Notes under the pieces: generated by a model
The model's input: the letters and a program-made list of their open reading frames with translations, nothing else
Database searches by the model: none
What the model was told of the DNA's origin: nothing
Shown here: positions 1-64,000 of the stretch, in pieces
Layout of the letters: each line of letters begins with the position of its first letter
Position numbering within the stretch: the stretch's first letter is position 1
Position numbers and translations under genes: made by a program
NCBI GenBank assembly: GCA_022841745.1
Contig: JALHQW010000035.1
Location: 1 to 64,000 of the forward strand
Source of the DNA: Saprospiraceae bacterium
GTDB taxonomy: Bacteria > Bacteroidota > Bacteroidia > Chitinophagales > Saprospiraceae
Direction: 5' to 3'
DNA: 64,000 nt

Positions 1-12
1 CGCGTATATACG

Positions 13-73
13 CGAGGAGGGGTAAACAAACCCCGGAGTCCCGGGACTCCGGGGTTTGATAACCCCTCCTCTC
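13..73. repeat. REP-type double palindrome
   Basis: Two head-to-head copies of a short palindromic unit. The centre is a perfect 24-base palindrome at 31-54, and the outer arms GAGGAGGGGT (14-23) and ACCCCTCCTC (62-71) pair as well. Each half has the plan GAG-GG-GGGTTATCAAACCC, the same as the REP units around the RAYT transposase at 59.7-60.8 kb. It lies beyond the 3' end of argH and could act as a bidirectional terminator or mRNA 3' stabiliser. Confidence 0.6.
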
Positions 74-169
74 GAAAAAGGCTGCCACATAAATTCAATT
101 TTTAGCATCAAATCAAAAGGCTTATCTGGTGCAAATGCACCAGTTTGGAATTATTGCAAAAGTACCATT

Positions 170-1513
170 TCAACGGTATTCCACCTTTCCCAGCTGCTCC
201 ACAACCCCCACGCTTGCCTCAAAATCAAAACCCGCCAGCACCTCCCCGAATTTCCGGCGGATATCGTCCAAGCAGAGGTTGCCGATGCTCCCCTCGTGTG
301 TGTGGCTGATTTCGCCCTCGAATCGGAACGTGCCGTCTTCCACTTGCTTCGCAACTTGGCGGTAGGCTTCTCGGAACGGAACACCCTCCAGCACGAGGCG
401 GTTCACCACTTCCACTGTGAACAGGTAGCGGTATTTTTCGTCCGCCAGTATATGCTCGTTCACCTCAAATTTTGGGATGCTCAAAATGGCCAAGCGCAGG
501 CAGTTTTTTAGCTCTTCGAGAGCGGGAAAAACAGTTTCTTTCAAAATTTGAAAGTCCCGATGATACCCGCTCGTGAGGTTGGCGGTCACGGCGGAAACCT
601 GTTGCGGCAGCGTCTGCAAACGGCTGAAACGGCCCCGAATCAATTCGAAAACATCGGGGTTTTTCTTGTGAGGCATGATGCTGCTGCCTGTCGTGAACTC
701 GGCGGGCAGTTTCAAAAAACCGAAGTTTTGGCTGTTGAAAAGGCAGACGTCGGCGGCGAACTTGCCGAGCGTGGCAGCCAGCCCCGCCATTGCGAAGCTG
801 AGGAACTGCTCCGATTTGCCCCGCCCCATTTGCGCATGCAACACGTTGTAATTCAGGTCTTTAAACCCAAGCAACTGGGTCGTCATGTGACGGTCGAGCG
901 GGAAACTGCTGCCGTAGCCCGCCGCCGAGCCGAGCGGGTTTTGGTTGATAATGTCAAAAACGGAATGCCACAGCCGCAGGTCGTCGGCCAGCGACTCGGC
1001 ATAGGCGCTGAACCACAGCCCAAATGACGACACCATTGCCACCTGCGTGTGCGTGTAGCCGGGCATGGGCACGTCCTCGTGCGCCGCTGCCTGTGCCATC
1101 AGCACCTCGAACAGCTCGCCGACCAGCCCTGTCACCTCCTGGATTTCGGAGCGAAAAAACAGGCGCAAATCCACCAGCACTTGGTCGTTGCGAGAGCGGC
1201 CCGAATGGATTTTCTTGCCCACATCGCCGAGGGAGCGGGTGAGCAGCAGTTCCACCTGCGAGTGAACGTCCTCCACCCCTGGTTCGATGGTGAATTCGCC
1301 CGCCTTGATTTGCCCCAAAATTGCCCGAAGGGCAGGTTGCAAAACGGCCAATTCGGCTGCCGTCAGCAGCCCGATGGAGGCCAGCATTTCGATATGTGCC
1401 AAGGTGCCGAGCACGTCGAAACGGGCCAGCCGAAGGTCGAGGACGTTGTCCTGCCCGATGGTGAATTTTTCAACTAAGTTGTTGACAGTCTGTGTGTTGG
1501 ACCAGAGTTTCAT
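170..1513 (-). CDS. argH: argininosuccinate lyase
   Basis: Cleaves argininosuccinate to arginine and fumarate, the last step of arginine synthesis in the cytoplasm. The 447-residue product has the fumarase/aspartase-superfamily signature GSSIMPHKKNPD around residue 280 and the family N-terminus (LWSNTQTVNNLVEKFTIG), close to the usual ~460 residues. It is the last gene of the minus-strand arginine cluster, separated from the argE-like gene by a ~90-base gap filled by an inverted repeat. No frameshift seen. Identity is secure; whether it is co-transcribed with the upstream genes is inferred from orientation. Confidence 0.95.
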   Translation of the reverse strand: MKLWSNTQTVNNLVEKFTIGQDNVLDLRLARFDVLGTLAHIEMLASIGLLTAAELAVLQPALRAILGQIKAGEFTIEPGVEDVHSQVELLLTRSLGDVGKKIHSGRSRNDQVLVDLRLFFRSEIQEVTGLVGELFEVLMAQAAAHEDVPMPGYTHTQVAMVSSFGLWFSAYAESLADDLRLWHSVFDIINQNPLGSAAGYGSSFPLDRHMTTQLLGFKDLNYNVLHAQMGRGKSEQFLSFAMAGLAATLGKFAADVCLFNSQNFGFLKLPAEFTTGSSIMPHKKNPDVFELIRGRFSRLQTLPQQVSAVTANLTSGYHRDFQILKETVFPALEELKNCLRLAILSIPKFEVNEHILADEKYRYLFTVEVVNRLVLEGVPFREAYRQVAKQVEDGTFRFEGEISHTHEGSIGNLCLDDIRRKFGEVLAGFDFEASVGVVEQLGKVEYR

Positions 1514-1517
1514 GTTA

Positions 1518-1602
1518 CGGTTGATAAGGGTTGATAATAGGTTGATGAGGGTTTATGGGGTCGTAGGGGCTTTATCAACCCATATCAACCTCATTAACTT
1601 TA
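1518..1602. repeat. intergenic inverted repeat, GGTTGATAA family
   Basis: The left side repeats words such as GGTTGATAAGGGTTGATAA and the right side their complement (TTATCAACCCATATCAACC), forming a long imperfect hairpin between argH and the argE-like gene. The same words occur singly at about 7366-7400 and 49799-49835. Confidence 0.6.
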
Positions 1603-2652
1603 TCAACCTGAAATCAACCGTTCGTAAATATCAATACCTTCTTCTATTTCCCGCAGCCACACAAACTCATCTGCCGTATGCGACCTTTCGCTTTCCCCCG
1701 GCCCGATTTTCAGAGTCGGGAAGGGCATCAGCGAGGCGTCGGAGAGGGTGGGGGAGCCATAGCTACGCAAACCCAATTCCTTGCCCCGCTGCACCAACGG
1801 ATGGTCGGTTGGAATAGTTGACGAATTAAGGCGGAAGGAACGAGCCTTTAATTTGGAGCGGAGTTTTGTTTGCAAAAAGGCAAAGACCTCTTCGTTCGTG
1901 TAGTGCTCGTTCGTGCGGATGTCCACCACAAAACGGCAGGTGTCCGGCACTACGTTGTGCTGGGTGCCCGCCTCGATTTGTGTGACGGTCATTTTCACCG
2001 GGCCGAGCAGGTAAGAGGTTTTTTCAAACTTGTAATTTTTCAAAAAATCGATGTCCTGCAAGGCTGTGTAAATGGCGTTTTCGCCCTCGTCACGGGCGGC
2101 ATGCCCGGCCTTGCCGTGGGCGGTGGCATCCACCACGAGCAGGCCCTTTTCGGCAACGGCCATCTGCATTCCCGTCGGCTCGCCAACGATGCCGCAGTCC
2201 ACGTGACCCAATTTCGGCAATACCATCGCAACACCTTGATTACCAGATACTTCTTCCTCGGCTGCGCCGAGAAAAATCAGGTTCCAGGGCAGGTTCTTTT
2301 CTTCGTAAAAATGTGCGAAAACCTCCGCCAACGCCACCAGTGAAGCCCCGGCGTCGTTGCTTCCGAGGCCATACAACCTGCCTTCCTCGACCGTCGGTTG
2401 GAAGGGGTCCCGCTGCCAGCCAGCCACGGGCCGCACGGTGTCGTGGTGCGAGCAGAGCAGTAAGGTCGGGCGGGCGTGCTGCCAGTGCTTGGCCCTTGCC
2501 CAAACGTTGTTGCCCATGCGTTCCGTTGGGATGTTTTTGTGGTGAAAAAACGTGGCCAACAGGTCAGCGGTCGCCGCTTCCTCCCTCGAAAAGGAGGGGG
2601 TGGCGATGAGCTTTTTCAGCAGTTCGATGGCTTCGGTTTTTAAGTTCGTCAT
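1603..2652 (-). CDS. argE: M20 acylornithine deacylase (ArgE-like)
   Basis: Zinc-dependent M20 amidohydrolase of 349 residues, expected to remove the acyl group from N-acyl-citrulline or N-acyl-ornithine. The metal-binding motifs are visible in order: SHHDTVRP (near residue 70), GSNDAGAS (near 98), AAEEEVSGN (near 130) and GEPTG (near 158), with a late H in ERSHTADEF. Its ATG overlaps the TGA of argB by four bases (ATGA), so translation is probably coupled. With a carbamoyltransferase of the acyl-ornithine type upstream, the likely substrate is acylcitrulline rather than acylornithine; this is inference from pathway logic. Confidence 0.88.
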   Translation of the reverse strand: MTNLKTEAIELLKKLIATPSFSREEAATADLLATFFHHKNIPTERMGNNVWARAKHWQHARPTLLLCSHHDTVRPVAGWQRDPFQPTVEEGRLYGLGSNDAGASLVALAEVFAHFYEEKNLPWNLIFLGAAEEEVSGNQGVAMVLPKLGHVDCGIVGEPTGMQMAVAEKGLLVVDATAHGKAGHAARDEGENAIYTALQDIDFLKNYKFEKTSYLLGPVKMTVTQIEAGTQHNVVPDTCRFVVDIRTNEHYTNEEVFAFLQTKLRSKLKARSFRLNSSTIPTDHPLVQRGKELGLRSYGSPTLSDASLMPFPTLKIGPGESERSHTADEFVWLREIEEGIDIYERLISG

Positions 2653-3419
2653 GGGTTAATAAGTGTTCCAAATTGCTTCACAATCCCCTCTACACCGCAC
2701 ACCCAAACCTCCTTCACGCCTCCGTTTTTTGCGGCGAAGGCATTGTCCAACTTCGGCAGCATCCCCTCGCTGATGACACCCGCCGTCCTGTGCTGCTCAT
2801 AGGTTACTGAATCGAGCAAGGGCAGCACGGAGTTATCATCCGTAGGGTCGAGCAGGACGCCGTTTTTTTCGAAGCAAAACTTCAATGTCACCTCAAAATT
2901 ATGCGCCAGCGAAACGGCCAGCATTCGGGCAATGGTGTCGGCGTTGGTGTTGAGCAGTTGGCCACGGCCATCGTGTGTAATGGGGCTGACGACGGGCGTA
3001 AGCTTGTTCTCTAAAAAATTGATTATCAGCTTGTTGTTTATATTTTCGACATCGCCGACGAAGCCATAATCAATTGTTCCAGCGCCCCTTTTTTTCGATA
3101 AAATGGCGTTGCCGTCCGCTCCGCTCAGGCCGATGGCATCGCAGCCGAGGGCCTGCAATTTGGCCACCACCGTCTTGTTCAGCAGCCCGGCATAGACCAT
3201 CGTGACGACCTCCAGCGTGGCAGCGTCGGTGATGCGGCGCCCGTCCACCATTTGCGGTTCGATGCCGAGCCGGCGGCTGATTTCGCTGCCCTTTTTGCCG
3301 CCGCCGTGGACGAGGATTTTCGGGCCTTGGATGTTTGCGAAGGTAGCAAGCGCCGAGCCGAGTTGCACCTCGTCGTCTAGGAGTTTACCGCCGATTTTGA
3401 GGACGGTTAATTTTGGCAT
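2649..3419 (-). CDS. argB: acetylglutamate kinase
   Basis: Phosphorylates N-acylglutamate, the second step of the acylated arginine route. From the chosen ATG at 3419 the protein is 256 residues, the usual size, and begins MPKLTVLKIGGKLLDD with the amino-acid-kinase glycine loop; HGGGKKGSEIS and the substrate segment GRRITDAATLEVV follow. A longer in-frame extension to 3491 exists but adds lysine-rich sequence before the conserved start. The product lacks the N-terminal helix typical of arginine-inhibited hexameric enzymes, so feedback inhibition is not evident. Overlaps the argE-like gene by four bases. Confidence 0.93.
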   Translation of the reverse strand: MPKLTVLKIGGKLLDDEVQLGSALATFANIQGPKILVHGGGKKGSEISRRLGIEPQMVDGRRITDAATLEVVTMVYAGLLNKTVVAKLQALGCDAIGLSGADGNAILSKKRGAGTIDYGFVGDVENINNKLIINFLENKLTPVVSPITHDGRGQLLNTNADTIARMLAVSLAHNFEVTLKFCFEKNGVLLDPTDDNSVLPLLDSVTYEQHRTAGVISEGMLPKLDNAFAAKNGGVKEVWVCGVEGIVKQFGTLINP

Positions 3420-3483
3420 AAATTCCTGATTATCAGTTTTTTTTGAGAATGATTTTTTGATTTTGATTCGCAAAATGTTTTCT

Positions 3484-3611
3484 TTCGACACAGAAGGACG
3501 CAGATTTTTTATGATGATTTATGTTTTTGATTTTGCTTCGCAAAATCCTTTTTATGTCCTGAGAGAATCATAGCCAATCATAATAAATCTGCGTCTTTCT
3601 GCGTCAAAAAA
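3484..3611. repeat. intergenic inverted repeat, ACGCAGA family
   Basis: Arms resembling GACACAGAAGGACGCAGATTT on the left and AAATCTGCGTCTTTCTGCGTC on the right flank a loop containing TTTTGATTTTGCTTCGCAAAAT. Occupies most of the argB-argF' gap. Related words appear at 20862-20940 and 43721-43785. Confidence 0.6.
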
Positions 3612-3651
3612 TATCTCGTTTTTGCGCAGCAAAAACCCAAGAACATCATTC

Positions 3652-4584
3652 TCAAATCCATTCCAAAACCGCCTGTGCCGCAAACTCCCTATTCTTCGCC
3701 TGCTCGAAAATCAGGCAACGGGGGTCATCCAGCACGGCATCGGCGACCACCACATTGCGGCGGACGGGGAGGCAGTGCATGAAGCGGGCATTGTTCGTAA
3801 GCGCCATTTTTTCGGGCGTCACCATCCAGTTTTCTTTCGGTGAAATGATTTGGCCGTAGTCTGTAAAGGACGACCAGTTTTTGGCATAAATGAAGTCTGC
3901 GCCCTCGAACGCCCGATGCTGGTCGTGCTCAACTTGCACACTGTCAACGAATTGCGGAGCAAGTTCTGCACCCGGAGGATGCGTCACGACGAGTTCCACG
4001 TCACAAGTTTTCATCCATTCCACGAAGGAATTCGGCACGGCCTGCGGCAATGCCCGCACATGCGGCGCCCAGGTGAGCACGACCTTCGGGCGGGCTTTTG
4101 GTTTGAATTCCTCAATCGTCACCGCATCAGCGAGGGACTGGAGTGGGTGCAGCGTGGCTGATTCAAGGCTGACGACGGGTACGGTGGCGTATTTCTTGAA
4201 CTGGTTCAAAACCACCTCTGCGTAGTCCCAATCCCGGTCCTTCAGCGTGGGGAAGGACCGGATGCCAATGACGTCGGCGTACTGGCTGATGACGCCCGCC
4301 GCTTCCCGCACGTGCTCGGCCTTGTCGCCATCCATGACCGTACCATCCTCGAACTCGATTTTCCAGCCCGCATCGGCGTTCATCGTGATGACGTTCATGC
4401 CGAGGTTCTGCGCCGCCTTCTCGGTGCTGAGGCGGGTGCGGAGGCTGGGGTTGAAGAAGAGAAGGACGAGCGATTTACGATTTACGAATGACGATTTACG
4501 ATTGGGTCCCCGCTTGATTTCCAAGGCTCGTTGAATGAGGGCGTCGGGGTTGGGGACGTCGTTTATGCTGGTGAAATGCTGCAT
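3652..4584 (-). CDS. argF': N-acyl-L-ornithine carbamoyltransferase
   Basis: Transfers carbamoyl phosphate to an N-acylated ornithine. The 310-residue protein has the carbamoyl-phosphate loop FFNPSLRTRLST (residues ~43-54) instead of the STRTR form of ordinary OTCases, plus HPLQSLAD and MHCLPVRRN. The SLRTR form and the HCLPVRR ending are typical of the acetyl-/succinyl-ornithine enzymes of Xanthomonas and Bacteroides. Which acyl group is used could not be read with confidence. Its ATG directly follows the TGA of the 2H phosphoesterase gene with no spacing. Confidence 0.9.
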   Translation of the reverse strand: MQHFTSINDVPNPDALIQRALEIKRGPNRKSSFVNRKSLVLLFFNPSLRTRLSTEKAAQNLGMNVITMNADAGWKIEFEDGTVMDGDKAEHVREAAGVISQYADVIGIRSFPTLKDRDWDYAEVVLNQFKKYATVPVVSLESATLHPLQSLADAVTIEEFKPKARPKVVLTWAPHVRALPQAVPNSFVEWMKTCDVELVVTHPPGAELAPQFVDSVQVEHDQHRAFEGADFIYAKNWSSFTDYGQIISPKENWMVTPEKMALTNNARFMHCLPVRRNVVVADAVLDDPRCLIFEQAKNREFAAQAVLEWI

Positions 4585-5094
4585 TCAATTAATCGTTTTT
4601 AAGTCAAATTCTTCCAAAATATGCCATTGCTTGCCCATCTCTTGTTCAATCAAGCTTATTTTATTAAATTCGATTTTATGGGGCAACTTATGCGCTTTTA
4701 CTTGCTCAAATATTGCATCGGTACAAATCGAATTGCGCGGGTGCATCAAGGTAATATGCGGCTCCCGTTTTCTTGGATTTTCAACGATTCCTTTTAAAAT
4801 ATTTGCCCTTAATTTTTGGAAGGGTTCATTGTCGCCAAATGCAGGAACCATAAGGCCTTTGCCCTCAGAAAACCTGACCATACTGCCAAATTCAATGGTG
4901 ATTGGGCTATGATTTAATCTGATTAAATTTCGCATGATTTTATCTAATTTATCCAATTCATCCTCCCTGCAAAGTGTGACATGGCTTTTTATTAAGTCAT
5001 ATTGAGCTGGGTTAAATTCACGACGGATTTTCTCCATTATTATGGAATGTTCTTCATCAACAAACAGCGTTAATTGGATGCGCTTTTGGTCCAT
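4585..5094 (-). CDS. 2H phosphoesterase (2'-5' RNA ligase-like)
   Basis: A 169-residue protein with two H-x-T-L motifs, HVTL near residue 39 and HITL near residue 113, the catalytic pair of the 2H phosphoesterase superfamily (LigT/CPDase). Members act on 2',3'-cyclic phosphates or 2'-5' linkages in RNA; the substrate here is unknown. It sits inside the arginine cluster between argD and argF', abutting the argF' start exactly, so it is almost certainly co-transcribed. Local base composition is more AT-rich than its neighbours, suggesting a later arrival. It has no known role in arginine synthesis. Confidence 0.8.
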   Translation of the reverse strand: MDQKRIQLTLFVDEEHSIIMEKIRREFNPAQYDLIKSHVTLCREDELDKLDKIMRNLIRLNHSPITIEFGSMVRFSEGKGLMVPAFGDNEPFQKLRANILKGIVENPRKREPHITLMHPRNSICTDAIFEQVKAHKLPHKIEFNKISLIEQEMGKQWHILEEFDLKTIN

Positions 5095-5110
5095 TTAATT
5101 CTGTTTCAAT

Positions 5111-6262
5111 TTATAGTGATACTGTTTCTAGCACCGCCTCCAAGCACGCCTTGAACGCCCCCAAAAACTCCTCTATCTCCTCGTCGCTGACGCAGAGCGG
5201 TGGCAGCAGGCGTACCGTGTTTTTGTTCGAAGACGACCCGGTGAACACGCCAAAATCCTCCATCAATTTCTTCCGGAATGGCGCTGCTGGGAACTCGAAT
5301 TCCACACCAATCATCAGTCCACGGCCCCGTATTTCCTTAATGCCTTCAAAGCCTTGCAGCTCAGCTTTCAGTCGCTCGCCTTGCTTGGCTGCATTCTCGA
5401 TAAGCAGTTCATTTTCAATTACTTCCAACACGCCGAGCGCCGCAGCGCAAGCCATGTGCGTACCACCGAAAGTGGTGCCGAGCAGCCCGTGTCGTGCCTT
5501 GAACTTGGGCGAAATGATGACCCCGCCGATGGGAAAGCCGTTGCCCATGCCCTTGGCGATGGTGATGAGGTCGGGGCGGATACCTGCGTGCTGGTGGGCG
5601 AAGAAGCGGCCCGTGCGACCATAGCCGGACTGGATTTCATCCAACACAAGACAGGTTCCGTGTGCTTCACAAAGCGTCGAAAGCCCCCGCAGGAAGTCCG
5701 CCGATGGTTCGTTGATGCCGCCAATACCTTGGATGCCCTCGATGACGACTGCTGTCACATCGCCTTTTGCCAGTGCCTTTTCGACGGCTTCGAGGTCTTC
5801 AAAAGGCAGGTACTCCACCTCGAAACCGTGGTTGATGGGCGCTTGGATGCTGGGGTCGTGGGTGATTTTCACGGCTGCCGATGTTCGCCCATGGAAGCCC
5901 TTGCCGAAGGCGACAACCTTGGTGCGGCCATTCTGGAAGCTCGCCAATTTCAGTGCATTTTCGATGGCTTCTGCCCCGCTGTTTACCATGAACAGTTGAT
6001 AATCAGCGTATCCTGACAGTGCGCCAAGCTTCGCCGCCAGTACCTCCCGCAGTTCATTTTCCACGAAATTGGAGTAGAAGGCAATTTTGTCCATCTGGTC
6101 TTTCACCCGTTTCAGGAAGTGAGGGTGCGAGTGCCCGATGGAAACGACGGCGTGGCCTCCGTAAAAATCGAGGTAGCGCCTACCGTGCTGGTCATAGACG
6201 TGGCAGCCGTGGCTGCGCTGAATATCTATGGGGAAGAGGGGATAGACATCGAAAAGGGTCAT
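5111..6262 (-). CDS. argD: acetylornithine aminotransferase
   Basis: PLP-dependent class III aminotransferase converting N-acylglutamate semialdehyde to N-acylornithine. The 383 residues include the PLP region LVLDEIQSGYGRTG near 205 and the Schiff-base lysine in TIAKGMGNGFPIGG near 240. Length and motifs fit ArgD rather than the longer GABA transaminases, and the location in an arginine cluster agrees. An inverted repeat lies directly upstream, before argC. Confidence 0.92.
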   Translation of the reverse strand: MTLFDVYPLFPIDIQRSHGCHVYDQHGRRYLDFYGGHAVVSIGHSHPHFLKRVKDQMDKIAFYSNFVENELREVLAAKLGALSGYADYQLFMVNSGAEAIENALKLASFQNGRTKVVAFGKGFHGRTSAAVKITHDPSIQAPINHGFEVEYLPFEDLEAVEKALAKGDVTAVVIEGIQGIGGINEPSADFLRGLSTLCEAHGTCLVLDEIQSGYGRTGRFFAHQHAGIRPDLITIAKGMGNGFPIGGVIISPKFKARHGLLGTTFGGTHMACAAALGVLEVIENELLIENAAKQGERLKAELQGFEGIKEIRGRGLMIGVEFEFPAAPFRKKLMEDFGVFTGSSSNKNTVRLLPPLCVSDEEIEEFLGAFKACLEAVLETVSL

Positions 6263-6293
6263 TGTTGCTATGATTTGAGTGTGATTTTTTTGA

Positions 6294-6393
6294 TTTAAGA
6301 TTTCAGATAGACGATTTCAGATTTCAGATTGGAGGAGCATGGCCCTACAAATCTTATATCTAAAATCGTCTATCTTATATCTGAAATCTTATC
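6294..6393. repeat. intergenic inverted repeat, AGATTTCAGAT family
   Basis: Left arm words AGATTTCAGATAGACGATTT and right arm words AAATCGTCTATCTTATATCT form a long imperfect hairpin between argC and argD. Same family at 12319-12447 and 55852-55950, and a single arm at about 40343-40376. Confidence 0.65.
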
Positions 6394-7359
6394 CTAAAAA
6401 GCAATGGATTTTAAGTTCAAACCTGTACTTTCCTCCAACCCGAACAGCAGGTTCATATTCTGAACCGCCTGCCCGGATGCGCCTTTCAGTAGGTTGTCTA
6501 TAATGCTGATTATCAAAAGCTTATCACCGTGTTTTTCTAAGTGAAGCAGGCATTTGTTGGTGTTCACCACTTGTTTCAACGAGGGGTTTTCGTCAGTTAT
6601 TTTGGTAAATGGGGTATCGTGGTAAAATGTCCGATACAATTCCTTCACCTGGCTTTCGGTTGCTTTGCAATGGGTGTACGCACTGGCGAAAATGCCCCTC
6701 GTGAAGTCGCCCCGCACGGGCAGGAAGTTCACCGATTTGTCGAAATTGGGCTGCAACTGCCGCAGGCTCTGCCCGATTTCCCCCAAGTGCTGGTGGCCAA
6801 AAGGCTTGTAGATGCTCAGGTTGTTGCTCCGCCAACTGAAATGCGTCGTGTCTGTCGGCTGCTGGCCCGCTCCCGTGGAGCCGGTGATGGCGTGGACGTG
6901 TAGCTCGTCGTTCAAAAGCCCCTCGGCAGCCAGTGGCAGCAGTGCCAGCTGAATCGCCGTTGCGAAGCAGCCGGGATTTGCGATTTTTTGCGCTCCGCAA
7001 ATGGCGGCTCGGTTCAGTTCCGGCAGGCCGTAAACGAAGTCGTTACCGGGGCGCTGGAGCCGGAAATCATGGCTCAAATCAATGATTTTCAACGAATTGG
7101 AAAAACTGTTTTTATCCAAAAACGCTTTCGATTCGCCGTGGCCTGAACAAAGAAACAGCACGTCAGGCTCGACTGGTACCTCGGCTACAAAGCGCAAATC
7201 GGTGTCCCCCACGAGGTCGTCGTGTACGCTGGACACGGGTTTGCCCGCCGAGCTGCGGCTCTGCACAAAGGCGATTTCCGCCGCCGGGTGGCGCAGCAAG
7301 AGGCGGATGAGTTCTCCCGCTGTGTAGCCTGCGCCGCCGATGATGCCGACTCTAATCAT
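6394..7359 (-). CDS. argC: N-acetyl-gamma-glutamyl-phosphate reductase
   Basis: NADPH-dependent reduction of N-acylglutamyl phosphate to the semialdehyde. The 321-residue protein starts MIRVGIIGGAGYTAGELI (Rossmann loop) and has the catalytic cysteine in ANPGCFATAIQLALLP near residue 130; HQHLGEI lies near 190. This is a normal ArgC length. It is separated from argG by an opposite-strand pair of genes, so its transcription probably restarts or reads through under them. Confidence 0.94.
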   Translation of the reverse strand: MIRVGIIGGAGYTAGELIRLLLRHPAAEIAFVQSRSSAGKPVSSVHDDLVGDTDLRFVAEVPVEPDVLFLCSGHGESKAFLDKNSFSNSLKIIDLSHDFRLQRPGNDFVYGLPELNRAAICGAQKIANPGCFATAIQLALLPLAAEGLLNDELHVHAITGSTGAGQQPTDTTHFSWRSNNLSIYKPFGHQHLGEIGQSLRQLQPNFDKSVNFLPVRGDFTRGIFASAYTHCKATESQVKELYRTFYHDTPFTKITDENPSLKQVVNTNKCLLHLEKHGDKLLIISIIDNLLKGASGQAVQNMNLLFGLEESTGLNLKSIAF

Positions 7360-7428
7360 GCTTTGATAAGGGTTGATAAAAATTGATGAGGGTTGATAAG
7401 ACCTCGGTCAACTTTCCTATTTTTCGAT

Positions 7429-7436
7429 TAATTTTG
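7429..7436 (+). promoter_or_regulatory. candidate Bacteroidota promoter -7 element
   Basis: TAATTTTG matches the TAnnTTTG core exactly, 17 bases upstream of the ATG at 7454. No convincing -33 TTTG is seen at normal spacing, so confidence is modest. Confidence 0.4.
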
Positions 7437-7453
7437 TTTAAAATTTTGTTCAA

Positions 7454-7837
7454 ATGGTTTCTCAAACGTCCGTCAACGAGCTTCTGAAAGGGGTGCAGCA
7501 ACTGAGCGCCGAGGATTTTGACTTGTTTTTCAAAAAAATCAGCAGTTTGCGTAGCAAATCGGGCAACAAGGCATTAGCCAAAGAGCAATCGCTACTTGAA
7601 AAAATTAATGCAAGAATGCCTCTTGCTATGGAACAACGTTTTGCTCAACTCATTGCCAAACGAGACCTTGAAACCCTTACTGATGTCGAATACCAGGAGC
7701 TGTTGCAGCTAACCGAAAAATCGGAAGAATTGCAAACAAATCGCCTTGGATACATGATGGAACTTGCTCAACTTAAGGGTTTGACATTGCCCCAAGTTGT
7801 CAAACATTACAAGCTTGAACCAAAGCCCATTGGTTAA
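7454..7837 (+). CDS. small helical protein paired with HNH nuclease
   Basis: A 127-residue protein, strongly predicted helical from its Leu/Lys/Glu pattern, with a C-terminal segment ending GLTLPQVVKHYKLEPKPIG that resembles a short HTH-like tail. It starts with LLKGVQQLSAEDFDLFFKKI. No catalytic motif is seen and the function is not recognised. The stop at 7837 is one base from the HNH ATG at 7839, so the two are a translational pair. It reads against the arginine genes on both sides. Confidence 0.7.
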   Translation: MVSQTSVNELLKGVQQLSAEDFDLFFKKISSLRSKSGNKALAKEQSLLEKINARMPLAMEQRFAQLIAKRDLETLTDVEYQELLQLTEKSEELQTNRLGYMMELAQLKGLTLPQVVKHYKLEPKPIG

Positions 7838-7838
7838 G

Positions 7839-8267
7839 ATGTCTATTTCAAAAGCTACAAGAATATCCATTGCAAGTCAGGCAAAAGGCTGTTGCGAATA
7901 CTGCATGACACAAGAGGCTTTCGACAACAAGACCTTCTCTCTCGACCATATTCGTCCAATTTCACTCGGTGGCTCCGATGCCTTGGAAAACCTTGCTTTT
8001 TGCTGCCAAGGTTGCAACAATATCAAATACAATAGGATGCATGGGATTGACCCAGAAACTGGCGAACTTCTGCCATTGTTCAACCCTCGCAAAGACAGAT
8101 GGACTGCTCATTTTCGATGGAATGAAAATTTTACGGTCATCTTTGGAACTACTCCGATTGGAAGAGCCACGGTAGCAACTTTGCAATTGAACCGTTGGCA
8201 ACTCATCAACCAAAGAGCCATTTTCCACATCGCAAAGGTTCATCCACCCGCTCATTCCATCGCTTAA
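7839..8267 (+). CDS. HNH endonuclease
   Basis: A 142-residue HNH-family nuclease. Two zinc-type CxxC knuckles (CEYC near residue 19, CQGC near 57) flank the core DHIRPISLGGSDALENLAF, with the N-type residue in GCNNIKYNR. The metal-dependent nuclease fold is clear; the target is unknown. The ATG at 7839 is preferred over an upstream in-frame start at 7797 because it follows the partner's stop. The 3' end overlaps the 3' end of argG by four bases in convergent orientation, with no terminator between them. Confidence 0.85.
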   Translation: MSISKATRISIASQAKGCCEYCMTQEAFDNKTFSLDHIRPISLGGSDALENLAFCCQGCNNIKYNRMHGIDPETGELLPLFNPRKDRWTAHFRWNENFTVIFGTTPIGRATVATLQLNRWQLINQRAIFHIAKVHPPAHSIA

Positions 8268-9454
8268 TCCTCTTCCCGCTTTCGGGTGGATTGATAAATT
8301 TTCAACTGATTCCCCAATATCTTCGTGAACCCCTTCACGTCCTCGCCGGACCAGCCGTTGTTCATCTCGCCGTACTTGCCCGCTTCGCTTTGCATGAGGT
8401 CAAAATCCGACTTAACTCCCTGTAATTCAAAGCGATAGGGTAGGAACTTGACGAATACCTCGCCCGTCACCGACTCCTGCGTGGAAGTCAGGAATGCCTC
8501 GATGTTGCGCATGACGGGGTCGAGAAAAAGCGCTTCGTGGAGCATCATGCCGTACCAGTTGGCTAGCTGTTCTTTCCAGTATTGCTGCCATTTGACGAGG
8601 GTATGCTTTTCGAGCAGGTGGTGCGCCTTGATGATAATAAGCGGGGCGGCAGCCTCAAAACCCACTCGGCCTTTTATGCCAATGATGGTGTCGCCAACGT
8701 GCGTATCCCGACCAATGGCGTAGGGTGCGGCGAGGGCTTGCAAGGCTTGGATAGCCTCCACGGGATGCTCGAAAACCTGCCCATTCACGCCAACCAACTC
8801 GCCTTTTTCAAAAGTCAAGCTGATGTCAATCGGTTCATTTTTAGTCAATTGTGTAGGCCATGCACTTTCTGGCAGCGGCAGGTGCGAGGTCAGCGTCTCC
8901 GCCCCGCCCACGCTCGTGCCCCAGATGCCGGGGTTGATGCTGTACTTGGCTTTTTGCTGCGTCCACTCGAAGCCGTGCTTGGTGAGGTAGGCCACTTCTT
9001 CCTCCCTTGAAAAGCGATGGTCACGGATGGGTGTGATGATTTGCATCTCTGGGCAAAGGACGGAAAAGGCCAAATCGAAGCGCACCTGGTCATTACCTGC
9101 GCCCGTGCTACCGTGTGCAATCGCCTCACTGCCAATCAGTTGTGCTTGCTTCGCAATGGCCACCGCCTGGAACATCCGCTCGGCGCTGACCGACAGGGGA
9201 TAGGTGTTGTTGCGCAGCACATTGCCAAAAACGAGGTAGCGGATGCACTGGTCGTAGTAGTCCTGCATGGCGTCCACGCAATGGAAACTGGCAGCGCCAA
9301 GTGTGAACGCCTTGGCCTCCATAGCCTCAACGTCGGCAGGTGTGAAGCCTCCCGTGTCCACTGTCACGCAGTGGACTTCGTGGCCTTGCTCGGTCAGGTA
9401 TTTGATGCAAAAGGAGGTATCCAAGCCCCCGGAATATGCGAGTGTTATTTTCAT
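8264..9454 (-). CDS. argG: argininosuccinate synthase
   Basis: Condenses citrulline and aspartate using ATP. The 396-residue protein opens MKITLAYSGGLDTSFCIKYL (PP-loop SGGxDTS) and carries AHGSTGAGNDQVRFDLAF near residue 115 and YSINPGIWGTS near 170, all ArgG hallmarks. The length is usual. The long inverted repeat at 9469-9586 separates it from the GNAT gene upstream. Its stop codon overlaps that of the convergent HNH gene. Confidence 0.95.
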   Translation of the reverse strand: MKITLAYSGGLDTSFCIKYLTEQGHEVHCVTVDTGGFTPADVEAMEAKAFTLGAASFHCVDAMQDYYDQCIRYLVFGNVLRNNTYPLSVSAERMFQAVAIAKQAQLIGSEAIAHGSTGAGNDQVRFDLAFSVLCPEMQIITPIRDHRFSREEEVAYLTKHGFEWTQQKAKYSINPGIWGTSVGGAETLTSHLPLPESAWPTQLTKNEPIDISLTFEKGELVGVNGQVFEHPVEAIQALQALAAPYAIGRDTHVGDTIIGIKGRVGFEAAAPLIIIKAHHLLEKHTLVKWQQYWKEQLANWYGMMLHEALFLDPVMRNIEAFLTSTQESVTGEVFVKFLPYRFELQGVKSDFDLMQSEAGKYGEMNNGWSGEDVKGFTKILGNQLKIYQSTRKREED

Positions 9455-9468
9455 GCTGATTGTTTTTC

Positions 9469-9586
9469 TCGCGAGGAGGATGGGGGTACGGATTGAGCGG
9501 GTTAGACTGATTTAAACGGATTTCAAACTGCATAAATCAGTGTTTATCCGCCAAATCCGTCCAATCCATGTACCATCCTCTTCGCG
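9469..9586. repeat. intergenic inverted repeat, CGCGAGGAGGATGG family
   Basis: Left arm CGCGAGGAGGATGG followed by GGTACGGATTGAGCGGG; right arm AAATCCGTCCAATCC followed by CCATCCTCTTCGCG. A clear relative sits at 49841-49958 upstream of leuA. Fills the argG-GNAT gap. Confidence 0.65.
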
Positions 9587-9588
9587 TG

Positions 9589-10197
9589 TCACGCCGCTAC
9601 TGCAGCCGATTCGTTTTTCAAAATCATCTCCACCAAGCTGACGCTTTGTGCAGCTTCCAGTTCCTCCAATTTGCTCGGAGCCAACATGCCTGTGCAGAGG
9701 CACATCTTCCTGCCACAGCGCTGGAGTATGTCAAAGTTGGGGCAGCTTTGGCAGCCGTCCCAAAAGGTTTCGTCTTGGGTAAGTTCGGAAAAGGTCACTG
9801 GCTTGTAGCCAAGTTCCGAATTGATTTTCATCACGGCGAGGCTCGTGGTGATGCCGAAGACCCGTGCTGACGGGTACTTGTCCCGTGCGAGGTCAAAAAC
9901 CCTGCGCTTGATTTGCTTGGCGAGGCCGAGTTGCCGGAACTCATGGGCTACTACAAGGCCAGAGTTGGCGACATATTTCCCGTGACTCCAAATTTCGATG
10001 TAGCAGAACCCGGCGAGTTGGCCTTCATCATTCAGGGCGATTACGGCATGGCCAGATTCGATTTTCCGCCTTACATACTCGGGTGACCGGCGGGCGATAC
10101 CAGTTCCTCGCTGCTGGGCCGAGATTTCGAGGAGGGAACAGATTTCTTCTGCATAGGAGGCATGTGCCTCCCCCGCAACATGAACTTTCACATTCAT
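9589..10197 (-). CDS. GNAT acetyltransferase, candidate N-acetylglutamate synthase
   Basis: A 202-residue GNAT protein with acetyl-CoA loop VVAHEFRQLGLAKQIKRRV near residues 87-105. It is first in the arginine cluster, and the window shows no other enzyme for acetylating glutamate, so it is a good candidate for the NAGS step. The odd part is a C-terminal cysteine-rich tail: CQSC, then C.. KMCLC over residues ~147-167, possibly a metal site. The role is inferred from position; the GNAT fold is clear. The start ATG at 10197 is the first in-frame Met before the conserved region. Confidence 0.72.
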   Translation of the reverse strand: MNVKVHVAGEAHASYAEEICSLLEISAQQRGTGIARRSPEYVRRKIESGHAVIALNDEGQLAGFCYIEIWSHGKYVANSGLVVAHEFRQLGLAKQIKRRVFDLARDKYPSARVFGITTSLAVMKINSELGYKPVTFSELTQDETFWDGCQSCPNFDILQRCGRKMCLCTGMLAPSKLEELEAAQSVSLVEMILKNESAAVAA

Positions 10198-10740
10198 TTG
10201 CTGAGATTTTTAAAAATTGACGCTGATTAAAGATTTCAGTCAATGGAATATTCCAAAGTCCTTGAAACCAAAAATCAAGTTGAATCAATTGTGAAAAAAT
10301 GCGGGCTTACCCGGCAGGGCAGGTGGGAAAAAACTTCCCACAATGGTGGTTATATGTAAATGATTAGCCCTTACGGGCTGGACGGAACGCACGACGACGA
10401 GGCTGCGGCATGTGTGCCGGCAAGCTCGTGATGGAAAGGTTATATGTGAACTGCGTCGTCATTGATGGAACAAATGTAGGTGTTGTTTTGACACGATGCA
10501 ATAGGGAAGCAAAAAAAATAGCAGAACCATAAGCAATGGCCCTTGAATTTGCTGTTGATCCAGCCAAAAATAGGTTTCAACAAACTGGCTGGTCACAGAA
10601 TTTTAAAATCCCTTTTCAAAACTATTTTTATAAAAAAATTAGATATGCCCTATTTTTTATGGGGGTAATACTTAAAAAACAGCATTTAATTCAAAATATA
10701 AATCAAAAATAAAGGGGTTGATACAAAAAATGATATTTTT
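10198..10740. other. intergenic region between divergent arginine and amtB units
   Basis: No gene is supported in this stretch. It holds a 12-base palindrome TGGAATATTCCA (10244-10255), about 50 bases upstream of the GNAT start and a possible operator; a small hairpin GTGGGAA/TTCCCAC (10323-10341); AGCCC/GGGCT (10366-10379); and two copies of GGTTATATGT about 90 bases apart. Composition shifts to very AT-rich after about 10580. Confidence 0.4.
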
Positions 10741-10773
10741 TTTGGACATGGTGTATTTTTTACCCTATATTTG
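10741..10773 (+). promoter_or_regulatory. amtB promoter
   Basis: TATATTTG at 10766-10773 matches the Bacteroidota -7 core TAnnTTTG, with TTTG at 10741-10744 as -33 element (21-base spacer) in an AT-rich stretch. It predicts a leader of about 145 bases before the amtB ATG at 10928. Confidence 0.6.
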
Positions 10774-10927
10774 CATCGTACCTTACCGAATAGCAGCCAA
10801 CCTTACTGAACGCTTATCAAATCAAGTAAAAGCCAGATTCCAATCGGAAAAAAATTCTTGCAGAAGGCATGATGCCTCATGCCCGAAGCGCTGACCAATT
10901 TCTTTTTACACCGATAAATTATTTGTT

Positions 10928-12316
10928 ATGAAAAAATTGACCACTAAACAAGCGGCCCCGTTCATTCTACTGGCGCTTATTTCATTGGCCTCCATTTTTG
11001 TTCCGGCACTTCCCGATTTTGCGGGCACAGACCAGTACAATGCAGCGGACACGACTTGGATTCTCGTGGCCACAGCACTCGTATTCCTCATGACGCCCGG
11101 CCTGGCCTTTTTCTACGGCGGCATGGTTCATCGCAAGAACGTCATTTCCACCATGATTAAGAGCGTGGTAGCGGCGGGCATTGTCAGCGTCATCTGGATT
11201 GTGGTGGGCTTCAGCCTCGTCTTTGGCGAAGACATCGGCGGCTTCATTGGCGACCCGACCACTTTCTTTTTCTTTAAAGGGGTGAACTCCGGCGAGCCTT
11301 GGAGCCTTGCGCCCACCATACCGAAGACCCTGTTCGCCTTCTTCCAATTAATGTTCGCCATCATCACCCCTGGCCTCGTGGTGGGTGCGGTGGCCGAGCG
11401 CATCCGTTTCACCTCTTATATATTGTTCACGGCGCTTTTCAGCTTGCTGGTTTATGCCCCGCTGGCGCACTGGTCCTGGCACCCTGATGGGTTCTTGTTC
11501 AAAATGGGCGTACTTGACTTCGCAGGCGGCACGGTCGTTCACATTTCGGCTGGCTGCGCAGCGCTCATGGGTGCCCTCGTACTCAAGCGCCGCCAAGCAC
11601 ATATTGACAACCAAGAAATACCGCCAGCAAACATCCCCTATGTGCTCATCGGCACGGGCCTTTTGTGGTTCGGTTGGTTCGGCTTCAACGCTGGTTCGGC
11701 GCTGGGCGCCAATGCCTTAGCAGTTTCCGCTTTCGCAACGACAAACACTGCCGCCGCCGCCGCTGGTCTTTCCTGGATGTTCTTTGATGTATTGAAAGGC
11801 AAAAAACCGTCCGTGCTCGGCTTCTGCATCGGTGCGGTGGTGGGCCTCGTGGCTATCACGCCGGGGGCTGGTTTGGTGCCGATTCCACAGAGCATCTTCA
11901 TCGGCGCATTTGCGGCCATTGTATCCAACGTAGCTGTTTACTACAAGCAAAAAACCTCGCTGGACGACACGCTGGACGTGTTCCCCTGCCACGGCCTGGG
12001 CGGTATTGTCGGCATGTTGCTAACGGGTGTTTTTGCCAGCAAAACCGTGAACGCCGCTGGTGCCGATGGGCTTATTTATGGGGGCTTCGCCTTCTTTTTT
12101 ACGCAGTTAAAAGGGATGATGGCAGCCGTAGTCTACAGTGGGGTGGTTTCCTTCCTGATTTTTAAATTAATCAACTTCATCGAGCCAATGCGGGTAAGCT
12201 CAATTGACGAGGAAATCGGCCTCGACGCCACGCAGCACAACGAGAAGTATGTGCAGGGAACGCTGCTCGTGTCACAGGCGAATGGGAAGGTGGCGGAGCT
12301 ACCGCTGGTAGAATGA
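10928..12316 (+). CDS. amtB: ammonium transporter
   Basis: Inner-membrane Amt/Rh channel of 462 residues. After a signal-like first helix it has WILVATALVFLMTPGLAFFYGG (residues ~40-60) and the Amt hallmark DFAGGTVVHISAG near residue 197, plus FGWFGFNAGSA near 250, with about eleven hydrophobic segments. It supplies ammonium for assimilation. No glnK (PII) follows, which is unusual since amtB and glnK are often paired; a porin gene follows instead. Start chosen at the first ATG after a strong promoter. Confidence 0.95.
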   Translation: MKKLTTKQAAPFILLALISLASIFVPALPDFAGTDQYNAADTTWILVATALVFLMTPGLAFFYGGMVHRKNVISTMIKSVVAAGIVSVIWIVVGFSLVFGEDIGGFIGDPTTFFFFKGVNSGEPWSLAPTIPKTLFAFFQLMFAIITPGLVVGAVAERIRFTSYILFTALFSLLVYAPLAHWSWHPDGFLFKMGVLDFAGGTVVHISAGCAALMGALVLKRRQAHIDNQEIPPANIPYVLIGTGLLWFGWFGFNAGSALGANALAVSAFATTNTAAAAAGLSWMFFDVLKGKKPSVLGFCIGAVVGLVAITPGAGLVPIPQSIFIGAFAAIVSNVAVYYKQKTSLDDTLDVFPCHGLGGIVGMLLTGVFASKTVNAAGADGLIYGGFAFFFTQLKGMMAAVVYSGVVSFLIFKLINFIEPMRVSSIDEEIGLDATQHNEKYVQGTLLVSQANGKVAELPLVE

Positions 12317-12318
12317 TT

Positions 12319-12447
12319 TGATTTTAGATATAAGATAGACGATTTTAGATTTCGGTACTATGTCAATCTGCAAAACCCCTTTATTCTCAAGTGTTTTCGG
12401 CTCCCCAATCTAAAATCATATATCTTATATCGTCTATCTTAAATCAA
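12319..12447. repeat. intergenic inverted repeat, AGATTTCAGAT family
   Basis: Left words TTTTAGATATAAGATAGACG and right words CTAAAATCATATATCTTATA with CGTCTATCTTAAATC form a long imperfect hairpin after amtB. Same family as 6294-6393 and 55852-55950. Confidence 0.6.
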
Positions 12448-12562
12448 ACTCCCACCCACTTCCCAATCAAAGCATCAAACTCAAAAAAGGTACGGCCTTC
12501 ATCCCAGCTTCTGACACAAGCCGGAGGCCGTACCGATTTCATCTTTCAATAAAATCGTTGCA

Positions 12563-13639
12563 ATGTTACAAAAAATCCTCTTCTCAGGAATGGCATCGCT
12601 ATGCCTCTTGGCCACCGCCGCTGCGCAATCGGCAGCCGCCGACACCTCAGCCCCAGCACCAAGTCTTTTTAAATTCTCAGGTTTTGCAGACGTCTATTAT
12701 CGCTATGACCTTGCGAAAACAGCTGGCAACAACCGAACGAGTTTCACCAACAGCCACAATGATTTTGAACTGGGAATGGTCTCCGGCAAGCTGGAGCACA
12801 GCCTTGGCAATGTGGGTTTTCTCGCCGACATCGGCTTTGGCCGCCGGGCGGAAGAATTCGCCTATACGGACATCAACACCCGCCTCGCCATCAAGCAGTT
12901 GAACCTTTCCTATTCCTTTAAAAATGGCCTGAAACTTACGGCGGGCAACTGGGCCACGCACATCGGCTACGAACTGGTTGACCCTTACCTAAACCGCAAT
13001 TACAGCATGTCCTACATGTTCAGCTATGGGCCGTTCTCGCACACGGGCATCAAGGCAGAGAAGACCTTCGGCAATTGGGGCGCCATGATTGGCATGGCCA
13101 ACCCGACCGATTTCAAGTCGTTTGCTGGCAATGAAAAATACGTCATTGGGCAATTGAGCACGACAAGTGCAAACGAGGCAGTCAAGGTTTACCTGAATTA
13201 CCAAGGTGGCAAGTTCAACGACAGCTCAAGGGTAAAACAAGTGGACATCGTGCTCACGGCTGCCCTTGCCGAACGGTTCAGCCTCGGTCTGAACGGTACG
13301 GCGGCCACTTACCAGTTCAAGGACGCCGAAAAGGAATTCGGCGACATGAACACCTGGTGGGGCACAGCGCTATACCTCAATTTTGACCCAAAAGACTGGT
13401 TCGGCCTGACGCTCCGTTCGGAGTATTTCAGCGATGCAAAAGGCTTGAACGTTTTCGGTGCAGTCGGTGGTGGCAGCCTGGTGGCGACCACGATTTCCGC
13501 CAATTTCAAAGCTGGCAACCTCATTTTTATTCCAGAGGTACGCTTCGAGTCGGCTTCGGAGGAGATTTTCACCGACCAAGAGGATGGGTTTACCAAAGCG
13601 GCCACAAGCGTGTTGATGGCCGCAGTTTATACGTTTTAA
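12563..13639 (+). CDS. outer-membrane beta-barrel porin (BBP2-like)
   Basis: A 358-residue protein with a signal peptide (MLQKILFSGMASLCLLATAAAQ) followed by alternating aromatic/hydrophobic strands such as FKFSGFADVYYRYDL and ending in an aromatic residue (AAVYTF), as expected for an outer-membrane barrel. The layout resembles the putative beta-barrel porin-2 family. It lies about 250 bases after amtB on the same strand and may allow passage of nitrogenous solutes; that link is inferred from position. It is followed by a strong intrinsic terminator. Confidence 0.8.
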   Translation: MLQKILFSGMASLCLLATAAAQSAAADTSAPAPSLFKFSGFADVYYRYDLAKTAGNNRTSFTNSHNDFELGMVSGKLEHSLGNVGFLADIGFGRRAEEFAYTDINTRLAIKQLNLSYSFKNGLKLTAGNWATHIGYELVDPYLNRNYSMSYMFSYGPFSHTGIKAEKTFGNWGAMIGMANPTDFKSFAGNEKYVIGQLSTTSANEAVKVYLNYQGGKFNDSSRVKQVDIVLTAALAERFSLGLNGTAATYQFKDAEKEFGDMNTWWGTALYLNFDPKDWFGLTLRSEYFSDAKGLNVFGAVGGGSLVATTISANFKAGNLIFIPEVRFESASEEIFTDQEDGFTKAATSVLMAAVYTF

Positions 13640-13671
13640 GTGAAAGACAAATTGGTTAGTTTTTTTGCTGG

Positions 13672-13704
13672 CGCTCCTCCGCAACCTGCGGGGGAGCGTT
13701 TTTT
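13672..13704 (+). terminator. intrinsic terminator after porin gene
   Basis: A 12-bp stem, CGCTCCTCCGCA pairing with TGCGGGGGAGCG (one G-U), three-base loop, then TTTTTT. Confidence 0.85.
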
Positions 13705-13716
13705 GTTTGGTCGGTG

Positions 13717-14175
13717 CTATGCACCAACTATACGCTCCTTACCCCTCTCCGATAGCGCCGCAAATTGGCGGGTAAAGTTCTTGATGAAGTCCACCTTGCG
13801 GAAGCGGAGGGCGCTCCAGTCCTCGTCAATGGCCACCATGCGCACACCTTCCATGCCGTACTGGCCCATGACCTGCCAGCCATTGTCCCGGTTGAACTCA
13901 CATTTGTAGCGCTTGGAGCTGCCCTTTGGGTAGCACATCCAAACCACGGCATCGCCCTTCATTTTTGGGCAAATGGCGTGCGCAGCGGCATCCACTTCGG
14001 CTTGTTTTATGGCAAATGCGATGGCAAATTCAATCGCATCAGTTTCGCCTATTTCATGCTTCACGATGGCCAGTGGCGCAATGGATTGAAGGTTGCCAGC
14101 AAAGGAGGCCGGGGCGTTCAGCACATGGATGGTGGGTTGGTCTTTGTAGTTGAGTTTTTTGAAAATGGCGTCCAT
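13717..14175 (-). CDS. conserved hypothetical protein (DUF3052-like)
   Basis: A 152-residue cytoplasmic protein without signal or membrane segment. The conserved core is ICPKMKGDAVVWMCYPKGSS (near residue 70) followed by NRDNGWQVMGQYGMEGVRMVAIDEDWSALRFRKV. This matches a small widespread Bacteroidota family of unknown function, which I associate loosely with DUF3052-like proteins. It converges with the porin gene and is in the same direction as the KilA-N gene 31 bases upstream, so the two may be co-transcribed. Confidence 0.75.
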   Translation of the reverse strand: MDAIFKKLNYKDQPTIHVLNAPASFAGNLQSIAPLAIVKHEIGETDAIEFAIAFAIKQAEVDAAAHAICPKMKGDAVVWMCYPKGSSKRYKCEFNRDNGWQVMGQYGMEGVRMVAIDEDWSALRFRKVDFIKNFTRQFAALSERGKERIVGA

Positions 14176-14206
14176 GAAGTGGGAAGTTTTTCAGATGATA
14201 CAGTTG

Positions 14207-14773
14207 TTAATCCTCGTCTTTTCCTTTGAGGTAATTCAAGCGGTTCAAGTCCTGCCGCTGCCCCGGAATGGTGTCGAGAAGGTTGCGCACCTCGTCAATA
14301 TTATGGGTGATTTTGGTAAGGTGCCATTCGAGCGACTTTCGGCCAAATTCCTCCGCTTTCAGACGGTCGAACTCTTTGGCCACGTACAACTGGAAGGCAG
14401 GTTCCAGCCAGTAGCAAAAATTGAAGGCGATGTCCTTGTGAGCCAAGGTGCCGCCATAACGACCCGATTGGGAAATAATGCCAATGGCACCTGTCTCCTC
14501 AATATAAGTTTGTGGCGTAACGATATACCTATTTTCTGACGCCTTCAATCTAAAGGTGTCCATTTGACCACCTTTAAAATTCGGGTTGTGCAGGTATTCC
14601 CAAGCTTCAAGGTATTCAAGTGTCGCACTGTTCTTCATCCAACTTCTTATCAGCTCGCCTGCACGCTGCTTGGTGTCTTGCTTGGCAATATCCGTCAGAG
14701 AGATATAATCTTCCTCGTGGATGCTTTCCACCGTAATCGTCAATCCTTTGACCGTAAGTGTTTGCTTTTTCAT
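14207..14773 (-). CDS. KilA-N domain DNA-binding protein, copy 1
   Basis: A 188-residue protein whose first ~135 residues are a KilA-N domain (EEDYISLTDIAKQ; IRSWMKNSATLEYLEAWEYLHNPNF; YIEETGAIGIISQSGRYGGTLAHKDIAFNFCYWLEPAFQLYVAKEFDRLKA). KilA-N is a DNA-binding module related to phage and fungal APSES domains. It lacks the ~100-residue C-terminal part of the other two copies. Start chosen at ATG 14773, which fits the family start and a good promoter 25 bases upstream. Codons for FKGGQMDTFR carry a decayed form of the palindrome that is perfect in copies 2 and 3. Confidence 0.88.
   Translation of the reverse strand: MKKQTLTVKGLTITVESIHEEDYISLTDIAKQDTKQRAGELIRSWMKNSATLEYLEAWEYLHNPNFKGGQMDTFRLKASENRYIVTPQTYIEETGAIGIISQSGRYGGTLAHKDIAFNFCYWLEPAFQLYVAKEFDRLKAEEFGRKSLEWHLTKITHNIDEVRNLLDTIPGQRQDLNRLNYLKGKDED
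14551..14576. repeat. decayed intragenic palindrome in KilA-N copy 1
   Basis: TAAAGGTG (14551-14558) and CACCTTTA (14569-14576) pair perfectly around a ten-base unpaired centre. It lies at the same codons (F-K-G-G-Q/M-D-T-F-R) as the perfect palindromes of copies 2 and 3. Confidence 0.7.
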
Positions 14774-14797
14774 GCCAATGCTTTTTGTGTTATTCGG

Positions 14798-14827
14798 CAA
14801 ATATAGCCGCCACCGATTTAACCCAAA
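14798..14827 (-). promoter_or_regulatory. promoter of KilA-N copy 1
   Basis: On the minus strand TTTG (14827-14824), an 18-base spacer and TATATTTG (14805-14798) match the Bacteroidota -33/-7 pattern, 25 bases before the ATG at 14773. Confidence 0.6.
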
Positions 14828-14894
14828 AATAAACTTGAAAGTGACTGAGCCACCCTTGCCCGACCTACCTTTACCCGCCAATCAACAACCGTTT

Positions 14895-17636
14895 ATGAAA
14901 AACACTACATTGGTTTTCGCCACCATCCTGCTTTGTTCCACGCTCGTTTTTTCCCAAAAAACCGTCACTACCTACCAAGTCCCCGGCGCAGCCGAGTTCT
15001 GCAAAAATGACCCGAAGGGTTACTCCGTGTTGCCAAGCGGGCGCTATGTGACCCCGGCGGGCAAGGCCGTGCCAATTACCCGTGCGCCCTACGGCCTGGC
15101 CATCAGTCCCGACGGGCAGACGGCGCTCGTGCTGCACAACGACGTGGTCACCAAGATTGACCTGCGCTACCCTGACCGCCCTGTTCGAATGCCCAGCTAT
15201 GACAAGACCGTGCCTTCTGTGCTGGAAGGCTCCTCTTGCACGGGCATCGCCTTCATGCCTGATGGCAAAACGGCCTGGCTCTCTGGCGGCGACAAAGGAA
15301 CAGTCGTGCTGCTCGATGTGGCGAACAACAGCAACTTGAAGACCATTAATGTGGATGGCGAGTTTGGCGGTAAAACTTACGAGGACAGCTACCTGACGGA
15401 CGTTGTTTTGGACAAAAAGCGCAACCACCTTCTCATCCTCGACCGGGCGAACAACCGCCTTATCAAGTTTGACATCGCTTCGCAAAAACTGGTGGCCAGC
15501 ATCCCCGTCGGTCGCATCCCGTTTGGCATTGCTATTTCGCTAGACGGCAAAACAGCTTTTGTGGCCAACGTCGGCATCTTCGAGTACCCGCTCGTGCCGG
15601 GTTTGACACCTGAAAACATTGGCACAATGGGCCTCGAAGTGCCCGCTTATGGCTATCCTTCAAAGGAGGCGGAGGAGGGCGTCACCTACTCCGATGGCCG
15701 CAAGATACCCGGCCTCGGCAGTCCCCTCGACGAACGGGCGATGAGCATCTGGACGGTGGATTTGGAGCAAAACACGGTGACGGGTAAGTTCAAGACGGGC
15801 CTTCAAATCGGCGACGAGTTCGAGAACGAGGAGGAGGAAGAAGAGGGCGAAATCGTCGGTGGGGCGCACCCCAACTCGGTGGCGGTGGGCAGCCACTTTG
15901 CCTATATTTCCAATTCGCAGAACGACCTCATCTCCGTTTTTGACCTCAAAAAGCACAAGGTTGTGCGGGAAATACCGCTCCGTTTTCACAAAACCCTCGA
16001 CCACTACCGGGGCATCATGCCCTTCGGTGTGGCGCTTTCGCCCGATGAAAAAACGCTCTACGTGGCCTGCCTCAGTCTGAACGCCGTGGCCGTGATTGAC
16101 ACCAGAAAGCGCAAAGTGAAAGGCTATATCCCAACGGGTTGGATGCCGTCAAGGGTGAAGGTTTCGCCCGATGGCAAGCAAATCTTTGTCACCTCGGCCC
16201 GTGGCTACGGTGCTGGGCCGAATGGCGGTGCGGGTTTTGCGGCTCCGCCGCAAGGCACGTACATCGGCGACATCCAACTTGGCATTTTCCAAATGATAAA
16301 TGTGCCGGACGCCGCCACGCTCGCCAACTACACGAAGGAGGTTTTGAACAACACCTTTCAAGTAGTGCAAATAACCGACGACGGCAAGAATCCGCTACCA
16401 GTGCTGCCCGGCCTTCGGGAAAGCCCCATCAAGCATATCGTTTATGTAACGAAAGAAAACCGCACCTACGATGAGGTGTTTGGCCAATTGCCGCAGGCAA
16501 AAGGCGACCCAACCATTGCCCGATTCGGGAACGATGTGGACGTGCCAGCGAACAAAGAAGGCTCGCCCGCCGTGGCAAAGGCCGACATCATGCCCAACCA
16601 CTTGAAAATTGCGCAGCAATGGGCTTTCAGCGACAATTTCTATTGTGACTCGGACGCCAGTATCCACGGCCATAAATGGATGGTTGGCACCATCCCGAAC
16701 GAGTACGTGGAGGTGAACTCGCAGACCAGCGCAGCGCACAAGCCGTTCAGCAGCGCACCCGGAAGGCGCTTCCCCCGCACCACGGGCGCTACCGACCCCG
16801 AAGACTACAACGAGCGGGGCGGCATCTGGGAAAACCTCGCACGGGACGGCGTGACCTACTACAATTTTGGTGAAGCCAACGAATACACCGATCCGTCGGA
16901 GGAGAAGTTCGACACGTTGTTCGGGGCACGGCACTCGGTCGTTTACCCCATGCCCAAGGTGCTGTTCGACCGTACGAGCTTCACTTATCCCGGCTATAAT
17001 ATGAACGTGCCCGACCAGTTTCGAATGGACAAATTCGAGGAGGAGTTTATGGTGAAATGGGGCAGCGGCAAGGACTCCATGCCGGATGTGCTGACCATCA
17101 TCTTGCCCAACGACCACGGCTCTGGCCCCCGCCCGGCGGAGGGCTACCCCTACCTCGAAAGCTATATGTCCGACAACGACCTGGCGCTGGGCCGGCTGCT
17201 GCACTTCCTCAGTCGTACGCCCTACTGGAAGAACATGCTCGTGGTCGTGACCGAGGACGACCCGCAGGGCGGCATTGACCATGTGGACGCCCACCGCTCG
17301 GTGCTGCTCATGGCGGGGCCTTATGTGAAAAGGGGCTACGTGTCGCACACCCACGCCAATTTCGGTAGCCTGCTGCGCCTGATTTACACGCTGACGGATG
17401 CTGGCTTCGTCAACCACTACGACCTGACGGCCAGCCTGCTCACCGATTTTTTCACCAATAAACCGGACTACACGCCCTACACCCTGGAGCCAGTGGACGC
17501 CCGCATCTTCGACCCGCAAAAGGCAATGGACGTTTACAACAAGACTTTCAATTGGGAGAAAATAAAGCAGGGGCCGAAGCTGGACGACGAGGGGGAGCAG
17601 CGGAAGTGGTTTTATGACCAGCAGGGGAAGAATTGA
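14895..17636 (+). CDS. YncE-type propeller / phosphoesterase fusion, copy 1
   Basis: A 913-residue exported protein (signal MKNTTLVFATILLCSTLVFSQ). Residues ~60-500 form a YVTN/YncE-like beta-propeller with repeated APYGLAISPDGQTALV, AFMPDGKTAWLSGG and VALSPDEKTLYVACLS units. Residues ~510-880 are an alkaline-phosphatase-like phosphoesterase with IVYVTKENRTYDEV, DASIHGHKW, LPNDHGSGPRP and VVVTEDDPQGGIDHVDAHRS, supplying metal-binding D/H residues. An acidic stretch (ENEEEEEEGE) lies near residue 310. The likely role is periplasmic release of phosphate from an organic ester; the substrate is unknown. It is flanked by two KilA-N genes and has a paralog at 21011-23464. Confidence 0.85.
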   Translation: MKNTTLVFATILLCSTLVFSQKTVTTYQVPGAAEFCKNDPKGYSVLPSGRYVTPAGKAVPITRAPYGLAISPDGQTALVLHNDVVTKIDLRYPDRPVRMPSYDKTVPSVLEGSSCTGIAFMPDGKTAWLSGGDKGTVVLLDVANNSNLKTINVDGEFGGKTYEDSYLTDVVLDKKRNHLLILDRANNRLIKFDIASQKLVASIPVGRIPFGIAISLDGKTAFVANVGIFEYPLVPGLTPENIGTMGLEVPAYGYPSKEAEEGVTYSDGRKIPGLGSPLDERAMSIWTVDLEQNTVTGKFKTGLQIGDEFENEEEEEEGEIVGGAHPNSVAVGSHFAYISNSQNDLISVFDLKKHKVVREIPLRFHKTLDHYRGIMPFGVALSPDEKTLYVACLSLNAVAVIDTRKRKVKGYIPTGWMPSRVKVSPDGKQIFVTSARGYGAGPNGGAGFAAPPQGTYIGDIQLGIFQMINVPDAATLANYTKEVLNNTFQVVQITDDGKNPLPVLPGLRESPIKHIVYVTKENRTYDEVFGQLPQAKGDPTIARFGNDVDVPANKEGSPAVAKADIMPNHLKIAQQWAFSDNFYCDSDASIHGHKWMVGTIPNEYVEVNSQTSAAHKPFSSAPGRRFPRTTGATDPEDYNERGGIWENLARDGVTYYNFGEANEYTDPSEEKFDTLFGARHSVVYPMPKVLFDRTSFTYPGYNMNVPDQFRMDKFEEEFMVKWGSGKDSMPDVLTIILPNDHGSGPRPAEGYPYLESYMSDNDLALGRLLHFLSRTPYWKNMLVVVTEDDPQGGIDHVDAHRSVLLMAGPYVKRGYVSHTHANFGSLLRLIYTLTDAGFVNHYDLTASLLTDFFTNKPDYTPYTLEPVDARIFDPQKAMDVYNKTFNWEKIKQGPKLDDEGEQRKWFYDQQGKN

Positions 17637-17652
17637 CACAGCGGGCCAAACC

Positions 17653-17678
17653 TAAACGCATCAAAATTGATGCGTTTA
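17653..17678. promoter_or_regulatory. intergenic palindrome of KilA-N architecture
   Basis: Twelve-base arms TAAACGCATCAA and TTGATGCGTTTA with AA at the centre. Read in codon steps it is AAA-CGC-ATC-AAA | ATT-GAT-GCG-TTT, the same plan as the palindromes inside the KilA-N genes. It ends 44 bases upstream of the KilA-N copy 2 ATG, a plausible operator position, and 17 bases after the phosphoesterase stop. A terminator role is less likely because no T-run follows. Confidence 0.55.
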
Positions 17679-17722
17679 AATCTTGTCATGCCATTCATTA
17701 GTTTTACCGCCAAAACAAGTAC

Positions 17723-18553
17723 ATGGCAAAAAGGCAAATCATACAAGTGGATGGTTCGGATATTTCCCTGCTGTCCGTTGACAAGGAAGAATACATTTCG
17801 TTGACCGACATTGCCAATCGCTTCGGCGACGATGTGATGATTTATTCTTGGATGCGCAACCGCAATACCGTGGAATTCCTAGGCGTGTGGGAGCAATTGC
17901 ACAATCCCGATTTTAAAGGTCACGAATTCGTGACCTTTAAAACGGAGGCTGGCTTGAACAACTTCAACCTGACGCCAAAGAAGTGGGTTGACGCCACCAA
18001 CGCCATTGGAATCCTTTCAAAAGCGGGGCGCTACGGCGGCGGCACTTATGCCCATCAAGACATTGCTTTGGAATTCTGTTCATGGCTCAGTCCGGTGTTC
18101 AGGCTTTACGTGCTCAAAGAGTTCCAACGGCTAAAAGAGGCGGAAACTGACCTCGACTGGAACGTGCGCCGCATCATGGCGAGCGCCAATTACCGCATCC
18201 ATACAGAGGCCGTGAGGAAGCACCTCGTGCCGCCACTCCTCCAAAGAACGGACAAAGAGGGGCTGGTGATGGCAACGGAGGCCGACTTGCTCAACTTGGC
18301 GCTATTCGGCATGACGGCGAAGGATTGGCGGCTTCAAAACCCCGACGAAAAGGGAAACATTCGTGACCACGCCACGCACGAACAGCTATTGGTGCTGTCG
18401 AATCTCCAAAGCCTGAACGGTCGCCTACTCAAATGGGGCTGCGACAAAGAACAACGCCTGCAAATACTGAACGAAACGGCTATAGAAGAGATGGAGATTT
18501 TACTCAATAACCCTTCACTGAAGGAATTGGGCGACTTGAAAAAACTGGAGTGA
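17723..18553 (+). CDS. KilA-N domain DNA-binding protein, copy 2
   Basis: A 276-residue protein. Residues ~1-135 are KilA-N (EEYISLTDIANRF; YSWMRNRNTVEFLGVWEQLHNPDF; WVDATNAIGILSKAGRYGGGTYAHQDIALEFCSWLSPVFRLYVLKEFQRL), followed by a conserved C-terminal region with YRIHTEAVRKHLVPPLL, ATEADLLNLALFGMTAKDW and EKGNIRDHATHEQLLVLSNL. No phage genes are nearby, so it is a stand-alone chromosomal DNA-binding protein of unknown target. The codons for FKGHEFVTFK form a perfect 32-base palindrome inside the gene. Confidence 0.9.
   Translation: MAKRQIIQVDGSDISLLSVDKEEYISLTDIANRFGDDVMIYSWMRNRNTVEFLGVWEQLHNPDFKGHEFVTFKTEAGLNNFNLTPKKWVDATNAIGILSKAGRYGGGTYAHQDIALEFCSWLSPVFRLYVLKEFQRLKEAETDLDWNVRRIMASANYRIHTEAVRKHLVPPLLQRTDKEGLVMATEADLLNLALFGMTAKDWRLQNPDEKGNIRDHATHEQLLVLSNLQSLNGRLLKWGCDKEQRLQILNETAIEEMEILLNNPSLKELGDLKKLE
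17911..17942. repeat. perfect 32-base intragenic palindrome in KilA-N copy 2
   Basis: The half-site TTTTAAAGGTCACGAA is followed by its exact reverse complement. The codon pairs are TTT/AAA, AAA/TTT, GGT/ACC, CAC/GTG and GAA/TTC, centred on GAATTC. Confidence 0.95.
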
Positions 18554-18630
18554 GGTAATATTTACCATGAAAATTTGTACCCCGGCTGTCAGTTTTTCAT
18601 GGATAAACCACTTCGTTCAAAAAGATGCGC

Positions 18631-18638
18631 TATGTTTG
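18631..18638 (+). promoter_or_regulatory. TonB receptor promoter -7 element
   Basis: TATGTTTG matches TAnnTTTG, 31 bases before the ATG at 18669. No clear -33 element. Confidence 0.45.
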
Positions 18639-18668
18639 AATCAACTGGAATTCAACTAATTGCGAAGT

Positions 18669-20858
18669 ATGAGAACTAAACTAATTACGCTCATCGGGTT
18701 GATGCTGTTCTTTGGGGAGGGTAGGGCGCAGGAGCGGGTGCCGGAGGCGTTGCCGATTCCACCCTTAAAAGCTATTCATTCTATGACGCCTTTTGAATCA
18801 TATCTAGATAAGCCAAAATTACCTCCCGGTAAAATTTACCCACCCCTACCCACAATCGTCGTCACTGCGCAACGTATGGAGACCGATGCGAGCAAAACAC
18901 CTGCATCCATTGTGGTGTCGAGGTTTTGGGAAGGTAACCGCACTATTCCGGAAGCCCTCACTACTAGTTCAGGTGTGTTCGTCCAAAAGACCAACCACGG
19001 CGGTGGCTCGCCTTTCGTTCGAGGGCTGGCAGGGAACCAAACGCTGTTGCTAATTGATGGCATCCGCCTCAGTAACGCAACTTTCCGCTATGGCCCAAAC
19101 CAATATTTGAATACAGTTGACCCATATTCCATCCAAAACATGGAGGTACTAAAAGGCGGTGGCAGTGTGGGCTATGGCTCGGACGCATTGGGTGGAACAT
19201 TGAATCTTTTATCTCGAGACATACACTTCAATAATATTAATCGTGTAAGGTGGGTAAACAAGGTAACAAGTTATTGGCGCAGCCAGGACATGGAAAAGAC
19301 CCTACACGCTGAATCGAATTTTTCAAGTAAAAAACTAGCTTTTAATGCTGGTGGTACGCTTCGCAATTTTGGTGACCTCGTGGGAGGCGATACGACTGGG
19401 GTTCAAAGTCCCACAGGCTATGATGAAATGGCCTTCCATGTAAAAGCCAAAATTAGGCTTGACACTGCTTCAACACTGATGGTCATGCACCAGTTTTTCC
19501 AACAAACGGATGTGCCTATTTACCATAAAATCGAGTTGGAGGATTTTGCCCGTAACCACGTCAGTTTGCAGCGGCGGCAGTTGAGCTATGCAAGATACGA
19601 ATGGCTGGCACCGCAGCTTCGTACTGCTTGGGGCGTGGAAGGAAGGTCATTGAAAACTGGTCTTCAAAAAATCACAGCGACTGCTTCCATCCATCAGACC
19701 GACGAGCACCGGGAGAGCCAAAAGAACGGCAGCCCAACGCTCCGCAAAGAGGCTGACGGTGTGCGAAGCATTGGTGTATCAGTATTGGCTAAATACAGAC
19801 TTACAGACTGGTGGCTTTCGACCATTGGCGTTGAAACTTACCAAGACCTCGTGGGCAGCACCCGTATTGACGTGGACACTGGTACTGGCAATCAGGCAGC
19901 CAAACGTGGCCTCTACCCAGATGGGGCAACCTACTTGAGCAGCGCCATTTTTTGCACGAACCAATGGGAATCAGGCGATTGGAACTTCACGGGCGGCTTG
20001 CGTTTCAACCATTTTTCCATCAAAGTAGCCGATGAAAACATCGGCAAGGCGCACCTGACGCCTTCGGCATTGGTATGGAATGCGGGGGGGCTCCGCAAAT
20101 TGGACCGTTTCAACTCGGCCTTTGCCAGTTTCAATACCGCCTTCCGGGCGCCCAACGTGGACGACCTTGGCTCGCTGGGCATCGTGGACTTCCGGTATGA
20201 GGTGCCGACAGCAGACTTGAAGCCAGAGAAATCCTACAACATGGAGTTGGGCTGGCGCCACAAGCGAGAACAATGGGGAGCAGAAGTGGCCGTTTTCCGA
20301 AATGAACTGCGTGACCTCATCACTAGGGTTAGGGTCGGGAAGGACAGTATTGCCGGGTATCCCGTTTATCAAAAAGAGAATGTGGGTGAAGGCTATATTC
20401 AGGGAATAGAGTTGAGCAGTTGGTTCAATTTGACAAGAGGGTTTAGGCTGAATGGCAACCTTGCGTGGCAGTATGGCCAAAACGTAACAGACAATGAACC
20501 GTTGCGGCGCATCCCTCCGTTTTTTGGCAATCTTTCACTCATGTATAATAAAGACATGGTGCGCTATCGACAGAAATGGACACATCAAAGCATTGGGGCA
20601 TACGTCGACTGGCTCTTCGCAGCCAAGCAAGTCCGCCTCGCCGCAGGCGACAAGGCCGACAACCGAATCCCCATAGGTGGTACGCCGGGCTGGAACGTGC
20701 TGAACTTTTACGGGTATTGGACGATTCCAAAACGCAGGTTTAATTTTACCCTGCGGGCGGGCCTCTGGAACATCTTCAACGCCGACTACCGCTACCACGG
20801 CTCTGGCGTGAACGGGGTGGGGAGGAGCGTGACGGCGGGGGTGACGGTGGGGTTTTAG
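18669..20858 (+). CDS. TonB-dependent outer-membrane receptor
   Basis: A 729-residue receptor with signal peptide (MRTKLITLIGLMLFFGEGRAQ), a plug domain (residues ~60-190: TIPEALTTSSGVFVQKTNHG, PFVRGLAGNQTLLLIDGIRLSN, LKGGGSVGYGSDALGGTLNL) and a 22-strand-type barrel ending in an aromatic residue (GVTVGF). It lacks the SusC N-terminal carboxypeptidase-like domain and has no SusD partner, so it resembles classical siderophore/vitamin-type receptors. It lies upstream of the second propeller-phosphoesterase gene, suggesting uptake of a product or metal linked to that enzyme. ATG 18669 is preferred over a TTG nine bases earlier. Confidence 0.9.
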   Translation: MRTKLITLIGLMLFFGEGRAQERVPEALPIPPLKAIHSMTPFESYLDKPKLPPGKIYPPLPTIVVTAQRMETDASKTPASIVVSRFWEGNRTIPEALTTSSGVFVQKTNHGGGSPFVRGLAGNQTLLLIDGIRLSNATFRYGPNQYLNTVDPYSIQNMEVLKGGGSVGYGSDALGGTLNLLSRDIHFNNINRVRWVNKVTSYWRSQDMEKTLHAESNFSSKKLAFNAGGTLRNFGDLVGGDTTGVQSPTGYDEMAFHVKAKIRLDTASTLMVMHQFFQQTDVPIYHKIELEDFARNHVSLQRRQLSYARYEWLAPQLRTAWGVEGRSLKTGLQKITATASIHQTDEHRESQKNGSPTLRKEADGVRSIGVSVLAKYRLTDWWLSTIGVETYQDLVGSTRIDVDTGTGNQAAKRGLYPDGATYLSSAIFCTNQWESGDWNFTGGLRFNHFSIKVADENIGKAHLTPSALVWNAGGLRKLDRFNSAFASFNTAFRAPNVDDLGSLGIVDFRYEVPTADLKPEKSYNMELGWRHKREQWGAEVAVFRNELRDLITRVRVGKDSIAGYPVYQKENVGEGYIQGIELSSWFNLTRGFRLNGNLAWQYGQNVTDNEPLRRIPPFFGNLSLMYNKDMVRYRQKWTHQSIGAYVDWLFAAKQVRLAAGDKADNRIPIGGTPGWNVLNFYGYWTIPKRRFNFTLRAGLWNIFNADYRYHGSGVNGVGRSVTAGVTVGF

Positions 20859-20861
20859 CCT

Positions 20862-20940
20862 CTCTGTGGCCCTCTGTGTTCTTTGTGCCTCCGTGTTTAT
20901 TATCAACACGGAGGCACAAAGAACACAGAGGGCCACAGAG
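20862..20940. repeat. 36-bp perfect inverted repeat (hairpin)
   Basis: Arms 20862-20897 and 20905-20940 are exact complements with a seven-base loop (TATTATC). The right arm reads AACACGGAGGCACAAAGAAC and then ACAGAGGGCCACAGAG. Same ACGCAGA/ACACGGAGG word family as 43721-43785. No T-run follows. Confidence 0.9.
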
Positions 20941-21010
20941 GATGTGTGAAATAGATGCTTTGCTGGACAAAATAGTCCGCCTTACTTTACATCGAAATTT
21001 AAAAAAACTG

Positions 21011-23464
21011 ATGATGAAACTTCACTCCTTCCTTCTACTGCTTGCCTTCCTCCTCACCCAATGCACCCCCACCCGCCGCACCGCTTCTGACGACGGCCTG
21101 TACAAGTCCCTTGCCGCCAAGCGGGTGCAACTGCCCAACCAATGGAGCCTGACCCCCGCCGGGCAAGTCCATCGGCAACTCGGCGACCTGCCGCTGCAAA
21201 TCGCCCTCTCGCCCGACGGAACGCTGATGGCCGTCACCTGCAATGGGGTTGGGACGCAGAAGCTGCAACTCTTCCGGACGAGCGATGCGGTGCAGCTGTC
21301 GGAGGTGGAAATCCCGAAGGCGTGGTATGGGTTGGCCTTTTCAAAGGACAATAAAAAACTCTATGCCTCTGGCGGAAATGACAACCTAGTGGCGATTTAC
21401 CGCATTGACAATCAACAACTTGTACGAGATGGCGAAATCGTTTTGGGCAAAACCTGGGACGAAGGGGAGAAAATCTGCCCGACCGGGCTGGCGCTCGATG
21501 AAGCGAACAACCGCCTCTTCGCCGCCACGAAGGAGGACAACTCACTCTACGTCTGCGATTTGCGGAGCAAGAAAGTGGAAAAGAAAATACCGCTCGGCGG
21601 CGAAGCCTATTCCGTGCTGGTTTCATCGAAACAAAACGAGGTGTATGTCTCGCTTTGGGGAGCGAAGAAGGTGTTGGTTTTCGATAAAACCACGTTGGCG
21701 GAAAAAGGCGAAATCACCGTGGGCGACCAACCGAACGAGATGATTTTGAACAAAAAACAAGACTTGTTGCTGGTCGCAAATTCGCACGACAATTCGGTCT
21801 CGGTCATTGATTTGCCGTCCCGAAAAACGCTGGAAGTGCTCAACTGCGCCCTCTTCCCCGATGCCCCGAACGGCTCCACGACCAACAGCCTCGCTTTCTC
21901 CGAGGATGAGGAAACGCTCTACGTAGCCAATGCCGACAACAATTGCCTCGCCGTTTTCGATACGGAAGAACGGGGCGAGAGCCGACCACTCGGCTTCATC
22001 CCCACGGGCTGGTATCCGACGAGCGTGCGCTTTGCCGGAGGCAAAATCGTGGTGGCCAACGGCAAGGGCATGACCTCGCTTGCCAATCCCGACGGCCCAA
22101 GCCCCTTGCGCAAGGCCACGGACGAGAAGGCGGCACAGTACATTGGGGCGCTGTACCTCGGCACCTTGAGCGTGATTGAGCCCCCCCGAAAAATCGGGGC
22201 AGGCTCTTCGGCAAATGGGCTGGCAGCCTATTCCAAACTGGTTTATGAAAATTGCCCGTACAATAAAGCGAAGGAAAAACTGGCCGAAGGCGAAGCCGGA
22301 AACCCAGTGCCCATGAGGGTCGGCGATATTTCACCGATAAAATACGTGTTTTATATCATCAAAGAAAACAGGACGTATGACCAAGTGCTGAGCGACATCC
22401 CGGAGGGAAAAGGCGACACTTCCCTGCTGCTTTTCGGGGAAAAAATCACCCCGAACCAACACTACCTTGCCCGGGAGTTCGTACTGCTCGACAATTTCTA
22501 CGTGGATGCCGAGGTGAGCGCCGATGGCCACGACTGGAGTACGGCGGCATACGCCAACGATTTCAACGAAAAGACCTGGCCCACGAGCTACGGTGGTCGG
22601 GGCGGCAATTACGACTACGAGGCGCACCGCCCCATCGGTCGGCCAAAGGGTGGCTATATCTGGGATGCCTGCAAAGAGGCGGGCGTCAGCTACCGCACCT
22701 ACGGCGAGTTTGCCGACAACAGCAAGGCGAACTACCCGACCATCGCGGGACATTTTTGTCCCGGCTACTCGGCTTGGGACATGGACTACCAAGACATTAA
22801 GCGGCAGGCCGACTGGCAGCGTGATTTTGATAGTTTATTGAATATCAACCAAGTACCTCGTTTCAACAGTATCCGTTTTGGCAACGACCATACATCGGGA
22901 TTGGCCAAGGGCGCCTACTCGCCCTACGCCTCCGTGGCCGATAACGACCTAGCAGTGGGCCGCCTCGTGGAGCATATTTCCCATTCAAAAATCTGGAAGG
23001 AGAGCGCCATTTTCATCCTCGAAGACGATGCCCAAAACGGCGCCGACCATGTGGATGCGCACCGCAGCACAGCCTATCTCGTTAGTCCGTACATCAAGCG
23101 GAAACACGTTGACCATACGCTGTACTCCACCACCTCCATGCTGCGCACGATGGAACTGATTTTGGGCCTGCTGCCCATGAGCCAGTACGATGCCGGTGCA
23201 ACGCCGATGTGGCGCTGTTTTACCGCAAAACCAGATTTCACGCCGATAAAGGCGCTGCCCGCCCAAGTGGACATCGAGGAACGCAACCTAGTGGACAACG
23301 AACTGAGCCGCATCAGCGAGACCTTCAACCTCGCCAAAGTGGATGCCGTACCGGATAGGCTCTTCAATGAAGTTTTATGGAAAGCATTGAAAGGAACAGA
23401 GATGCCAGCGCCAAGGCGGGCGGCATGGGTGAAGGTTGGGGAGGAAGAGGAAGAAGAGGATTGA
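21011..23464 (+). CDS. YncE-type propeller / phosphoesterase lipoprotein, copy 2
   Basis: An 817-residue lipoprotein: signal ending LLLLAFLLTQC (lipobox LTQC), then a propeller (residues ~45-380; LQIALSPDGTLMAVTCNG, AFSKDNKKLYASGGND, LAFSEDEETLYVANADNN) and an alkaline-phosphatase-like domain from ~440 (YVFYIIKENRTYDQV, VSADGHDWSTAAYAND, IFILEDDAQNGADHVDAHRS). It ends with an acidic tail (GEEEEEED). It shares domain order with the gene at 14895 but is surface or periplasm anchored. ATG 21011 (or 21014) precedes the lipoprotein signal; upstream in-frame sequence is part of the hairpin. Confidence 0.85.
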   Translation: MMKLHSFLLLLAFLLTQCTPTRRTASDDGLYKSLAAKRVQLPNQWSLTPAGQVHRQLGDLPLQIALSPDGTLMAVTCNGVGTQKLQLFRTSDAVQLSEVEIPKAWYGLAFSKDNKKLYASGGNDNLVAIYRIDNQQLVRDGEIVLGKTWDEGEKICPTGLALDEANNRLFAATKEDNSLYVCDLRSKKVEKKIPLGGEAYSVLVSSKQNEVYVSLWGAKKVLVFDKTTLAEKGEITVGDQPNEMILNKKQDLLLVANSHDNSVSVIDLPSRKTLEVLNCALFPDAPNGSTTNSLAFSEDEETLYVANADNNCLAVFDTEERGESRPLGFIPTGWYPTSVRFAGGKIVVANGKGMTSLANPDGPSPLRKATDEKAAQYIGALYLGTLSVIEPPRKIGAGSSANGLAAYSKLVYENCPYNKAKEKLAEGEAGNPVPMRVGDISPIKYVFYIIKENRTYDQVLSDIPEGKGDTSLLLFGEKITPNQHYLAREFVLLDNFYVDAEVSADGHDWSTAAYANDFNEKTWPTSYGGRGGNYDYEAHRPIGRPKGGYIWDACKEAGVSYRTYGEFADNSKANYPTIAGHFCPGYSAWDMDYQDIKRQADWQRDFDSLLNINQVPRFNSIRFGNDHTSGLAKGAYSPYASVADNDLAVGRLVEHISHSKIWKESAIFILEDDAQNGADHVDAHRSTAYLVSPYIKRKHVDHTLYSTTSMLRTMELILGLLPMSQYDAGATPMWRCFTAKPDFTPIKALPAQVDIEERNLVDNELSRISETFNLAKVDAVPDRLFNEVLWKALKGTEMPAPRRAAWVKVGEEEEEED

Positions 23465-23514
23465 AATAACCCATTGATTTTCAAAAAAATAAGAATCGAA
23501 ATTTTACTGTCATT

Positions 23515-24954
23515 ATGCAATACCTATTCACCTTCTTTGCCCTCACGGCCATTTTCCGTATCGAAAAACCTGCGGACGCCCCTCCTCCAAACATCGTCCT
23601 CATCTTCATGGACGACCTCGGCTATGGCGACCTCGAATGCTACGGTGGCTACCCGCAGCACACGCCCAACCTAAACCGATTGGCGGCGGAAGGAATGCGC
23701 TTAACCAATTATTATGCGGCGCAGGCCGTATGCAGTGCCTCCCGTGCAGCCCTGCTCACGGGCTGCTACCCCAATCGGGTTGGCATCAGCGGAGCGCTGA
23801 ACCATGAAAGCAAGATTGCCCTGCACCCTCGTGAAGAGACGATTGCTGAACTGCTCAAGGCAAAGGGATATCGCACGGGCATCTTCGGCAAATGGCACCT
23901 CGGCAGCCGGGAGCCGTTCCTGCCCTTGCAGCAGGGATTCGACGAGTACTTCGGCCTGCCTTACTCCAACGATATGTGGCCCGTCAATTATGACGGCACC
24001 CCACTCGACACCACTAATTATCGAGGCCGTTACCCCATCTTACCGCTTATGGAGGGTAACCAGCCACTCCGCTACCTCAAAACGCTGGACGACCAAGCCG
24101 ATTTGACGAAGGTTTATACCGAGCGGGCCGTCCGATTCATCAAGGAGAACCACGAAAAACCTTTCTTCCTGTACCTGCCGCACGCCATGCCGCATGTGCC
24201 ATTGGCTGCTTCGCAAAACTTCCGGGGCAAAAGCGGGCAAGGGCTTTTCGGCGATGTTTTAATGGAAATTGACTGGTCGGTGGGTGAGGTCATGCGGGCG
24301 CTCGAAATGCACGGATTGTCCAACAACACGCTCTTCATCTTCACCAGCGACAATGGCCCATGGCGTACCTACGGCAACCATGCCGGCAGCACGGGCGGCC
24401 TACGGGAAGGCAAAGGAACGGCTTGGGATGGGGGCGTAAAAGTGCCCTGCATCATGCGCTGGCCGGGCCGCATCGCCGCTGGATCGGTCTGCAACAAACT
24501 CGTGGCGGCGATGGACTTGTTGCCCACCATCGCCCATGCCTGCAAGGCCGATTTGCCGAAGGAAAAAATTGATGGCGTGAGCCTCTGGCCACTGCTGGAT
24601 GCACAGCCAGGTGCCAACCCCCGAACGGAATTCGTCTATTACTACGACCGCAACAATCTGAAGGGCATCCGCAAGGGTCAGTGGAAGCTGGTATTTCCCT
24701 GCTCTTCACAGACCTACCTTCATCCCGGAGCAACTGCCGACGACGGGTTCCCCGGCAAATGGGGCAAAACCGAAGTGCCGCTCGCGCTGTACGACCTCAG
24801 CTCCGACCCCGCCGAGACGATTGACCTCAAGGACAGGCACCCCGATGTGGTAACGGAACTATCTGCCCTTGCCGACAAGTACCGAAGGATGTTAGGAGAT
24901 GATTTGGTAAAGGTGGAAGGAACGGAGGTGCGGGCACCTGGGAAGGTGGAGTGA
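23515..24954 (+). CDS. sulfatase (arylsulfatase family)
   Basis: A 479-residue S1-type sulfatase. The metal site PNIVLIFMDDLGYGDLECYG lies near residues 26-45 and the formylglycine site CSASRAALLTG near 80, with Cys as the modified residue. GIFGKWHLGS and FTSDNGPW give further metal and substrate residues. It removes sulfate from a sugar or aryl ester in the periplasm; the N-terminus is short and hydrophobic, consistent with export. It follows the phosphoesterase lipoprotein by 50 bases and probably shares its transcript. No formylglycine-generating enzyme gene is in the window. Confidence 0.9.
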   Translation: MQYLFTFFALTAIFRIEKPADAPPPNIVLIFMDDLGYGDLECYGGYPQHTPNLNRLAAEGMRLTNYYAAQAVCSASRAALLTGCYPNRVGISGALNHESKIALHPREETIAELLKAKGYRTGIFGKWHLGSREPFLPLQQGFDEYFGLPYSNDMWPVNYDGTPLDTTNYRGRYPILPLMEGNQPLRYLKTLDDQADLTKVYTERAVRFIKENHEKPFFLYLPHAMPHVPLAASQNFRGKSGQGLFGDVLMEIDWSVGEVMRALEMHGLSNNTLFIFTSDNGPWRTYGNHAGSTGGLREGKGTAWDGGVKVPCIMRWPGRIAAGSVCNKLVAAMDLLPTIAHACKADLPKEKIDGVSLWPLLDAQPGANPRTEFVYYYDRNNLKGIRKGQWKLVFPCSSQTYLHPGATADDGFPGKWGKTEVPLALYDLSSDPAETIDLKDRHPDVVTELSALADKYRRMLGDDLVKVEGTEVRAPGKVE

Positions 24955-25087
24955 AAAGGAATTCTTGTTGCCTTTCTTCCTGTTGTCGTTCAGTTTTAAT
25001 AGTCAACCATTTTCAGTACAGACAAAGCGATTCTCTAGCTTGTTTAACATAACTAAGATTACCAACAATAAATTGCTGCATGAAAAA

Positions 25088-25122
25088 AGCCAGCAAAGGA
25101 TTGATTTGCTCCTTTGCTGGCT
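25088..25122 (-). repeat. 13-bp hairpin with minus-strand T-run
   Basis: AGCCAGCAAAGGA and TCCTTTGCTGGCT pair perfectly around nine bases. On the minus strand the stem is followed by TTTTTT, the form of an intrinsic terminator for leftward transcription, yet no minus-strand gene ends here. Confidence 0.6.
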
Positions 25123-25359
25123 GCCAATATATTATCCCAACCCAGTCTCTGCTGGATCCAGGTTGTATCTCTTGGTGCAAGCTCAAAGTCTGAATCTGGG
25201 GTCAAAATTTTTGATTCTAAGGGCAATTTGGCTAAATCCTTCAAAGGCGAAAATTCCTTGCATGAAATCGAGACGAGCAATTACCCTTCAGGTATCTATT
25301 ATGTTCAGTACATAATTGAAGGAAAGAGCGAAACCCAAAGGTTTTCTATCACCAATTAA
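25123..25359 (+). pseudogene. remnant of a T9SS C-terminal sorting domain
   Basis: One frame reads YYPNPVSAGSRLYLLVQAQS and, after a frameshift near 25180-25195, another reads SGVKIFDSKGNLAKSF and continues ETSNYPSGIYYVQYIIEGKS to a stop at 25359. Together these are the start (YPNPV) and end (PSGIYYVQ) of a type A T9SS sorting domain. No secreted protein is attached upstream, so it is the 3' relic of a lost gene or of a rearrangement. The rest of 24955-25600 holds only hairpins. Confidence 0.7.
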
Positions 25360-25402
25360 TTGGTTCAGTCAGTATTTATAAATCGAGTCTCTCATAATAT
25401 AT

Positions 25403-25437
25403 TTGGGGTTATACTGGCTTCGCCGGTATAACCCCAA
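25403..25437. repeat. 16-bp hairpin
   Basis: TTGGGGTTATACTGGC and GCCGGTATAACCCCAA pair (one G-U) around TTC. Possible RNA structure; no T-run follows. Confidence 0.6.
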
Positions 25438-25508
25438 GTTATTTCTAGCTAATGGATTTGATTATTAATGGAGTATCTATCAGACCATCAAAATCGTTTC
25501 GAATAAAG

Positions 25509-25542
25509 AGAGACTGGCCAGTTTAGGGCTGTCTCTTTTTTT
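25509..25542 (+). terminator. intrinsic terminator before GH20 gene
   Basis: Stem AGAGAC/GTCTCT with inner GCC/GGC pairing, followed by a run of T (25536-25542). Confidence 0.65.
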
Positions 25543-25600
25543 ACCCAAAACCATTCCCTAACTTACCCGCCAATTCGTTCAAAACAAAACAACGACCACC

Positions 25601-28156
25601 ATGCGCCTTACCTTTTTCTTTTGCTCCGCAATAGGCTTGATTGCCTTGGCCTTTTTTGGCTGCAAAACCGCCCCCAACTCCCCTACCCTACCCAACCTCG
25701 AACTCATCTGGCGACACGACGGCAACACCACCAAGGATGGCAGCACCACCCACGGCCAGACCCTCTGGCTCGTCAATCACGGCACCGAGCCGCTCGGCGA
25801 CAAGGGCTGGACGCTATACTGGAACCAGATGCCCAATTTCGTCACCGCCTCCACGGGCAAGCTCGAAGTGAAGAACATCAATGGCGACTACTACAAAATG
25901 ACGCCACTGCCCGGCTTCTCCCTCGCCCCCGGCGACACGGCCACCACCACCTACACCTCGCAAGGCGCCGCCATCAAACTGACGGACGGCCCGCTCGGCC
26001 CCTACATCGCCTGGCAGTCGAGCAGTCGGGAAATGACGGCCTCCATCACCCAGTACAAGCGGCTACCCCTCACCGACCCCAGCCAGTTTACCCGCAACGA
26101 CAACGACGTGGAGCCATACCCCCATGCCGCATTTTTGTACCAACAAAACCAACGGATGCGGGTGCTGAAGCCCGATGAAACCTATCCCTTCGTGCCCGCA
26201 CCACTGGAGTGGACGTGGGGGCAAGGCGAGTTCAAGTTGCCCAAGGTTTGCCGTATCGCCTGCGCACCAGAACTGGCGGCCGAGGGGCAATATTTGGCGA
26301 ATGAACTAAAGCGACAATTTAGCCTAAATGCCAGTTTGGATAAGGCTTCTGGGGCAAAAGGTGATGTTGTTTTGGCAAACAACCCGAGCATTAAAAACAA
26401 GGAAGGCTACATGCTGACCGTTGATGAAAAAACGGGCGTAAGCATCCAAGCAGGCAGTACCACCGGAACATTTTACGCTGTACAATCTATGCTTTCTTTG
26501 GTAAAAATGACCGACGATGGTACAGCATCCATGTCCGCCATTAGCATCAAGGACGAACCATTTTTCGGCTACCGGGGCTTGCACCTCGATGTTGCCCGCA
26601 ATTTTCAATCCAAGGAAACCGTGCTTCGCCTGCTCGATATGCTCGCCCGCTACAAGCTTAACAGGCTGCTGTTCAACGTGACCGAGGACGAAGGCTGGCG
26701 GGTGGAAATCAAGGGCCTGCCGGAGCTCACAGAGATGGGCAGCCGACGAGGGCACCTGTACCGTGATAGCCTCTGCCTGCAGCCCGGCTATGGTTCCGGC
26801 CCCGACCCCAATGACCCCAAGTCGCATGGCAACGGCTACTACACCCGTGACGATTTCAAGGAAATCATCCGATACGCCCACGAGCGGCACATCACCGTCG
26901 TCCCGGAAATCAACCTGCCGGGGCATTCCCGTGCGGCCATCAAGGCCATGGAACTGCGCTACCACCGCCTCATGGCCGCTGGCAAAAAGGCCGAGGCCGA
27001 GCAGTACCGCCTGATTGACCCTGCTGACACGTCCCGCTACATCTCGGCACAGGGCTATTTCGACAACACGACCTGTGTCTGCCAAGACCAGGTCATCCGC
27101 TTCTTCGAATTCGCGCTAAACGATATCATCAGCATGTACAAGGAGGCCAACGTTCCGCTCGATATGTTCCACACGGGCGGCGACGAGGTGCCCGCAACAG
27201 CCTGGACGGGGTCGCCCATTTGCAAGGAGTTTCTGAAAAAACACCCAGAAATCAAGAACACCCGCAACTTACAAGGGCTGTTTTTCGGGCAAATGGTGGA
27301 CATCCTTCGGAAAAAAGGGCTTAAAACAGGCGCATGGGAGGAGGCTGTCATGCTCTTCGAAAACGATGGAAAATGGAAGGCCAACCCTTCATTTGTCGGC
27401 AAAGAAGTCTATCCTTACATCTGGAACAACCTTTGGGGCAACCAAGACCTCGGCTACCGCCTCGCCAATGCCGGCTATCCGGTTGTGCTCTGTAACGTGT
27501 CCAATTTTTACTTCGACCTTGCCTATAACAAAGACCCCCGTGAGCCAGGCCTCTATTGGGCAGGCTTTGTGGACACAGAGGATGCCTTTTCTTTTGTGCC
27601 CTACAACGTGTTCGAGTCCACACCCGTTGACAATATGGGCCGCAAACACAACCCCACCGATATGGCCAAGATGGAGCGCCTCACCCCAAAGGGCAAGGCC
27701 AACCTCTACGGCGTGCAGGCACAACTTTGGAGCGAGACCATCAAGGGGCGTGATATGTTGGAGTACTACTATCTGCCCAAGTTGCTCGGGTTTGCCCACC
27801 GGGCCTGGCAGGGCGAGCCGGTCTGGGCTGGCAAGGGCGATTCGGAAAGGGACGAGGACTGGAACCGTTTCATGAACACCGTGGTGCAGCGGGAAATCCC
27901 GCACCTCGACAAGGCCAGCGGTGGCTACCACTACCGCATCCCATCGCCGGGCATTGCCATCGAAAACGGGCAGGTGGTGATGAACTCGACCTACCCTGGC
28001 TTCACCATACGCTACACCACCGACGGCAGCGAGCCGACGACGGACAGCCCCGTTTACGAAGGCCCCATACCCGCCACGGGCAAGCCCATCAAGGCCGCCT
28101 GCTTCAACAGCAAGGGGCGGTCGGGGTTTTCGACTGAAGGGCCGGTGAAGAATTAA
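25601..28156 (+). CDS. beta-N-acetylhexosaminidase, GH20 lipoprotein
   Basis: An 851-residue glycosidase that removes terminal GlcNAc/GalNAc. The lipobox ends ALAFFGC (residue ~21). Residues ~35-170 resemble the chitobiase N-terminal carbohydrate-binding domain, ~200-310 the GH20b domain, and ~320-760 the GH20 barrel with LHLDVARNF, NVTEDEGWRVEI, HITVVPEINLPGHSRAAI and the catalytic pair in FHTGGDEVPATAW. A chitobiase C-terminal Ig-like domain closes the protein (FTIRYTTDGSEPT). The next gene (NagX-like) and a SIS protein point to an amino-sugar scavenging set. Confidence 0.92.
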   Translation: MRLTFFFCSAIGLIALAFFGCKTAPNSPTLPNLELIWRHDGNTTKDGSTTHGQTLWLVNHGTEPLGDKGWTLYWNQMPNFVTASTGKLEVKNINGDYYKMTPLPGFSLAPGDTATTTYTSQGAAIKLTDGPLGPYIAWQSSSREMTASITQYKRLPLTDPSQFTRNDNDVEPYPHAAFLYQQNQRMRVLKPDETYPFVPAPLEWTWGQGEFKLPKVCRIACAPELAAEGQYLANELKRQFSLNASLDKASGAKGDVVLANNPSIKNKEGYMLTVDEKTGVSIQAGSTTGTFYAVQSMLSLVKMTDDGTASMSAISIKDEPFFGYRGLHLDVARNFQSKETVLRLLDMLARYKLNRLLFNVTEDEGWRVEIKGLPELTEMGSRRGHLYRDSLCLQPGYGSGPDPNDPKSHGNGYYTRDDFKEIIRYAHERHITVVPEINLPGHSRAAIKAMELRYHRLMAAGKKAEAEQYRLIDPADTSRYISAQGYFDNTTCVCQDQVIRFFEFALNDIISMYKEANVPLDMFHTGGDEVPATAWTGSPICKEFLKKHPEIKNTRNLQGLFFGQMVDILRKKGLKTGAWEEAVMLFENDGKWKANPSFVGKEVYPYIWNNLWGNQDLGYRLANAGYPVVLCNVSNFYFDLAYNKDPREPGLYWAGFVDTEDAFSFVPYNVFESTPVDNMGRKHNPTDMAKMERLTPKGKANLYGVQAQLWSETIKGRDMLEYYYLPKLLGFAHRAWQGEPVWAGKGDSERDEDWNRFMNTVVQREIPHLDKASGGYHYRIPSPGIAIENGQVVMNSTYPGFTIRYTTDGSEPTTDSPVYEGPIPATGKPIKAACFNSKGRSGFSTEGPVKN

Positions 28157-28178
28157 ATATTTTGAAACGAAACGAAAT

Positions 28179-29285
28179 ATGACAGCCATCTCCACTCCAT
28201 CCCGCCTCATATCCCTCGACGCCCTGCGTGGCTTCACCATCATGGCTATGATTGTGGTGAATGACCCCGGCTCGTGGGACCACGTCTATGCGCCGCTGCT
28301 ACACGCCACTTGGAACGGCGTCACGCCGACGGACTATATCTACCCGTTTTTCATCTTCATCATCGGGGTGTCCATTGTAATGGCCTACCAAAAGCAACTC
28401 GACGCCAACGCCGACAAAGCTGCATTGGCCAAAAAGGCCGCTTGGCGGGCTTTGAAGATTTACCTCGTCGGGCTGTTCCTTTGGCTTTGGCCACAGTTCG
28501 ACTTTGGCGGCATCCGCTGGACGGGCGTTTTGCAGCGCATCTCGGTGGTGTTTCTGCCCTGCGCCCTGTTGTTCCTCTACTCGGACTGGAAAACTTGGCT
28601 GCGGGTGGGCATCGGTACGCTGGTGGCCTATTGGCTCATTATGGCCTACTTGCCAGTGCCCGGCATCGGCTCACCCGATCTCTCCGTGCCGGAAAAGAAC
28701 TGGGCGCACTACCTCGACAGCATCGCCCTGCCGGGCGTGCTTTGGCAAAAAACATGGGACCCAGAGGGCATTCTGAGCACCTTCCCTTCTATCGTGACGG
28801 GCATCACGGGCATGTTGGCGGGCAAGCTCATCCTCACTGTGAAAGACGACTACCGCCGACTCACTTGGCTATTCTTCTGGGGCTTGGTGATGCTAACTTT
28901 GGGCGAGGTTTGGAGCTGGTTTTTCCCCCTTAACAAGCACATCTGGACGAGCAGCTATGTGATGCACACCTCGGGGCTGGCGTTCATGGCCTTGGCGGCG
29001 AGCATGTTCGTGATTGACCTGCATGGCCGCACCCGCTGGATTAAGCCGGGGCTGGTCTTTGGCGCCAACTCCATCACCGCCTACGTGCTTGCTGGGATGC
29101 TGACAGCGGTGTTCTACTCCGGTTATGGCGATTTCCCCGGTTTGAACAAGCTCTGGGTGGATGGGCTTTCGAGGGCTGACCTTTCGGCCAAATTTGCCTC
29201 GCTGACTTATGCACTGCTGTACGTGGCGGTCATTTTCCTGCCGGTTTACTGGCTGTACAAGAAGAAGATTCTTATCAAGCTATAG
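28179..29285 (+). CDS. nagX: NagX-like transmembrane acyltransferase
   Basis: A 368-residue membrane protein of the heparan-alpha-glucosaminide N-acetyltransferase/DUF5009 type. Near the N-terminus it has RLISLDALRGFTIMAMIVVNDPGSW and a histidine in PLLHATWNGVTPTDYIYPFF, the family core, followed by about nine more hydrophobic helices. Related NagX proteins are linked to N-acetylglucosamine use. It starts 23 bases after the GH20 gene, so it is probably in the same operon; the enzymatic role is inferred from family and context. Confidence 0.85.
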   Translation: MTAISTPSRLISLDALRGFTIMAMIVVNDPGSWDHVYAPLLHATWNGVTPTDYIYPFFIFIIGVSIVMAYQKQLDANADKAALAKKAAWRALKIYLVGLFLWLWPQFDFGGIRWTGVLQRISVVFLPCALLFLYSDWKTWLRVGIGTLVAYWLIMAYLPVPGIGSPDLSVPEKNWAHYLDSIALPGVLWQKTWDPEGILSTFPSIVTGITGMLAGKLILTVKDDYRRLTWLFFWGLVMLTLGEVWSWFFPLNKHIWTSSYVMHTSGLAFMALAASMFVIDLHGRTRWIKPGLVFGANSITAYVLAGMLTAVFYSGYGDFPGLNKLWVDGLSRADLSAKFASLTYALLYVAVIFLPVYWLYKKKILIKL

Positions 29286-29352
29286 AAAATGAGGTGGCGT
29301 AGCCGTAATATCGCAGCCTCGTTGTTTTATTTTTACCCAAACTAAACTTACT

Positions 29353-30471
29353 ATGAAGAAAAAACCGCACCCCCAGCCGCACGATTTGCTGTTTGCCGAG
29401 GTTTTTTCGAGGACGGAAGTAGCGGCCAGTTTCATTAAAAACTTTGCGGGCGATGAGCTGCCCATGCAAAAGCTGAAATTAGAGACGCTGCGGCTTGAGC
29501 CTTCGTCCTACGTTAAACCTGACTTGAAGCGTTTCTACTCCGACCTTGTTTTTAGCTGCGAATACGGCGAAGCGTCCGTGGAAATCAGCATCATCAAGGA
29601 GCACAAGAGCACGCCTCCCGTTGACCCACATTTCCAGTTGCTGGATTATATCAGCGAAAAATGGCGGCAGGAAGCAAAGCAAAAGAAGAAACGGACGCCC
29701 GTCATCGCCATATTGCTATACCACGGCAAACAGCGTTGGCAGCACAGGCCGATGGGGGCATACCTACATGGGATGGACGATGAACTGGCCCCTTTCAACC
29801 CCTTGTTCGAGTTCATCTTGGTTGACTTGGCAAAATACGACGACGAGTTCATCCTCCGGTTGAATACGCTTTTCCTTGTCAATGCCTTGCTGATGTTCAA
29901 GCACAGCGGCGATTCTGACTATGTTAGGCAGCACATCGGAAGGATATTTGTTTATGCAGAGCGGTATGAGGTAATGGACGAGGGCAAAAAATTCATTGCC
30001 ACCATCCTTGTGTATCTCAGCAAAACCACAGAACTTAGTGCGGATGAAATCGTTGAATTAACAGCATTTACTACACCATTAAAAAACAACGCCATGGTTG
30101 GATACACTTTATTGGATTACGAGCTTGACTTGCGAACAAAAGCCTTTGAGAAAAAAATTAAAGCAGAAGCCAGAGCAGAAGGCCTTGCAGAAGGAAAGGC
30201 AGAAGGAAAGGCAGAAGGAAAGGCAGAAGGAAAGGCAGAAGGAAAGGCAGAAGGAAAGGCAGAAGGAAAGGCAGAAGGAAAGGCAGAAGCTTTTGCCCTA
30301 AAGGAATATATCGTCATTAAGCGAGGCTGGACCAAAGGCATCGCCCCAGAACTGATTGCCGATATCGGCGATATCCCGCTCGAAAAAGTGAAGTCCGTCA
30401 TTGCAAACTTGGAGGAAGAAAAAAAGCAGCAAGCTCCCAAAAAAGCTGCAAAGCCTAACAAGAAGCAGTAA
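29353..30471 (+). CDS. Rpn/PD-(D/E)XK recombination-promoting nuclease
   Basis: A 372-residue protein of the Rpn/transposase_31-like family: PHDLLFAEVFSRTEVAASFIKNF at the start, then the nuclease core DLKRFYSDLVF...VEISIIKEHKST (residues ~55-85) matching D-x(n)-(D/E)-x-K, and VIAILLYHGKQRW. Rpn proteins are DNA endonucleases, often mobile or phage-defence associated. Near residue 277 begins (AEGK)8, encoded by eight exact 12-base repeats, and then a Lys/Ala-rich tail. Copy number of that array could vary by slippage without changing frame. Confidence 0.82.
   Translation: MKKKPHPQPHDLLFAEVFSRTEVAASFIKNFAGDELPMQKLKLETLRLEPSSYVKPDLKRFYSDLVFSCEYGEASVEISIIKEHKSTPPVDPHFQLLDYISEKWRQEAKQKKKRTPVIAILLYHGKQRWQHRPMGAYLHGMDDELAPFNPLFEFILVDLAKYDDEFILRLNTLFLVNALLMFKHSGDSDYVRQHIGRIFVYAERYEVMDEGKKFIATILVYLSKTTELSADEIVELTAFTTPLKNNAMVGYTLLDYELDLRTKAFEKKIKAEARAEGLAEGKAEGKAEGKAEGKAEGKAEGKAEGKAEGKAEAFALKEYIVIKRGWTKGIAPELIADIGDIPLEKVKSVIANLEEEKKQQAPKKAAKPNKKQ
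30193..30288. repeat. 12-base tandem repeat, 8 copies
   Basis: GGAAAGGCAGAA repeated eight times without a mismatch inside the Rpn-type gene. It encodes GKAE units, and in-frame copy-number change would lengthen a charged helix. Confidence 0.95.
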
Positions 30472-30503
30472 TTCCTTTCATATTTACGGTAGTTTTATCA
30501 GAA

Positions 30504-30545
30504 AAAATGACCGGGTGGCTTTTCCTATCCACTCGGTCATTTTTA
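30504..30545 (+). terminator. intrinsic terminator after Rpn gene
   Basis: AAATGACCGGGTGG pairs with CCACTCGGTCATTT (one G-U) around a ten-base loop, ending in TTTTTA. It lies just before the SIS-protein ATG. Confidence 0.8.
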
Positions 30546-30559
30546 TAAGCATCTATTTC

Positions 30560-31276
30560 ATGTTCGAATATTTCGAAAAAATAAAGGCCCAACTCGACCG
30601 CCTCGTGAAAGGCCAAGAGGCCGCCATACATCAAGCTGCCAAGTGGGTGGCCGATACCCTCGTCCACGACCGCATCATCCACACCTTCGGCACGGGGCAC
30701 TCCCACATGATAGGATTGGAGCTTTTCGTGCGGGCGGGCGGCCTCGCCAATGTGAACGCTATGCTTGATAGCATCGTGATGACGGCAGAAGGCGCAAGGC
30801 GCAGCGCCGAAATCGAGCGGGTGCCGGGCTTGGCGAAAATCATCTGGGACCAGCACAAAATCTCCCCTGACGACATCATTTTCGTCATCTCCAATTCCGG
30901 GCGCAACGCCATGCCCATCGAAATGGCACAAATTGCGAAGCAAAAAGGACTAAAGGTCATCGCCATCACTTCCTTGGAGCAGTCGGCTAAGTACCCCTCC
31001 CGCCACCCCAGCGGCCAGAAGCTGATGGACCTCGCCGACCTCGTGCTCGACAACCGGGTGCCATCCGGCGACGGCGTCATGCAGATTGACGGCAATTTGG
31101 TGGGGGCGGTCTCCACAATTTCGGGGGTTTTTCTCGTAAACCTTGTCGCCACGGAGGGCATGAAGCTGGCTACGGCACAAGGCGTGAAGCTGCCCATTTA
31201 TTTTAGCCAAAACATTGATGGCTTCAGCAATGAAGAACTATATGGAATGTACAAGGATAGGGTGAAGCATCTTTGA
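30560..31276 (+). CDS. SIS-domain sugar-phosphate protein (UPF0309-like)
   Basis: A 238-residue SIS-domain protein: IIHTFGTGHSHMIGLELFVRAGG near residue 35 and DIIFVISNSGRNAMPIEMAQ near 105 form the phosphosugar-binding loops. Proteins of this type bind or isomerise phosphosugars, often amino sugars. ATG 30560 gives the family start and lies just after the terminator stem, so the gene probably has its own promoter within or near the hairpin. The GH20 and nagX-like genes upstream suggest amino-sugar metabolism. Confidence 0.85.
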   Translation: MFEYFEKIKAQLDRLVKGQEAAIHQAAKWVADTLVHDRIIHTFGTGHSHMIGLELFVRAGGLANVNAMLDSIVMTAEGARRSAEIERVPGLAKIIWDQHKISPDDIIFVISNSGRNAMPIEMAQIAKQKGLKVIAITSLEQSAKYPSRHPSGQKLMDLADLVLDNRVPSGDGVMQIDGNLVGAVSTISGVFLVNLVATEGMKLATAQGVKLPIYFSQNIDGFSNEELYGMYKDRVKHL

Positions 31277-31512
31277 AGATGCTTGATATTGGCTACTACA
31301 TTGATACTGGATGCTAAGTGATGGGCAGAATTGATAATGTAGGCATGAGGCTTTTGATATTGAAATTATGAAAGAATTTTGCACAAATCATTGAAATTCA
31401 AAGGATTGCAAAAGGGTTGAAATCGAAAAAACGACCTATGGCCGACCTTACCTGTCCCCTCCATGTACCAACACCGTAAGCATTGAGTATCAGAAGCACC
31501 CATCAACATCAA

Positions 31513-32262
31513 TTATTTCTTGGTTAAGTCCCACCTTACCTTTCCCACTTTGTAATCAAACTTGCCACTTCCGCCCATATCCTCGATTTCGGAGATGATA
31601 AGGTGGTCGCCCTCGTACTTGAAAGCAAAGACAACGGGTTGGCTGCCATCCAATGACAAGGTCATCTGGTCAGCGTCAACCATGTTGTCAATATAGTCGA
31701 ACTTGATGTCGTAGTAATTGTAACCCTCCAAACCGACCACTGTGCCGTTCGGGTTGAAAACCACCTGCTGCCCGTTTAGGTCGTACTGGCCACCCAATAC
31801 CGCATGAGCCACTGTTTTTGCCCCTTCCAGACTGGTGGCAAGGCGCACCATGGTTTGATCATCAAATTTGACAGTACCGTTTTCCAATGGAATAAGCGGC
31901 AGCAAGGCCGTGGCGGCATTGTTTGGGTCATAAAACTCCTGTTTACCCTCCCGTGTACGCACGCCATACTGTGCGCCTTCATGCCAATTATAGCTAAGGT
32001 TGACGATGACCTTTCCTTCGCTTTCCAATAGTATGGCGCCCGATATACCGTTGAGGCCTACTGCCGCCTGTTTTGGCGACTTGGTGGCTTTCACTTTTTC
32101 CCACCATGTTTCGTTCACCCAATAGCCCACAAGGTCGGCAGTTGAGAGCAGTTTACCAGAGGCCTGCTGTTCGGTGGAATTGCCTCCTGTGGTGCCTTCC
32201 TTGCAACCGAAGGAGAACAGGAGGATAAAAAATTGGGTAAAAAAAATGGTTTTGATGTGCAT
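31513..32262 (-). CDS. hypothetical lipoprotein
   Basis: A 249-residue protein with a lipoprotein signal ending ILLFSFGC. The mature part contains LVGYWVNETWWEKV and beta-rich segments (GKVIVNLSYNW, NGTVVGLEGYNYYDIKFDYID, FAFKYEGDHLIISEI), as in lipocalin-like lipoproteins. No catalytic motif; not assigned to a named family. The 236 bases between it and the SIS gene hold no recognisable element. A KilA-N-type palindrome lies 83 bases upstream of its start. Confidence 0.7.
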   Translation of the reverse strand: MHIKTIFFTQFFILLFSFGCKEGTTGGNSTEQQASGKLLSTADLVGYWVNETWWEKVKATKSPKQAAVGLNGISGAILLESEGKVIVNLSYNWHEGAQYGVRTREGKQEFYDPNNAATALLPLIPLENGTVKFDDQTMVRLATSLEGAKTVAHAVLGGQYDLNGQQVVFNPNGTVVGLEGYNYYDIKFDYIDNMVDADQMTLSLDGSQPVVFAFKYEGDHLIISEIEDMGGSGKFDYKVGKVRWDLTKK

Positions 32263-32344
32263 GCTGTAAATCTATAAACTGTTTGAAGTTTCCTTTTACG
32301 TGAAAATTAGGAATCGGATTCCTATTTAGCAGTTCAAGATATGT

Positions 32345-32374
32345 TTTAAACCCTTCCAAATGGATGGGTTTAAA
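32345..32374. promoter_or_regulatory. intergenic palindrome of KilA-N architecture
   Basis: Codon-step reading TTT-AAA-CCC-TTC-CAA | ATG-GAT-GGG-TTT-AAA; 13 of 15 base pairs are complementary. The centre CAAATGGA is identical to that in KilA-N copy 1. It lies between uxuA (3' side) and the lipoprotein gene (5' side), so it could be an operator; a uxuA terminator is possible but no T-run is present. Confidence 0.5.
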
Positions 32375-32424
32375 GCAAAGACTGACGCAACTGAAAACTG
32401 CCCCCTGTCGAACTGCCACCTCCC

Positions 32425-33585
32425 CTACCCCATCGCATACGCCAAACCTTTTTCTAGTCCCCTCAACTCCGCCAGCCCCCGCAGCCTTCCAATGGCCGAG
32501 TAGCCGGGATAGGTCTTCTTGTCGAGGTCGTCGAGCATCTGGTGGCCGTGGTCGGGGCGCATGGGGATGCTCAGCTTTCTGCGCTGCATGATGGCCAGCA
32601 CCTCTTTCACCACGGCGGGCATATCCGTGTCGCCGCCGAGGTGATCGGCCTCGTGGAAGCTGCCGTCAGGTTCCAGTTTGGTATTGCGCAGGTGCAGGAA
32701 ATGGATATGGTCGCCGAATTTTTTAACCATCTCCGCCACGTTGTTGTCGGGTCGGGAGCCATAGCTTCCCGTGCAGAAACAAAGGCCGTTGGCGGGCGAA
32801 GGGGCGGCGGCTAGTAGTTCCTCCACGTCTTTTTCGGTACAGACAACCCTCGGCAAGCCCAGCACGGGAAACGGTGGGTCGTCGGGGTGGATGGCCATGC
32901 CCAGACCCACTTCTTCGGCCACGGGCACAACTTCTTTCAGGAAGTCGAAGAGGTGCTTTTTCAGTTCCCTCGGGCCGATATTGGCGTAGCCATCCAACGC
33001 CTCCAGCACCTCGGAGGCCGTGAAGGACTCGTCGTCGCCGGGCAGCCCGAGCAGCATGTTTTCATACAAAACCCGCTTGAACTCATTGGTCATTCTATCG
33101 AATTTGGCTTTTGCTGCCGCAATATCTGCGCTTGGGTAGTCCTTTTCAGCCCCCGGTCTTTTCAACAAAAACAGGTCGAAAGCGATAAACGCCGAGCGGT
33201 CAAAGCGCAAGGTGCGGCTGCCATCGAGGAGTGGGAAAGCCGTGTCGGTGCGCAGCCAGTCAAGCACGGGCATAAAGTTGTAGGTGATGACTTTCAGGCC
33301 GCATTGGGCGAGGTTGCGCAGGCTGGTCTTGTAGTTTTCGAGCTGTTTTTTCCACTTGCCCGATTGCCGCTTGATGTCCTCGTGGACTGGCAGGCTCTCC
33401 ACCACGGTCCAGGTCATCCCAACGGCCTCTATCTGCTTTTTGCGCTTCTCGATTTCCGACACGGGCCACACATCGCCGTACTCGATATGGTGCAGCGCCG
33501 TGACCACGCCCGTGCAGCCCGCCTGGCGGATGTGCCAAAGGGTAACGGGGTCTTCCGGGCCGTACCAGCGCATGGTTTGTTCCAT
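32425..33585 (-). CDS. uxuA: mannonate dehydratase
   Basis: Dehydrates D-mannonate to 2-keto-3-deoxygluconate in glucuronate breakdown. The 386-residue protein from ATG 33585 starts MEQTMRWYGPEDPVTL like E. coli UxuA, with TALHHIEYGDVWP, GLKVITYNFMPVLDWLRTD, HPDDPPFPVLGLPRVV (metal site), FCTGSYGSRPDNN and MRPDHGHQML. Two earlier in-frame starts (33594 and 33603) add only MYL or MTSMYL. The uxaA-type gene 1 kb upstream belongs to the parallel galacturonate branch. Confidence 0.94.
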   Translation of the reverse strand: MEQTMRWYGPEDPVTLWHIRQAGCTGVVTALHHIEYGDVWPVSEIEKRKKQIEAVGMTWTVVESLPVHEDIKRQSGKWKKQLENYKTSLRNLAQCGLKVITYNFMPVLDWLRTDTAFPLLDGSRTLRFDRSAFIAFDLFLLKRPGAEKDYPSADIAAAKAKFDRMTNEFKRVLYENMLLGLPGDDESFTASEVLEALDGYANIGPRELKKHLFDFLKEVVPVAEEVGLGMAIHPDDPPFPVLGLPRVVCTEKDVEELLAAAPSPANGLCFCTGSYGSRPDNNVAEMVKKFGDHIHFLHLRNTKLEPDGSFHEADHLGGDTDMPAVVKEVLAIMQRRKLSIPMRPDHGHQMLDDLDKKTYPGYSAIGRLRGLAELRGLEKGLAYAMG

Positions 33586-33728
33586 TAAATACATGGAGGT
33601 CAAGTTTTGCGTTATGAGTTTTGAGTTTCGAGTTTGGGCGGGTGCAAAGAAAGGGAATTTTGATTACTGAAATAACGCAGGTCAGTTGGGGGACGGCGGT
33701 TTTGCTATTTTTGCGGAAACAAAATGCT

Positions 33729-34560
33729 ATGGCCAAAAACACCATCAACGTTCAGGGTATCGAGGTCCGAGTGCAAAAAACGGAACAAGGGGATTTCATT
33801 TGTTTATCAGACATTGCAAAGGTAGTTGACCAGCCCACAAGTTATACGTTGCGGAACTGGCTACGCAACCGCGCCACGGTGGACTTCCTGGGTGTTTGGG
33901 AGGCCGCCTACAATCCGAGTTTTAATAGCGTCGAATTCGACGCTATTAGAAACGAGAGCGGCTCCAATAGCTTTGCAATTGCTGCCGGCGACTGGGTTGA
34001 AAAGACCTATGCCATCGGCTTGAACTCGACCGCTGGCCGCTACGGCGGCACCTTTGCGCATTTCGACATTGCTATCCATTTCTGCAATTGGCTTAGCCCT
34101 GCTTTTTATGTCCATTTTGTGAAGCAGTTCAGGGAGTTGAGAGAATCCGAGGCGGCCCGGCTTGGTGAACGATGGGACTTACGCCGCGAACTGGCCAAGG
34201 GAAATTATTTCATCCATACAGATGCCGTGCGCACGAACATCGTGCCCGTGCTGGATTGGAACACGAAGCGGGAAGGGCTTTACTTCGCCTCCGAGGCGGA
34301 TTTGCTCAATGTCGTCGTTTTTGGCACAACAGCCAAAACTTGGAAAGCCGCCAATCCCGACAAGAAAGGAAACCTCCGGGATTTTTGCAACCGTGAGCAA
34401 GCTTCGGGTGCTCGCCAATATGGAGACCATCAATGCCACCCTGATTGAGCAAGGTTTTACAAAGGAAGAACGGCTGCTCATCCTTTCGAAAAGAGCAGAA
34501 AGGGAGTTTGCGATTTTGGAGGAGGTGAAATTGATTGGTGAGCAAAAAAAGCTGAAATAG
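33729..34560 (+). pseudogene. KilA-N domain protein, copy 3, frameshifted near the 3' end
   Basis: From ATG 33729 the frame encodes a KilA-N domain (GDFICLSDIAKVVD; LRNWLRNRATVDFLGVWEAAYNPSF; WVEKTYAIGLNSTAGRYGGTFAHFDIAIHFCNWLSPAFYVHFVKQFREL) and a C-terminal region like copy 2, but stops at 34448. Homology continues in the +1 frame to 34560 (ATVSKLRVLANMETINATLI...). The break lies at the T5 run 34382-34386: with four T the reading becomes KGNLRDFATVSKL, matching copy 2. This may be a real null allele, slippage, or a homopolymer sequencing error. The codons for FNSVEFDAIR form a palindrome. Confidence 0.85.
33920..33951. repeat. intragenic palindrome in KilA-N copy 3
   Basis: The perfect 26-base core 33923-33948 has half-site TAATAGCGTCGAA and its exact complement. 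It extends to 32 bases with one mismatched pair. Codon pairs: AAT/ATT, AGC/GCT, GTC/GAC, GAA/TTC; the outer TTT/AGA is imperfect. Confidence 0.95.
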
Positions 34561-34630
34561 CGCTTATACAAGTATTTCCGAGTTCTAATCCTGTCGAAAC
34601 CGGCGGGTTATTCACGTATTGCAGTCCGCA

Positions 34631-36283
34631 TCACAACGACACCCCCCGTTTCCAAGGAATAAAATCATCCTGCCCCAGCCGCTCCGAGTGTGTCATCGCC
34701 TCGCCGCTTGCCACCCGAATCATCAGCTCCAGTAGTTCCTCGCCCTTGGTTTCGATGGTATCCTCCCCGGAAATGACCGTCCCAGCGTCAATATCAATAA
34801 TATCGCTCATCCGCCGAGCCAAGGGTGTGTTCGTGGCCATTTTTATCACGGGTGCAATGGGGTTGCCAGTCGGAGTGCCAAGGCCTGTAGTAAAAACGAC
34901 GAGGTTGGCGCCGCTGGCCACTTCGGCGGTGGTGCTCTCCACGTCATTGCCGGGGGTGCAGAGCAATGCGAGGCCAGGCTTCGTGGCCTGTTCCGTGTAG
35001 TCCAGCACGTCGGTCACGGGGGAGTTGCCGCCCTTTTTTGCCGCTCCCGCCGACTTCATGGCATCGGTGATGAGGCCGTCCCGGATATTGCCCGGCGAGG
35101 GGTTCATGTCGAAACCGGAGCCGACCTCCTGCGCCCGCTGCGAGTAGCTGCGCATCAGCTTCGCAAATTTTTCGGCGTTCTCCTCGGTCGTGCATCGGTC
35201 AATCAGGTTCTGTTCCACGGCATTCAGCTCCGGGAACTCACTCAAAATAGACGTACCGCCCAGTACGGCCAGCAAATCGGAGGCATGGCCGAGGGCAGGA
35301 TTGGCGGAAATGCCGCTAAAACCGTCAGAGCCGCCACATTCCAGCCCCACAACGAGCTTCGAGAGGGGCGCAGGAAGCCTTTCCTGCCGGTTTGCCTGCA
35401 TCAAACCGACGAAGGTTTGCCGCACTGCGTCGGCGATGAAATCGCGCTCTGAGCGGCTTTTTTGTTGCTCCAAATAGAAAATGGGCTTGCCGTGATGAGG
35501 ATCGAAGGCGTCCAGTGAAGTTTTCAGGAGGTCAATCTGGGCGTGTTGGCAGCCGAGTGAGAGTACGGTTGCCCCAGCCACATTGGGGTTCAGAATGTAG
35601 CCAGCCAGCAGTCGGCAAAGTGCCTGTGAATCCTGTTGGGTGCCACCGCAGCCTCCGTCGTGGGTGAGGAACTTGATGCCGTCCACGTTGGGGAAAGGTC
35701 GGCGGCGCTGCACCTCGGCGGCGTCCTGCACGACGTCGGCAGCGAGGAGCTCGCCCTCCCCTACCCCATCGCCGTGCAGTTGGAGGAGCTTCGCAACGTC
35801 CACGGAAAAGCTGCGGCCCGTCAGGTAGCCCAGCGGCTCAAGCAGCGCATCCCGCATGACTTCGATGTTCCTGTTTTCACAAAAAACCAAGGGAATGACA
35901 AGCCAATAATTGCGCGTACCCACTTTGCCGTCGGCGCGGTGGTAGCCTGCGAAAGTCCAGTTTTTGAACTTGGAAACGTCCGGCGCCGGCCAGTTCGTCC
36001 GACGATCGCCGATGTGGTACTCCTCCGAATCGTGCGTGACATTCTCGCGGCTGATGCGCGTACCCGCGGGGATGGGTCGCACCGCCCGCCCGATGCGCAC
36101 GCCGTACATGGTGATTTCGTCGCCTTCGGCGAAATCGCGTTCAGCGAACTTGTGCTTGGTCGCAATATCTTCCAGCAATTGGATGGAGAGCCCGTTCTGG
36201 GCAACCTGTTCGCCAGCTTTGAGGTCTTGCAGTGCGACGATGATATTGTCGGCAGGATGGACTTTCAGTGTGGTGTTTTTCAT
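34631..36283 (-). CDS. uxaA: altronate dehydratase
   Basis: Dehydrates D-altronate (galacturonate pathway) to 2-keto-3-deoxygluconate. The 550-residue product combines an N-terminal SAF domain (residues ~1-95: LKVHPADNIIVALQDLKAGE) with the large UxaA C-terminal region (FAGYHRADGKVGTRNYWLVI, THDGGCGGTQQDSQAL, LSLGCQHAQID, VGLECGGSDGFSGISANPALG), whose cysteines suit Fe/metal binding. ATG 36283 is chosen because upstream in-frame sequence overlaps the next gene and lacks family similarity. With uxuA it supplies both uronate branches. Confidence 0.92.
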   Translation of the reverse strand: MKNTTLKVHPADNIIVALQDLKAGEQVAQNGLSIQLLEDIATKHKFAERDFAEGDEITMYGVRIGRAVRPIPAGTRISRENVTHDSEEYHIGDRRTNWPAPDVSKFKNWTFAGYHRADGKVGTRNYWLVIPLVFCENRNIEVMRDALLEPLGYLTGRSFSVDVAKLLQLHGDGVGEGELLAADVVQDAAEVQRRRPFPNVDGIKFLTHDGGCGGTQQDSQALCRLLAGYILNPNVAGATVLSLGCQHAQIDLLKTSLDAFDPHHGKPIFYLEQQKSRSERDFIADAVRQTFVGLMQANRQERLPAPLSKLVVGLECGGSDGFSGISANPALGHASDLLAVLGGTSILSEFPELNAVEQNLIDRCTTEENAEKFAKLMRSYSQRAQEVGSGFDMNPSPGNIRDGLITDAMKSAGAAKKGGNSPVTDVLDYTEQATKPGLALLCTPGNDVESTTAEVASGANLVVFTTGLGTPTGNPIAPVIKMATNTPLARRMSDIIDIDAGTVISGEDTIETKGEELLELMIRVASGEAMTHSERLGQDDFIPWKRGVSL

Positions 36284-36294
36284 AAAATCCGGAT

Positions 36295-36729
36295 TCAAAA
36301 CCAGTTGATGTTCTCCGGCTTCAAGGTGGCACAAGCAGGGCCGCCTTTTTTGTCGGTCAAAAATACTTGTGCCTTGATGGGTTCTTGGTTCAAAATTGCA
36401 GCCTCTATTTCCGGCCATCCGAGGTGTTGCAGGTTTATTTTTGCACGGCAGAACCTCATTCTTACAGCACCGTTTTTGTCAAACCAAACAAGGTACAGGA
36501 ACCGTCCACCGACAGGGCCATGTACGAATGAGCCGAGAAAATTGGGAGAGCCGTCCTTGTTCTCGCCTACTTGTACGGTCAATTCGAAGTTATGTGAACT
36601 GGTGTCGCCAGGAACCTCAAAAATGATTTCGTCGCCTCGTTGTACGCCTACGTACACGTTCTGGCAGTCGGCAACTACCCGCCCGGGGAAGTTGCTGCAA
36701 TGCAATTGAATGGTAATGTTCTTTTTCAT
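36295..36729 (-). CDS. DUF5990 family protein
   Basis: A 144-residue cytoplasmic protein beginning MKKNITIQLHCSNFPGRVV. Conserved segments NVYVGVQRGDEIIFEVPGD, PNFLGSFVHGPVGGRFLYLVW and FRRAKINLQHLGWPEIEAAI-like FCRAKINLQHLGWPEIE, then DKKGGPACATLKPENINW, match the DUF5990 pattern as I know it. Function unknown. It lies 11 bases upstream of uxaA, same strand. ATG 36729 is preferred over 36747. Confidence 0.8.
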   Translation of the reverse strand: MKKNITIQLHCSNFPGRVVADCQNVYVGVQRGDEIIFEVPGDTSSHNFELTVQVGENKDGSPNFLGSFVHGPVGGRFLYLVWFDKNGAVRMRFCRAKINLQHLGWPEIEAAILNQEPIKAQVFLTDKKGGPACATLKPENINWF

Positions 36730-36888
36730 CAAAGACCAGTATTTCAAATCTCTTTTTTCGGTGCCAGTTCCTCCCCTACCCTATTTTTGGCTACTTATCG
36801 CTGCGATAGGATTTGATGTAGCAAAGCAAAGGGAAAATCGGGAAATATTTACAGCAAGTAAATCAGTTTAAGTAATTTCAAATTTACT

Positions 36889-37261
36889 ACTTATATACTT
36901 ACCACACGTATTTACTAAAAATTAGTTAATACTTATTTACTTATCGTACTCATTTAATGTTTTACATAAGGCACTTAGATACGTTTTCGACTTACCTACT
37001 TATCTAATCATAAAACTTACATCATTACATACTTATTCACTTACCATACGCTGTTAATTATCTACGGTTTTACTCACCGTAATTATTTACTTTCTTACTC
37101 ACCATAATTATTTACTCATTTCGCTTGGATACTTATCTAAGTAAACCTATCTTTGCCACATGGCATCAGCGGCGATACTTACCATACTTATACAAGTACT
37201 AAGTATTGTTGAAAGCTAAGAAAGAATTGGAGCTTATCTACTTACTGTACTTACATACTTA
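36889..37261. repeat. ACTTA/ACTCA repeat array, probable partition centromere
   Basis: About 20 copies of ACTTA or ACTCA in 373 AT-rich bases directly upstream of parA, many in pairs 8-9 bases apart: 36889/36897, 36931/36939/36948, 36990/36998, 37031/37039, 37177/37186, 37240/37249/37257. An 8-base period with AT-rich spacers resembles sites bound by ribbon-helix-helix partition proteins (TP228 parH-type ACTC boxes). The likely binder is the protein at 38060-38452. No gene is present in 36730-37308. Confidence 0.65.
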
Positions 37262-37308
37262 TTTTATAAGTAATTGAAATACAAGCACTTGAACAAACAT
37301 CAATCAAC

Positions 37309-37989
37309 ATGATTATTTCAGTAACGAACTTAAAAGGTGGGGTAGGGAAGAGCACCTTGGCCCAAAACCTGGCTGTAATACTGGCACAAAAAGGCTACAA
37401 CCTTTGCGTGGCGGACACCGATGTAGAGCAACAGACTTCAATGAAATGGGCGGGAGTCCGGGCGTCACTTGGTGAGGGAAGCATAGCAGATGTGCCCGTT
37501 TTCCTCATCAACCCAGACACGATTTCAGATCAAATTTTGAACAAGTTGGGCAAGAAATACGACCTCGTAATCATTGACGGAACGCCTGCCTTGACAGAAT
37601 TGACCACTCGGATCGTCATAATGAGCGACCTGGTTTTGACGCCAATCCTTGCCAGTGCCACCGACGTTTGGGCGCTCGACACGTTCCTGAAGCGCTTCGA
37701 AGAAGCCAAAATCACCAAAGAGGCAATGGGCGGAAAAGTGGAACTTCGGGTGGTATTGAACAAGTACAACGACCGCGTGAACCTTGACCGGGAAATCGGC
37801 GAGACCATCAAAGAGATGGGCGTAAAGCTGCTCGACGCAAAAGTGTCCACCCGCGTGGCCTACAAGGAAGCCACGGTGCAGGGCCTCGGTGTTGCGGAGC
37901 TGAAGGATAAGAACGCCCAAGCTGAAATGGCCGCCTTGGTCAAGGAGTTGGAGAAGACCATCAAGCAAGTAGCCAAAGCGAAAGGTTAG
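37309..37989 (+). CDS. parA: ParA-type partition ATPase
   Basis: A 226-residue deviant Walker ATPase: MIISVTNLKGGVGKSTLAQNLA (KGGVGKST P-loop), VADTDVEQQTSMKWA, DLVIIDGTPALTELT (Walker B). It has no N-terminal HTH, so it belongs to the short ParF/type Ib class used by plasmids, not the chromosomal Soj class. It moves plasmid DNA by dynamic ATP-dependent DNA binding together with a small centromere-binding partner, here the next gene, and the ACTTA array upstream. Confidence 0.9.
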   Translation: MIISVTNLKGGVGKSTLAQNLAVILAQKGYNLCVADTDVEQQTSMKWAGVRASLGEGSIADVPVFLINPDTISDQILNKLGKKYDLVIIDGTPALTELTTRIVIMSDLVLTPILASATDVWALDTFLKRFEEAKITKEAMGGKVELRVVLNKYNDRVNLDREIGETIKEMGVKLLDAKVSTRVAYKEATVQGLGVAELKDKNAQAEMAALVKELEKTIKQVAKAKG

Positions 37990-38002
37990 AAAATTGGGAG
38001 CA

Positions 38003-38041
38003 TGGAGGGATTTGGGAAGAATTTCTTCCCAAATCCCTCCA
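38003..38041. promoter_or_regulatory. 19-bp inverted repeat operator between parA and its partner
   Basis: TGGAGGGATTTGGGAAGAA, one central base, then its exact complement. Each arm contains GGAGGGATTTGGG, almost the iteron core near 38601-38781, so it is a likely Rep or partition-protein operator. The same word (CCCAAATCCCTCC) occurs inside the next gene at 38262-38274 and, as CCCAAATCCCTCAC, before rep at 38841. Confidence 0.75.
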
Positions 38042-38059
38042 CTTTAAAACAGCAAAGAA

Positions 38060-38452
38060 ATGGCAAAGAAAACCTTCAACATCAAGAGCACATTGGCAGT
38101 GCAGCCCAAACAGTTCTCCGTGGACGATATTGAGACCGCTGTGAAGCAGATACACGACGCCAAAGCCACACCACCGGCAAAAGCTATATCTGAGAAGCCA
38201 AAGTCCGTCAAAGCGCCGGAAAAGGTGGCAAAACAAGCGCCTGCTGCCGTCAATAAACCTTCCCAAATCCCTCCACCTTCGCCCGCCAAGCGGCTTCGTG
38301 AAGTGGAGGAAGCACCTGTTAAGAAGGTTCGGCTTTCCGTTGATATACATCCTGCAACGCATAAACGTTTGAAAATCAAGGCTATAGAGCAAGATTCGGA
38401 CATCATGCACTACGTGGAGATGCTGATTGAGCGCGATTTGGGGCTTTTGTAG
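38060..38452 (+). CDS. ribbon-helix-helix partition partner (ParG-like)
   Basis: A 130-residue basic protein. Residues ~30-85 are disordered and rich in Lys/Pro/Ala; the C-terminal 45 residues (KKVRLSVDIHPATHKRLKIKAI...YVEMLIERDL) match a ribbon-helix-helix DNA-binding fold with its beta-strand RLSVDI and two helices. Such small proteins pair with ParF-like ATPases, binding the centromere through the RHH and stimulating the ATPase through the flexible tail. The role is inferred from fold and position. Confidence 0.78.
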   Translation: MAKKTFNIKSTLAVQPKQFSVDDIETAVKQIHDAKATPPAKAISEKPKSVKAPEKVAKQAPAAVNKPSQIPPPSPAKRLREVEEAPVKKVRLSVDIHPATHKRLKIKAIEQDSDIMHYVEMLIERDLGLL

Positions 38453-38494
38453 CTCATCAAGACAGCTTTTTTTTCATTTCAAAATTAGAACACC

Positions 38495-38533
38495 AACACC
38501 AACAAAAGCAGTCGCTTTTGTTGGTGTTTTATT
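38495..38533 (+). terminator. intrinsic terminator after partition genes
   Basis: A 15-bp perfect stem AACACCAACAAAAGC/GCTTTTGTTGGTGTT, four-base loop, then TTATTTTTA. Confidence 0.8.
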
Positions 38534-38600
38534 TTTATCCTTATTTTATTCTTTTATAGCCTCTCAATCTATTGATGTTCAAAAAGTTATAAGGGTTACT

Positions 38601-38781
38601 GTGAGAGAATTGGGCAAACAGGTGAGAAAAATGGGAATATGATGTGAGAGAATTGGGCATAAAAAAGAGGAGATTGGGAAGAAAAGTGAGGTTTTTAGGA
38701 AAAACGGTGAGATAATTGGGATTAAGTGAGATATTTGGGGCTTCTCGTGAGAAAAATGGGTCAAAAGGTTAGAAAAATGGG
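38601..38781. repeat. iteron array (replication origin)
   Basis: Nine direct repeats of the type GTGAGANAATTGGG starting near 38601, 38622, 38644, 38665, 38686, 38707, 38726, 38747 and 38768, spaced 19-22 bases (two helical turns). The fourth and fifth are degenerate. They lie upstream of the Rep_3 initiator and are surrounded by AT-rich DNA, the standard plan of an iteron-regulated plasmid origin. Confidence 0.85.
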
Positions 38782-38811
38782 TAGTGGAAAGAATCACATC
38801 AACCAAATCTT

Positions 38812-38877
38812 CCCAAAAATCTCACCTTTAGCGATAACTTCCCAAATCCCTCACCTTTGGAAGTGGAGAAAATTGGG
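38812..38877. promoter_or_regulatory. inverted iteron copies at the rep promoter
   Basis: CCCAAAAATCTCAC (38812-38825) and CCCAAATCCCTCAC (38841-38854) are iterons in inverse orientation, followed by a direct copy near 38863-38877. Inverted half-iterons at this position are the usual autorepression operator of Rep_3 genes. Confidence 0.7.
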
Positions 38878-38900
38878 AATCCTAATTAACAACTACCGAC

Positions 38901-40331
38901 ATGGCAAAGAAAAGGCGCAAAAGCGGGGGCATCGTTGTCATCAAGAAAGCCAATCAACTCATAGAGTCGCGTTACCGTTTCGATATCTGGGAAACGCGGT
39001 TCTTCCTGAGCATTCTCTCGCAAATCAAGCGCGACGACGAGGATTTTCAGGTGTATCGCGTATGGTACCGCGATGTCATAAAGGCGTTCAACCTGAAATC
39101 CAACCAGAGCTACAGCTTGCTGCGGGAGGCGGCGAAGAGCATTATGAGCAAGTCGTTTTACGTCAGCTACGAGAAGGAGGGCACGGCCCGCGAGGTGCAG
39201 TACCATATCCTCCGCAAGATTGACTACATGAAGGACGGGCAGGAAGGTAGCGCCAATGAGAACCAAGAGTATATTGATGTGACCATCGAACAGGAAATGA
39301 AGCCGTTTTTCCTGCAATTGCAACGCAATTTCACCGCCTACGACCTTCGGAACGTGGTAAAACTAGGCGCTTACCCCATTCGCGTTTACGAGCTTTTGAA
39401 ACAGTACGAGAGCATCGGCGAGCGCACGATTGATGTGGAAGAAATTAAGCGAATGTTCGAGATAACAAAGGAATACCCGCGCTTCCCAGATTTTTTCCGA
39501 TGGGTCATCAAACCCGCCATCAAGGACATCAACGACCACACGGACATCCAAATACGAGACGTGGAAAAGTTGAAAGAAGGCAAGCGGGTGGTCAGTCTCC
39601 GCTTCCTCTTCCACCGCAAGCCCGACAACGAAGTGCCTCACATGCGCGCCAGCATGGAGCGGACGATGGAAATCCCATTTCCCTCACAGAATGAGGTGCA
39701 TGAGACGCCCGATGTGCTGATTAAGACCAGTAAGGACCTGCTTTTCGAGAAGTTTCATGGCGAAGTGGTACAAAAACTTGGCGTTACGCCGTCCGTTTTC
39801 ATGGGGCTGCTCGACCAGTATTCAGAGGAGCGGTTGGACGCAGCGCTCCGAGTCACGCGACGCGCAAAGGCCAGCAATCAAATCAAGGCCAGTATCCCCG
39901 GCTTTTTCATCAATGCGCTGCGAAATGGTTACACCGACCCGAAAGAAGAGGAAACCAAGCGACAGGCGACTGCCAACGAGAAGGGTAGGGTAGTGGAGAC
40001 CCTCCAACACGAACTGGAGTCCCTGCGAGAGGAAACAGCCCAGCGCATCAATGACCAAATCAAGGCGCTGACCACCGAACAGCCTGAAGTGACTGCACTT
40101 GCCATTGCCAGCCTTAAGGACAATCCCTACGCAAAGGTAATTCTGGAGAAAAAGGAAAAGTCGAACAAAAAGCCTTTGGAATTGGAAGACTACCGCAAAG
40201 ACAAGGTGCTTCGAGACCTCGTGCGCCAAGCTATCGTTGACCAACACCCCGCTGTTTTCAGCGAAATCATGGAGAAATACCAGCCCAGGATCCAGGCGAT
40301 GGAGGAGAGCATAAGGATGGTAAGTAGATAA
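38901..40331 (+). CDS. Rep_3 family replication initiator
   Basis: A 476-residue initiator. Residues ~12-120 (VIKKANQLIESRYRFDIWETRFFLSILSQI; RVWYRDVIKAFNLKSNQSYSLLREAAKSI) and ~140-235 (KPFFLQLQRNFTAYDLRNVVKLGAYPIRVYELLKQYES; DFFRWVIKPAIKDINDHTDI) are the two winged-helix modules of plasmid RepB/RepE proteins that bind iterons. A ~230-residue Gln/Glu/Lys-rich tail, with helical segments, is longer than usual. It acts with the iterons upstream to start replication. Confidence 0.88.
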   Translation: MAKKRRKSGGIVVIKKANQLIESRYRFDIWETRFFLSILSQIKRDDEDFQVYRVWYRDVIKAFNLKSNQSYSLLREAAKSIMSKSFYVSYEKEGTAREVQYHILRKIDYMKDGQEGSANENQEYIDVTIEQEMKPFFLQLQRNFTAYDLRNVVKLGAYPIRVYELLKQYESIGERTIDVEEIKRMFEITKEYPRFPDFFRWVIKPAIKDINDHTDIQIRDVEKLKEGKRVVSLRFLFHRKPDNEVPHMRASMERTMEIPFPSQNEVHETPDVLIKTSKDLLFEKFHGEVVQKLGVTPSVFMGLLDQYSEERLDAALRVTRRAKASNQIKASIPGFFINALRNGYTDPKEEETKRQATANEKGRVVETLQHELESLREETAQRINDQIKALTTEQPEVTALAIASLKDNPYAKVILEKKEKSNKKPLELEDYRKDKVLRDLVRQAIVDQHPAVFSEIMEKYQPRIQAMEESIRMVSR

Positions 40332-40388
40332 GTATGGCGTCTAAATCTAAAATCGTCTATCTGAAATCTTATATCAAAATCCCCATCC

Positions 40389-43300
40389 TCAAAACGACGC
40401 GTTCACCCCAATCGCAAAACTCCTTGTGCTGGGGAACGATGCCCATTCCAGCCCTTGCGCATTGCCAGCACCATTCGAGCCTTCAGGGTTGATGCGGTCG
40501 GGTAGGGTAGTGTAGATATAGAACAAGTCACGGCCCGTCAGCGAAATTGTCAGGTCTTGGAAAACCCTGGTTTTGCTCCGCAATTTCTCAGGTACTTGAT
40601 AGGCCAGTACAACTTCCCGCATTTTCACCCAAGTATTCTCCAGGATGCCCGGCGTGGTGATGAAACGTCCCCAGCCGCCCGTATTGCCAATGTATTTGAA
40701 ATAATAATGCACCACCTTGTCGTTCGGTGTGCCATCGGCATAGACGCCGTCGAGCACCACCCCGATATTGCTGGTCTTGCCGCTGGGGTCGGTGAAGGGT
40801 AGGCCTTCGCCATCAAGTCTCTCCTTCAGCGTTTCGGGGCTTTGGCCAGTCTGGAGGCCAATGATATAGGAGCCGGCATAAATATCGCCGCCCCATTTCG
40901 TATCCACCAAAGTGCTGAGCGTCAGGCCCTTAAAGCCGAGGCGCATCGTCCAGCCGCCTATGAACTTCGGCGAAGAATTGCCTATTGGTACCCGGCTCTC
41001 CGAAATCTGGTACAGTGTGCCGTCGTCGTTGAGGATGGGCTTGCCAGTGCCCTCATGATAGACATAATCATAGCCGACGATGGTGCCGTACTGTTCGCCT
41101 TCCCGCACTGCAATGGCCGGGCCGTTCAGTCCCCAAATATTGGCCAATTCGAGGATTTTTGCACCGTCTCCGAGGCTCACCACGGAGTTGCGGTTGCGGG
41201 CAAAATTGAAACCCGTTTGCCAGAAGAAGCCCTTGCGTTCCATCAAAGTCACGTTCATAATTGCCTCAATGCCCTTGTTTTCCAACTGGCCCGTATTGAT
41301 ACGGATTTGGTCTGCACCCGACGAGGCAGGCAGCGGTGAGTTCAGTATCTGGTCGAAGGAGCGGATATGGTAGTAGGTCATGTCCAAGTTTACCCGGTCG
41401 CTGAAAAGGCCGATGGTAGCGCCCATTTCATAGGAGTTGGCTTGTTGTGGCTTGAGGCCAATGGGCGGGATGGTAGTGGGCAAACTGGCCGTTTGGCTGC
41501 CGCCAAATGTGCTTGTAGCGTAAACAAAATCCACTTGATAAGGGTCGGTATCGGTCGCCGTTTGCGCATAGGCGCCCCGCAGTTTGAGGAAGCTCAGCCA
41601 CTTTATTTTGCTCAAATCAAATGCTTCCGTAGCAATAAAGCTCAGCGAAGCGGACGGGTAGAAATAGGAGTTGCTACCCTTTGGCAAGGATGATGTCCAG
41701 TCGTTGCGACCCGTTACTTCCAGGAACAAATAGTCGCGGTAACCGAGATTCACGAAGCTGTATAGCGAGTTGATGGCCTTCTCGAATCGGAACTCACCAA
41801 GCGTAGGCCCGGTTTGTAGGTTATCATAGTTTCCGAAATTGAACAACCAAGGGTTCACCCACCGGCCACTATTGCCCCGCAACCCGTAGCGCTCGCGCTG
41901 CCAACGAGTGCCGCCCACCGAGAAGCGCACATCGAGGTCAGAACCTCGGAATTTGTCCTTATAGGCTGTGATGAGGAACTCGTTGTTCAGCACCACATCC
42001 TTTCCTAACTCATTGGAATAGAAGCCGTTGAGTACGCCGAGTTTGTCCGTCGGCTGGTTGCGGGTCTCGAACTGGTCGAGGTTGAAGTCCGTGCCGATTT
42101 TGCCCGTCAGGTTCAGCCAGTCCGTCACATCGTATGTCAGTCCGAGCGCCCCGATGAGCTTGTTCCGCTTGAGTTCTGTGTTGTTTTTGTAGGTGTTCCA
42201 CCAAAGATGGGGTGGGGCAAAAGTGTAGGGGTAGTTGCCGCCATAATCATTGCGGGTGCCGTCCGGCAATATGTTGATGTCCTTTTCAATCCCCTTGTAG
42301 CTGCGCGGCCAGGAATAGAGGATGCCCTTGCCGAAGGAGCTTTCGTTGTTGTCACCGAGGGTCGGGCTGTTAAGGCGGTTGTAGTTGATGTAGGACAGCG
42401 AAATATCGGCATGCAATTTCTGCGAAATATCGAGCCGGGAGCCAATGTTCACGGTCGTCTGGTTGAATTTGCTGTTGGGCACGATGGCGTCGTGGTCGGT
42501 GCGGGTGAGTGACACGCGCATGGTGCCCGCCTTGCTGCCCCCCGAAAACGAGAGGTTGTGTGTTGTCGTGTTTCCTTCGTTGAAAAACTGCTTGAGGTTG
42601 TCCGGCTGCGGGTCGAAGCTGCGCATGACGCCATCCCACCAGAGCACCTGCTGCCCCTCCATGCGAGGCCCCCACGAAACGCCCGTCGAATAGTAGCCGA
42701 ACAGCTCCGTTGTGGCCTTCCCATAAGGCCCGTCCACGGCATGTTCCTCGGTTGGATAGATATAAACGCCGTCCGCGTTTTTGGGCAGCGTAGGTTCATT
42801 GAGACTGATGGGGCCGCCTGCCCCGAAAACGTTTTGCACGTCGCGGTAGCGGAAGGGCTGGATGACCTTGTGCGTCACCACGTAGTTGATGCCGATGCCG
42901 GGCTGCTGGCGGCCGCGCTTGGTGGTGATGAGCACCACGCCATTGGCACCGCGGGAGCCGTAGAGCGCCGAGGCCGTTGGGCCTTTCAGTATGTTGATGT
43001 CTTCGATGTCGTTGGGGTTGATGTTGTTGATGGCCGAGCCCCAGTCCACGCCGCGCCCGATGTCGGTCATGCCGGGTGCGTTCTCGATGGGAACGCCGTC
43101 CACCACTATCAGTGGCTCGTTGTTGGCGCTGATATTGTTGTTGCCGCGTATGGTGATGCGCGTGGTGCCGCCCTCCACACCGTTTGGCGAGGTGATTTGA
43201 ACGCCCGCCGATTTTCCGCTCAGCGAACTAACAAGGTTCGGGGCAGTGGCCAACACCACGTCGTTGCCGCTGACAGACTCAGTGGAGTAGCCCAATTCCC

Positions 43301-43655
43301 GCTTTTGCCGCTTGATGCCGAGGGCAGTCACGACCACCTCGCCCAATTGCTGCGCATCGGCCTCCATTTCCACGTCAAACTTGCTGTTTGTGCCTACGGC
43401 AATCTCCTGCTCTTTGTAGCCTACAAAGCTGAAAACCAGCACATTGCCGTCCACATCTGGCAAGGAGAGTTCGAAGCTGCCGTCCAACTCGGTGGTGGTG
43501 CCAACGCCAGGTGCAGACTTCAAAAAAACGGTCACGCCAATCATCGGTTCGCCCGTGGCATTGTCCGTCACTGTGCCAGATACTTGGCGCTGGGCAAAGA
43601 GGTTGCCCATGAATAATAGCGTGAAAATAAGGGCTGTTAACTTGTAGAGGTTCAT
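40389..43655 (-). CDS. SusC/RagA-family TonB-dependent transporter
   Basis: A 1088-residue outer-membrane transporter: signal (MNLYKLTALIFTLLFMGNLFAQ), carboxypeptidase-regulatory-like domain (residues ~23-110: RQVSGTVTDNATGEPMIGVTVFL, FSFVGYKEQEIAVG), plug (~115-240: GYSTESVSGNDV, SLSGKSAGVQITSPNG, TRITIRGNNNISANNEPLIVVDG, LKGPTASALYGSRGANGVVLI) and barrel ending in F. It is the last gene of a minus-strand set that starts with its SusD partner, with a PNGase F-like gene between: reversed relative to the usual SusC-SusD order. It probably imports glycan or glycopeptide products. Confidence 0.93.
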   Translation of the reverse strand: MNLYKLTALIFTLLFMGNLFAQRQVSGTVTDNATGEPMIGVTVFLKSAPGVGTTTELDGSFELSLPDVDGNVLVFSFVGYKEQEIAVGTNSKFDVEMEADAQQLGEVVVTALGIKRQKRELGYSTESVSGNDVVLATAPNLVSSLSGKSAGVQITSPNGVEGGTTRITIRGNNNISANNEPLIVVDGVPIENAPGMTDIGRGVDWGSAINNINPNDIEDINILKGPTASALYGSRGANGVVLITTKRGRQQPGIGINYVVTHKVIQPFRYRDVQNVFGAGGPISLNEPTLPKNADGVYIYPTEEHAVDGPYGKATTELFGYYSTGVSWGPRMEGQQVLWWDGVMRSFDPQPDNLKQFFNEGNTTTHNLSFSGGSKAGTMRVSLTRTDHDAIVPNSKFNQTTVNIGSRLDISQKLHADISLSYINYNRLNSPTLGDNNESSFGKGILYSWPRSYKGIEKDINILPDGTRNDYGGNYPYTFAPPHLWWNTYKNNTELKRNKLIGALGLTYDVTDWLNLTGKIGTDFNLDQFETRNQPTDKLGVLNGFYSNELGKDVVLNNEFLITAYKDKFRGSDLDVRFSVGGTRWQRERYGLRGNSGRWVNPWLFNFGNYDNLQTGPTLGEFRFEKAINSLYSFVNLGYRDYLFLEVTGRNDWTSSLPKGSNSYFYPSASLSFIATEAFDLSKIKWLSFLKLRGAYAQTATDTDPYQVDFVYATSTFGGSQTASLPTTIPPIGLKPQQANSYEMGATIGLFSDRVNLDMTYYHIRSFDQILNSPLPASSGADQIRINTGQLENKGIEAIMNVTLMERKGFFWQTGFNFARNRNSVVSLGDGAKILELANIWGLNGPAIAVREGEQYGTIVGYDYVYHEGTGKPILNDDGTLYQISESRVPIGNSSPKFIGGWTMRLGFKGLTLSTLVDTKWGGDIYAGSYIIGLQTGQSPETLKERLDGEGLPFTDPSGKTSNIGVVLDGVYADGTPNDKVVHYYFKYIGNTGGWGRFITTPGILENTWVKMREVVLAYQVPEKLRSKTRVFQDLTISLTGRDLFYIYTTLPDRINPEGSNGAGNAQGLEWASFPSTRSFAIGVNASF

Positions 43656-43720
43656 CGCTTTACCTTTTTTATCTTTTTGAATAGAGGGCTGTCTTTGGTT
43701 TCGCCTTCGGCGAAAAAGGA

Positions 43721-43785
43721 TGAACGCAGAGACACGGAGGCGCAGAGTTTTATAATTCCTCTGCGCCTTTGTGTCTCTGCGTTCA
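43721..43785. repeat. intergenic inverted repeat, ACGCAGA family
   Basis: 27-base arms, left TGAACGCAGAGACACGGAGG then CGCAGAG, right complementary except two G-U pairs, loop about 11 bases. Related to 3484-3611 and 20862-20940. Confidence 0.8.
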
Positions 43786-43795
43786 TTAATTATCT

Positions 43796-46285
43796 TTACT
43801 CCACCACCAATTTCTGCGCCCCAATGCCGTCTGCTGTTTTTACCTCCAGCAAGTAAATTCCCTTCGGTAATTGGCCGACCTGCAAGCTGGCACTGTTGGT
43901 GCTTCCCTCCATTTTTTGCGCCAGCACCGTTTGCCCCATACTGTTCGTGAGGCGGAGCTGTACGTCCGTTGCGGCAGCACCAAAACCAATGTTCACAAGG
44001 CCGGATGTGGGGTTCGGGAACACGCTGAAATCAATCGTGGCAACCTCACCGACGCCCACGCTTCCCTCTCCGAGCGGCGCATCGCCCGTGCTGATGAGGT
44101 AGCAAGCCACGATGAGGTGCGGGTTGAAGCCGTCGTTGCAGTCGGGGCAGGTGACGCCGCTAACGCAATCCGGGTTGTTGGCATGGCAGAGGTCAACATA
44201 GTCCTCGTTGAAGACGTATTTCATAGCCACGCTGCTTTGTGAAGCATACGGCGTCATGTCATAGTCGAACCACTGGGCAATTGCGCCGGGACACCAGCCT
44301 GCCCTTGGGAAATACCAAGTGCCGTTCTGCGGTGAGCAGCCATCGGGGTTGGGGTTGCAGGCCTGGTAGTTGTACTGCTCGAAGGTCTGCAGGCCGTTCA
44401 CCCAGATGTGGTGGGTGTCTTCATGGAACTCGGCGGCATTGCCCGAGTTGTTGTCGCCCCAGCCGTGGCCCGTTGATACCAGCTTCAGCTTGGCGGCTTT
44501 GGTGCCTGCGGCAATTGGGATGTTCATTTCCGGCACAGGCTGCAGGTTGGTCGGGTTGCCGAAGTCGTAGGTCTCGTGCCAAACCTCGGTGACGGTGCTG
44601 TACGGGTGCGCTGGCTGGCCGGCTGTGTAGTCCAACAACAGCGAGTAAAGGAAGCCGTTGCCGAGCGTGCCGAGGTTGACCCGGAAGGTCACTTTGCCCT
44701 GCAAGAGCGACATGAAATCGGTGGCGTCCATCTGGTGCGAGCAAGCCACACCGTAGGGCGTGATGTAGCGGATTATCTCGTACCATTTACCGTTATGCCC
44801 TTTTACCTCCAAGCTGGAAACGCGGTCCCAAGGGTCGCAGCCGCCGGGTGGGCAGTCAATGGCGAGGCCAGCTGCAATATCGTTGAAGGCACCCACATAG
44901 CTTGGCAACTCGGCCTCTACGGTCACTTGGCCGTGGTTGATATCGGCCCAAACATTCGAAAATGCGGCCACGCTCATGTCCTCGGCTTGGTCGGTGATGT
45001 TGATGTTGACGGTCTTTGTTGCGGCAGCGCCGTAATTGTTGGTTGCCGTGATTTTCAGGGCGAAATTGCCGTAGGAAGGTGGCGTCCACCAAGCGGTGTA
45101 GTGGTTGTTGTCCCAGTCCTTGGCGGGTATCACGTCGCCGTTCACCTCGAATTTCAAGTCGGTCACGTTGAACAGTTCGGGGAAGCCGATGTCGGAAATG
45201 GCCGCCAATTGCAGCGGGCCGAGGTTGGGCATGAACACATCGCCAGACAATGGGTTGCGGGCGTCAATGTTTGGCACAAAGGTGTTCGGGTCCACCACCT
45301 CGAAGCTGTTGACGGCATCGTCGGCGGGGTCGAAGGTGCCACCACCGGGCTGGCTGGCCTTGACGGTCACGGTGCCCACTTGCCCTGTCAGGGTCACGGT
45401 GTTGCCGCTCAAAGTAGCTGGGCCGGAAATGATTTCGTAGGTCACGGGCAGTCCGCTGCTGGCCGAGGCATTGAGTTGGAAGGGCGGGTCGCTGACCAAT
45501 TTGTTCGGAATTTGCGGGAAGGTAATGGCCTGAAAGCTCACATCGAGCGTACCGCCGAAGTTGGAGGTGCTGCCTGTTAGGCCGAAATTGAGCAAGTCGC
45601 CGTCAATATTCCCCTTGTCGTCATTCAGCTTTATGATGGAGGTGTTGTCGCCTTCCGGCACGCCTTGGTTGAACTTATAGTAGAGCTGTAGCCCGGCCTC
45701 GTCGCCTGTGAGTTCGTTGGCCATCATGTCCTGAATCTCTTGGGGGGTCAGGGCCTTGTTCCAGAGCGTTACCTCGTCGGCACGGCCACCGAAGACGAAA
45801 TTGAAGCCGCCGAGCACGCATTTACCGATGGTGAATGGCCGGTTGGTACTCGTGATGGTGCCTGTGGCGTTCTTCGAGCCTTTCTCGACGCCGTTGATAT
45901 AGAGCTTTACCGTGCTGCCATTATAGACCCAGGCAATGTGTTGCCAGGTCTGCGGCACGATACTGAATTGCGGAGCAACAACTTCATGGAAGCCCGCCGT
46001 GGTGATGAGGCGGCATTCCAGTGTGCCATTGTTCAACTGGATGAGGTACATCTCACCAGTGCCAGAGCCGCCGCCCCGGAAGCTCATCAGACCTTGGCCG
46101 TAGCCGAGGGCATCGTGGTAAAACCAGCCCGCCATGGTAATCTGGTTGGAGTTGGCAATGAGCGAGGACGCATTGGGCACGTCCACGTAATCATCTACCT
46201 TGTCGAAATGGAGGTACTGGTTGGTCTGGGCGTTCGCCCAAATTGCGGCCAGCAAAAAGCAAAGGTGTAAAGCTGTTTTTTTCAT
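43796..46285 (-). CDS. secreted LamG/PNGase F-like glycoamidase with T9SS sorting domain
   Basis: An 829-residue exported protein: signal (MKKTALHLCFLLAAIWANAQ), LamG/concanavalin-like domain (residues ~20-215; YLHFDKVDDYVDVPNASSL), Ig-like segments, then PNGase F N- and C-lobes (~480-740: CDPWDRVSSLEVKG, YEIIRYITPYG, LVSTGHGWGDNNSGNAAEF, HHIWVNG) and a type A T9SS sorting domain (~755-829: FSVFPNPTSGLVNIGF ... LPKGIYLLEVKTADG). PNGase F cleaves N-glycans from asparagine. It lies between susD and susC genes, so released glycans are probably captured by that pair. ATG 46285 precedes the signal peptide. Confidence 0.85.
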   Translation of the reverse strand: MKKTALHLCFLLAAIWANAQTNQYLHFDKVDDYVDVPNASSLIANSNQITMAGWFYHDALGYGQGLMSFRGGGSGTGEMYLIQLNNGTLECRLITTAGFHEVVAPQFSIVPQTWQHIAWVYNGSTVKLYINGVEKGSKNATGTITSTNRPFTIGKCVLGGFNFVFGGRADEVTLWNKALTPQEIQDMMANELTGDEAGLQLYYKFNQGVPEGDNTSIIKLNDDKGNIDGDLLNFGLTGSTSNFGGTLDVSFQAITFPQIPNKLVSDPPFQLNASASSGLPVTYEIISGPATLSGNTVTLTGQVGTVTVKASQPGGGTFDPADDAVNSFEVVDPNTFVPNIDARNPLSGDVFMPNLGPLQLAAISDIGFPELFNVTDLKFEVNGDVIPAKDWDNNHYTAWWTPPSYGNFALKITATNNYGAAATKTVNINITDQAEDMSVAAFSNVWADINHGQVTVEAELPSYVGAFNDIAAGLAIDCPPGGCDPWDRVSSLEVKGHNGKWYEIIRYITPYGVACSHQMDATDFMSLLQGKVTFRVNLGTLGNGFLYSLLLDYTAGQPAHPYSTVTEVWHETYDFGNPTNLQPVPEMNIPIAAGTKAAKLKLVSTGHGWGDNNSGNAAEFHEDTHHIWVNGLQTFEQYNYQACNPNPDGCSPQNGTWYFPRAGWCPGAIAQWFDYDMTPYASQSSVAMKYVFNEDYVDLCHANNPDCVSGVTCPDCNDGFNPHLIVACYLISTGDAPLGEGSVGVGEVATIDFSVFPNPTSGLVNIGFGAAATDVQLRLTNSMGQTVLAQKMEGSTNSASLQVGQLPKGIYLLEVKTADGIGAQKLVVE

Positions 46286-46318
46286 GCGATGTTCTTTTAA
46301 TGTTGATAAGTCAATGTG

Positions 46319-46402
46319 GTTTGATGGGTTTGATTTGTTTGAAGGGTTTGAGTTGTGACGCAAGTACAAATCAAACCCATCAAACAAATCAAACCCTTCA
46401 AA
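46319..46402. repeat. intergenic inverted repeat, TTTGATGGGTTTGATTTG family
   Basis: Arms built from TTTGATGGGTTTGATTTG with TTTGAAGGG, and their complement CAAATCAAACCC with CCCTTCAAA, flank GTGACGCAAG. Lies in the SusD-PNGase gap. Confidence 0.6.
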
Positions 46403-46408
46403 CGAAGT

Positions 46409-47992
46409 CTATTTCATCCACCAGACCTTCACGGCTGGCGAGTCCTCTCCCATTTTTGCTACCTGCCCCGACCAGTGTTCGGGGTTGTTGGTGGCCTCGG
46501 AGGGCGGGTAGGCAAAGCGGTAATAAGCTGGGAGATTGCCTTCCCGTGGCGTGGCTCCCGTTCGCCGCCAAAGGGCGAAGGCTTCCCAAGGCTGTCGGAA
46601 GGCATCGAGCCATTGCTGGGTGTAAATCATTTGCAGCTTGTCGCCAGTGGCAGAGAAGATATTCAGCCGGGGGTGTGCCGTAGCGGCAAAGATTTCTCCG
46701 TCGGTTAAGATGGGTGGCTTGTTGGCCCATATATCCGACCCTGTGACGAGTCCCTGCCAAAACTTGATGGAAGCCACGAGGCCGTCCGTGAAGGCGATTT
46801 CGGCGTTAGGGCTACTGGCCGCAACGCCCAAGCCCCGCATATATGCCTCTGCCTTGATGAAATGCACCTCTGCCGCCGTCAGGATGATTTCCGGGATATA
46901 GCTATCGTCGCGGATGAGGTAATAATTGAACGGCGAATAAATGCAGGCAGCCCCTTTGATGTCATAGTTGAAATCGCGGTGGCGCTCGTAGGGGATGCCG
47001 CCCTCGGCAGGGGTGTTGGCGTCGGGGAGTTGCGGGTAAGGTGCCCACTCGTTGGCGTTGTTCGTTTCAAAGAAAATCCTTGCCCTTGGGTCGAAAATGC
47101 CGCTGCCGTCCTTGTTGTCGTTCTCCGAAAGCTGGTGCCAGATATTGCTGCCCATGCGCAGTTTTTTATGCTCCGAAAACGACCAGTTCACGCCTTCGTT
47201 TACCCAGCCCTGCTGCGCTGGCCGCATGATGACCTCCTCGCCCGGCTTTATCACGGGCAGGTTGTTTTGGATGATATCCTGCAAAATCGGGGTTGCAAAA
47301 GCGGGGTCTTTCTCCACCATGCGCATTGCGTGGCGGAGGCGGAGCGAGTTGGCAAATTTGCGCCAGCGCGCTAGGTCGCCGCCGAGGAAAGTATCGAAAT
47401 TTCCGAAGGAAAGGTAGGGCGTGCCTGCTGCGGTAGTTGGGTTCGGGATGGTATTGATATTATCCTCCACCCATTTCAACTCCTCCATAAGGAACTTATA
47501 GATGCTCTCTTGGTCGTCGAATTTTGGCCGTGCAAAGTCAAGGCTCTCAAAGCCCCGGCCAGCGTCCGTGAAGGGGATGTCGCCGAATAGGTCGGTCAGG
47601 CGGAAGGTCTTGTAGGCAAGCAATACCTTGAGTTGCGCCCGCACATTGTTCAGGGCCTCAGGCTCGGTTTCCATTTCATCCAATCGCCGCTCGATTTCCC
47701 GGATATGGGCCAATGCTTTGTAATAATTGGCCCAGACCTCCTCTGTGCCAATGGTGATATTGGCGAAACCGACACCCGTTTTTACACCTTGCTGCGTGAT
47801 GTCGTAGAGGGTCTCATTGTGAAGATAAAACTGCTCGTTCCAGCCCAGCCGCAGGGATTGTACCACGGTGTTGAACAGCGGCCCGATGTCGGTCTGGGTG
47901 GGGGAAAACGGGTTGCGGTTCATTTCCTCGAAATCCTTGGTGCAGGATGCAAGCAAGGAAATGAACAAGGTTAGGGCAAGGATGCGTCTCAT
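46409..47992 (-). CDS. SusD/RagB-family lipoprotein
   Basis: A 527-residue surface glycan-binding lipoprotein with signal MRRILALTLFISLLASC (lipobox LASC). The conserved helical core of the family is seen in FEEMNRNPFSP, WANYYKALAHIREIERRL, LLAYKTFRLTDLFGDIPFTDAG and WRKFANSLRLRHAMRM, with the typical C-terminal region TQQWLDAFRQPWEAFALWRRTG. It acts as lid of the SusC transporter at 40389-43655. It is first of the three genes rather than second, and is preceded by the inverted repeat at 48014-48177. Confidence 0.92.
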   Translation of the reverse strand: MRRILALTLFISLLASCTKDFEEMNRNPFSPTQTDIGPLFNTVVQSLRLGWNEQFYLHNETLYDITQQGVKTGVGFANITIGTEEVWANYYKALAHIREIERRLDEMETEPEALNNVRAQLKVLLAYKTFRLTDLFGDIPFTDAGRGFESLDFARPKFDDQESIYKFLMEELKWVEDNINTIPNPTTAAGTPYLSFGNFDTFLGGDLARWRKFANSLRLRHAMRMVEKDPAFATPILQDIIQNNLPVIKPGEEVIMRPAQQGWVNEGVNWSFSEHKKLRMGSNIWHQLSENDNKDGSGIFDPRARIFFETNNANEWAPYPQLPDANTPAEGGIPYERHRDFNYDIKGAACIYSPFNYYLIRDDSYIPEIILTAAEVHFIKAEAYMRGLGVAASSPNAEIAFTDGLVASIKFWQGLVTGSDIWANKPPILTDGEIFAATAHPRLNIFSATGDKLQMIYTQQWLDAFRQPWEAFALWRRTGATPREGNLPAYYRFAYPPSEATNNPEHWSGQVAKMGEDSPAVKVWWMK

Positions 47993-48013
47993 ATAAAATC
48001 AATCGTTGGTAGC

Positions 48014-48177
48014 ACCTCACCCCCTGCCCCCTCTCCTGCGAGGAGGGGGGGTAGACATTGGAACACCCCCTGTCCTCGCAGGAGAAGGCAGGCCTCGTAA
48101 TACCTCCTCTCCTTGAAGGCAAGGACAGGCATCGTAACACCCCCTCTCCTCGTAGGAGAGGGGGCAGGGGGTGAGGT
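48014..48177. repeat. intergenic inverted repeat, CCCCCTGCCCCCTCTCCT family
   Basis: Left arm ACCTCACCCCCTGCCCCCTC then TCCTGCGAGGAG; the right arm is the complement with near identity (CTCGTAGGAGAGGGGGCAGG then GGGTGAGGT). Additional internal CCCCCTGTCCTCGCAGGAG and TCCTTGAAGGCAAGGA stem-loops. Fills the gap between SusD and the helical-repeat gene. Confidence 0.7.
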
Positions 48178-48242
48178 ACGCCGCGCTAAGCTATAAGAAA
48201 GTTCTACAACCGCCGAACCTTTACGCGGATATGGTCAGCCAA

Positions 48243-49793
48243 TTAACGCTTCTGCCTGTTCTGGCTTTTTTGCCGGATAATTTCCTTCACGGGCTGGCCC
48301 GTCAGTTTCGATTCCAGCCATGAAATGATGTCCAAATAAAGGAAGGGTCGCCGCTCGTAGGGGTCGTTTTGCAAAGGCAGTAGCCGCTCGTGCAACTGTC
48401 GGAATTCGTGGGCAAGGGCATTGGGGCGGGTACTTGGCATTCTCCGAAGGAACTGGAAAATTTCACGCTGCACATGCTGCAAATCCTCTACGTGCAACAG
48501 GTAGCGGTAAACGGATTTTACCTGGTACTCTACCAAAACGGTATTGCCCAGTTCAAAATGGGCGATGAGGTTCAAAATCCTTGCAAAGCACTGAATATCA
48601 GCCCGGTAGTCAATCGTTTTTTGGTTGATGATTTTGTTCAAAAAATCAATGGCATGGCTGTGGTCAGCGTTGCCGAAGTACAGACAGGCGATGCGGTACT
48701 GGAAAACGAGGATGCGGTTGGCGTCCCAATTGAACGGGTTCGAGTCGAGGAGTTCGGAGAGGCCGGGGATAATTTTCACGCCCTCCGAATAGTCGCCGTT
48801 CAGGTAAAAAGCGTTGATTTGATGGATGTTACGGTAGAGGTGGTAAAGCCCTTCCACATTGCGGTTTTGGCTGAAATCCACCTGCATGGGAAAAATCTCC
48901 AATTGCCGCAGGCCCACCTCGAAGCGCTCGTCGTGGAGGCTGTTGAACAGCGTGGAAAGCAGGTTGTGCAGCCCTTTCAGGTAAAAAACCGGGTGCAATT
49001 GCTTCATCGCCGGATTCTCCGAAAAAAGGTCCACCCAGCGCTGGGCGTAGCGGTAGCACGGCGCAAATTCCTGGCAGATATGGTGCAGCCAGACATGCGC
49101 TTGGCAGAAATATATTTTGCCCGTGAAATCCAGTTCTTCGAACTTCGCCTGCGGCAAACGGGCGCTGAAAAACTCCTTCACGAAATAGTAGTCCCGCTCG
49201 TTGCGCACGAAGCCGAATTTCAGGTACATCCCGTACATCTGGAGCGCCAGGTTGGAGAACTCGTGCGTCCGAGACAGTGCCCGGCTGATGGCCAGCGTCT
49301 GCTCCGAAAGCTCCTGCGCTCGCCCTTCGATGCTCCTCGTAATGTATTGACCCTCAATGAGCTTCTCGAATTCGAGCATCTCCAGCGCCAGCGATTTGAA
49401 CTCCCCTGCAAGGGCTTTTTCCTTGTTTTTTGCCAACAAATCCAAGGCTTGGCGGTACAGGCCCTTGTCGTACAGCACATGGGCGTAGTCAATGTTTTCC
49501 CGAAGGAGAATGTCCTCGTTGCGCCCGCGCCCCAGCAGCCGCAGGCTGGTGAGCAATTGGCCGTAGAGGTGCGCTTTGAGGTTGGGTAGCTGTTCCTTTT
49601 TCAGCGTGGGTATTTTCTTCAAAATGGCCGCCTCGTCGTACTCGCCTTTTTTGTCCAAAACATCGAAGAGCTGCAGGAACAGCAGGTCGTCCGAAGACGA
49701 GTTGCGCTTCGCAAACAGCCGGAACTGCCGCTTCTCGCCCTGTGTCAGGGTGCGGATGAGCTGGATGAGGTCGTCGGTGCGCTGTTTGGCCAC
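48243..49793 (-). CDS. conserved helical-repeat protein
   Basis: A 516-residue protein that is all-alpha throughout, with repeated aromatic/hydrophobic helices (FRLFAKRNSSSDDLLFLQLFDVLDKKGEYDEAAILKKI at the start; YFCQAHVWLHHICQEFAPCYRYAQRWVDLF mid-protein), consistent with TPR-like repeats. It matches a family of ~500-residue unannotated proteins common in Bacteroidota; function unknown. No signal peptide. Its upstream gap toward leuA carries two inverted-repeat families. Confidence 0.72.
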   Translation of the reverse strand: MAKQRTDDLIQLIRTLTQGEKRQFRLFAKRNSSSDDLLFLQLFDVLDKKGEYDEAAILKKIPTLKKEQLPNLKAHLYGQLLTSLRLLGRGRNEDILLRENIDYAHVLYDKGLYRQALDLLAKNKEKALAGEFKSLALEMLEFEKLIEGQYITRSIEGRAQELSEQTLAISRALSRTHEFSNLALQMYGMYLKFGFVRNERDYYFVKEFFSARLPQAKFEELDFTGKIYFCQAHVWLHHICQEFAPCYRYAQRWVDLFSENPAMKQLHPVFYLKGLHNLLSTLFNSLHDERFEVGLRQLEIFPMQVDFSQNRNVEGLYHLYRNIHQINAFYLNGDYSEGVKIIPGLSELLDSNPFNWDANRILVFQYRIACLYFGNADHSHAIDFLNKIINQKTIDYRADIQCFARILNLIAHFELGNTVLVEYQVKSVYRYLLHVEDLQHVQREIFQFLRRMPSTRPNALAHEFRQLHERLLPLQNDPYERRPFLYLDIISWLESKLTGQPVKEIIRQKSQNRQKR

Positions 49794-49798
49794 TTTTT

Positions 49799-49958
49799 AT
49801 GGTTGATAACGGTTGATAACGGTTTATGAGGTTGATTTCCCGCGAGGAGGATGGTTACACGGATTGGGCGGATTTGACTGATTTTTACGGATTAGCTATG
49901 TATAAAATCCGTGTTTATCCGCCAAATCCGCCCAATCCGTGTAACCATCCTCCTCGCG
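49799..49958. repeat. intergenic repeats upstream of leuA
   Basis: Three GGTTGATAA/GGTTTATGA words (49801-49835), then a long inverted repeat: left CGCGAGGAGGATGGTTACAC (49841-49860), right GTGTAACCATCCTCCTCGCG (49939-49958), with inner CGGATTGGGCGGATTTG pairing CAAATCCGCCCAATCCG-like sequence. Relative of 9469-9586. Confidence 0.75.
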
Positions 49959-50081
49959 TGTTTGTCATCGTAGATGACAATGAGTTAAGTGATTGATTTT
50001 CAATAAAATAGAATCAAATCAATGCTAACTTGAAATAGGAGAACGCCAAAAACTTGATTTCCCCGTAGGGTAGGGTAGGGC

Positions 50082-50089
50082 TAATTTTG
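50082..50089 (+). promoter_or_regulatory. leuA promoter -7 element
   Basis: TAATTTTG matches TAnnTTTG; a TTG at 50054 is 25 bases upstream, slightly long. The preceding GTAGGG word repeats three times (50064-50080). Confidence 0.45.
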
Positions 50090-50103
50090 AAAACTCAAAG
50101 ATG

Positions 50104-50184
50104 AGAATTGTTGGGATTGTTGGATTGCTTGATTGTAGAAAGCACCGCAACCCCAACAATTAAGCAATCCAACAATCAAGCAAT
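50104..50184. repeat. intergenic inverted repeat at leuA 5' end
   Basis: AATTGTTGGGATTGTTGGATTGCTTGATTGT-type words are mirrored by CAATTAAGCAATCCAACAATC with AAGCAATG, so the leuA start codon lies at the tip of the right arm. May sequester the start. Confidence 0.6.
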
Positions 50185-51373
50185 GACAAACCAAATCCAA
50201 ATATTCGATACCACCCTCCGCGACGGCGAGCAGGTGCCCGGCTGTAAATTGAACACCATTCAGAAAATCGAAATAGCCCGTGCGCTGGAAGAATTGGGCG
50301 TGGATGTCATTGAGGCAGGCTTCCCCATCAGCAGCCCCGGCGATTTTGAAGCGGTCCGCAGGGTAGCAAATGCCGTGCGAAGGCCAACTGTCTGTGGCCT
50401 CAGCCGGGCCATTGAAAAAGACATCAAGACCGCCGCCGAGTCGTTGGAAGGTGCTGTGCGCCCCCGCATCCATACGGGCATCGGCGTGTCGGAAATGCAC
50501 ATCCGCTACAAGCTGCAAACCACGCCGGAGGACATCCTCTACCGTGCAGCTGCTGCCGTGAAATACGCCAAATCGTTTGTCGAAGACGTGGAATTCTACG
50601 CCGAGGACGCTGGCCGTGCCGACAACGAGTTCCTGGCCCGTGTGCTCGAAGCCGCTATCAAGGCCGGGGCAACCGTGCTCAACATACCCGACACGACGGG
50701 CTACTGCCTGCCGGAACAGTACGGCGCAAAAATCAAGTACCTCTACGAAAACGTGCGGGGCATCGAAAAGGCCATCCTCGCCACGCATTGCCACAACGAC
50801 CTTGGGTTGGCCACCGCCAATTCCATTAGCGGCGTCATCGGTGGTGCCCGGCAAGTCGAGTGTACCATCAACGGTATTGGCGAGCGGGCAGGCAACACCT
50901 CATTGGAGGAGGTCGTCATGATTTTGCGCCAGCACCCCGACCTCGGCTACACGACGGGCATCAACACTCGCCTTTTGAATCCTATCAGCCACTTGGTTTC
51001 GGAGAAAATGGGCGTCGTGGTGCAGCCAAACAAGGCTATCGTCGGGGCGAACGCCTTTGCCCACAGCTCTGGCATCCACCAAGACGGCGTCATCAAAAAA
51101 CGCGAGACCTACGAAATCATTGACCCGCTGGAAGTCGGCGTTGACCACTCGAAAATTGTGCTCACGGCTCGCAGCGGCCGGGCGGCGTTGGCCTACCGGG
51201 CGAAGTGCCTCGGCTACAATTTGACGAAGGACGAACTGGATGCGGTTTACACCAATTTCCTCGTGGTGGCCGACCGGAAAAAGGAAGTGGGTGACGAGGA
51301 TTTAGTGGAAATTATGAAATTTAGAAATTGGGAAATTGAGCAGGAAAAAACCGCTCACGCCACAGTTTCCTAA
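50183..51373 (+). CDS. leuA: 2-isopropylmalate synthase, short form
   Basis: Condenses acetyl-CoA and 2-ketoisovalerate, the first step of leucine synthesis. The 396-residue protein has the HMGL-like TIM barrel: [15 protein letters not shown] at the N-terminus, [14 protein letters not shown] (metal-binding HCHND) near 200, and [15 protein letters not shown]. Next comes [15 protein letters not shown]. Compared with ~510-residue enzymes it lacks the C-terminal leucine-binding regulatory domain, so direct feedback inhibition in the usual way is unlikely. ATG 50183 is chosen; the upstream in-frame sequence is the inverted repeat. Confidence 0.9.
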
Positions 51374-51391
51374 ATCAATCTCGAAGAAAAA

Positions 51392-52789
51392 ATGTCAAAG
51401 ACACTTTTCGATAAAATCTGGGACTCCCACGTCGTCAAGCCCGTCGAGGGTGGTATGGAAGTGCTGTACATTGACCGGCACTTCATCCACGAAGTGACGA
51501 GTCCGCAGGCATTCGATGGTTTGCGCCAGCGCAACATCCCTGTTTTTCGCACGAAAAACACCGTCGCCACCGCCGACCACAACGTGCCGACGCAGAACCA
51601 GCACCTGCCCATCGCCGACCCACTGGGCCGTTTCCAAGTGGAAAAACTCACGGAAAACTGCAACGAGTTCGGCGTTGACCTCTACGGCCTAGGACACCGC
51701 TGGCAGGGCATCGTCCACGTCATCGGGCCGGAGCTGGGCATCACGCAGCCGGGCATGACCATCGTCTGCGGCGATAGCCATACGAGCACCCACGGGGCGT
51801 TCGGCACCATTGCCTTTGGCATCGGTACCAGTCAGGTGGAGCAGGTTTTGGCTTCGCAATGCCTGTTGCTCAAGCGCCCCAAGCGCATGCGCATCACCGT
51901 GGACGGCGAGTTGGCCGAGGGGGTCGTTTCCAAGGACATCATCCTTTACATCATATCCAAGCTCAGCGCCGCCGGGGGTACGGGCTATTTTGTCGAGTAC
52001 GCTGGCAGCGCCATCCGCTCGCTCTCGATGGAGGCCCGCATGACCATCTGCAATATGAGCATCGAAATGGGCGCAAGGGGTGGCCTCATTGCCCCCGACG
52101 AGACCACTTTCGAGTACGTGCGTGGCCGGGAGTTTGCCCCACAGGGCGCAGCCTTTGAGGCCGCTGTCGCAAAATGGCGGGAACTCTACTCCGACCCCGA
52201 CGCTGTTTTCGACAAGGAATACCACTACCGGGCGGAGGACATCGCCCCGATGATTACCTACGGCACGAACCCCGGCATGGGCATCCCCGTGGACGAGGCT
52301 ATCCCAACTGCTCCCACGCCCGGCGACAGCTTGGCGTCTTTTGAAAAATCGCTTGGCTATATGGGCTTCGCCGCTGGCGAAAACCTGCTGGGCAAGCCCA
52401 TCCACCATGTTTTCATCGGCTCCTGCACCAACAGCCGCATCGAGGACTTGCGCCTGGCGGCGAAATTCGTGCAGGGGAAACAAAAGGCCCCGCACGTCAG
52501 CGCTATGATAGTGCCGGGCAGCAAGCAGGTCGAGGCTCAGGCCAAGGCTGAGGGATTAGACAAAATCTTCATCGCAGCAGGCTTCGAGTTCCGGGAGCCG
52601 GGCTGCTCCGCCTGCCTCGGCATGAACGAGGACAAAGTGCCAGCGGGGGAGTATTGCGTGAGTACGAGCAACCGCAATTTTGAAGGAAGGCAAGGGCCGG
52701 GTGCGAGGACGATTTTGGCGAGTCCGTTGACGGCTGTAGCCTCTGCGGTTGAGGGAAAGATTGTAGATGTGAGAAGTCTTTTGAATTAA
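51392..52789 (+). CDS. leuC: 3-isopropylmalate dehydratase large subunit
   Basis: Isomerises 2- to 3-isopropylmalate with LeuD through a [4Fe-4S] cluster. The 465 residues include [23 protein letters not shown] near 130, [11 protein letters not shown] near 348 and [13 protein letters not shown] near 410, giving the three cluster cysteines. Usual size. It begins 18 bases after leuA. Confidence 0.95.
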
Positions 52790-52798
52790 CCGACGCCC

Positions 52799-52892
52799 CT
52801 TGTCATTCCCGAAGGGAAACCGCAACGTCATGCGGGAAGTGACGAGGGAAAAATCACGATTTTGCAGATTGCCATCGGCAATGACAAAAAAT
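52799..52892. repeat. intergenic inverted repeat, TTGTCATTCCCGAAGGGAA family
   Basis: TTGTCATTCCCGAAGGGAAA with CCGCAACGTCATGCGGG on the left and GATTGCCATCGGCAATGACA on the right. Same family at 57690-57829 and 61378-61543. Lies between leuC and leuD. Confidence 0.65.
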
Positions 52893-52897
52893 AGCAA

Positions 52898-53524
52898 ATG
52901 GAAAAATTCACCCACATAATCTCCACCGCCGTCCCCCTCCCCATGGAGGACGTGGACACCGACCAAATCATCCCCGCCCGCTTCCTGAAGGCGACGACGA
53001 GGGAGGGCTTTGGCGACAACCTTTTCCGGGATTGGCGCTACCACCCCGACGGCAGCCCCAAGGCCGATTTTGTGCTGAACAACCCGACGTACAGCGGCAA
53101 AATCCTCGTAGCGGGCAAGAACTTCGGTTGCGGCAGCAGCCGGGAACATGCCGCTTGGTCGTTGACGGACTATGGCTTCAAGGTCGTGGTCAGCAGCTTC
53201 TTCGCCGATATTTTCCGGGGCAATGCCCTGAACAATGGCCTGCTGCCCGTGCAGGTGTCGCCAGCGTTTTTGGATGAAATGTTCAAAGCCATCGAAAACG
53301 ACCCGCAGGTGAAGTTCATCGTGAGCCTGGAGCACCAGACCATCGCCATCGCTGGTACGGAACGGGAGGAGCAATTCGATATTGACCCGTTTAGGAAGGT
53401 TTGCATGATAAATGGGTATGATGACATTGATTACCTGTTGAGCCTAAAAGATGAAATTGAGCAATTCGAGAAAAAGAACTTGACCGAGAATACTGCTCCA
53501 GTTGCCAATGCTTCAATTTCCTAA
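52898..53524 (+). CDS. leuD: 3-isopropylmalate dehydratase small subunit
   Basis: The swivel subunit of the LeuCD isomerase, 208 residues. [13 protein letters not shown] near residue 21 and [17 protein letters not shown] near 70 are the family signatures. The C-terminal 15 residues are unusual, low-complexity and Asn/Ala-rich ([11 protein letters not shown]). It is followed 12 bases later by leuB. Confidence 0.94.
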
Positions 53525-53536
53525 TTTCAAATTTCT

Positions 53537-54610
53537 ATGAATTTCAAACTCGCAGTTCTCCCCGGCGACGGCATCGGCCCAGAAGTCACCGAACAAGCGC
53601 TGAAAGTGCTCCGAACCGTCGAAACGGCCTTCGGCCACCGCTTCGATTGCCATTTCGCCGACATGGGCGCCATCGCCATTGACAAGCACGGCGACCCATT
53701 GCCGCAGGCTACATTGGACACCTGCATGGCCGCCGACGCCATCCTGTTCGGTGCCATCGGCCACCCCCGGTTCGACAACGACCCGACGGCCAAGGTGCGC
53801 CCCGAACAGGGTCTCTTGCGCTTGCGCAAAAGCCTCGGCCTCTTCGCCAATATCCGTCCGGTGACCGTCTATCCGAACCTGCTGCACCTATCGCCGCTGC
53901 GGGAAGAAAAAGTGCGGGGCGTGGACTTCGTCATCTTTCGGGAACTGACGGGCGGCATCTATTTCGGGGAAAAAGGCAAGACCGAGGACAGCGCCTACGA
54001 CCATTGCGTTTACACCAAAATAGAAGTTGAGCGCATCGCCCGGCTGGCCTTCGAGTACGCCCGTTTGCGCCGCAACAAACTGACCCTTGTGGACAAGGCC
54101 AACGTGTTGGAAACCAGCCGCTTCTGGCGGAAAATCGTCTTCGACCTCGGCGCTGCCGAGTACCCCGACGTGCAGCTCGACTGGATGTACGTGGACAACG
54201 CCGCCATGCAAATCATCCAGTTCCCCACCAGCTTCGACGTGGTGCTGACGGAGAACATGTTCGGCGACATCCTCAGCGACGAGGCCAGCGTGCTGGCGGG
54301 TTCGCTCGGCATGTTGCCCTCGGCTTCGGTCGGCTCAAAAGTGGCGCTCTTCGAACCGATACACGGCAGCTACCCGCAGGCCGCCGGGAAGGACATCGCA
54401 AACCCCTTGGCCGCCATCCTCAGCGCCGCCATGATGCTTGACCACCTCGGCCTCGGCGAAGAAGCGAATACGGTGCGGGAGGCGGTGAAGGCGGTGCTGG
54501 AAGCGGGGTATGGGACTTCCGATTTGCAAGCGGAGAAGACGGCAAGGTGTTCGGAGATGGGGGATTTGGTGGCGGGGAAGGTGGGGGAGATGGCGGGGGT
54601 AGTGGCGTGA
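53537..54610 (+). CDS. leuB: 3-isopropylmalate dehydrogenase
   Basis: Oxidises 3-isopropylmalate to 2-ketoisocaproate with NAD+. The 357-residue protein starts MNFKLAVLPGDGIGPEVTEQ and has RELTGGIYFGEKGK near 135, TLVDKANVLETSRFWR near 185 and NMFGDILSDEASVLAGSLGMLPSAS (Mg/NAD site) near 240. Usual size. It closes the leuACDB run; the next genes are a nucleotidyltransferase and a toxin-antitoxin pair rather than ilv genes. Confidence 0.95.
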   Translation: MNFKLAVLPGDGIGPEVTEQALKVLRTVETAFGHRFDCHFADMGAIAIDKHGDPLPQATLDTCMAADAILFGAIGHPRFDNDPTAKVRPEQGLLRLRKSLGLFANIRPVTVYPNLLHLSPLREEKVRGVDFVIFRELTGGIYFGEKGKTEDSAYDHCVYTKIEVERIARLAFEYARLRRNKLTLVDKANVLETSRFWRKIVFDLGAAEYPDVQLDWMYVDNAAMQIIQFPTSFDVVLTENMFGDILSDEASVLAGSLGMLPSASVGSKVALFEPIHGSYPQAAGKDIANPLAAILSAAMMLDHLGLGEEANTVREAVKAVLEAGYGTSDLQAEKTARCSEMGDLVAGKVGEMAGVVA

Positions 54611-54658
54611 AATTGCTTTTTCCCCTAACTTGGCCTTTTTTGAGACAAATACGATTTC

Positions 54659-54979
54659 ATGCAAATGATGAAGCGCCAAGAAATTTTACAAAAAATAAAA
54701 GCCTACGCCCAGAGCGTCGAGCCGCAAGCAGAAGTGCTGCTGTTCGGCTCCCGTGCAAGGAACGAGGCAAAGGCCGACTCGGATTGGGACATCCTGATTT
54801 TGACGCCCTACCCGGTTGATTTAAAAACAGAGCAGCAATTTCGGCACAAACTGTTTGAGTTGGAATTGGAGTATGGACTGGCGATTTCCACTTTCGTTTA
54901 TTCAAAAATGGATTGGAACGGCAAGTTGAAAGCAACGCCGTTATTTCAAAACATCAAAAAGGAAGGGGTCGCATTATGA
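54659..54979 (+). CDS. minimal nucleotidyltransferase (MNT-type)
   Basis: A 106-residue MNT/KNTase-fold protein with EVLLFGSRARNEAKADSDWDILIL (the GS-x-R and D-x-D catalytic elements). Such proteins usually pair with a HEPN RNase toxin as antitoxins that add AMP to it. The expected HEPN gene is not adjacent: the next gene is an unrelated VapB-like antitoxin. ATG 54659 could be replaced by 54668 (MKRQEI). Confidence 0.82.
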   Translation: MQMMKRQEILQKIKAYAQSVEPQAEVLLFGSRARNEAKADSDWDILILTPYPVDLKTEQQFRHKLFELELEYGLAISTFVYSKMDWNGKLKATPLFQNIKKEGVAL

Positions 54980-55030
54980 AGCCATTTTTTGGCGAGTTGC
55001 TTATTTTTGTCATAATAAAACCTGAAAAAA

Positions 55031-55276
55031 ATGAATACCGTAGACATAAATACAGACTTGATTGACCACTATTTCACCTTGCTGAAAAGCCTAAGCCCAA
55101 ACAGCAAATTGGAGCTTATCGCACGGCTTTCAAAATCAATGAAGACCACCAAAAAGGCGAAAGAAGTTTCGCTGAAATCGCTTTTCGGCTCCTGGGAATC
55201 TGAGCAGTCAGCAGAAGAACTCGTGCAGGATTTGAAAAATGCAAGGAACTTTAACCGTCAACGGGAAGAACTGTGA
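55031..55276 (+). CDS. VapB-like antitoxin
   Basis: An 81-residue protein: helical N-terminus (IDHYFTLLKSLSPNSKLELIARLSKSM) followed by a charged linker and a C-terminal segment (SLFGSWESEQSAEELVQDLKNARNFNRQREEL) of the kind that inserts into a PIN toxin. It overlaps the PIN gene by four bases, and stoichiometric coupling is typical of VapBC. The DNA-binding class was not assigned. Confidence 0.8.
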   Translation: MNTVDINTDLIDHYFTLLKSLSPNSKLELIARLSKSMKTTKKAKEVSLKSLFGSWESEQSAEELVQDLKNARNFNRQREEL

Positions 55277-55674
55277 AGAAATACCTTCTCGACACGAACA
55301 TTTGCATTTACTTCCTCAAAGGACAGTTTGACCTGTACCAGAAAATTCAAGACATCGGAGAGGAAAAATGCCTTTTATCGGAAATAACAATTGCGGAGCT
55401 GAAATACGGTGCCGAAAACAGCACACAGAAAGAGAAGAACAGGAAAAACCTCGAAGCGTTTCAGTCCAAATTTGGCATACTGCCCATTTTTCCGGCACTT
55501 GACATCTTTGCTAAAGAAAAAGCCCGATTAAAAACGAAAGGTAAAATTTTGGACGATTTTGATTTGCTCATCGGGGCAACGGCCATTTGCAACGACCTCG
55601 TTTTAGTGACCAAAAACGTGAGCGATTTTGACCGTTTGGAAGGGATTATTATTGAAGATTGGACGAGTTCCTGA
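55273..55674 (+). CDS. VapC-type PIN-domain toxin
   Basis: A 133-residue PIN RNase. The acidic active-site residues are all visible: LLDTNICIYFLKG (D6), ITIAELKYGAEN (E43), DDFDLLIGATAICNDLVLVTKN (D94, D96) and VSDFDRLEG (D117). It cleaves structured RNA (often tRNA or rRNA) when free of VapB. Begins with GTG, overlapping the antitoxin stop. Confidence 0.9.
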   Translation: MKKYLLDTNICIYFLKGQFDLYQKIQDIGEEKCLLSEITIAELKYGAENSTQKEKNRKNLEAFQSKFGILPIFPALDIFAKEKARLKTKGKILDDFDLLIGATAICNDLVLVTKNVSDFDRLEGIIIEDWTSS

Positions 55675-55715
55675 TAAAAGCACGAATCGTCATTTTACAA
55701 CCAAATTTTTACACC

Positions 55716-55772
55716 ATGCCTAACCTAACCACAATTATCAACATTATCATCGTCGTCATCCCACCGGGTTGA
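55716..55772 (+). CDS. ilv attenuator leader peptide
   Basis: An 18-codon open frame, MPNLTTIINIIIVVIPPG, ending TGA at 55770-55772. It has six Ile, two Val, one Leu and two Thr codons in 15 positions, matching the end products of the genes downstream. Together with the competing hairpins that follow, it has the form of a ribosome-sensing leader for branched-chain amino acids. No ribosome binding site of the classical type is visible, which is normal in Bacteroidota. Confidence 0.85.
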   Translation: MPNLTTIINIIIVVIPPG

Positions 55773-55844
55773 GAAAGGACGTTTTTTCATCGAAAAAACA
55801 AAGCGCCTTTCTCGACAGCAATCGGGAAAGGCGCTTTTCATTTT
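55770..55844 (+). promoter_or_regulatory. attenuator (antiterminator and intrinsic terminator) of ilvDBNCA
   Basis: Antiterminator: GAGAAAGG (55771-55778, overlapping the leader stop) pairs with CCTTTCTC (55806-55813), with an inner hairpin GTTTTTT/AAAAAAC (55781-55799). Terminator: AAAGCGCCTTTC (55800-55811) pairs with GAAAGGCGCTTT (55826-55837) and is followed by TCATTTT. The two are mutually exclusive because both use CCTTTC. A ribosome finishing at the leader stop covers GAGAAAGG and favours the terminator; stalling at Ile/Val codons leaves it free. Confidence 0.85.
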
Positions 55845-55851
55845 GATAAAA

Positions 55852-55950
55852 TTCGATTTAAGATTCAAGATTACATGATTCCAGATTTAAGATTGACCAC
55901 GGCACCCCCAAATCTGAAATCTTAAATCATGTAATCTGCAATCTCAAATC
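55852..55950. repeat. intergenic inverted repeat, AGATTTCAGAT family
   Basis: GATTTAAGATTCAAGATTAC and its mirror GTAATCTGCAATCTCAAATC flank a CACGGCACCCCC loop. It lies between the attenuator and the ilvD start. Confidence 0.6.
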
Positions 55951-55967
55951 AAAAAACACCAACCAGC

Positions 55968-57647
55968 GTGAGCCAAAACCTAAAAAAATACTCCTCCCTC
56001 GTCTCCACCTCCGACACCCAGCCCGGCTCCCAGGCCATGCTCTACGGCGCGGGCCTAACCGAGCAGGACATGCTCCAGCCCTTCGTCGGCATCGTGAGCA
56101 ACTGGTACGAGGGCAACCCCTGCAACCGACACCTCCGCACCCTCGCCGCCGACATCCGAAAAAGCGTGCGGCAGGAGGGGCTGACCGGGCTGGAGTTCAA
56201 CACCATCGGCGTCAGCGACGGCATTTCCAACGGCACGGAGGGCATGCGCTACTCGCTTGTCAGCCGGGAAATCATCGCCGACAGCATCGAGGCGGTGATG
56301 GGGGCGCACTACTACGACGCCCTCGTGACCATCCCCGGCTGCGACAAAAACATGCCCGGCTCCGTCATGGCCATGATTCGCCTCAATCGCCCCTCGCTCA
56401 TGGTCTATGGCGGCACCATCGCCACCGGGCATTGGCAGGGCCGCACCCTCGACATCGTCTCGCCGTTCGAGGCGCACGGCAAAAAATATGCGGGCGAAAT
56501 TACCGCCGAAGAAGTGCAGGCCATCATCCGCCACGCCTGCCCCGGAGCGGGCGCTTGCGGTGGCATGTACACCGCCAACACCATGTCCAGCGCCATCGAG
56601 GCATTAGGGCTTTCGCTGCCGTACAGCGCCAGCAACCCCGCTGTTGGCGAAGCCAAGGAAAAAGAATGCGCTTCCATCGGCCCGGCCATGCGCCTTTTGC
56701 TGGAAAAAGACCTAAAACCGCTCGACCTGCTCACGAGGGAGAGCTTCGAGAACGCCCTGCGCCTCGTGACCGTGCTCGGTGGCAGCACCAACGCCGTGCT
56801 GCACCTGCTGGCCATCGCCCGCACTGCCCGCATCCCGTTCACGCTGAACGACATCCGGGAAATCTCCCGGAAAACGCCCGTGCTGGCCGACCTCAAACCG
56901 AGCGGCAAGTACCATATGGAAAACGTCCACGAAGTGGGCGGCGTGCCCGCCGTGATGAAGTATATGTTGTCGGAAAAATTGCTGCACGGCGACTGCCTAA
57001 CGGTCACTGGCAAAACCATCGCCGAGAACCTCGCCGCATTGCCCAGCCTGACCGAGGGGCAAACGGTCGTCTCGCCCGTCAGCAACCCGATACAGGCCAT
57101 CGGCCACCTGCGCATCCTCGGCGGCAACCTCGCCGAGGGCGGGGCTGTCGCAAAAATCACGGGGAAGGAAGGCCAGAAGTTTGAAGGCATGGCCATCGTC
57201 TTCGACAACGAGTTCGACTGCATTGACGGAATCCGAGGCGGAGCGGTGAAGGCGGGGCACGTCGTCGTCATCCGCTACGAGGGGCCGAAGGGAGCGCCCG
57301 GCATGCCCGAAATGCTCGTGCCGACCAGCGCCATCATGGGCAAGGGCCTCGGCACCAGCGTGGCCCTCATCACCGATGGGCGGTTCAGCGGCGGCACCCA
57401 CGGCTTTGTGGTCGGCCATGTGACCCCCGAAGCTTACGACGGCGGCCTGATTGCCCTCGTGCAAAACGGCGACCGCATCACCATTGACGCCGAAAACAAC
57501 GAACTGGTGGCGCATTTGACAGAGGCGGAAATTGCGGAGCGAAGGAAGGCTTGGGTGCAGCCAGCGTTGAAGGTGAAACAGGGGGTTTTGTATAAATATG
57601 CGAAGCAGGTTTCGTCTGCCAGTGATGGGTGTGTGACGGATTTGTAA
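55968..57647 (+). CDS. ilvD: dihydroxy-acid dehydratase
   Basis: Dehydrates 2,3-dihydroxy-isovalerate and -methylvalerate. The 559-residue protein has a cysteine in [15 protein letters not shown] near residue 125 and another in [20 protein letters not shown] near 195 for the Fe-S cluster; [15 protein letters not shown] follows near 270 and [19 protein letters not shown] near 470. It begins with GTG after the attenuator region and is the first gene of the branched-chain set. Confidence 0.95.
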
Positions 57648-57749
57648 AATGTGTGCGTCACGCTCCAAGTCCTGCTGTGCGCCGCTTTGTCATTGCCGTA
57701 GGCAAACTGCGACGTCCCAATTGTCGTCCACGTTTACGCCCCGCTATGT

Positions 57750-57829
57750 GTCGCTTTTGTCATTGCCGTAGGCAACCCGCAACGTCTCGCGAGATGCCGC
57801 AGTTTGCCTACGGCAATGACAAAAGCGAC
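57750..57829. repeat. 26-bp perfect inverted repeat, TTGTCATTGCCG family
   Basis: Arms 57750-57775 (GTCGCTTTTGTCATTGCCGT then AGGCAA) and 57804-57829 are exact complements, with an inner CTCGCGAG palindrome in the loop. A partial copy precedes it at about 57689-57715. Lies between ilvD and ilvB. Confidence 0.85.
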
Positions 57830-57876
57830 GTACACCGTGATGTGAACAATTGCGAAGCAAAATAAAAGCTCAAATC

Positions 57877-59637
57877 ATGGAGCAAACCATAGAAATACCC
57901 AAAGCTGAAAAGCGACTCAACGGCGATGCACCCGCAAAGCCCAAAACCACCGTCGTAACTGGCTCAGTAGCCCTTTTGGATGCCCTCATCGCCGAAGGCA
58001 CCCAGACCATTTTCGGTTACCCCGGCGGGGCCATCATGCCCATTTACGATGCGCTCTACGACTACAGTGTCGAGCTGCAGCATATCCTCGTGCGGCACGA
58101 GCAGGGCGGCATCCATGCGGCGCAGGGCTTTGCCCGTGCCTCCGGCAAGGTGGGGGTCGTCTTCGCCACGAGCGGGCCGGGCGCTACCAACCTCGTCACC
58201 GGGCTGGCCGATGCGCAGATTGACAGCACGCCGCTGGTCTGCATCACGGGGCAGGTATTTGCGCACCTGCTCGGCACGGACGCTTTTCAGGAAACGGACG
58301 TCATCAACATCACCACGCCCGTCACGAAATGGAACTACCAAGTGACCGACGCACGGGAAATCCCGCAGGTGCTGGCCAAGGCGTTTTTCATCGCCCGCAG
58401 CGGCAGGCCCGGCCCCGTGCTGGTGGACATCACGAAGAATGCACAGTTGCAAACCTTTGATTATGAGGGATATGTGCCGTGCCACCATATCCGCAGTTAC
58501 CGCCCGAAGCCCATTGTCCGCAAGGAATACGTGGAGGAAGCGGCGGCGCTCATCAATGCGGCGGAACGGCCTTTTGTGCTGTTCGGGCAGGGCGTGATTT
58601 TGGGCAATGCCGAAGCCGAATTTCGGGTTTTCATTGAAAAATCGGGCATCCCCGCCGCTTGGACCATTCTCGGTGCTGGCGCAATGCCCACCGACCACCC
58701 GCTGAACGTCGGGATGCTGGGGATGCACGGTAACTACGGCCCCAATGTGCTCACCAACCAGTGCGACGTGCTCATCGCCATCGGCATGCGCTTCGACGAC
58801 CGGGTGACGGGCCGCCTCGACAAATACGCCAAGCAGGCAAAGGTCGTCCACCTCGACATTGACCCGGCGGAAATAGACAAGAACGTGAAGGCCACCGTGC
58901 CCGTCTGGGGCGATTGCAAAGAGACGCTGCCGATGCTCACGGCGCTCGTTTCCCCGAAAAAACACGACGACTGGGTAGCCAAATTCAGGGAGCACGACGT
59001 GCAGGAGCAAGCCGCCGTCATCCAAAACGAGCTGCACCCGACCTGCGACACCCTCACGATGGGCGAGGTGGTCAACCTCTTGAACGAACTGACGGGCGGC
59101 GACGCCATCATCGTCACCGACGTGGGGCAGCACCAGATGGTCGCTTGCCGCTACGCCCGTTTCAACCAAACCCGCAGCAATATCACCAGCGGCGGCCTCG
59201 GCACGATGGGTTTTGGGCTTCCGGCGGCCATCGGTGCCAAGTTCGGCGCACCCGACCGCACGGTCGTCGGCATCATCGGCGACGGTGGCATCCAGATGAC
59301 CATCCAGGAACTCGGCGTCATCCAGCAGTACGGTGTCGGGGTGAAAATCGTGATTTTGAACAACCAGTTCCTCGGCATGGTGCGGCAGTGGCAGGAGCTT
59401 TTTCACGAGCGCCGCTACTCGTTCACTGACATGGTTTCGCCGGATTTCGTGAAGGTCGCCGACGCCTATGGCATCCCCGGGCAGCGGGTTTCGGAGCGGG
59501 CTTTTTTGAAAAATGCGCTGCAAACCATGCTCGACACGCCCGGCGGCTATCTGCTGGAGGTGATGGTCGGGAAGGAGAATAATGTGTTCCCGATGGTGCC
59601 GCAGGGTTGCGGGGTGGCGGAGATACGGTTGAAATGA
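57877..59637 (+). CDS. ilvB: acetolactate synthase large subunit
   Basis: ThDP-dependent synthesis of acetolactate and acetohydroxybutyrate. From ATG 57877 it is 586 residues: YPGGAIMPIYDALYD and catalytic Glu in LVRHEQGGIHAAQGFARASG (residues ~70-90), VFATSGPGATNLVTGLADA, and ThDP site IGDGGIQMTIQELGVIQQY ... ILNNQFLGMVRQWQ near 470-510. It needs the regulatory subunit encoded at 60785, but 1.1 kb of REP palindromes and a RAYT gene now separate them. Confidence 0.95.
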   Translation: MEQTIEIPKAEKRLNGDAPAKPKTTVVTGSVALLDALIAEGTQTIFGYPGGAIMPIYDALYDYSVELQHILVRHEQGGIHAAQGFARASGKVGVVFATSGPGATNLVTGLADAQIDSTPLVCITGQVFAHLLGTDAFQETDVINITTPVTKWNYQVTDAREIPQVLAKAFFIARSGRPGPVLVDITKNAQLQTFDYEGYVPCHHIRSYRPKPIVRKEYVEEAAALINAAERPFVLFGQGVILGNAEAEFRVFIEKSGIPAAWTILGAGAMPTDHPLNVGMLGMHGNYGPNVLTNQCDVLIAIGMRFDDRVTGRLDKYAKQAKVVHLDIDPAEIDKNVKATVPVWGDCKETLPMLTALVSPKKHDDWVAKFREHDVQEQAAVIQNELHPTCDTLTMGEVVNLLNELTGGDAIIVTDVGQHQMVACRYARFNQTRSNITSGGLGTMGFGLPAAIGAKFGAPDRTVVGIIGDGGIQMTIQELGVIQQYGVGVKIVILNNQFLGMVRQWQELFHERRYSFTDMVSPDFVKVADAYGIPGQRVSERAFLKNALQTMLDTPGGYLLEVMVGKENNVFPMVPQGCGVAEIRLK

Positions 59638-59671
59638 TGGCGATGCGTGAAAATCGGGGCACGGTCCCAGT

Positions 59672-59876
59672 GAGAGGGTGGGTTATCGAACCCAGCGTTG
59701 CATTTGCCAAAAAGGAAGCCGTTCATTGAATTTGATTACGGAACCGCCGGGTTTGATAACCCGGCCTCTCGGAGGGTGTCGGGTTTTATTGAAATGCTGG
59801 GTTTGAATGGCGGATTTAGGGGCCGTTCATTGAATTTGATTACGGAACCGCCGGGTTTGATAACCCGGCCGCTCAT
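59672..59876. repeat. REP palindromes downstream of the RAYT gene
   Basis: Three units, near 59672, 59742 and 59846, of the type CCGCCGGGTTTGATAACCCG with flanking CTC/GAG. A 49-base stretch is repeated directly at 59718-59766 and 59822-59870, so the last two copies arose with flanks (GTTCATTGAATTTGATTACG). No gene in this 235-base gap. Confidence 0.8.
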
Positions 59877-60436
59877 GGGGGTGTAGGTTCTTCGCCGATG
59901 AATACCAAATCGTTAGGAATAGTGTCGTTGATGAACAAAAAGTGGTTATTGGTTAGGTTGTGGTGGAGTGCTTGTTTTTCGATGTAGCCGAGCGTGTTTT
60001 GAAGTTGGTTTTCGGAACGAATGAGTTGGTCATCGAAACCGTCTTGCCAGTCGAAGGGAGGAAATTCATGGCCACGGCTGTATTTTCTTTGAAGGCATTG
60101 GCGATAGAATTTGACGTTGTCTGGCAGTTCAAATTCCCTGTATTGGCTGTTCGTTAAATCGAAACAAAGGATGAGATTGATGTGGACAGAACTGATGCGC
60201 TTGATGTTGTGCATGATTTCCGAGAAGCTGAAACGTCCGGTCGGTTGCAAGGTAAGATGGACATGGTCGGGGTTGATTTTGAAGCCGAGCAAATTAAACT
60301 GCTTGATTTTCATGGAGTTGGCAATGACATCAATCAAGGCATTGCAAAAAATGTCTTCCTGAAAATACGGGTATCTGTGCTGGGTACAGGTGGTTAGGTG
60401 GTAGGCCGCTCTCTTGATGTAGATGCGCTTTGACAT
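59873..60436 (-). CDS. REP-associated tyrosine transposase (RAYT)
   Basis: A 187-residue Y1/IS200-like single-strand transposase: KRAAYHLTTCTQHRYPYFQED at the start, the HUH-type metal motif in NPDHVHLTLQPTG (near residue 67), and the catalytic Tyr region WQDGFDDQLIRSENQLQNTLGYIEKQALHHN near 145-175. RAYTs mobilise REP palindromes rather than a classic IS, and REP units lie on both sides. It sits antisense between ilvB and ilvN. ATG 60436 is the family start; earlier in-frame codons come from the REPs. Confidence 0.88.
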   Translation of the reverse strand: MSKRIYIKRAAYHLTTCTQHRYPYFQEDIFCNALIDVIANSMKIKQFNLLGFKINPDHVHLTLQPTGRFSFSEIMHNIKRISSVHINLILCFDLTNSQYREFELPDNVKFYRQCLQRKYSRGHEFPPFDWQDGFDDQLIRSENQLQNTLGYIEKQALHHNLTNNHFLFINDTIPNDLVFIGEEPTPP

Positions 60437-60498
60437 AGTTTTCTCATTTTGAAAAATGTGCAACGAATATCGTCTTTTGTTTGAAAAACGGTCTCCTT

Positions 60499-60771
60499 CG
60501 AGCGGCCGGGTTATCAAACCTGGCGGGTTGGGGCCGAAAAGAAGGGCGTTCATTGATTGTCGTTTAGGAAGAGCGGGGTTTGTTAACCCCGCTGCTCGTG
60601 GGCGACCGGGTTGATTTGAAACTATCGGAAAAAATCGAAGAGCGGGTCGTGCCAATTTGCGATGCCCCCTTCGAGCGGCCGGGTTATCAAACCCGGCAGT
60701 TCCGAACTCCAAAATTGAAAAACGACTTCAAAGAAAATATGGAAACCGCCGGGTTTGATAACCCGGCCTCT
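60499..60771. repeat. REP palindromes upstream of the RAYT gene
   Basis: Four units near 60499, 60570, 60672 and 60743, with cores GGCCGGGTTATCAAACCCGG or GAGCGGGGTTTGTTAACCCC, alternating in orientation. With 59672-59876 this gives seven copies around the transposase. No gene in 60437-60784. Confidence 0.8.
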
Positions 60772-60784
60772 CAAAATTGACAAA

Positions 60785-61372
60785 ATGAAGCAAGAATTCA
60801 CCATAACAGTTTACACCGAGAACCAGGTCGGCCTGCTCAACCGCATCGCCATCATGTTTTCCCGGCGGAAAATCAATATTGACAGCCTGAACACCTCGCC
60901 GAGCGAGATACCGGGCATCCACCGCTTCAACATCCTCGTGGACGAGACGGAGGAGGTGGTGCGCAAGGTGGCCCGCCAAATCGAAAAGCAGGTGGACGTG
61001 CTGAAGGTCTATTTCAGCACCAACGAGGAAATCATCTGGCAGGAAATGGCGCTGTACAAAGTGCCCACCGACGAGGTCGCCGAGAAGGTGAAGGTCGAGC
61101 GGCTGCTGCGGGAGCACGGTGCACGGGCGGTGGTCATCCGCAAGGACTACACCGTATTCGAGACGACCGGCCACCGGGAGGAAACGGACGGGCTGCTCCG
61201 CGCCCTCGAACCTTATGGGCTGATTGAATTCGTGCGCAGCGCACGGGTAGCAATTATAAAAGGCAGCCATAGTTTCCATGAGCGGCTGCGGGAGTTCGAG
61301 GAGATGCAGCCGAGCAGCGAGGCGGCCGAGAACGAGTTTTTGAACGAGGGGGAGAAGGTGTTTTCGATGTAA
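60785..61372 (+). CDS. ilvN: acetolactate synthase small subunit
   Basis: A regulatory ACT-domain subunit of 195 residues. The ACT fold starts at MKQEFTITVYTENQVGLLNRIAIMFSRRKINIDSLNTSPSE, followed by a second ACT-like half ending with FVRSARVAIIKGS. In the family valine binds at the ACT interface and inhibits the large subunit. ATG 60785 lies immediately after the last REP palindrome. Confidence 0.92.
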   Translation: MKQEFTITVYTENQVGLLNRIAIMFSRRKINIDSLNTSPSEIPGIHRFNILVDETEEVVRKVARQIEKQVDVLKVYFSTNEEIIWQEMALYKVPTDEVAEKVKVERLLREHGARAVVIRKDYTVFETTGHREETDGLLRALEPYGLIEFVRSARVAIIKGSHSFHERLREFEEMQPSSEAAENEFLNEGEKVFSM

Positions 61373-61377
61373 ATCAC

Positions 61378-61543
61378 TTTGTCATTCCCGAAGGGAAACC
61401 GCAATGTCACGGTACTCGCCGCTTTTGTCATTGCCGAAGGCAAACTGCGACATCACGCAAGATGTTGCGGGTCCCGATGGCTCGGGATGACAAAAACAGC
61501 GCACACGAGCGGCGTGGACAGATTACCTTCGGTAATGACAAAT
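61378..61543. repeat. intergenic inverted repeats, TTGTCATTCCCGAAGGGAA family
   Basis: TTTGTCATTCCCGAAGGGAA, TTTGTCATTGCCGAAGGCAA, GTCCCGATGGCTCGGGATGA and ACCTTCGGTAATGACA occur in sequence, making several hairpins between ilvN and ilvC. Relatives at 52799-52892 and 57690-57829. Confidence 0.65.
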
Positions 61544-61582
61544 CAACAATAAATTGACAATCAACAACTTAAAGCAACTAAA

Positions 61583-62644
61583 ATGGCAAAATTAAACTTC
61601 GGCGGAACAGTCGAAAACGTCGTCACTCGTGAGGAATTCCCGTTGGAAAAAGCACAAGAAGTCCTCCGCAACGAAACCGTCGCCGTCATCGGCTACGGCG
61701 TGCAAGGCCCCGGCCAGGCGCTCAACCAGCTCGACAACGGCATCAACGTCATCGTCGGGCAGCGCCGGGACTCGAAGACCTGGGATAAGGCCGTCCGTGA
61801 CGGCTTCGTGCCGGGCGAGACCCTTTTCGAAATCGAGGAGGCACTCCAGCGGGGCACCATCATCTGCTACCTGCTCAGCGATGCGGCGCAGATAGCCCTC
61901 TGGCCCACCGTGCAAAAGCACCTCACGGCTGGCAAGGCGCTGTACTTCTCGCATGGCTTCGGCATCACCTACAACGACCAGACGGGCATCGTTCCGCCAG
62001 CCGATGTGGACGTGATTCTCGTCGCACCGAAGGGCAGCGGCACCTCGCTCCGCCGGATGTTCCTGCAAGGCCGGGGGCTGAACAGCAGCTACGCCATCCA
62101 CCAAGACGCCACGGGACGGGCTTGGGAGCGGGCCATCGCACTCGGCATTGCCGTCGGTAGTGGCTACCTGTTTGAAACAACCTTCAAAAAAGAAGTTTAC
62201 TCCGATTTGACGGGCGAGCGGGGCACGCTCATGGGCGCTATTCAGGGCATTTTCGCTGCGCAATACGAGGTGTTGCGCCAGCGTGGTCACTCGCCCAGCG
62301 AGGCGTTCAATGAGACGGTGGAAGAACTCACGCAGTCGCTCATGCCGCTCGTCGCCGAAAACGGCATGGACTGGATGTACGCCAATTGCTCTACCACCGC
62401 CCAGCGCGGCGCGTTGGATTGGTGGAAGAAATTCCGGGACGCCACCCTGCCCGTTTTCAACGAACTCTACACCAGCGTTGCCGAAGGCAAAGAGGCCGCC
62501 AAGTCCATCAGTTCCAATAGCCAGCCAGATTATCGGGAAAAATTGGAGGTGGAACTGACCGAACTGCGGGAAAGCGAGATGTGGCAGGCGGGGAAGACGG
62601 TGCGGAGTTTGCGACCGGAGAACCAACCTGTTGAGGTGGAATGA
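61583..62644 (+). CDS. ilvC: ketol-acid reductoisomerase
   Basis: Isomerises and reduces acetolactate with NADPH and Mg. The 353-residue class I enzyme has VIGYGVQGPGQALNQLDNGI near 35 with RRDSK suited to NADPH phosphate, YFSHGFGITYND near 120, and the Mg-binding D/E region YSDLTGERGTLMGAIQGIF near 210. Slightly longer than the ~330 of many bacteria, as usual in Bacteroidota. Confidence 0.95.
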   Translation: MAKLNFGGTVENVVTREEFPLEKAQEVLRNETVAVIGYGVQGPGQALNQLDNGINVIVGQRRDSKTWDKAVRDGFVPGETLFEIEEALQRGTIICYLLSDAAQIALWPTVQKHLTAGKALYFSHGFGITYNDQTGIVPPADVDVILVAPKGSGTSLRRMFLQGRGLNSSYAIHQDATGRAWERAIALGIAVGSGYLFETTFKKEVYSDLTGERGTLMGAIQGIFAAQYEVLRQRGHSPSEAFNETVEELTQSLMPLVAENGMDWMYANCSTTAQRGALDWWKKFRDATLPVFNELYTSVAEGKEAAKSISSNSQPDYREKLEVELTELRESEMWQAGKTVRSLRPENQPVEVE

Positions 62645-62687
62645 ATCCCGAATGGCCTATAGTCGCATAGAGCGTTGCCCCATGCTT

Positions 62688-62777
62688 TCATTCCGCATGG
62701 GGCGATACCCCATGCTTTCATTCCGCATGGGGCGATACCCCATGCTTTCATTCCGCATGGGGCGATACCCCATGCTG
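62688..62777. repeat. 30-base tandem repeat, three copies
   Basis: Units of CCCATGCTTTCATTCCGCAT plus GGGGCGATAC at 62688, 62718 and 62748, each able to fold as CCCATG/CATGGG. They are followed by a larger inverted repeat, GCCCTTTCAGGGC to GCCCTGAAGGGGC (to about 62827). Spacing and lack of spacers argue against CRISPR. Lies between ilvC and ilvA. Confidence 0.9.
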
Positions 62778-62886
62778 GGATATTTCGCCCTTTCAGGGCT
62801 TCTCGAATGAATAGCCCTGAAGGGGCGCAATATGTTAGCATGGGGCAACGCCCAATGATACTACGCGCAATCACATTGAACATAAA

Positions 62887-64000
62887 ATGACCACCACGAA
62901 TCAGCCAGCATTGGCCATCCACGAAGCCGCCCGACGTTTGCAAAAGGTGGTTAAAAAAACGCCGTTGCAACTCCACGCAGGCTTATCGAAGCGCTACGGG
63001 TGTCAGGTTTTTTTGAAAAGAGAAGACCTGCAGGTAGTCCGCTCGTACAAGCTGCGGGGGGCGTACAACCTGATGAGCAGCCTGCCAGAGGAGCAGTTGC
63101 AGCGGGGCGTGGTCTGTGCCAGTGCGGGCAACCATGCGCAGGGCTTTGCCTACTCGTGCAAGAAACTGGGGGCAAAGGGCGTGGTCTTCATGCCCGTCAT
63201 CACGCCGCGGCAGAAGGTGTCGCAGACCGAGATGTTCGGCGATGGTTTCGTGGAAATCCGGCTGGTGGGCGACAACTTCGACGAGTGCGCTGTGGCAGCG
63301 AAGAAGTACACCGCCGAGCACGGGGCGACCTTCATCCCGCCTTTCGATGACCACCGCATCATTGAGGGGCAGGGCACGGTGGCGCTGGAGGTCTTGGATG
63401 AAATCAGCGACGTGGATTTCCTCTTCGTGCCCGTCGGCGGTGGCGGGCTGAGTGCGGGCATGGGCGTTTATTTCAAAACATTTTCACCCCAAACAAAAGT
63501 GGTGGGCGTAGAGCCGGAAGGCGCTCCCGCCATGTACGAGGCGCTAAAAGCGGGGCAGCCCGTGACACTGCCGAGCATTGACCGCTTCGTGGATGGCGCT
63601 GCGGTAAAAAGGGTAGGGGACTTGACCTTCGAGTACTGCCGCACCGCCCTCGACGACCTGGTACTGGTGCCGGAAGGCCGGGTCTGCACCACGATTTTGA
63701 AGCTGTACAACGAGGATGCCATCGTGGCCGAGCCAGCCGGGGCCTTGAGCATCACGGCGTTGGAAAACTATGCCGGGCAAATCGTCGGGAAAACCGTCGT
63801 CTGCGTGGTGTCCGGCAGCAACAACGACATTGACCGGATGCCGGAAATCAAGGAGCGGTCGCTGCAGTACGAGGGTTTGAAGCACTATTTCCTCGTCCGT
63901 TTTGCGCAGCGGCCCGGGGCGCTGAAGGAGTTCGTGAACCACGTTCTCGGCGACACGGACGACATCACCCGCTTCGAGTACATGCAAAAAACGAACAAGG
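62887..64000 (+). CDS. ilvA: threonine dehydratase (partial, runs off the window)
   Basis: Deaminates threonine to 2-ketobutyrate, feeding isoleucine synthesis. At least 371 residues are present: VFLKREDLQVVRSYKLRGAYN carries the PLP lysine near residue 53, CASAGNHAQGFAYSCKKLGAKG the phosphate-side loop near 80, and FVPVGGGGLSAGMGVYFK near 180. From ~345 (KHYFLVRFAQRPGALKEFVNHVLG) an ACT-like regulatory domain begins, as in biosynthetic IlvA, then the sequence ends. The ATG at 62887 is the first after the repeat region. Confidence 0.93.
   Translation, partial: MTTTNQPALAIHEAARRLQKVVKKTPLQLHAGLSKRYGCQVFLKREDLQVVRSYKLRGAYNLMSSLPEEQLQRGVVCASAGNHAQGFAYSCKKLGAKGVVFMPVITPRQKVSQTEMFGDGFVEIRLVGDNFDECAVAAKKYTAEHGATFIPPFDDHRIIEGQGTVALEVLDEISDVDFLFVPVGGGGLSAGMGVYFKTFSPQTKVVGVEPEGAPAMYEALKAGQPVTLPSIDRFVDGAAVKRVGDLTFEYCRTALDDLVLVPEGRVCTTILKLYNEDAIVAEPAGALSITALENYAGQIVGKTVVCVVSGSNNDIDRMPEIKERSLQYEGLKHYFLVRFAQRPGALKEFVNHVLGDTDDITRFEYMQKTNK

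Follow-up and report, generated by a model that had tools for sequence, protein, structure and literature searches.

Results

KilA-N genes and palindromes in the window

The window analysed here, a stretch of 64,000 nucleotides from a Saprospiraceae bacterium, carries three KilA-N genes with palindromes inside their coding sequences and further palindromes of the same form outside of them (Table 1). The PF04383 scores of the three proteins (62–68 bits) lie well above the curated cut-off of 23.8. Residues 1–271 of the copy 2 protein (P0001) align to positions 1–275 of the 281 positions of the PDC-S22 profile (E = 3e-115), and copy 3 aligns to positions 1–225. PADLOC gives no description for PDC-S22, NCBIfam has no family for P0001 or P0002, and sequence searches of the PDB, using P0001 and A2 as queries, returned nothing relevant. 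The C-terminal part of copy 3 runs on in a different frame (open frame 34162–34560); this gene is therefore either broken near 34.4 kb or misread there.

Table 1. Positions of the KilA-N genes, the palindromes and the helix codons in the window
Feature	Position	Strand	Remarks
KilA-N copy 1, short form	14207..14773	-	covers PDC-S22 profile positions 1-156 of 281 only
Imperfect palindrome in copy 1	14551..14576	.	Q-M centre CAAATG; mismatches at pairs 1, 4, 5 and 14
Stand-alone palindrome, form as in-gene ones	17653..17678	.	core CGCATC, unlike the copy 2 core
KilA-N copy 2, 276 aa	17723..18553	+	PF04383 at 10-139; full-length match to PADLOC PDC-S22
Copy 2 codons 37-42, start of the second HTH helix	17831..17848	+	37, 38, 41 and 42 covary with the palindrome core
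Perfect 32-bp palindrome in copy 2	17911..17942	.	core GGTCAC-GAATTC-GTGACC; codons F-K-G-H-E-F-V-T-F-K
Intergenic palindrome, form as in-gene ones	32347..32372	.	TAAACCCTTCCAAATGGATGGGTTTA
KilA-N copy 3, 239 aa open frame from its ATG	33729..34448	+	
Perfect 26-bp palindrome in copy 3	33923..33948	.	core AGCGTC-GAATTC-GACGCT; codons F-N-S-V-E-F-D-A-I-R

The initial annotation had described the perfect palindromes of copies 2 and 3, their reverse-complementary codon pairs encoding different amino acids, and a decayed version in copy 1. Palindromes, codons and residues were recovered as described, the copy 1 version as a weaker palindrome in a minus-strand gene. By arithmetic, random sequence of 64 kb should contain a perfect palindrome without gap about 0.001 times for a length of 26 bases and about 0.000015 times for 32 bases. 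The stand-alone palindrome lies upstream of the one in copy 2, with 261 bp between the two centres, and the intergenic one lies 1.4 kb from the copy 3 domain, outside all 18 KilA-N hits of the genome.

Distribution of the palindromes

The pattern is far broader than the three copies noticed at first. Palindromes of 26–32 bp were found at a fixed place of the coding sequence in KilA-N genes of the 8.4 Mb genome itself, of other phyla and of viral contigs, the latter with relatives at 79 loci. Sixteen of the 18 KilA-N hits of the own genome have a mid-domain palindrome in which 10 or more of 14 pairs are complementary; of the two exceptions, L008 has its best palindrome elsewhere in the domain and L010 has none. 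The in-gene palindrome is an inverted repeat located at a median of 207 bp after the start.

Also, few of the sites lie away from KilA-N loci. Requiring complementarity at six or more of the seven free pairs yields 18 places in the own genome, all of them at most 1.4 kb from a KilA-N domain, and in 36 other genomes 35 of the 37 palindromic places examined fall in KilA-N frames, a count resting on overlap with such a frame only and not on protein class. The search patterns used for the genomes are blind to class B sites. Often, there is one site per genome. A regulator with many operators elsewhere is not supported by this near-confinement. Palindromes without a KilA-N gene occur at L418, L430 and G011, the one at L430 directly behind an HsdM gene, a position at which a KilA-N gene is present in other genomes. 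Orthogonality of cores within genomes (0/87 pairs share a core versus 32/616 between genomes, label-shuffle p = 0.009) is not claimed because relatives with 80% identity or more account for 20 of the 32 between-genome matches; 12 remain without them.

Symmetry and compensatory changes

A perfect six-pair core is present in 130 of 237 distinct class A domains, at least five complementary core pairs in 198 and three or fewer in 15. For the symmetry analysis, 228 non-redundant class A domains were anchored solely through the protein alignment. They have 5.29 of 6 core pairs complementary, compared to a mean of 2.70 (maximum 2.93) after shuffling the right halves and 2.88 with synonymous codons. 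Perfect cores are present in 127 of the 228, while 0.6% are expected from synonymous codons alone, and they comprise 44 distinct sequences, so that the core varies from gene to gene with its arms staying complementary. The test proposed in the initial annotation asked whether homologs are more complementary than their protein sequence would make them, and it revealed a strong excess. At the outer pairs, complementarity is high even in the shuffles (0.85–0.88 at pairs 1–2 and 0.87–0.98 at pairs 11–13).

For the analysis of changes over time, a tree with 237 tips was computed after removal of the palindrome columns and the helix columns. It contains 182 double changes from one Watson-Crick pair to another at pairs 3–10. 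At core pairs 4–9, both arms changed on the same branch 148 times, compared to 25.9 expected under independence and 51 with mis-paired columns. Core mismatches in the 228 domains comprise 28 G-T and 53 A-C; with no preference for G-U, it is DNA that is conserved rather than an RNA hairpin.

Covariation with the recognition helix

Covariation between residues and palindrome pairs was analysed in 198 sequences taken as 99 non-overlapping closest pairs (510 tests). The top five links connect residue 42 with pair 5 (p = 3e-13), residue 38 with pair 6 (9e-11), residue 41 with pair 6 (4e-8), and residue 37 with pairs 7 and 8 (2e-7). At pair 5, the left-arm letter T goes with N at residue 42 in 126/144 cases, G with D in 23/25 and C with K/R in 14/20, corresponding to a code of Asn-A, Asp-C and Lys/Arg-G. 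Columns outside the helix covary less, such as N80 with pair 5 (p = 1.5e-6) and also N82 and G77. In the structure model (pLDDT 87), helices 27–34 and 38–45 form a helix-turn-helix (HTH), and residues 37, 38, 41 and 42 are located at the start of the second helix. Judged by covariation, the gene itself contains a site fitting the recognition helix of its protein, as would be expected of an autogenous repressor.

Class B domains served as a replicate. A palindrome with at least 9 of 12 pairs is present in 42 of 60 distinct domains, compared to 2/60 in a control window, and is read in two other reading frames (frame 2, 27; frame 1, 15). In 630 tests, the strongest link was that of pair 5 to D19; this position corresponds to residue 42 in the alignment, and its code is identical to that of class A. 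An identical 22-bp word occurs in L001 and L331 in two frames. The initial annotation had suggested that each protein may bind its own palindrome, used for autoregulation or as a self tag, with a specificity co-evolving with the protein. Binding to the own palindrome is supported by the excess complementarity, by this covariation and by the recurrence of its top link in a second protein class.

Palindromes outside of the genes

Palindromes (52 sites in total) occur in the 450 bp preceding the in-gene centre in 33 of the 237 class A genes. Nine of these 52 match the core of the gene in 10 or more of 12 letters, compared to 6.8% expected with random in-gene cores, and six of the nine come from five orthologous loci. 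Promoter-side copies with the core of the gene are found at the orthologous L002, L036, L050, L052 and L062 and at L082, and nearly so at L059. Since upstream palindromes are few and their core matches mostly orthologous, a loop between two sites cannot be general. Other sites lie 13–65 bp after the open frame (L007, L014, L065, L077, L194, L299, L411). An external site is more common in genes without an in-gene palindrome (6/15 versus 20/222, p = 0.0025), three of these six sites lying 3′ of the gene; 9 of the 15 class A genes with a core of at most three pairs have no external site in the stretch examined. Of 48 stand-alone perfect-core sites, 28 have a core found inside another KilA-N gene, partly in orthologs. 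Stand-alone palindromes also occur as arrays with some members decayed, and the non-coding sites upstream of L050, L052 and L062 have paired differences between species, both as judged by eye.

Comparison with known systems

The operators lac O2 and gal OI are located inside the coding sequence of a regulated enzyme gene. They resemble the sites described here in lying within a reading frame and in being sometimes paired with a promoter-side site, but differ in that the palindromes here lie in the protein's own DNA-binding domain. Rickettsia palindromic elements are in-frame insertions with copies of one sequence spread over many unrelated genes, in contrast to sites nearly confined to KilA-N loci with many different cores. 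Likeness to APSES/KilA-N winged-helix proteins and to DdrC is given by Foldseek matches of the model (DdrC, E = 4e-4; Mbp1 and the PCG2-DNA complex weaker, 0.3–0.5).

A likeness on the side of phage defence is the PDC-S22 profile match, which is full-length for P0001 and includes copies 1 and 3; the accessible part of the paper naming PDC-S22 reports its co-occurrence with other systems. BstA of prophage BTP1 is, according to the accessible parts of its description, an abortive infection protein with a KilA-N-like DNA-binding domain and a short cognate DNA element, aba, which overlaps its own gene, is specific for the variant and acts as DNA. There, aba comprises 63 bp with direct CCCGCC repeats at the gene start, whereas the candidate cognate element suggested here by symmetry and covariation is an inverted repeat well inside the gene. 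A palindrome search in the bstA gene found none (best, 9/14 pairs). In literature searches on operators in coding sequences and on a binding site in a protein's own coding sequence, the match that was followed up concerned, in its accessible part, a promoter site.

Discussion

We propose that the KilA-N winged-helix protein binds, probably as a dimer, to the 26–32 bp palindrome about 200 bp after its own start codon, with residues 37, 38, 41 and 42 as the readers of the half-site cores. It is very probable that the protein reads its own palindrome, and likely that the palindrome serves as its cognate cis address. The palindrome would then be an overlapping code, specifying ten residues, of which four are free to vary, and the DNA address of the protein as well. 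With this address about 60 bp downstream of the codons for the reading helix in one gene, key and lock would be inherited together, and since the word and its protein reader change together, each gene copy would have a private address. Against this reading stand the gene-less palindromes, the class A cores with three or fewer pairs, the covarying columns outside the helix, and BstA, the best-studied KilA-N-like protein, which is without such a palindrome.

Some explanations dispense with binding by the protein. Protein constraint alone has some basis, as outer F-K, central E-F and outer I/F-K/R favour palindromic codons, but the inner six pairs are not driven by the peptide and class B palindromes use other frames and other residues; with the gap between synonymous null and observation, this explanation is rejected. 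An mRNA hairpin kept for translation control or RNase processing might be expected, as a 32-base palindrome would form a strong hairpin and compensatory change is the classic sign of an RNA stem. Yet, the mismatch bias is opposite to the one that an RNA stem would tolerate, and a hairpin has no place for the covariation of the recognition helix in two protein classes, which leaves it barely credible. Hairpin-primed repair (quasi-palindrome correction) could keep palindromes perfect without any function and would yield compensatory changes irrespective of whether a site is coding or not, but it leaves unexplained the KilA-N confinement, the one place in the domain and the helix code shared by two classes, and decayed array members also argue against it, making it highly unlikely. 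A mobile palindromic element inserted in frame, or a recombination site moving the gene, is consistent with the stand-alone copies and arrays and with the missing KilA-N gene at the copy 2 place in G008, G011 and G001. All good sites of the own genome, however, lie at KilA-N loci, and the distinct perfect cores are not copies of one element, so that this origin is unlikely.

Given that the protein reads the palindrome, its use is a matter of lower confidence. Autogenous control would be the leading candidate, at somewhat less than an even chance, a self-immunity tag is a plausible second, and some other use would be a minor possibility. In autogenous control, the protein would bind inside its gene, and sometimes to a promoter-side copy too, limiting its own transcription; control of such kind would move along with a gene that changes its neighbourhood. 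The sites shortly after the open frame in some genes are a poor place for repression. Taken by itself, an explanation as a self-recognition tag like BstA/aba is possible but doubtful. Here, the protein would harm or block replicating DNA and the palindrome in its own gene would mark the element as self, with stand-alone palindromes being immunity tags left after gene loss or acquired against the KilA-N genes of other elements. This is consistent with the DNA-based self-immunity element that BstA carries in its own gene, with the PDC-S22 match and the viral-contig relatives, with the excess of external sites in genes without an in-gene palindrome, with stand-alone cores shared with other KilA-N genes and gene-less sites such as L430, and with the paired differences at non-coding sites. 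However, PDC denotes candidate status only, aba differs in position and repeat type as far as its accessible description goes, and a replication tag would have no obvious role for the many copies that occur as single genes on chromosomes.

Tentatively, the proteins may form a self-addressed family in which the sequence for the DNA-binding domain also spells the target of the protein, and key and lock lie no more than about 110 bp apart. Helix and site would change jointly to create new specificities, and across phyla and viral contigs this would amount to dozens of addresses, written in three reading frames. Arrays and gene-less palindromes with addresses of other genes would then be a record of immunity or memory, i.e., a DNA-tag system for self and non-self rather than a plain repressor.

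If the proposed reading is true, protein and own binding site share one coding stretch across phyla, which would provide a ready-made recognition code with hundreds of protein-site pairs readable off genomes. It would also give a phage-defence candidate of unknown mechanism a target and link it to the idea of BstA self-immunity. The question of what bacterial KilA-N proteins target would become directly testable with a few oligonucleotides.

Data and analysis

Loci were taken from genus and phylum relatives, from a bacterial and archaeal genome collection (the best 80 of 568 confirmed stretches were kept) and from viral contigs, which gave 79 loci. Record titles named Bacteroidota, Nitrospirae, Verrucomicrobia, Pseudomonadota, Firmicutes, Chloroflexi and others; since many source records are metagenome bins, individual taxon placements may be wrong. 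KilA-N proteins were treated as two classes, A and B. For 228 non-redundant class A domains, a 32-base segment was anchored at the F of NPxF from the protein alignment, blind to symmetry. Palindrome pairs are counted from the centre, and pairs 4-9 are termed the core. Because relatives are non-independent, a tree was built from the KilA-N domain after removal of the columns for the helix and the palindrome. Mutual information was calculated for 193 sequences (effective number 47) with protein columns outside the palindrome, while a paired test comprised 510 tests on 99 non-overlapping closest-relative pairs (198 sequences, each with five or six core pairs). Residue numbers follow the copy 2 protein.

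KilA-N genes and their palindromes

Three KilA-N genes were detected in the window by profile search. The initial annotation had described perfect palindromes in copies 2 and 3 and a weaker one in copy 1; the two perfect palindromes were recovered at their positions and that of copy 1 is indeed imperfect. The C-terminal part of copy 3 runs on in another frame (34162-34560), either by decay or by sequencing error, and the palindrome is still perfect although the frame is broken.

KilA-N genes of the window and their perfect palindromes
Feature	Position	Strand	Remark
KilA-N copy 1	14207-14773	minus	PF04383; palindrome imperfect
KilA-N copy 2	17723-18553		PF04383
KilA-N copy 3	33729-34448		PF04383
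Perfect 32-bp palindrome in copy 2	17911-17942		
Perfect 26-bp palindrome in copy 3	33923-33948		

The whole genome (8.43 Mb, 178 contigs) gave 18 KilA-N hits. When the best even-centred palindrome per domain was sought, 16 of the 18 domains carried one in mid-domain with 10-14 of 14 pairs, all different from one another; none was found in the domain of locus L010, and in L008 the best one lay elsewhere in the domain. L010 belongs to class B together with L001, L013 and L018, in which the protein sequence around the palindrome differs from class A.

A palindrome with 10 or more of 14 pairs, wherever it lay in the domain, was present in class A genes from genus and phylum relatives (89/95), the genome collection (78/78, among the best 80 of 568) and viral loci (51/55), and in class B in 14/17 and 1/1. 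As some best palindromes (e.g. in L187) sit elsewhere in the domain, the anchored test gives the better figure.

Two other repeats were seen in the window. A perfect 32-bp palindrome of a form different from those of KilA-N genes, CAAACCCCGGAGTCCCGGGACTCCGGGGTTTG, occurs at 27-58 and again ~589 bp upstream of the L006 KilA-N domain, close to 79.2 kb on the window's own contig of 79.3 kb. It therefore stands near both contig ends and may belong to a repeat at which the assembly broke. Between two large open frames, at 20862-20940, lies an inverted repeat whose perfect arms of 36 bp enclose a loop of 7 bases.

Symmetry beyond the protein sequence

In the anchored segments, core complementarity averaged 5.29 of 6 pairs, against 2.70 when right halves were shuffled among genes (maximum of 1000 shuffles 2.93) and 2.88 under a synonymous-codon null on each gene's own peptide. 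The homolog comparison proposed in the initial annotation thus gives more complementarity than the protein alone predicts. Perfect cores were observed in 127/228 domains versus 0.6% under the synonymous-codon null; central and outer pairs were mostly accounted for by the peptide. Among 237 distinct class A domains, the core had all six pairs in 130 domains, five pairs in 68, four pairs in 24 and at most three in 15. For pairs 3-10 on the tree, 182 changes altered both sides and turned one Watson-Crick pair into a different one, and 127 altered a single side and produced a mismatch; both core arms changed on the same branch 148 times, compared to 25.9 expected and 51 with mis-paired partner columns.

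Selection for an RNA stem is disfavoured: G-U would be tolerated there, yet core mismatches in the 228 domains were A-C in 53 cases versus G-T in 28. A constraint on the peptide can be weighed against class B, in which 42 of 60 distinct domains had at least 9 of 12 pairs (control window 2/60). The palindrome is read in frame 0 in class A, and in frame 2 (27/42) or frame 1 (15/42) in class B; a GAATTC centre was present in 146/198 class A genes and 15/27 class B genes of frame 2, but only 3/15 of frame 1. L001 and L331 share the palindrome word CGATACGGGAATTCCCGTATCG, which one of them translates as RYGNSRIG and the other as DDTGIPVSE, and have similar helices (GKKVND and GKRIND). As judged from these sequences, the conserved entity is a DNA word, neither RNA nor peptide.

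Covariation of the recognition helix with the core

Mutual information with the core letters peaked at residues 42, 41, 38 and 37, followed by N82, G35, G77 and G54. In the paired test, residue 42 with pair 5 ranked top (p 3e-13); the other leading combinations were residue 38 with pair 6 (p 9e-11), residue 41 with pair 6 (p 4e-8) and residue 37 with pairs 7 and 8 (p 2e-7), with N80 and pair 5 after these top five (p 1.5e-6). The tree showed joint changes of residue 42 and pair 5 on 22 branches where 3.6 were expected, a stronger signal than for any other column tested. Co-evolving specificity, as postulated initially, is supported by this covariation at residues 37, 38, 41 and 42. In class A, an opposite-strand A at pair 5 goes with Asn (126/144), C with Asp (23/25) and G with Lys/Arg (14/20), in agreement with textbook residue-base contacts. 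Copy 3 (Asn, pair 5 T) obeys this code, and copy 2 (Ser, pair 5 A) belongs to a small A class with Ser or Thr in 7/9. In class B, D19, which aligns to residue 42, with pair 5 ranked first among the 630 tests made with 21 pairs; its p of 0.0017 alone is not significant after correction, while residue, pair and code are the same as in class A. The class B letters were G with D (23/31), T with N (5/6) and C with H or K (5/5).

In an AlphaFold2 model (mean pLDDT 87, pTM 0.59), helices 27-34 and 38-45 form a helix-turn-helix with residues 37, 38, 41 and 42 at the start of the second helix, and the palindrome-encoded residues map to helix 66-75. Foldseek returned DdrC (E 4e-4), then Mbp1 and a PCG2-DNA complex at weak E-values. 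Taken together, the covariation argues that the KilA-N protein very probably reads the palindrome of its own gene.

Occurrence of the word and stand-alone sites

The pattern TAAW-N7-AAWT-N7-WTTA, which misses class B sites and some class A sites, was found at 42 places in the own genome. In eighteen of them 6 or 7 of the 7 free pairs were complementary, and each of these lay no more than 1.4 kb from a KilA-N domain (9 in it, 9 next to it); three of the remaining 24 were at KilA-N loci (the site of copy 1 and two members of arrays) and 21 were not. In 36 other genomes, reached via the best 80 of 568 stretches and thus selected as holding such a gene, TAAW-N6-GAATTC-N6-WTTA occurred at 55 places, 22 of the genomes having it just once. 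At least 11 of 13 pairs were formed at 49 places. Of these, 37 were fetched and 35 lay inside KilA-N frames, some fragmentary, the exceptions being L418 and L430; 11 of the 12 unfetched places are identical to the in-gene palindrome at the locus through which that genome was reached. None of the 6 non-palindromic places was in a KilA-N frame. This pattern was present in 23/34 viral records, singly in all but one.

An upstream palindrome of any sequence form was detected up to 450 bp from the in-gene centre in 33/237 class A genes (52 sites), most densely at 240-260 bp, i.e. ~35-60 bp before the start codon. Nine sites (17%, versus 6.8% by chance) had 10 or more of the 12 core letters in common with the gene; they were found at the orthologs L002, L036, L050, L052 and L062 (twice) and at L059, L082 and L218. 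In L002, L050, L052 and L062, the region between a xylose-isomerase-like TIM-barrel gene (PF01261, tested in L036) and the KilA-N gene that follows it holds arrays of 3-6 sites in which 12 or more of 14 pairs match, and more by eye. Many array sites bear cores of other KilA-N genes. By eye, their order is similar but not identical across species, gene-proximal sites being best preserved, and paired differences between species were noted, such as TTTGGTGC-AATT-GCACCAAA in L050 versus TTTGGTGG-AATT-CCACCAAA in L052.

External sites accompanied 6 of 15 genes with a lost in-gene palindrome versus 20 of 222 others (p 0.0025), three of the six lying 18-42 bp past the open frame. Between the flanks of copy 2's place, no KilA-N gene was found in the related genomes G008, G011 and G001; G011 holds imperfect copies of the upstream (90%) and in-gene palindrome (86% over 29 bp) there. 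In G008 (contig C71, L152), a different long inverted repeat, GGATTGGAAAGCCCG ... CGGGCTTTCCAATCC, stands instead of the gene. L430 has a perfect palindrome with the common KilA-N core CCCATC (1501-1526) without a KilA-N gene; an HsdM gene directly precedes it, and a nucleotidyltransferase-partner (substrate-binding) gene follows.

Possible function

The family corresponds to PDC-S22, a phage-defence candidate, and to PHROG 2657, annotated as transcriptional regulator. In the open-licence literature searched, PDC-S22 is named by a single paper, and among the papers listed we found no description of a KilA-N domain with a palindrome, nor of this arrangement for PDC-S22. The upstream gene was co-directional in 176/207 cases, a raw figure uncorrected for background. 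Among 62 adjacent same-strand frames (selected from 159), 7 N6_Mtase and 4 Methylase_S matches were obtained. Type I restriction-modification genes adjoin the KilA-N gene in six loci: it directly follows HsdM in L161, L162, L232 and L237 and precedes HsdS in L195 and L237, and L228 is the sixth. The remaining neighbours are ordinary metabolic genes.

BstA with its aba element (PMC8585504) is the nearest precedent, having the logic in common with the KilA-N palindromes while differing from them in form. No comparable palindrome is present in the bstA gene of prophage BTP1. The initial annotation had considered both an autoregulatory site and a self tag. A self tag would suit the 3' sites and the gene-less sites better than autogenous control. 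For the in-gene palindrome, located at a median of 207 bp from the start codon, autogenous control is tentatively favoured as the least demanding use.
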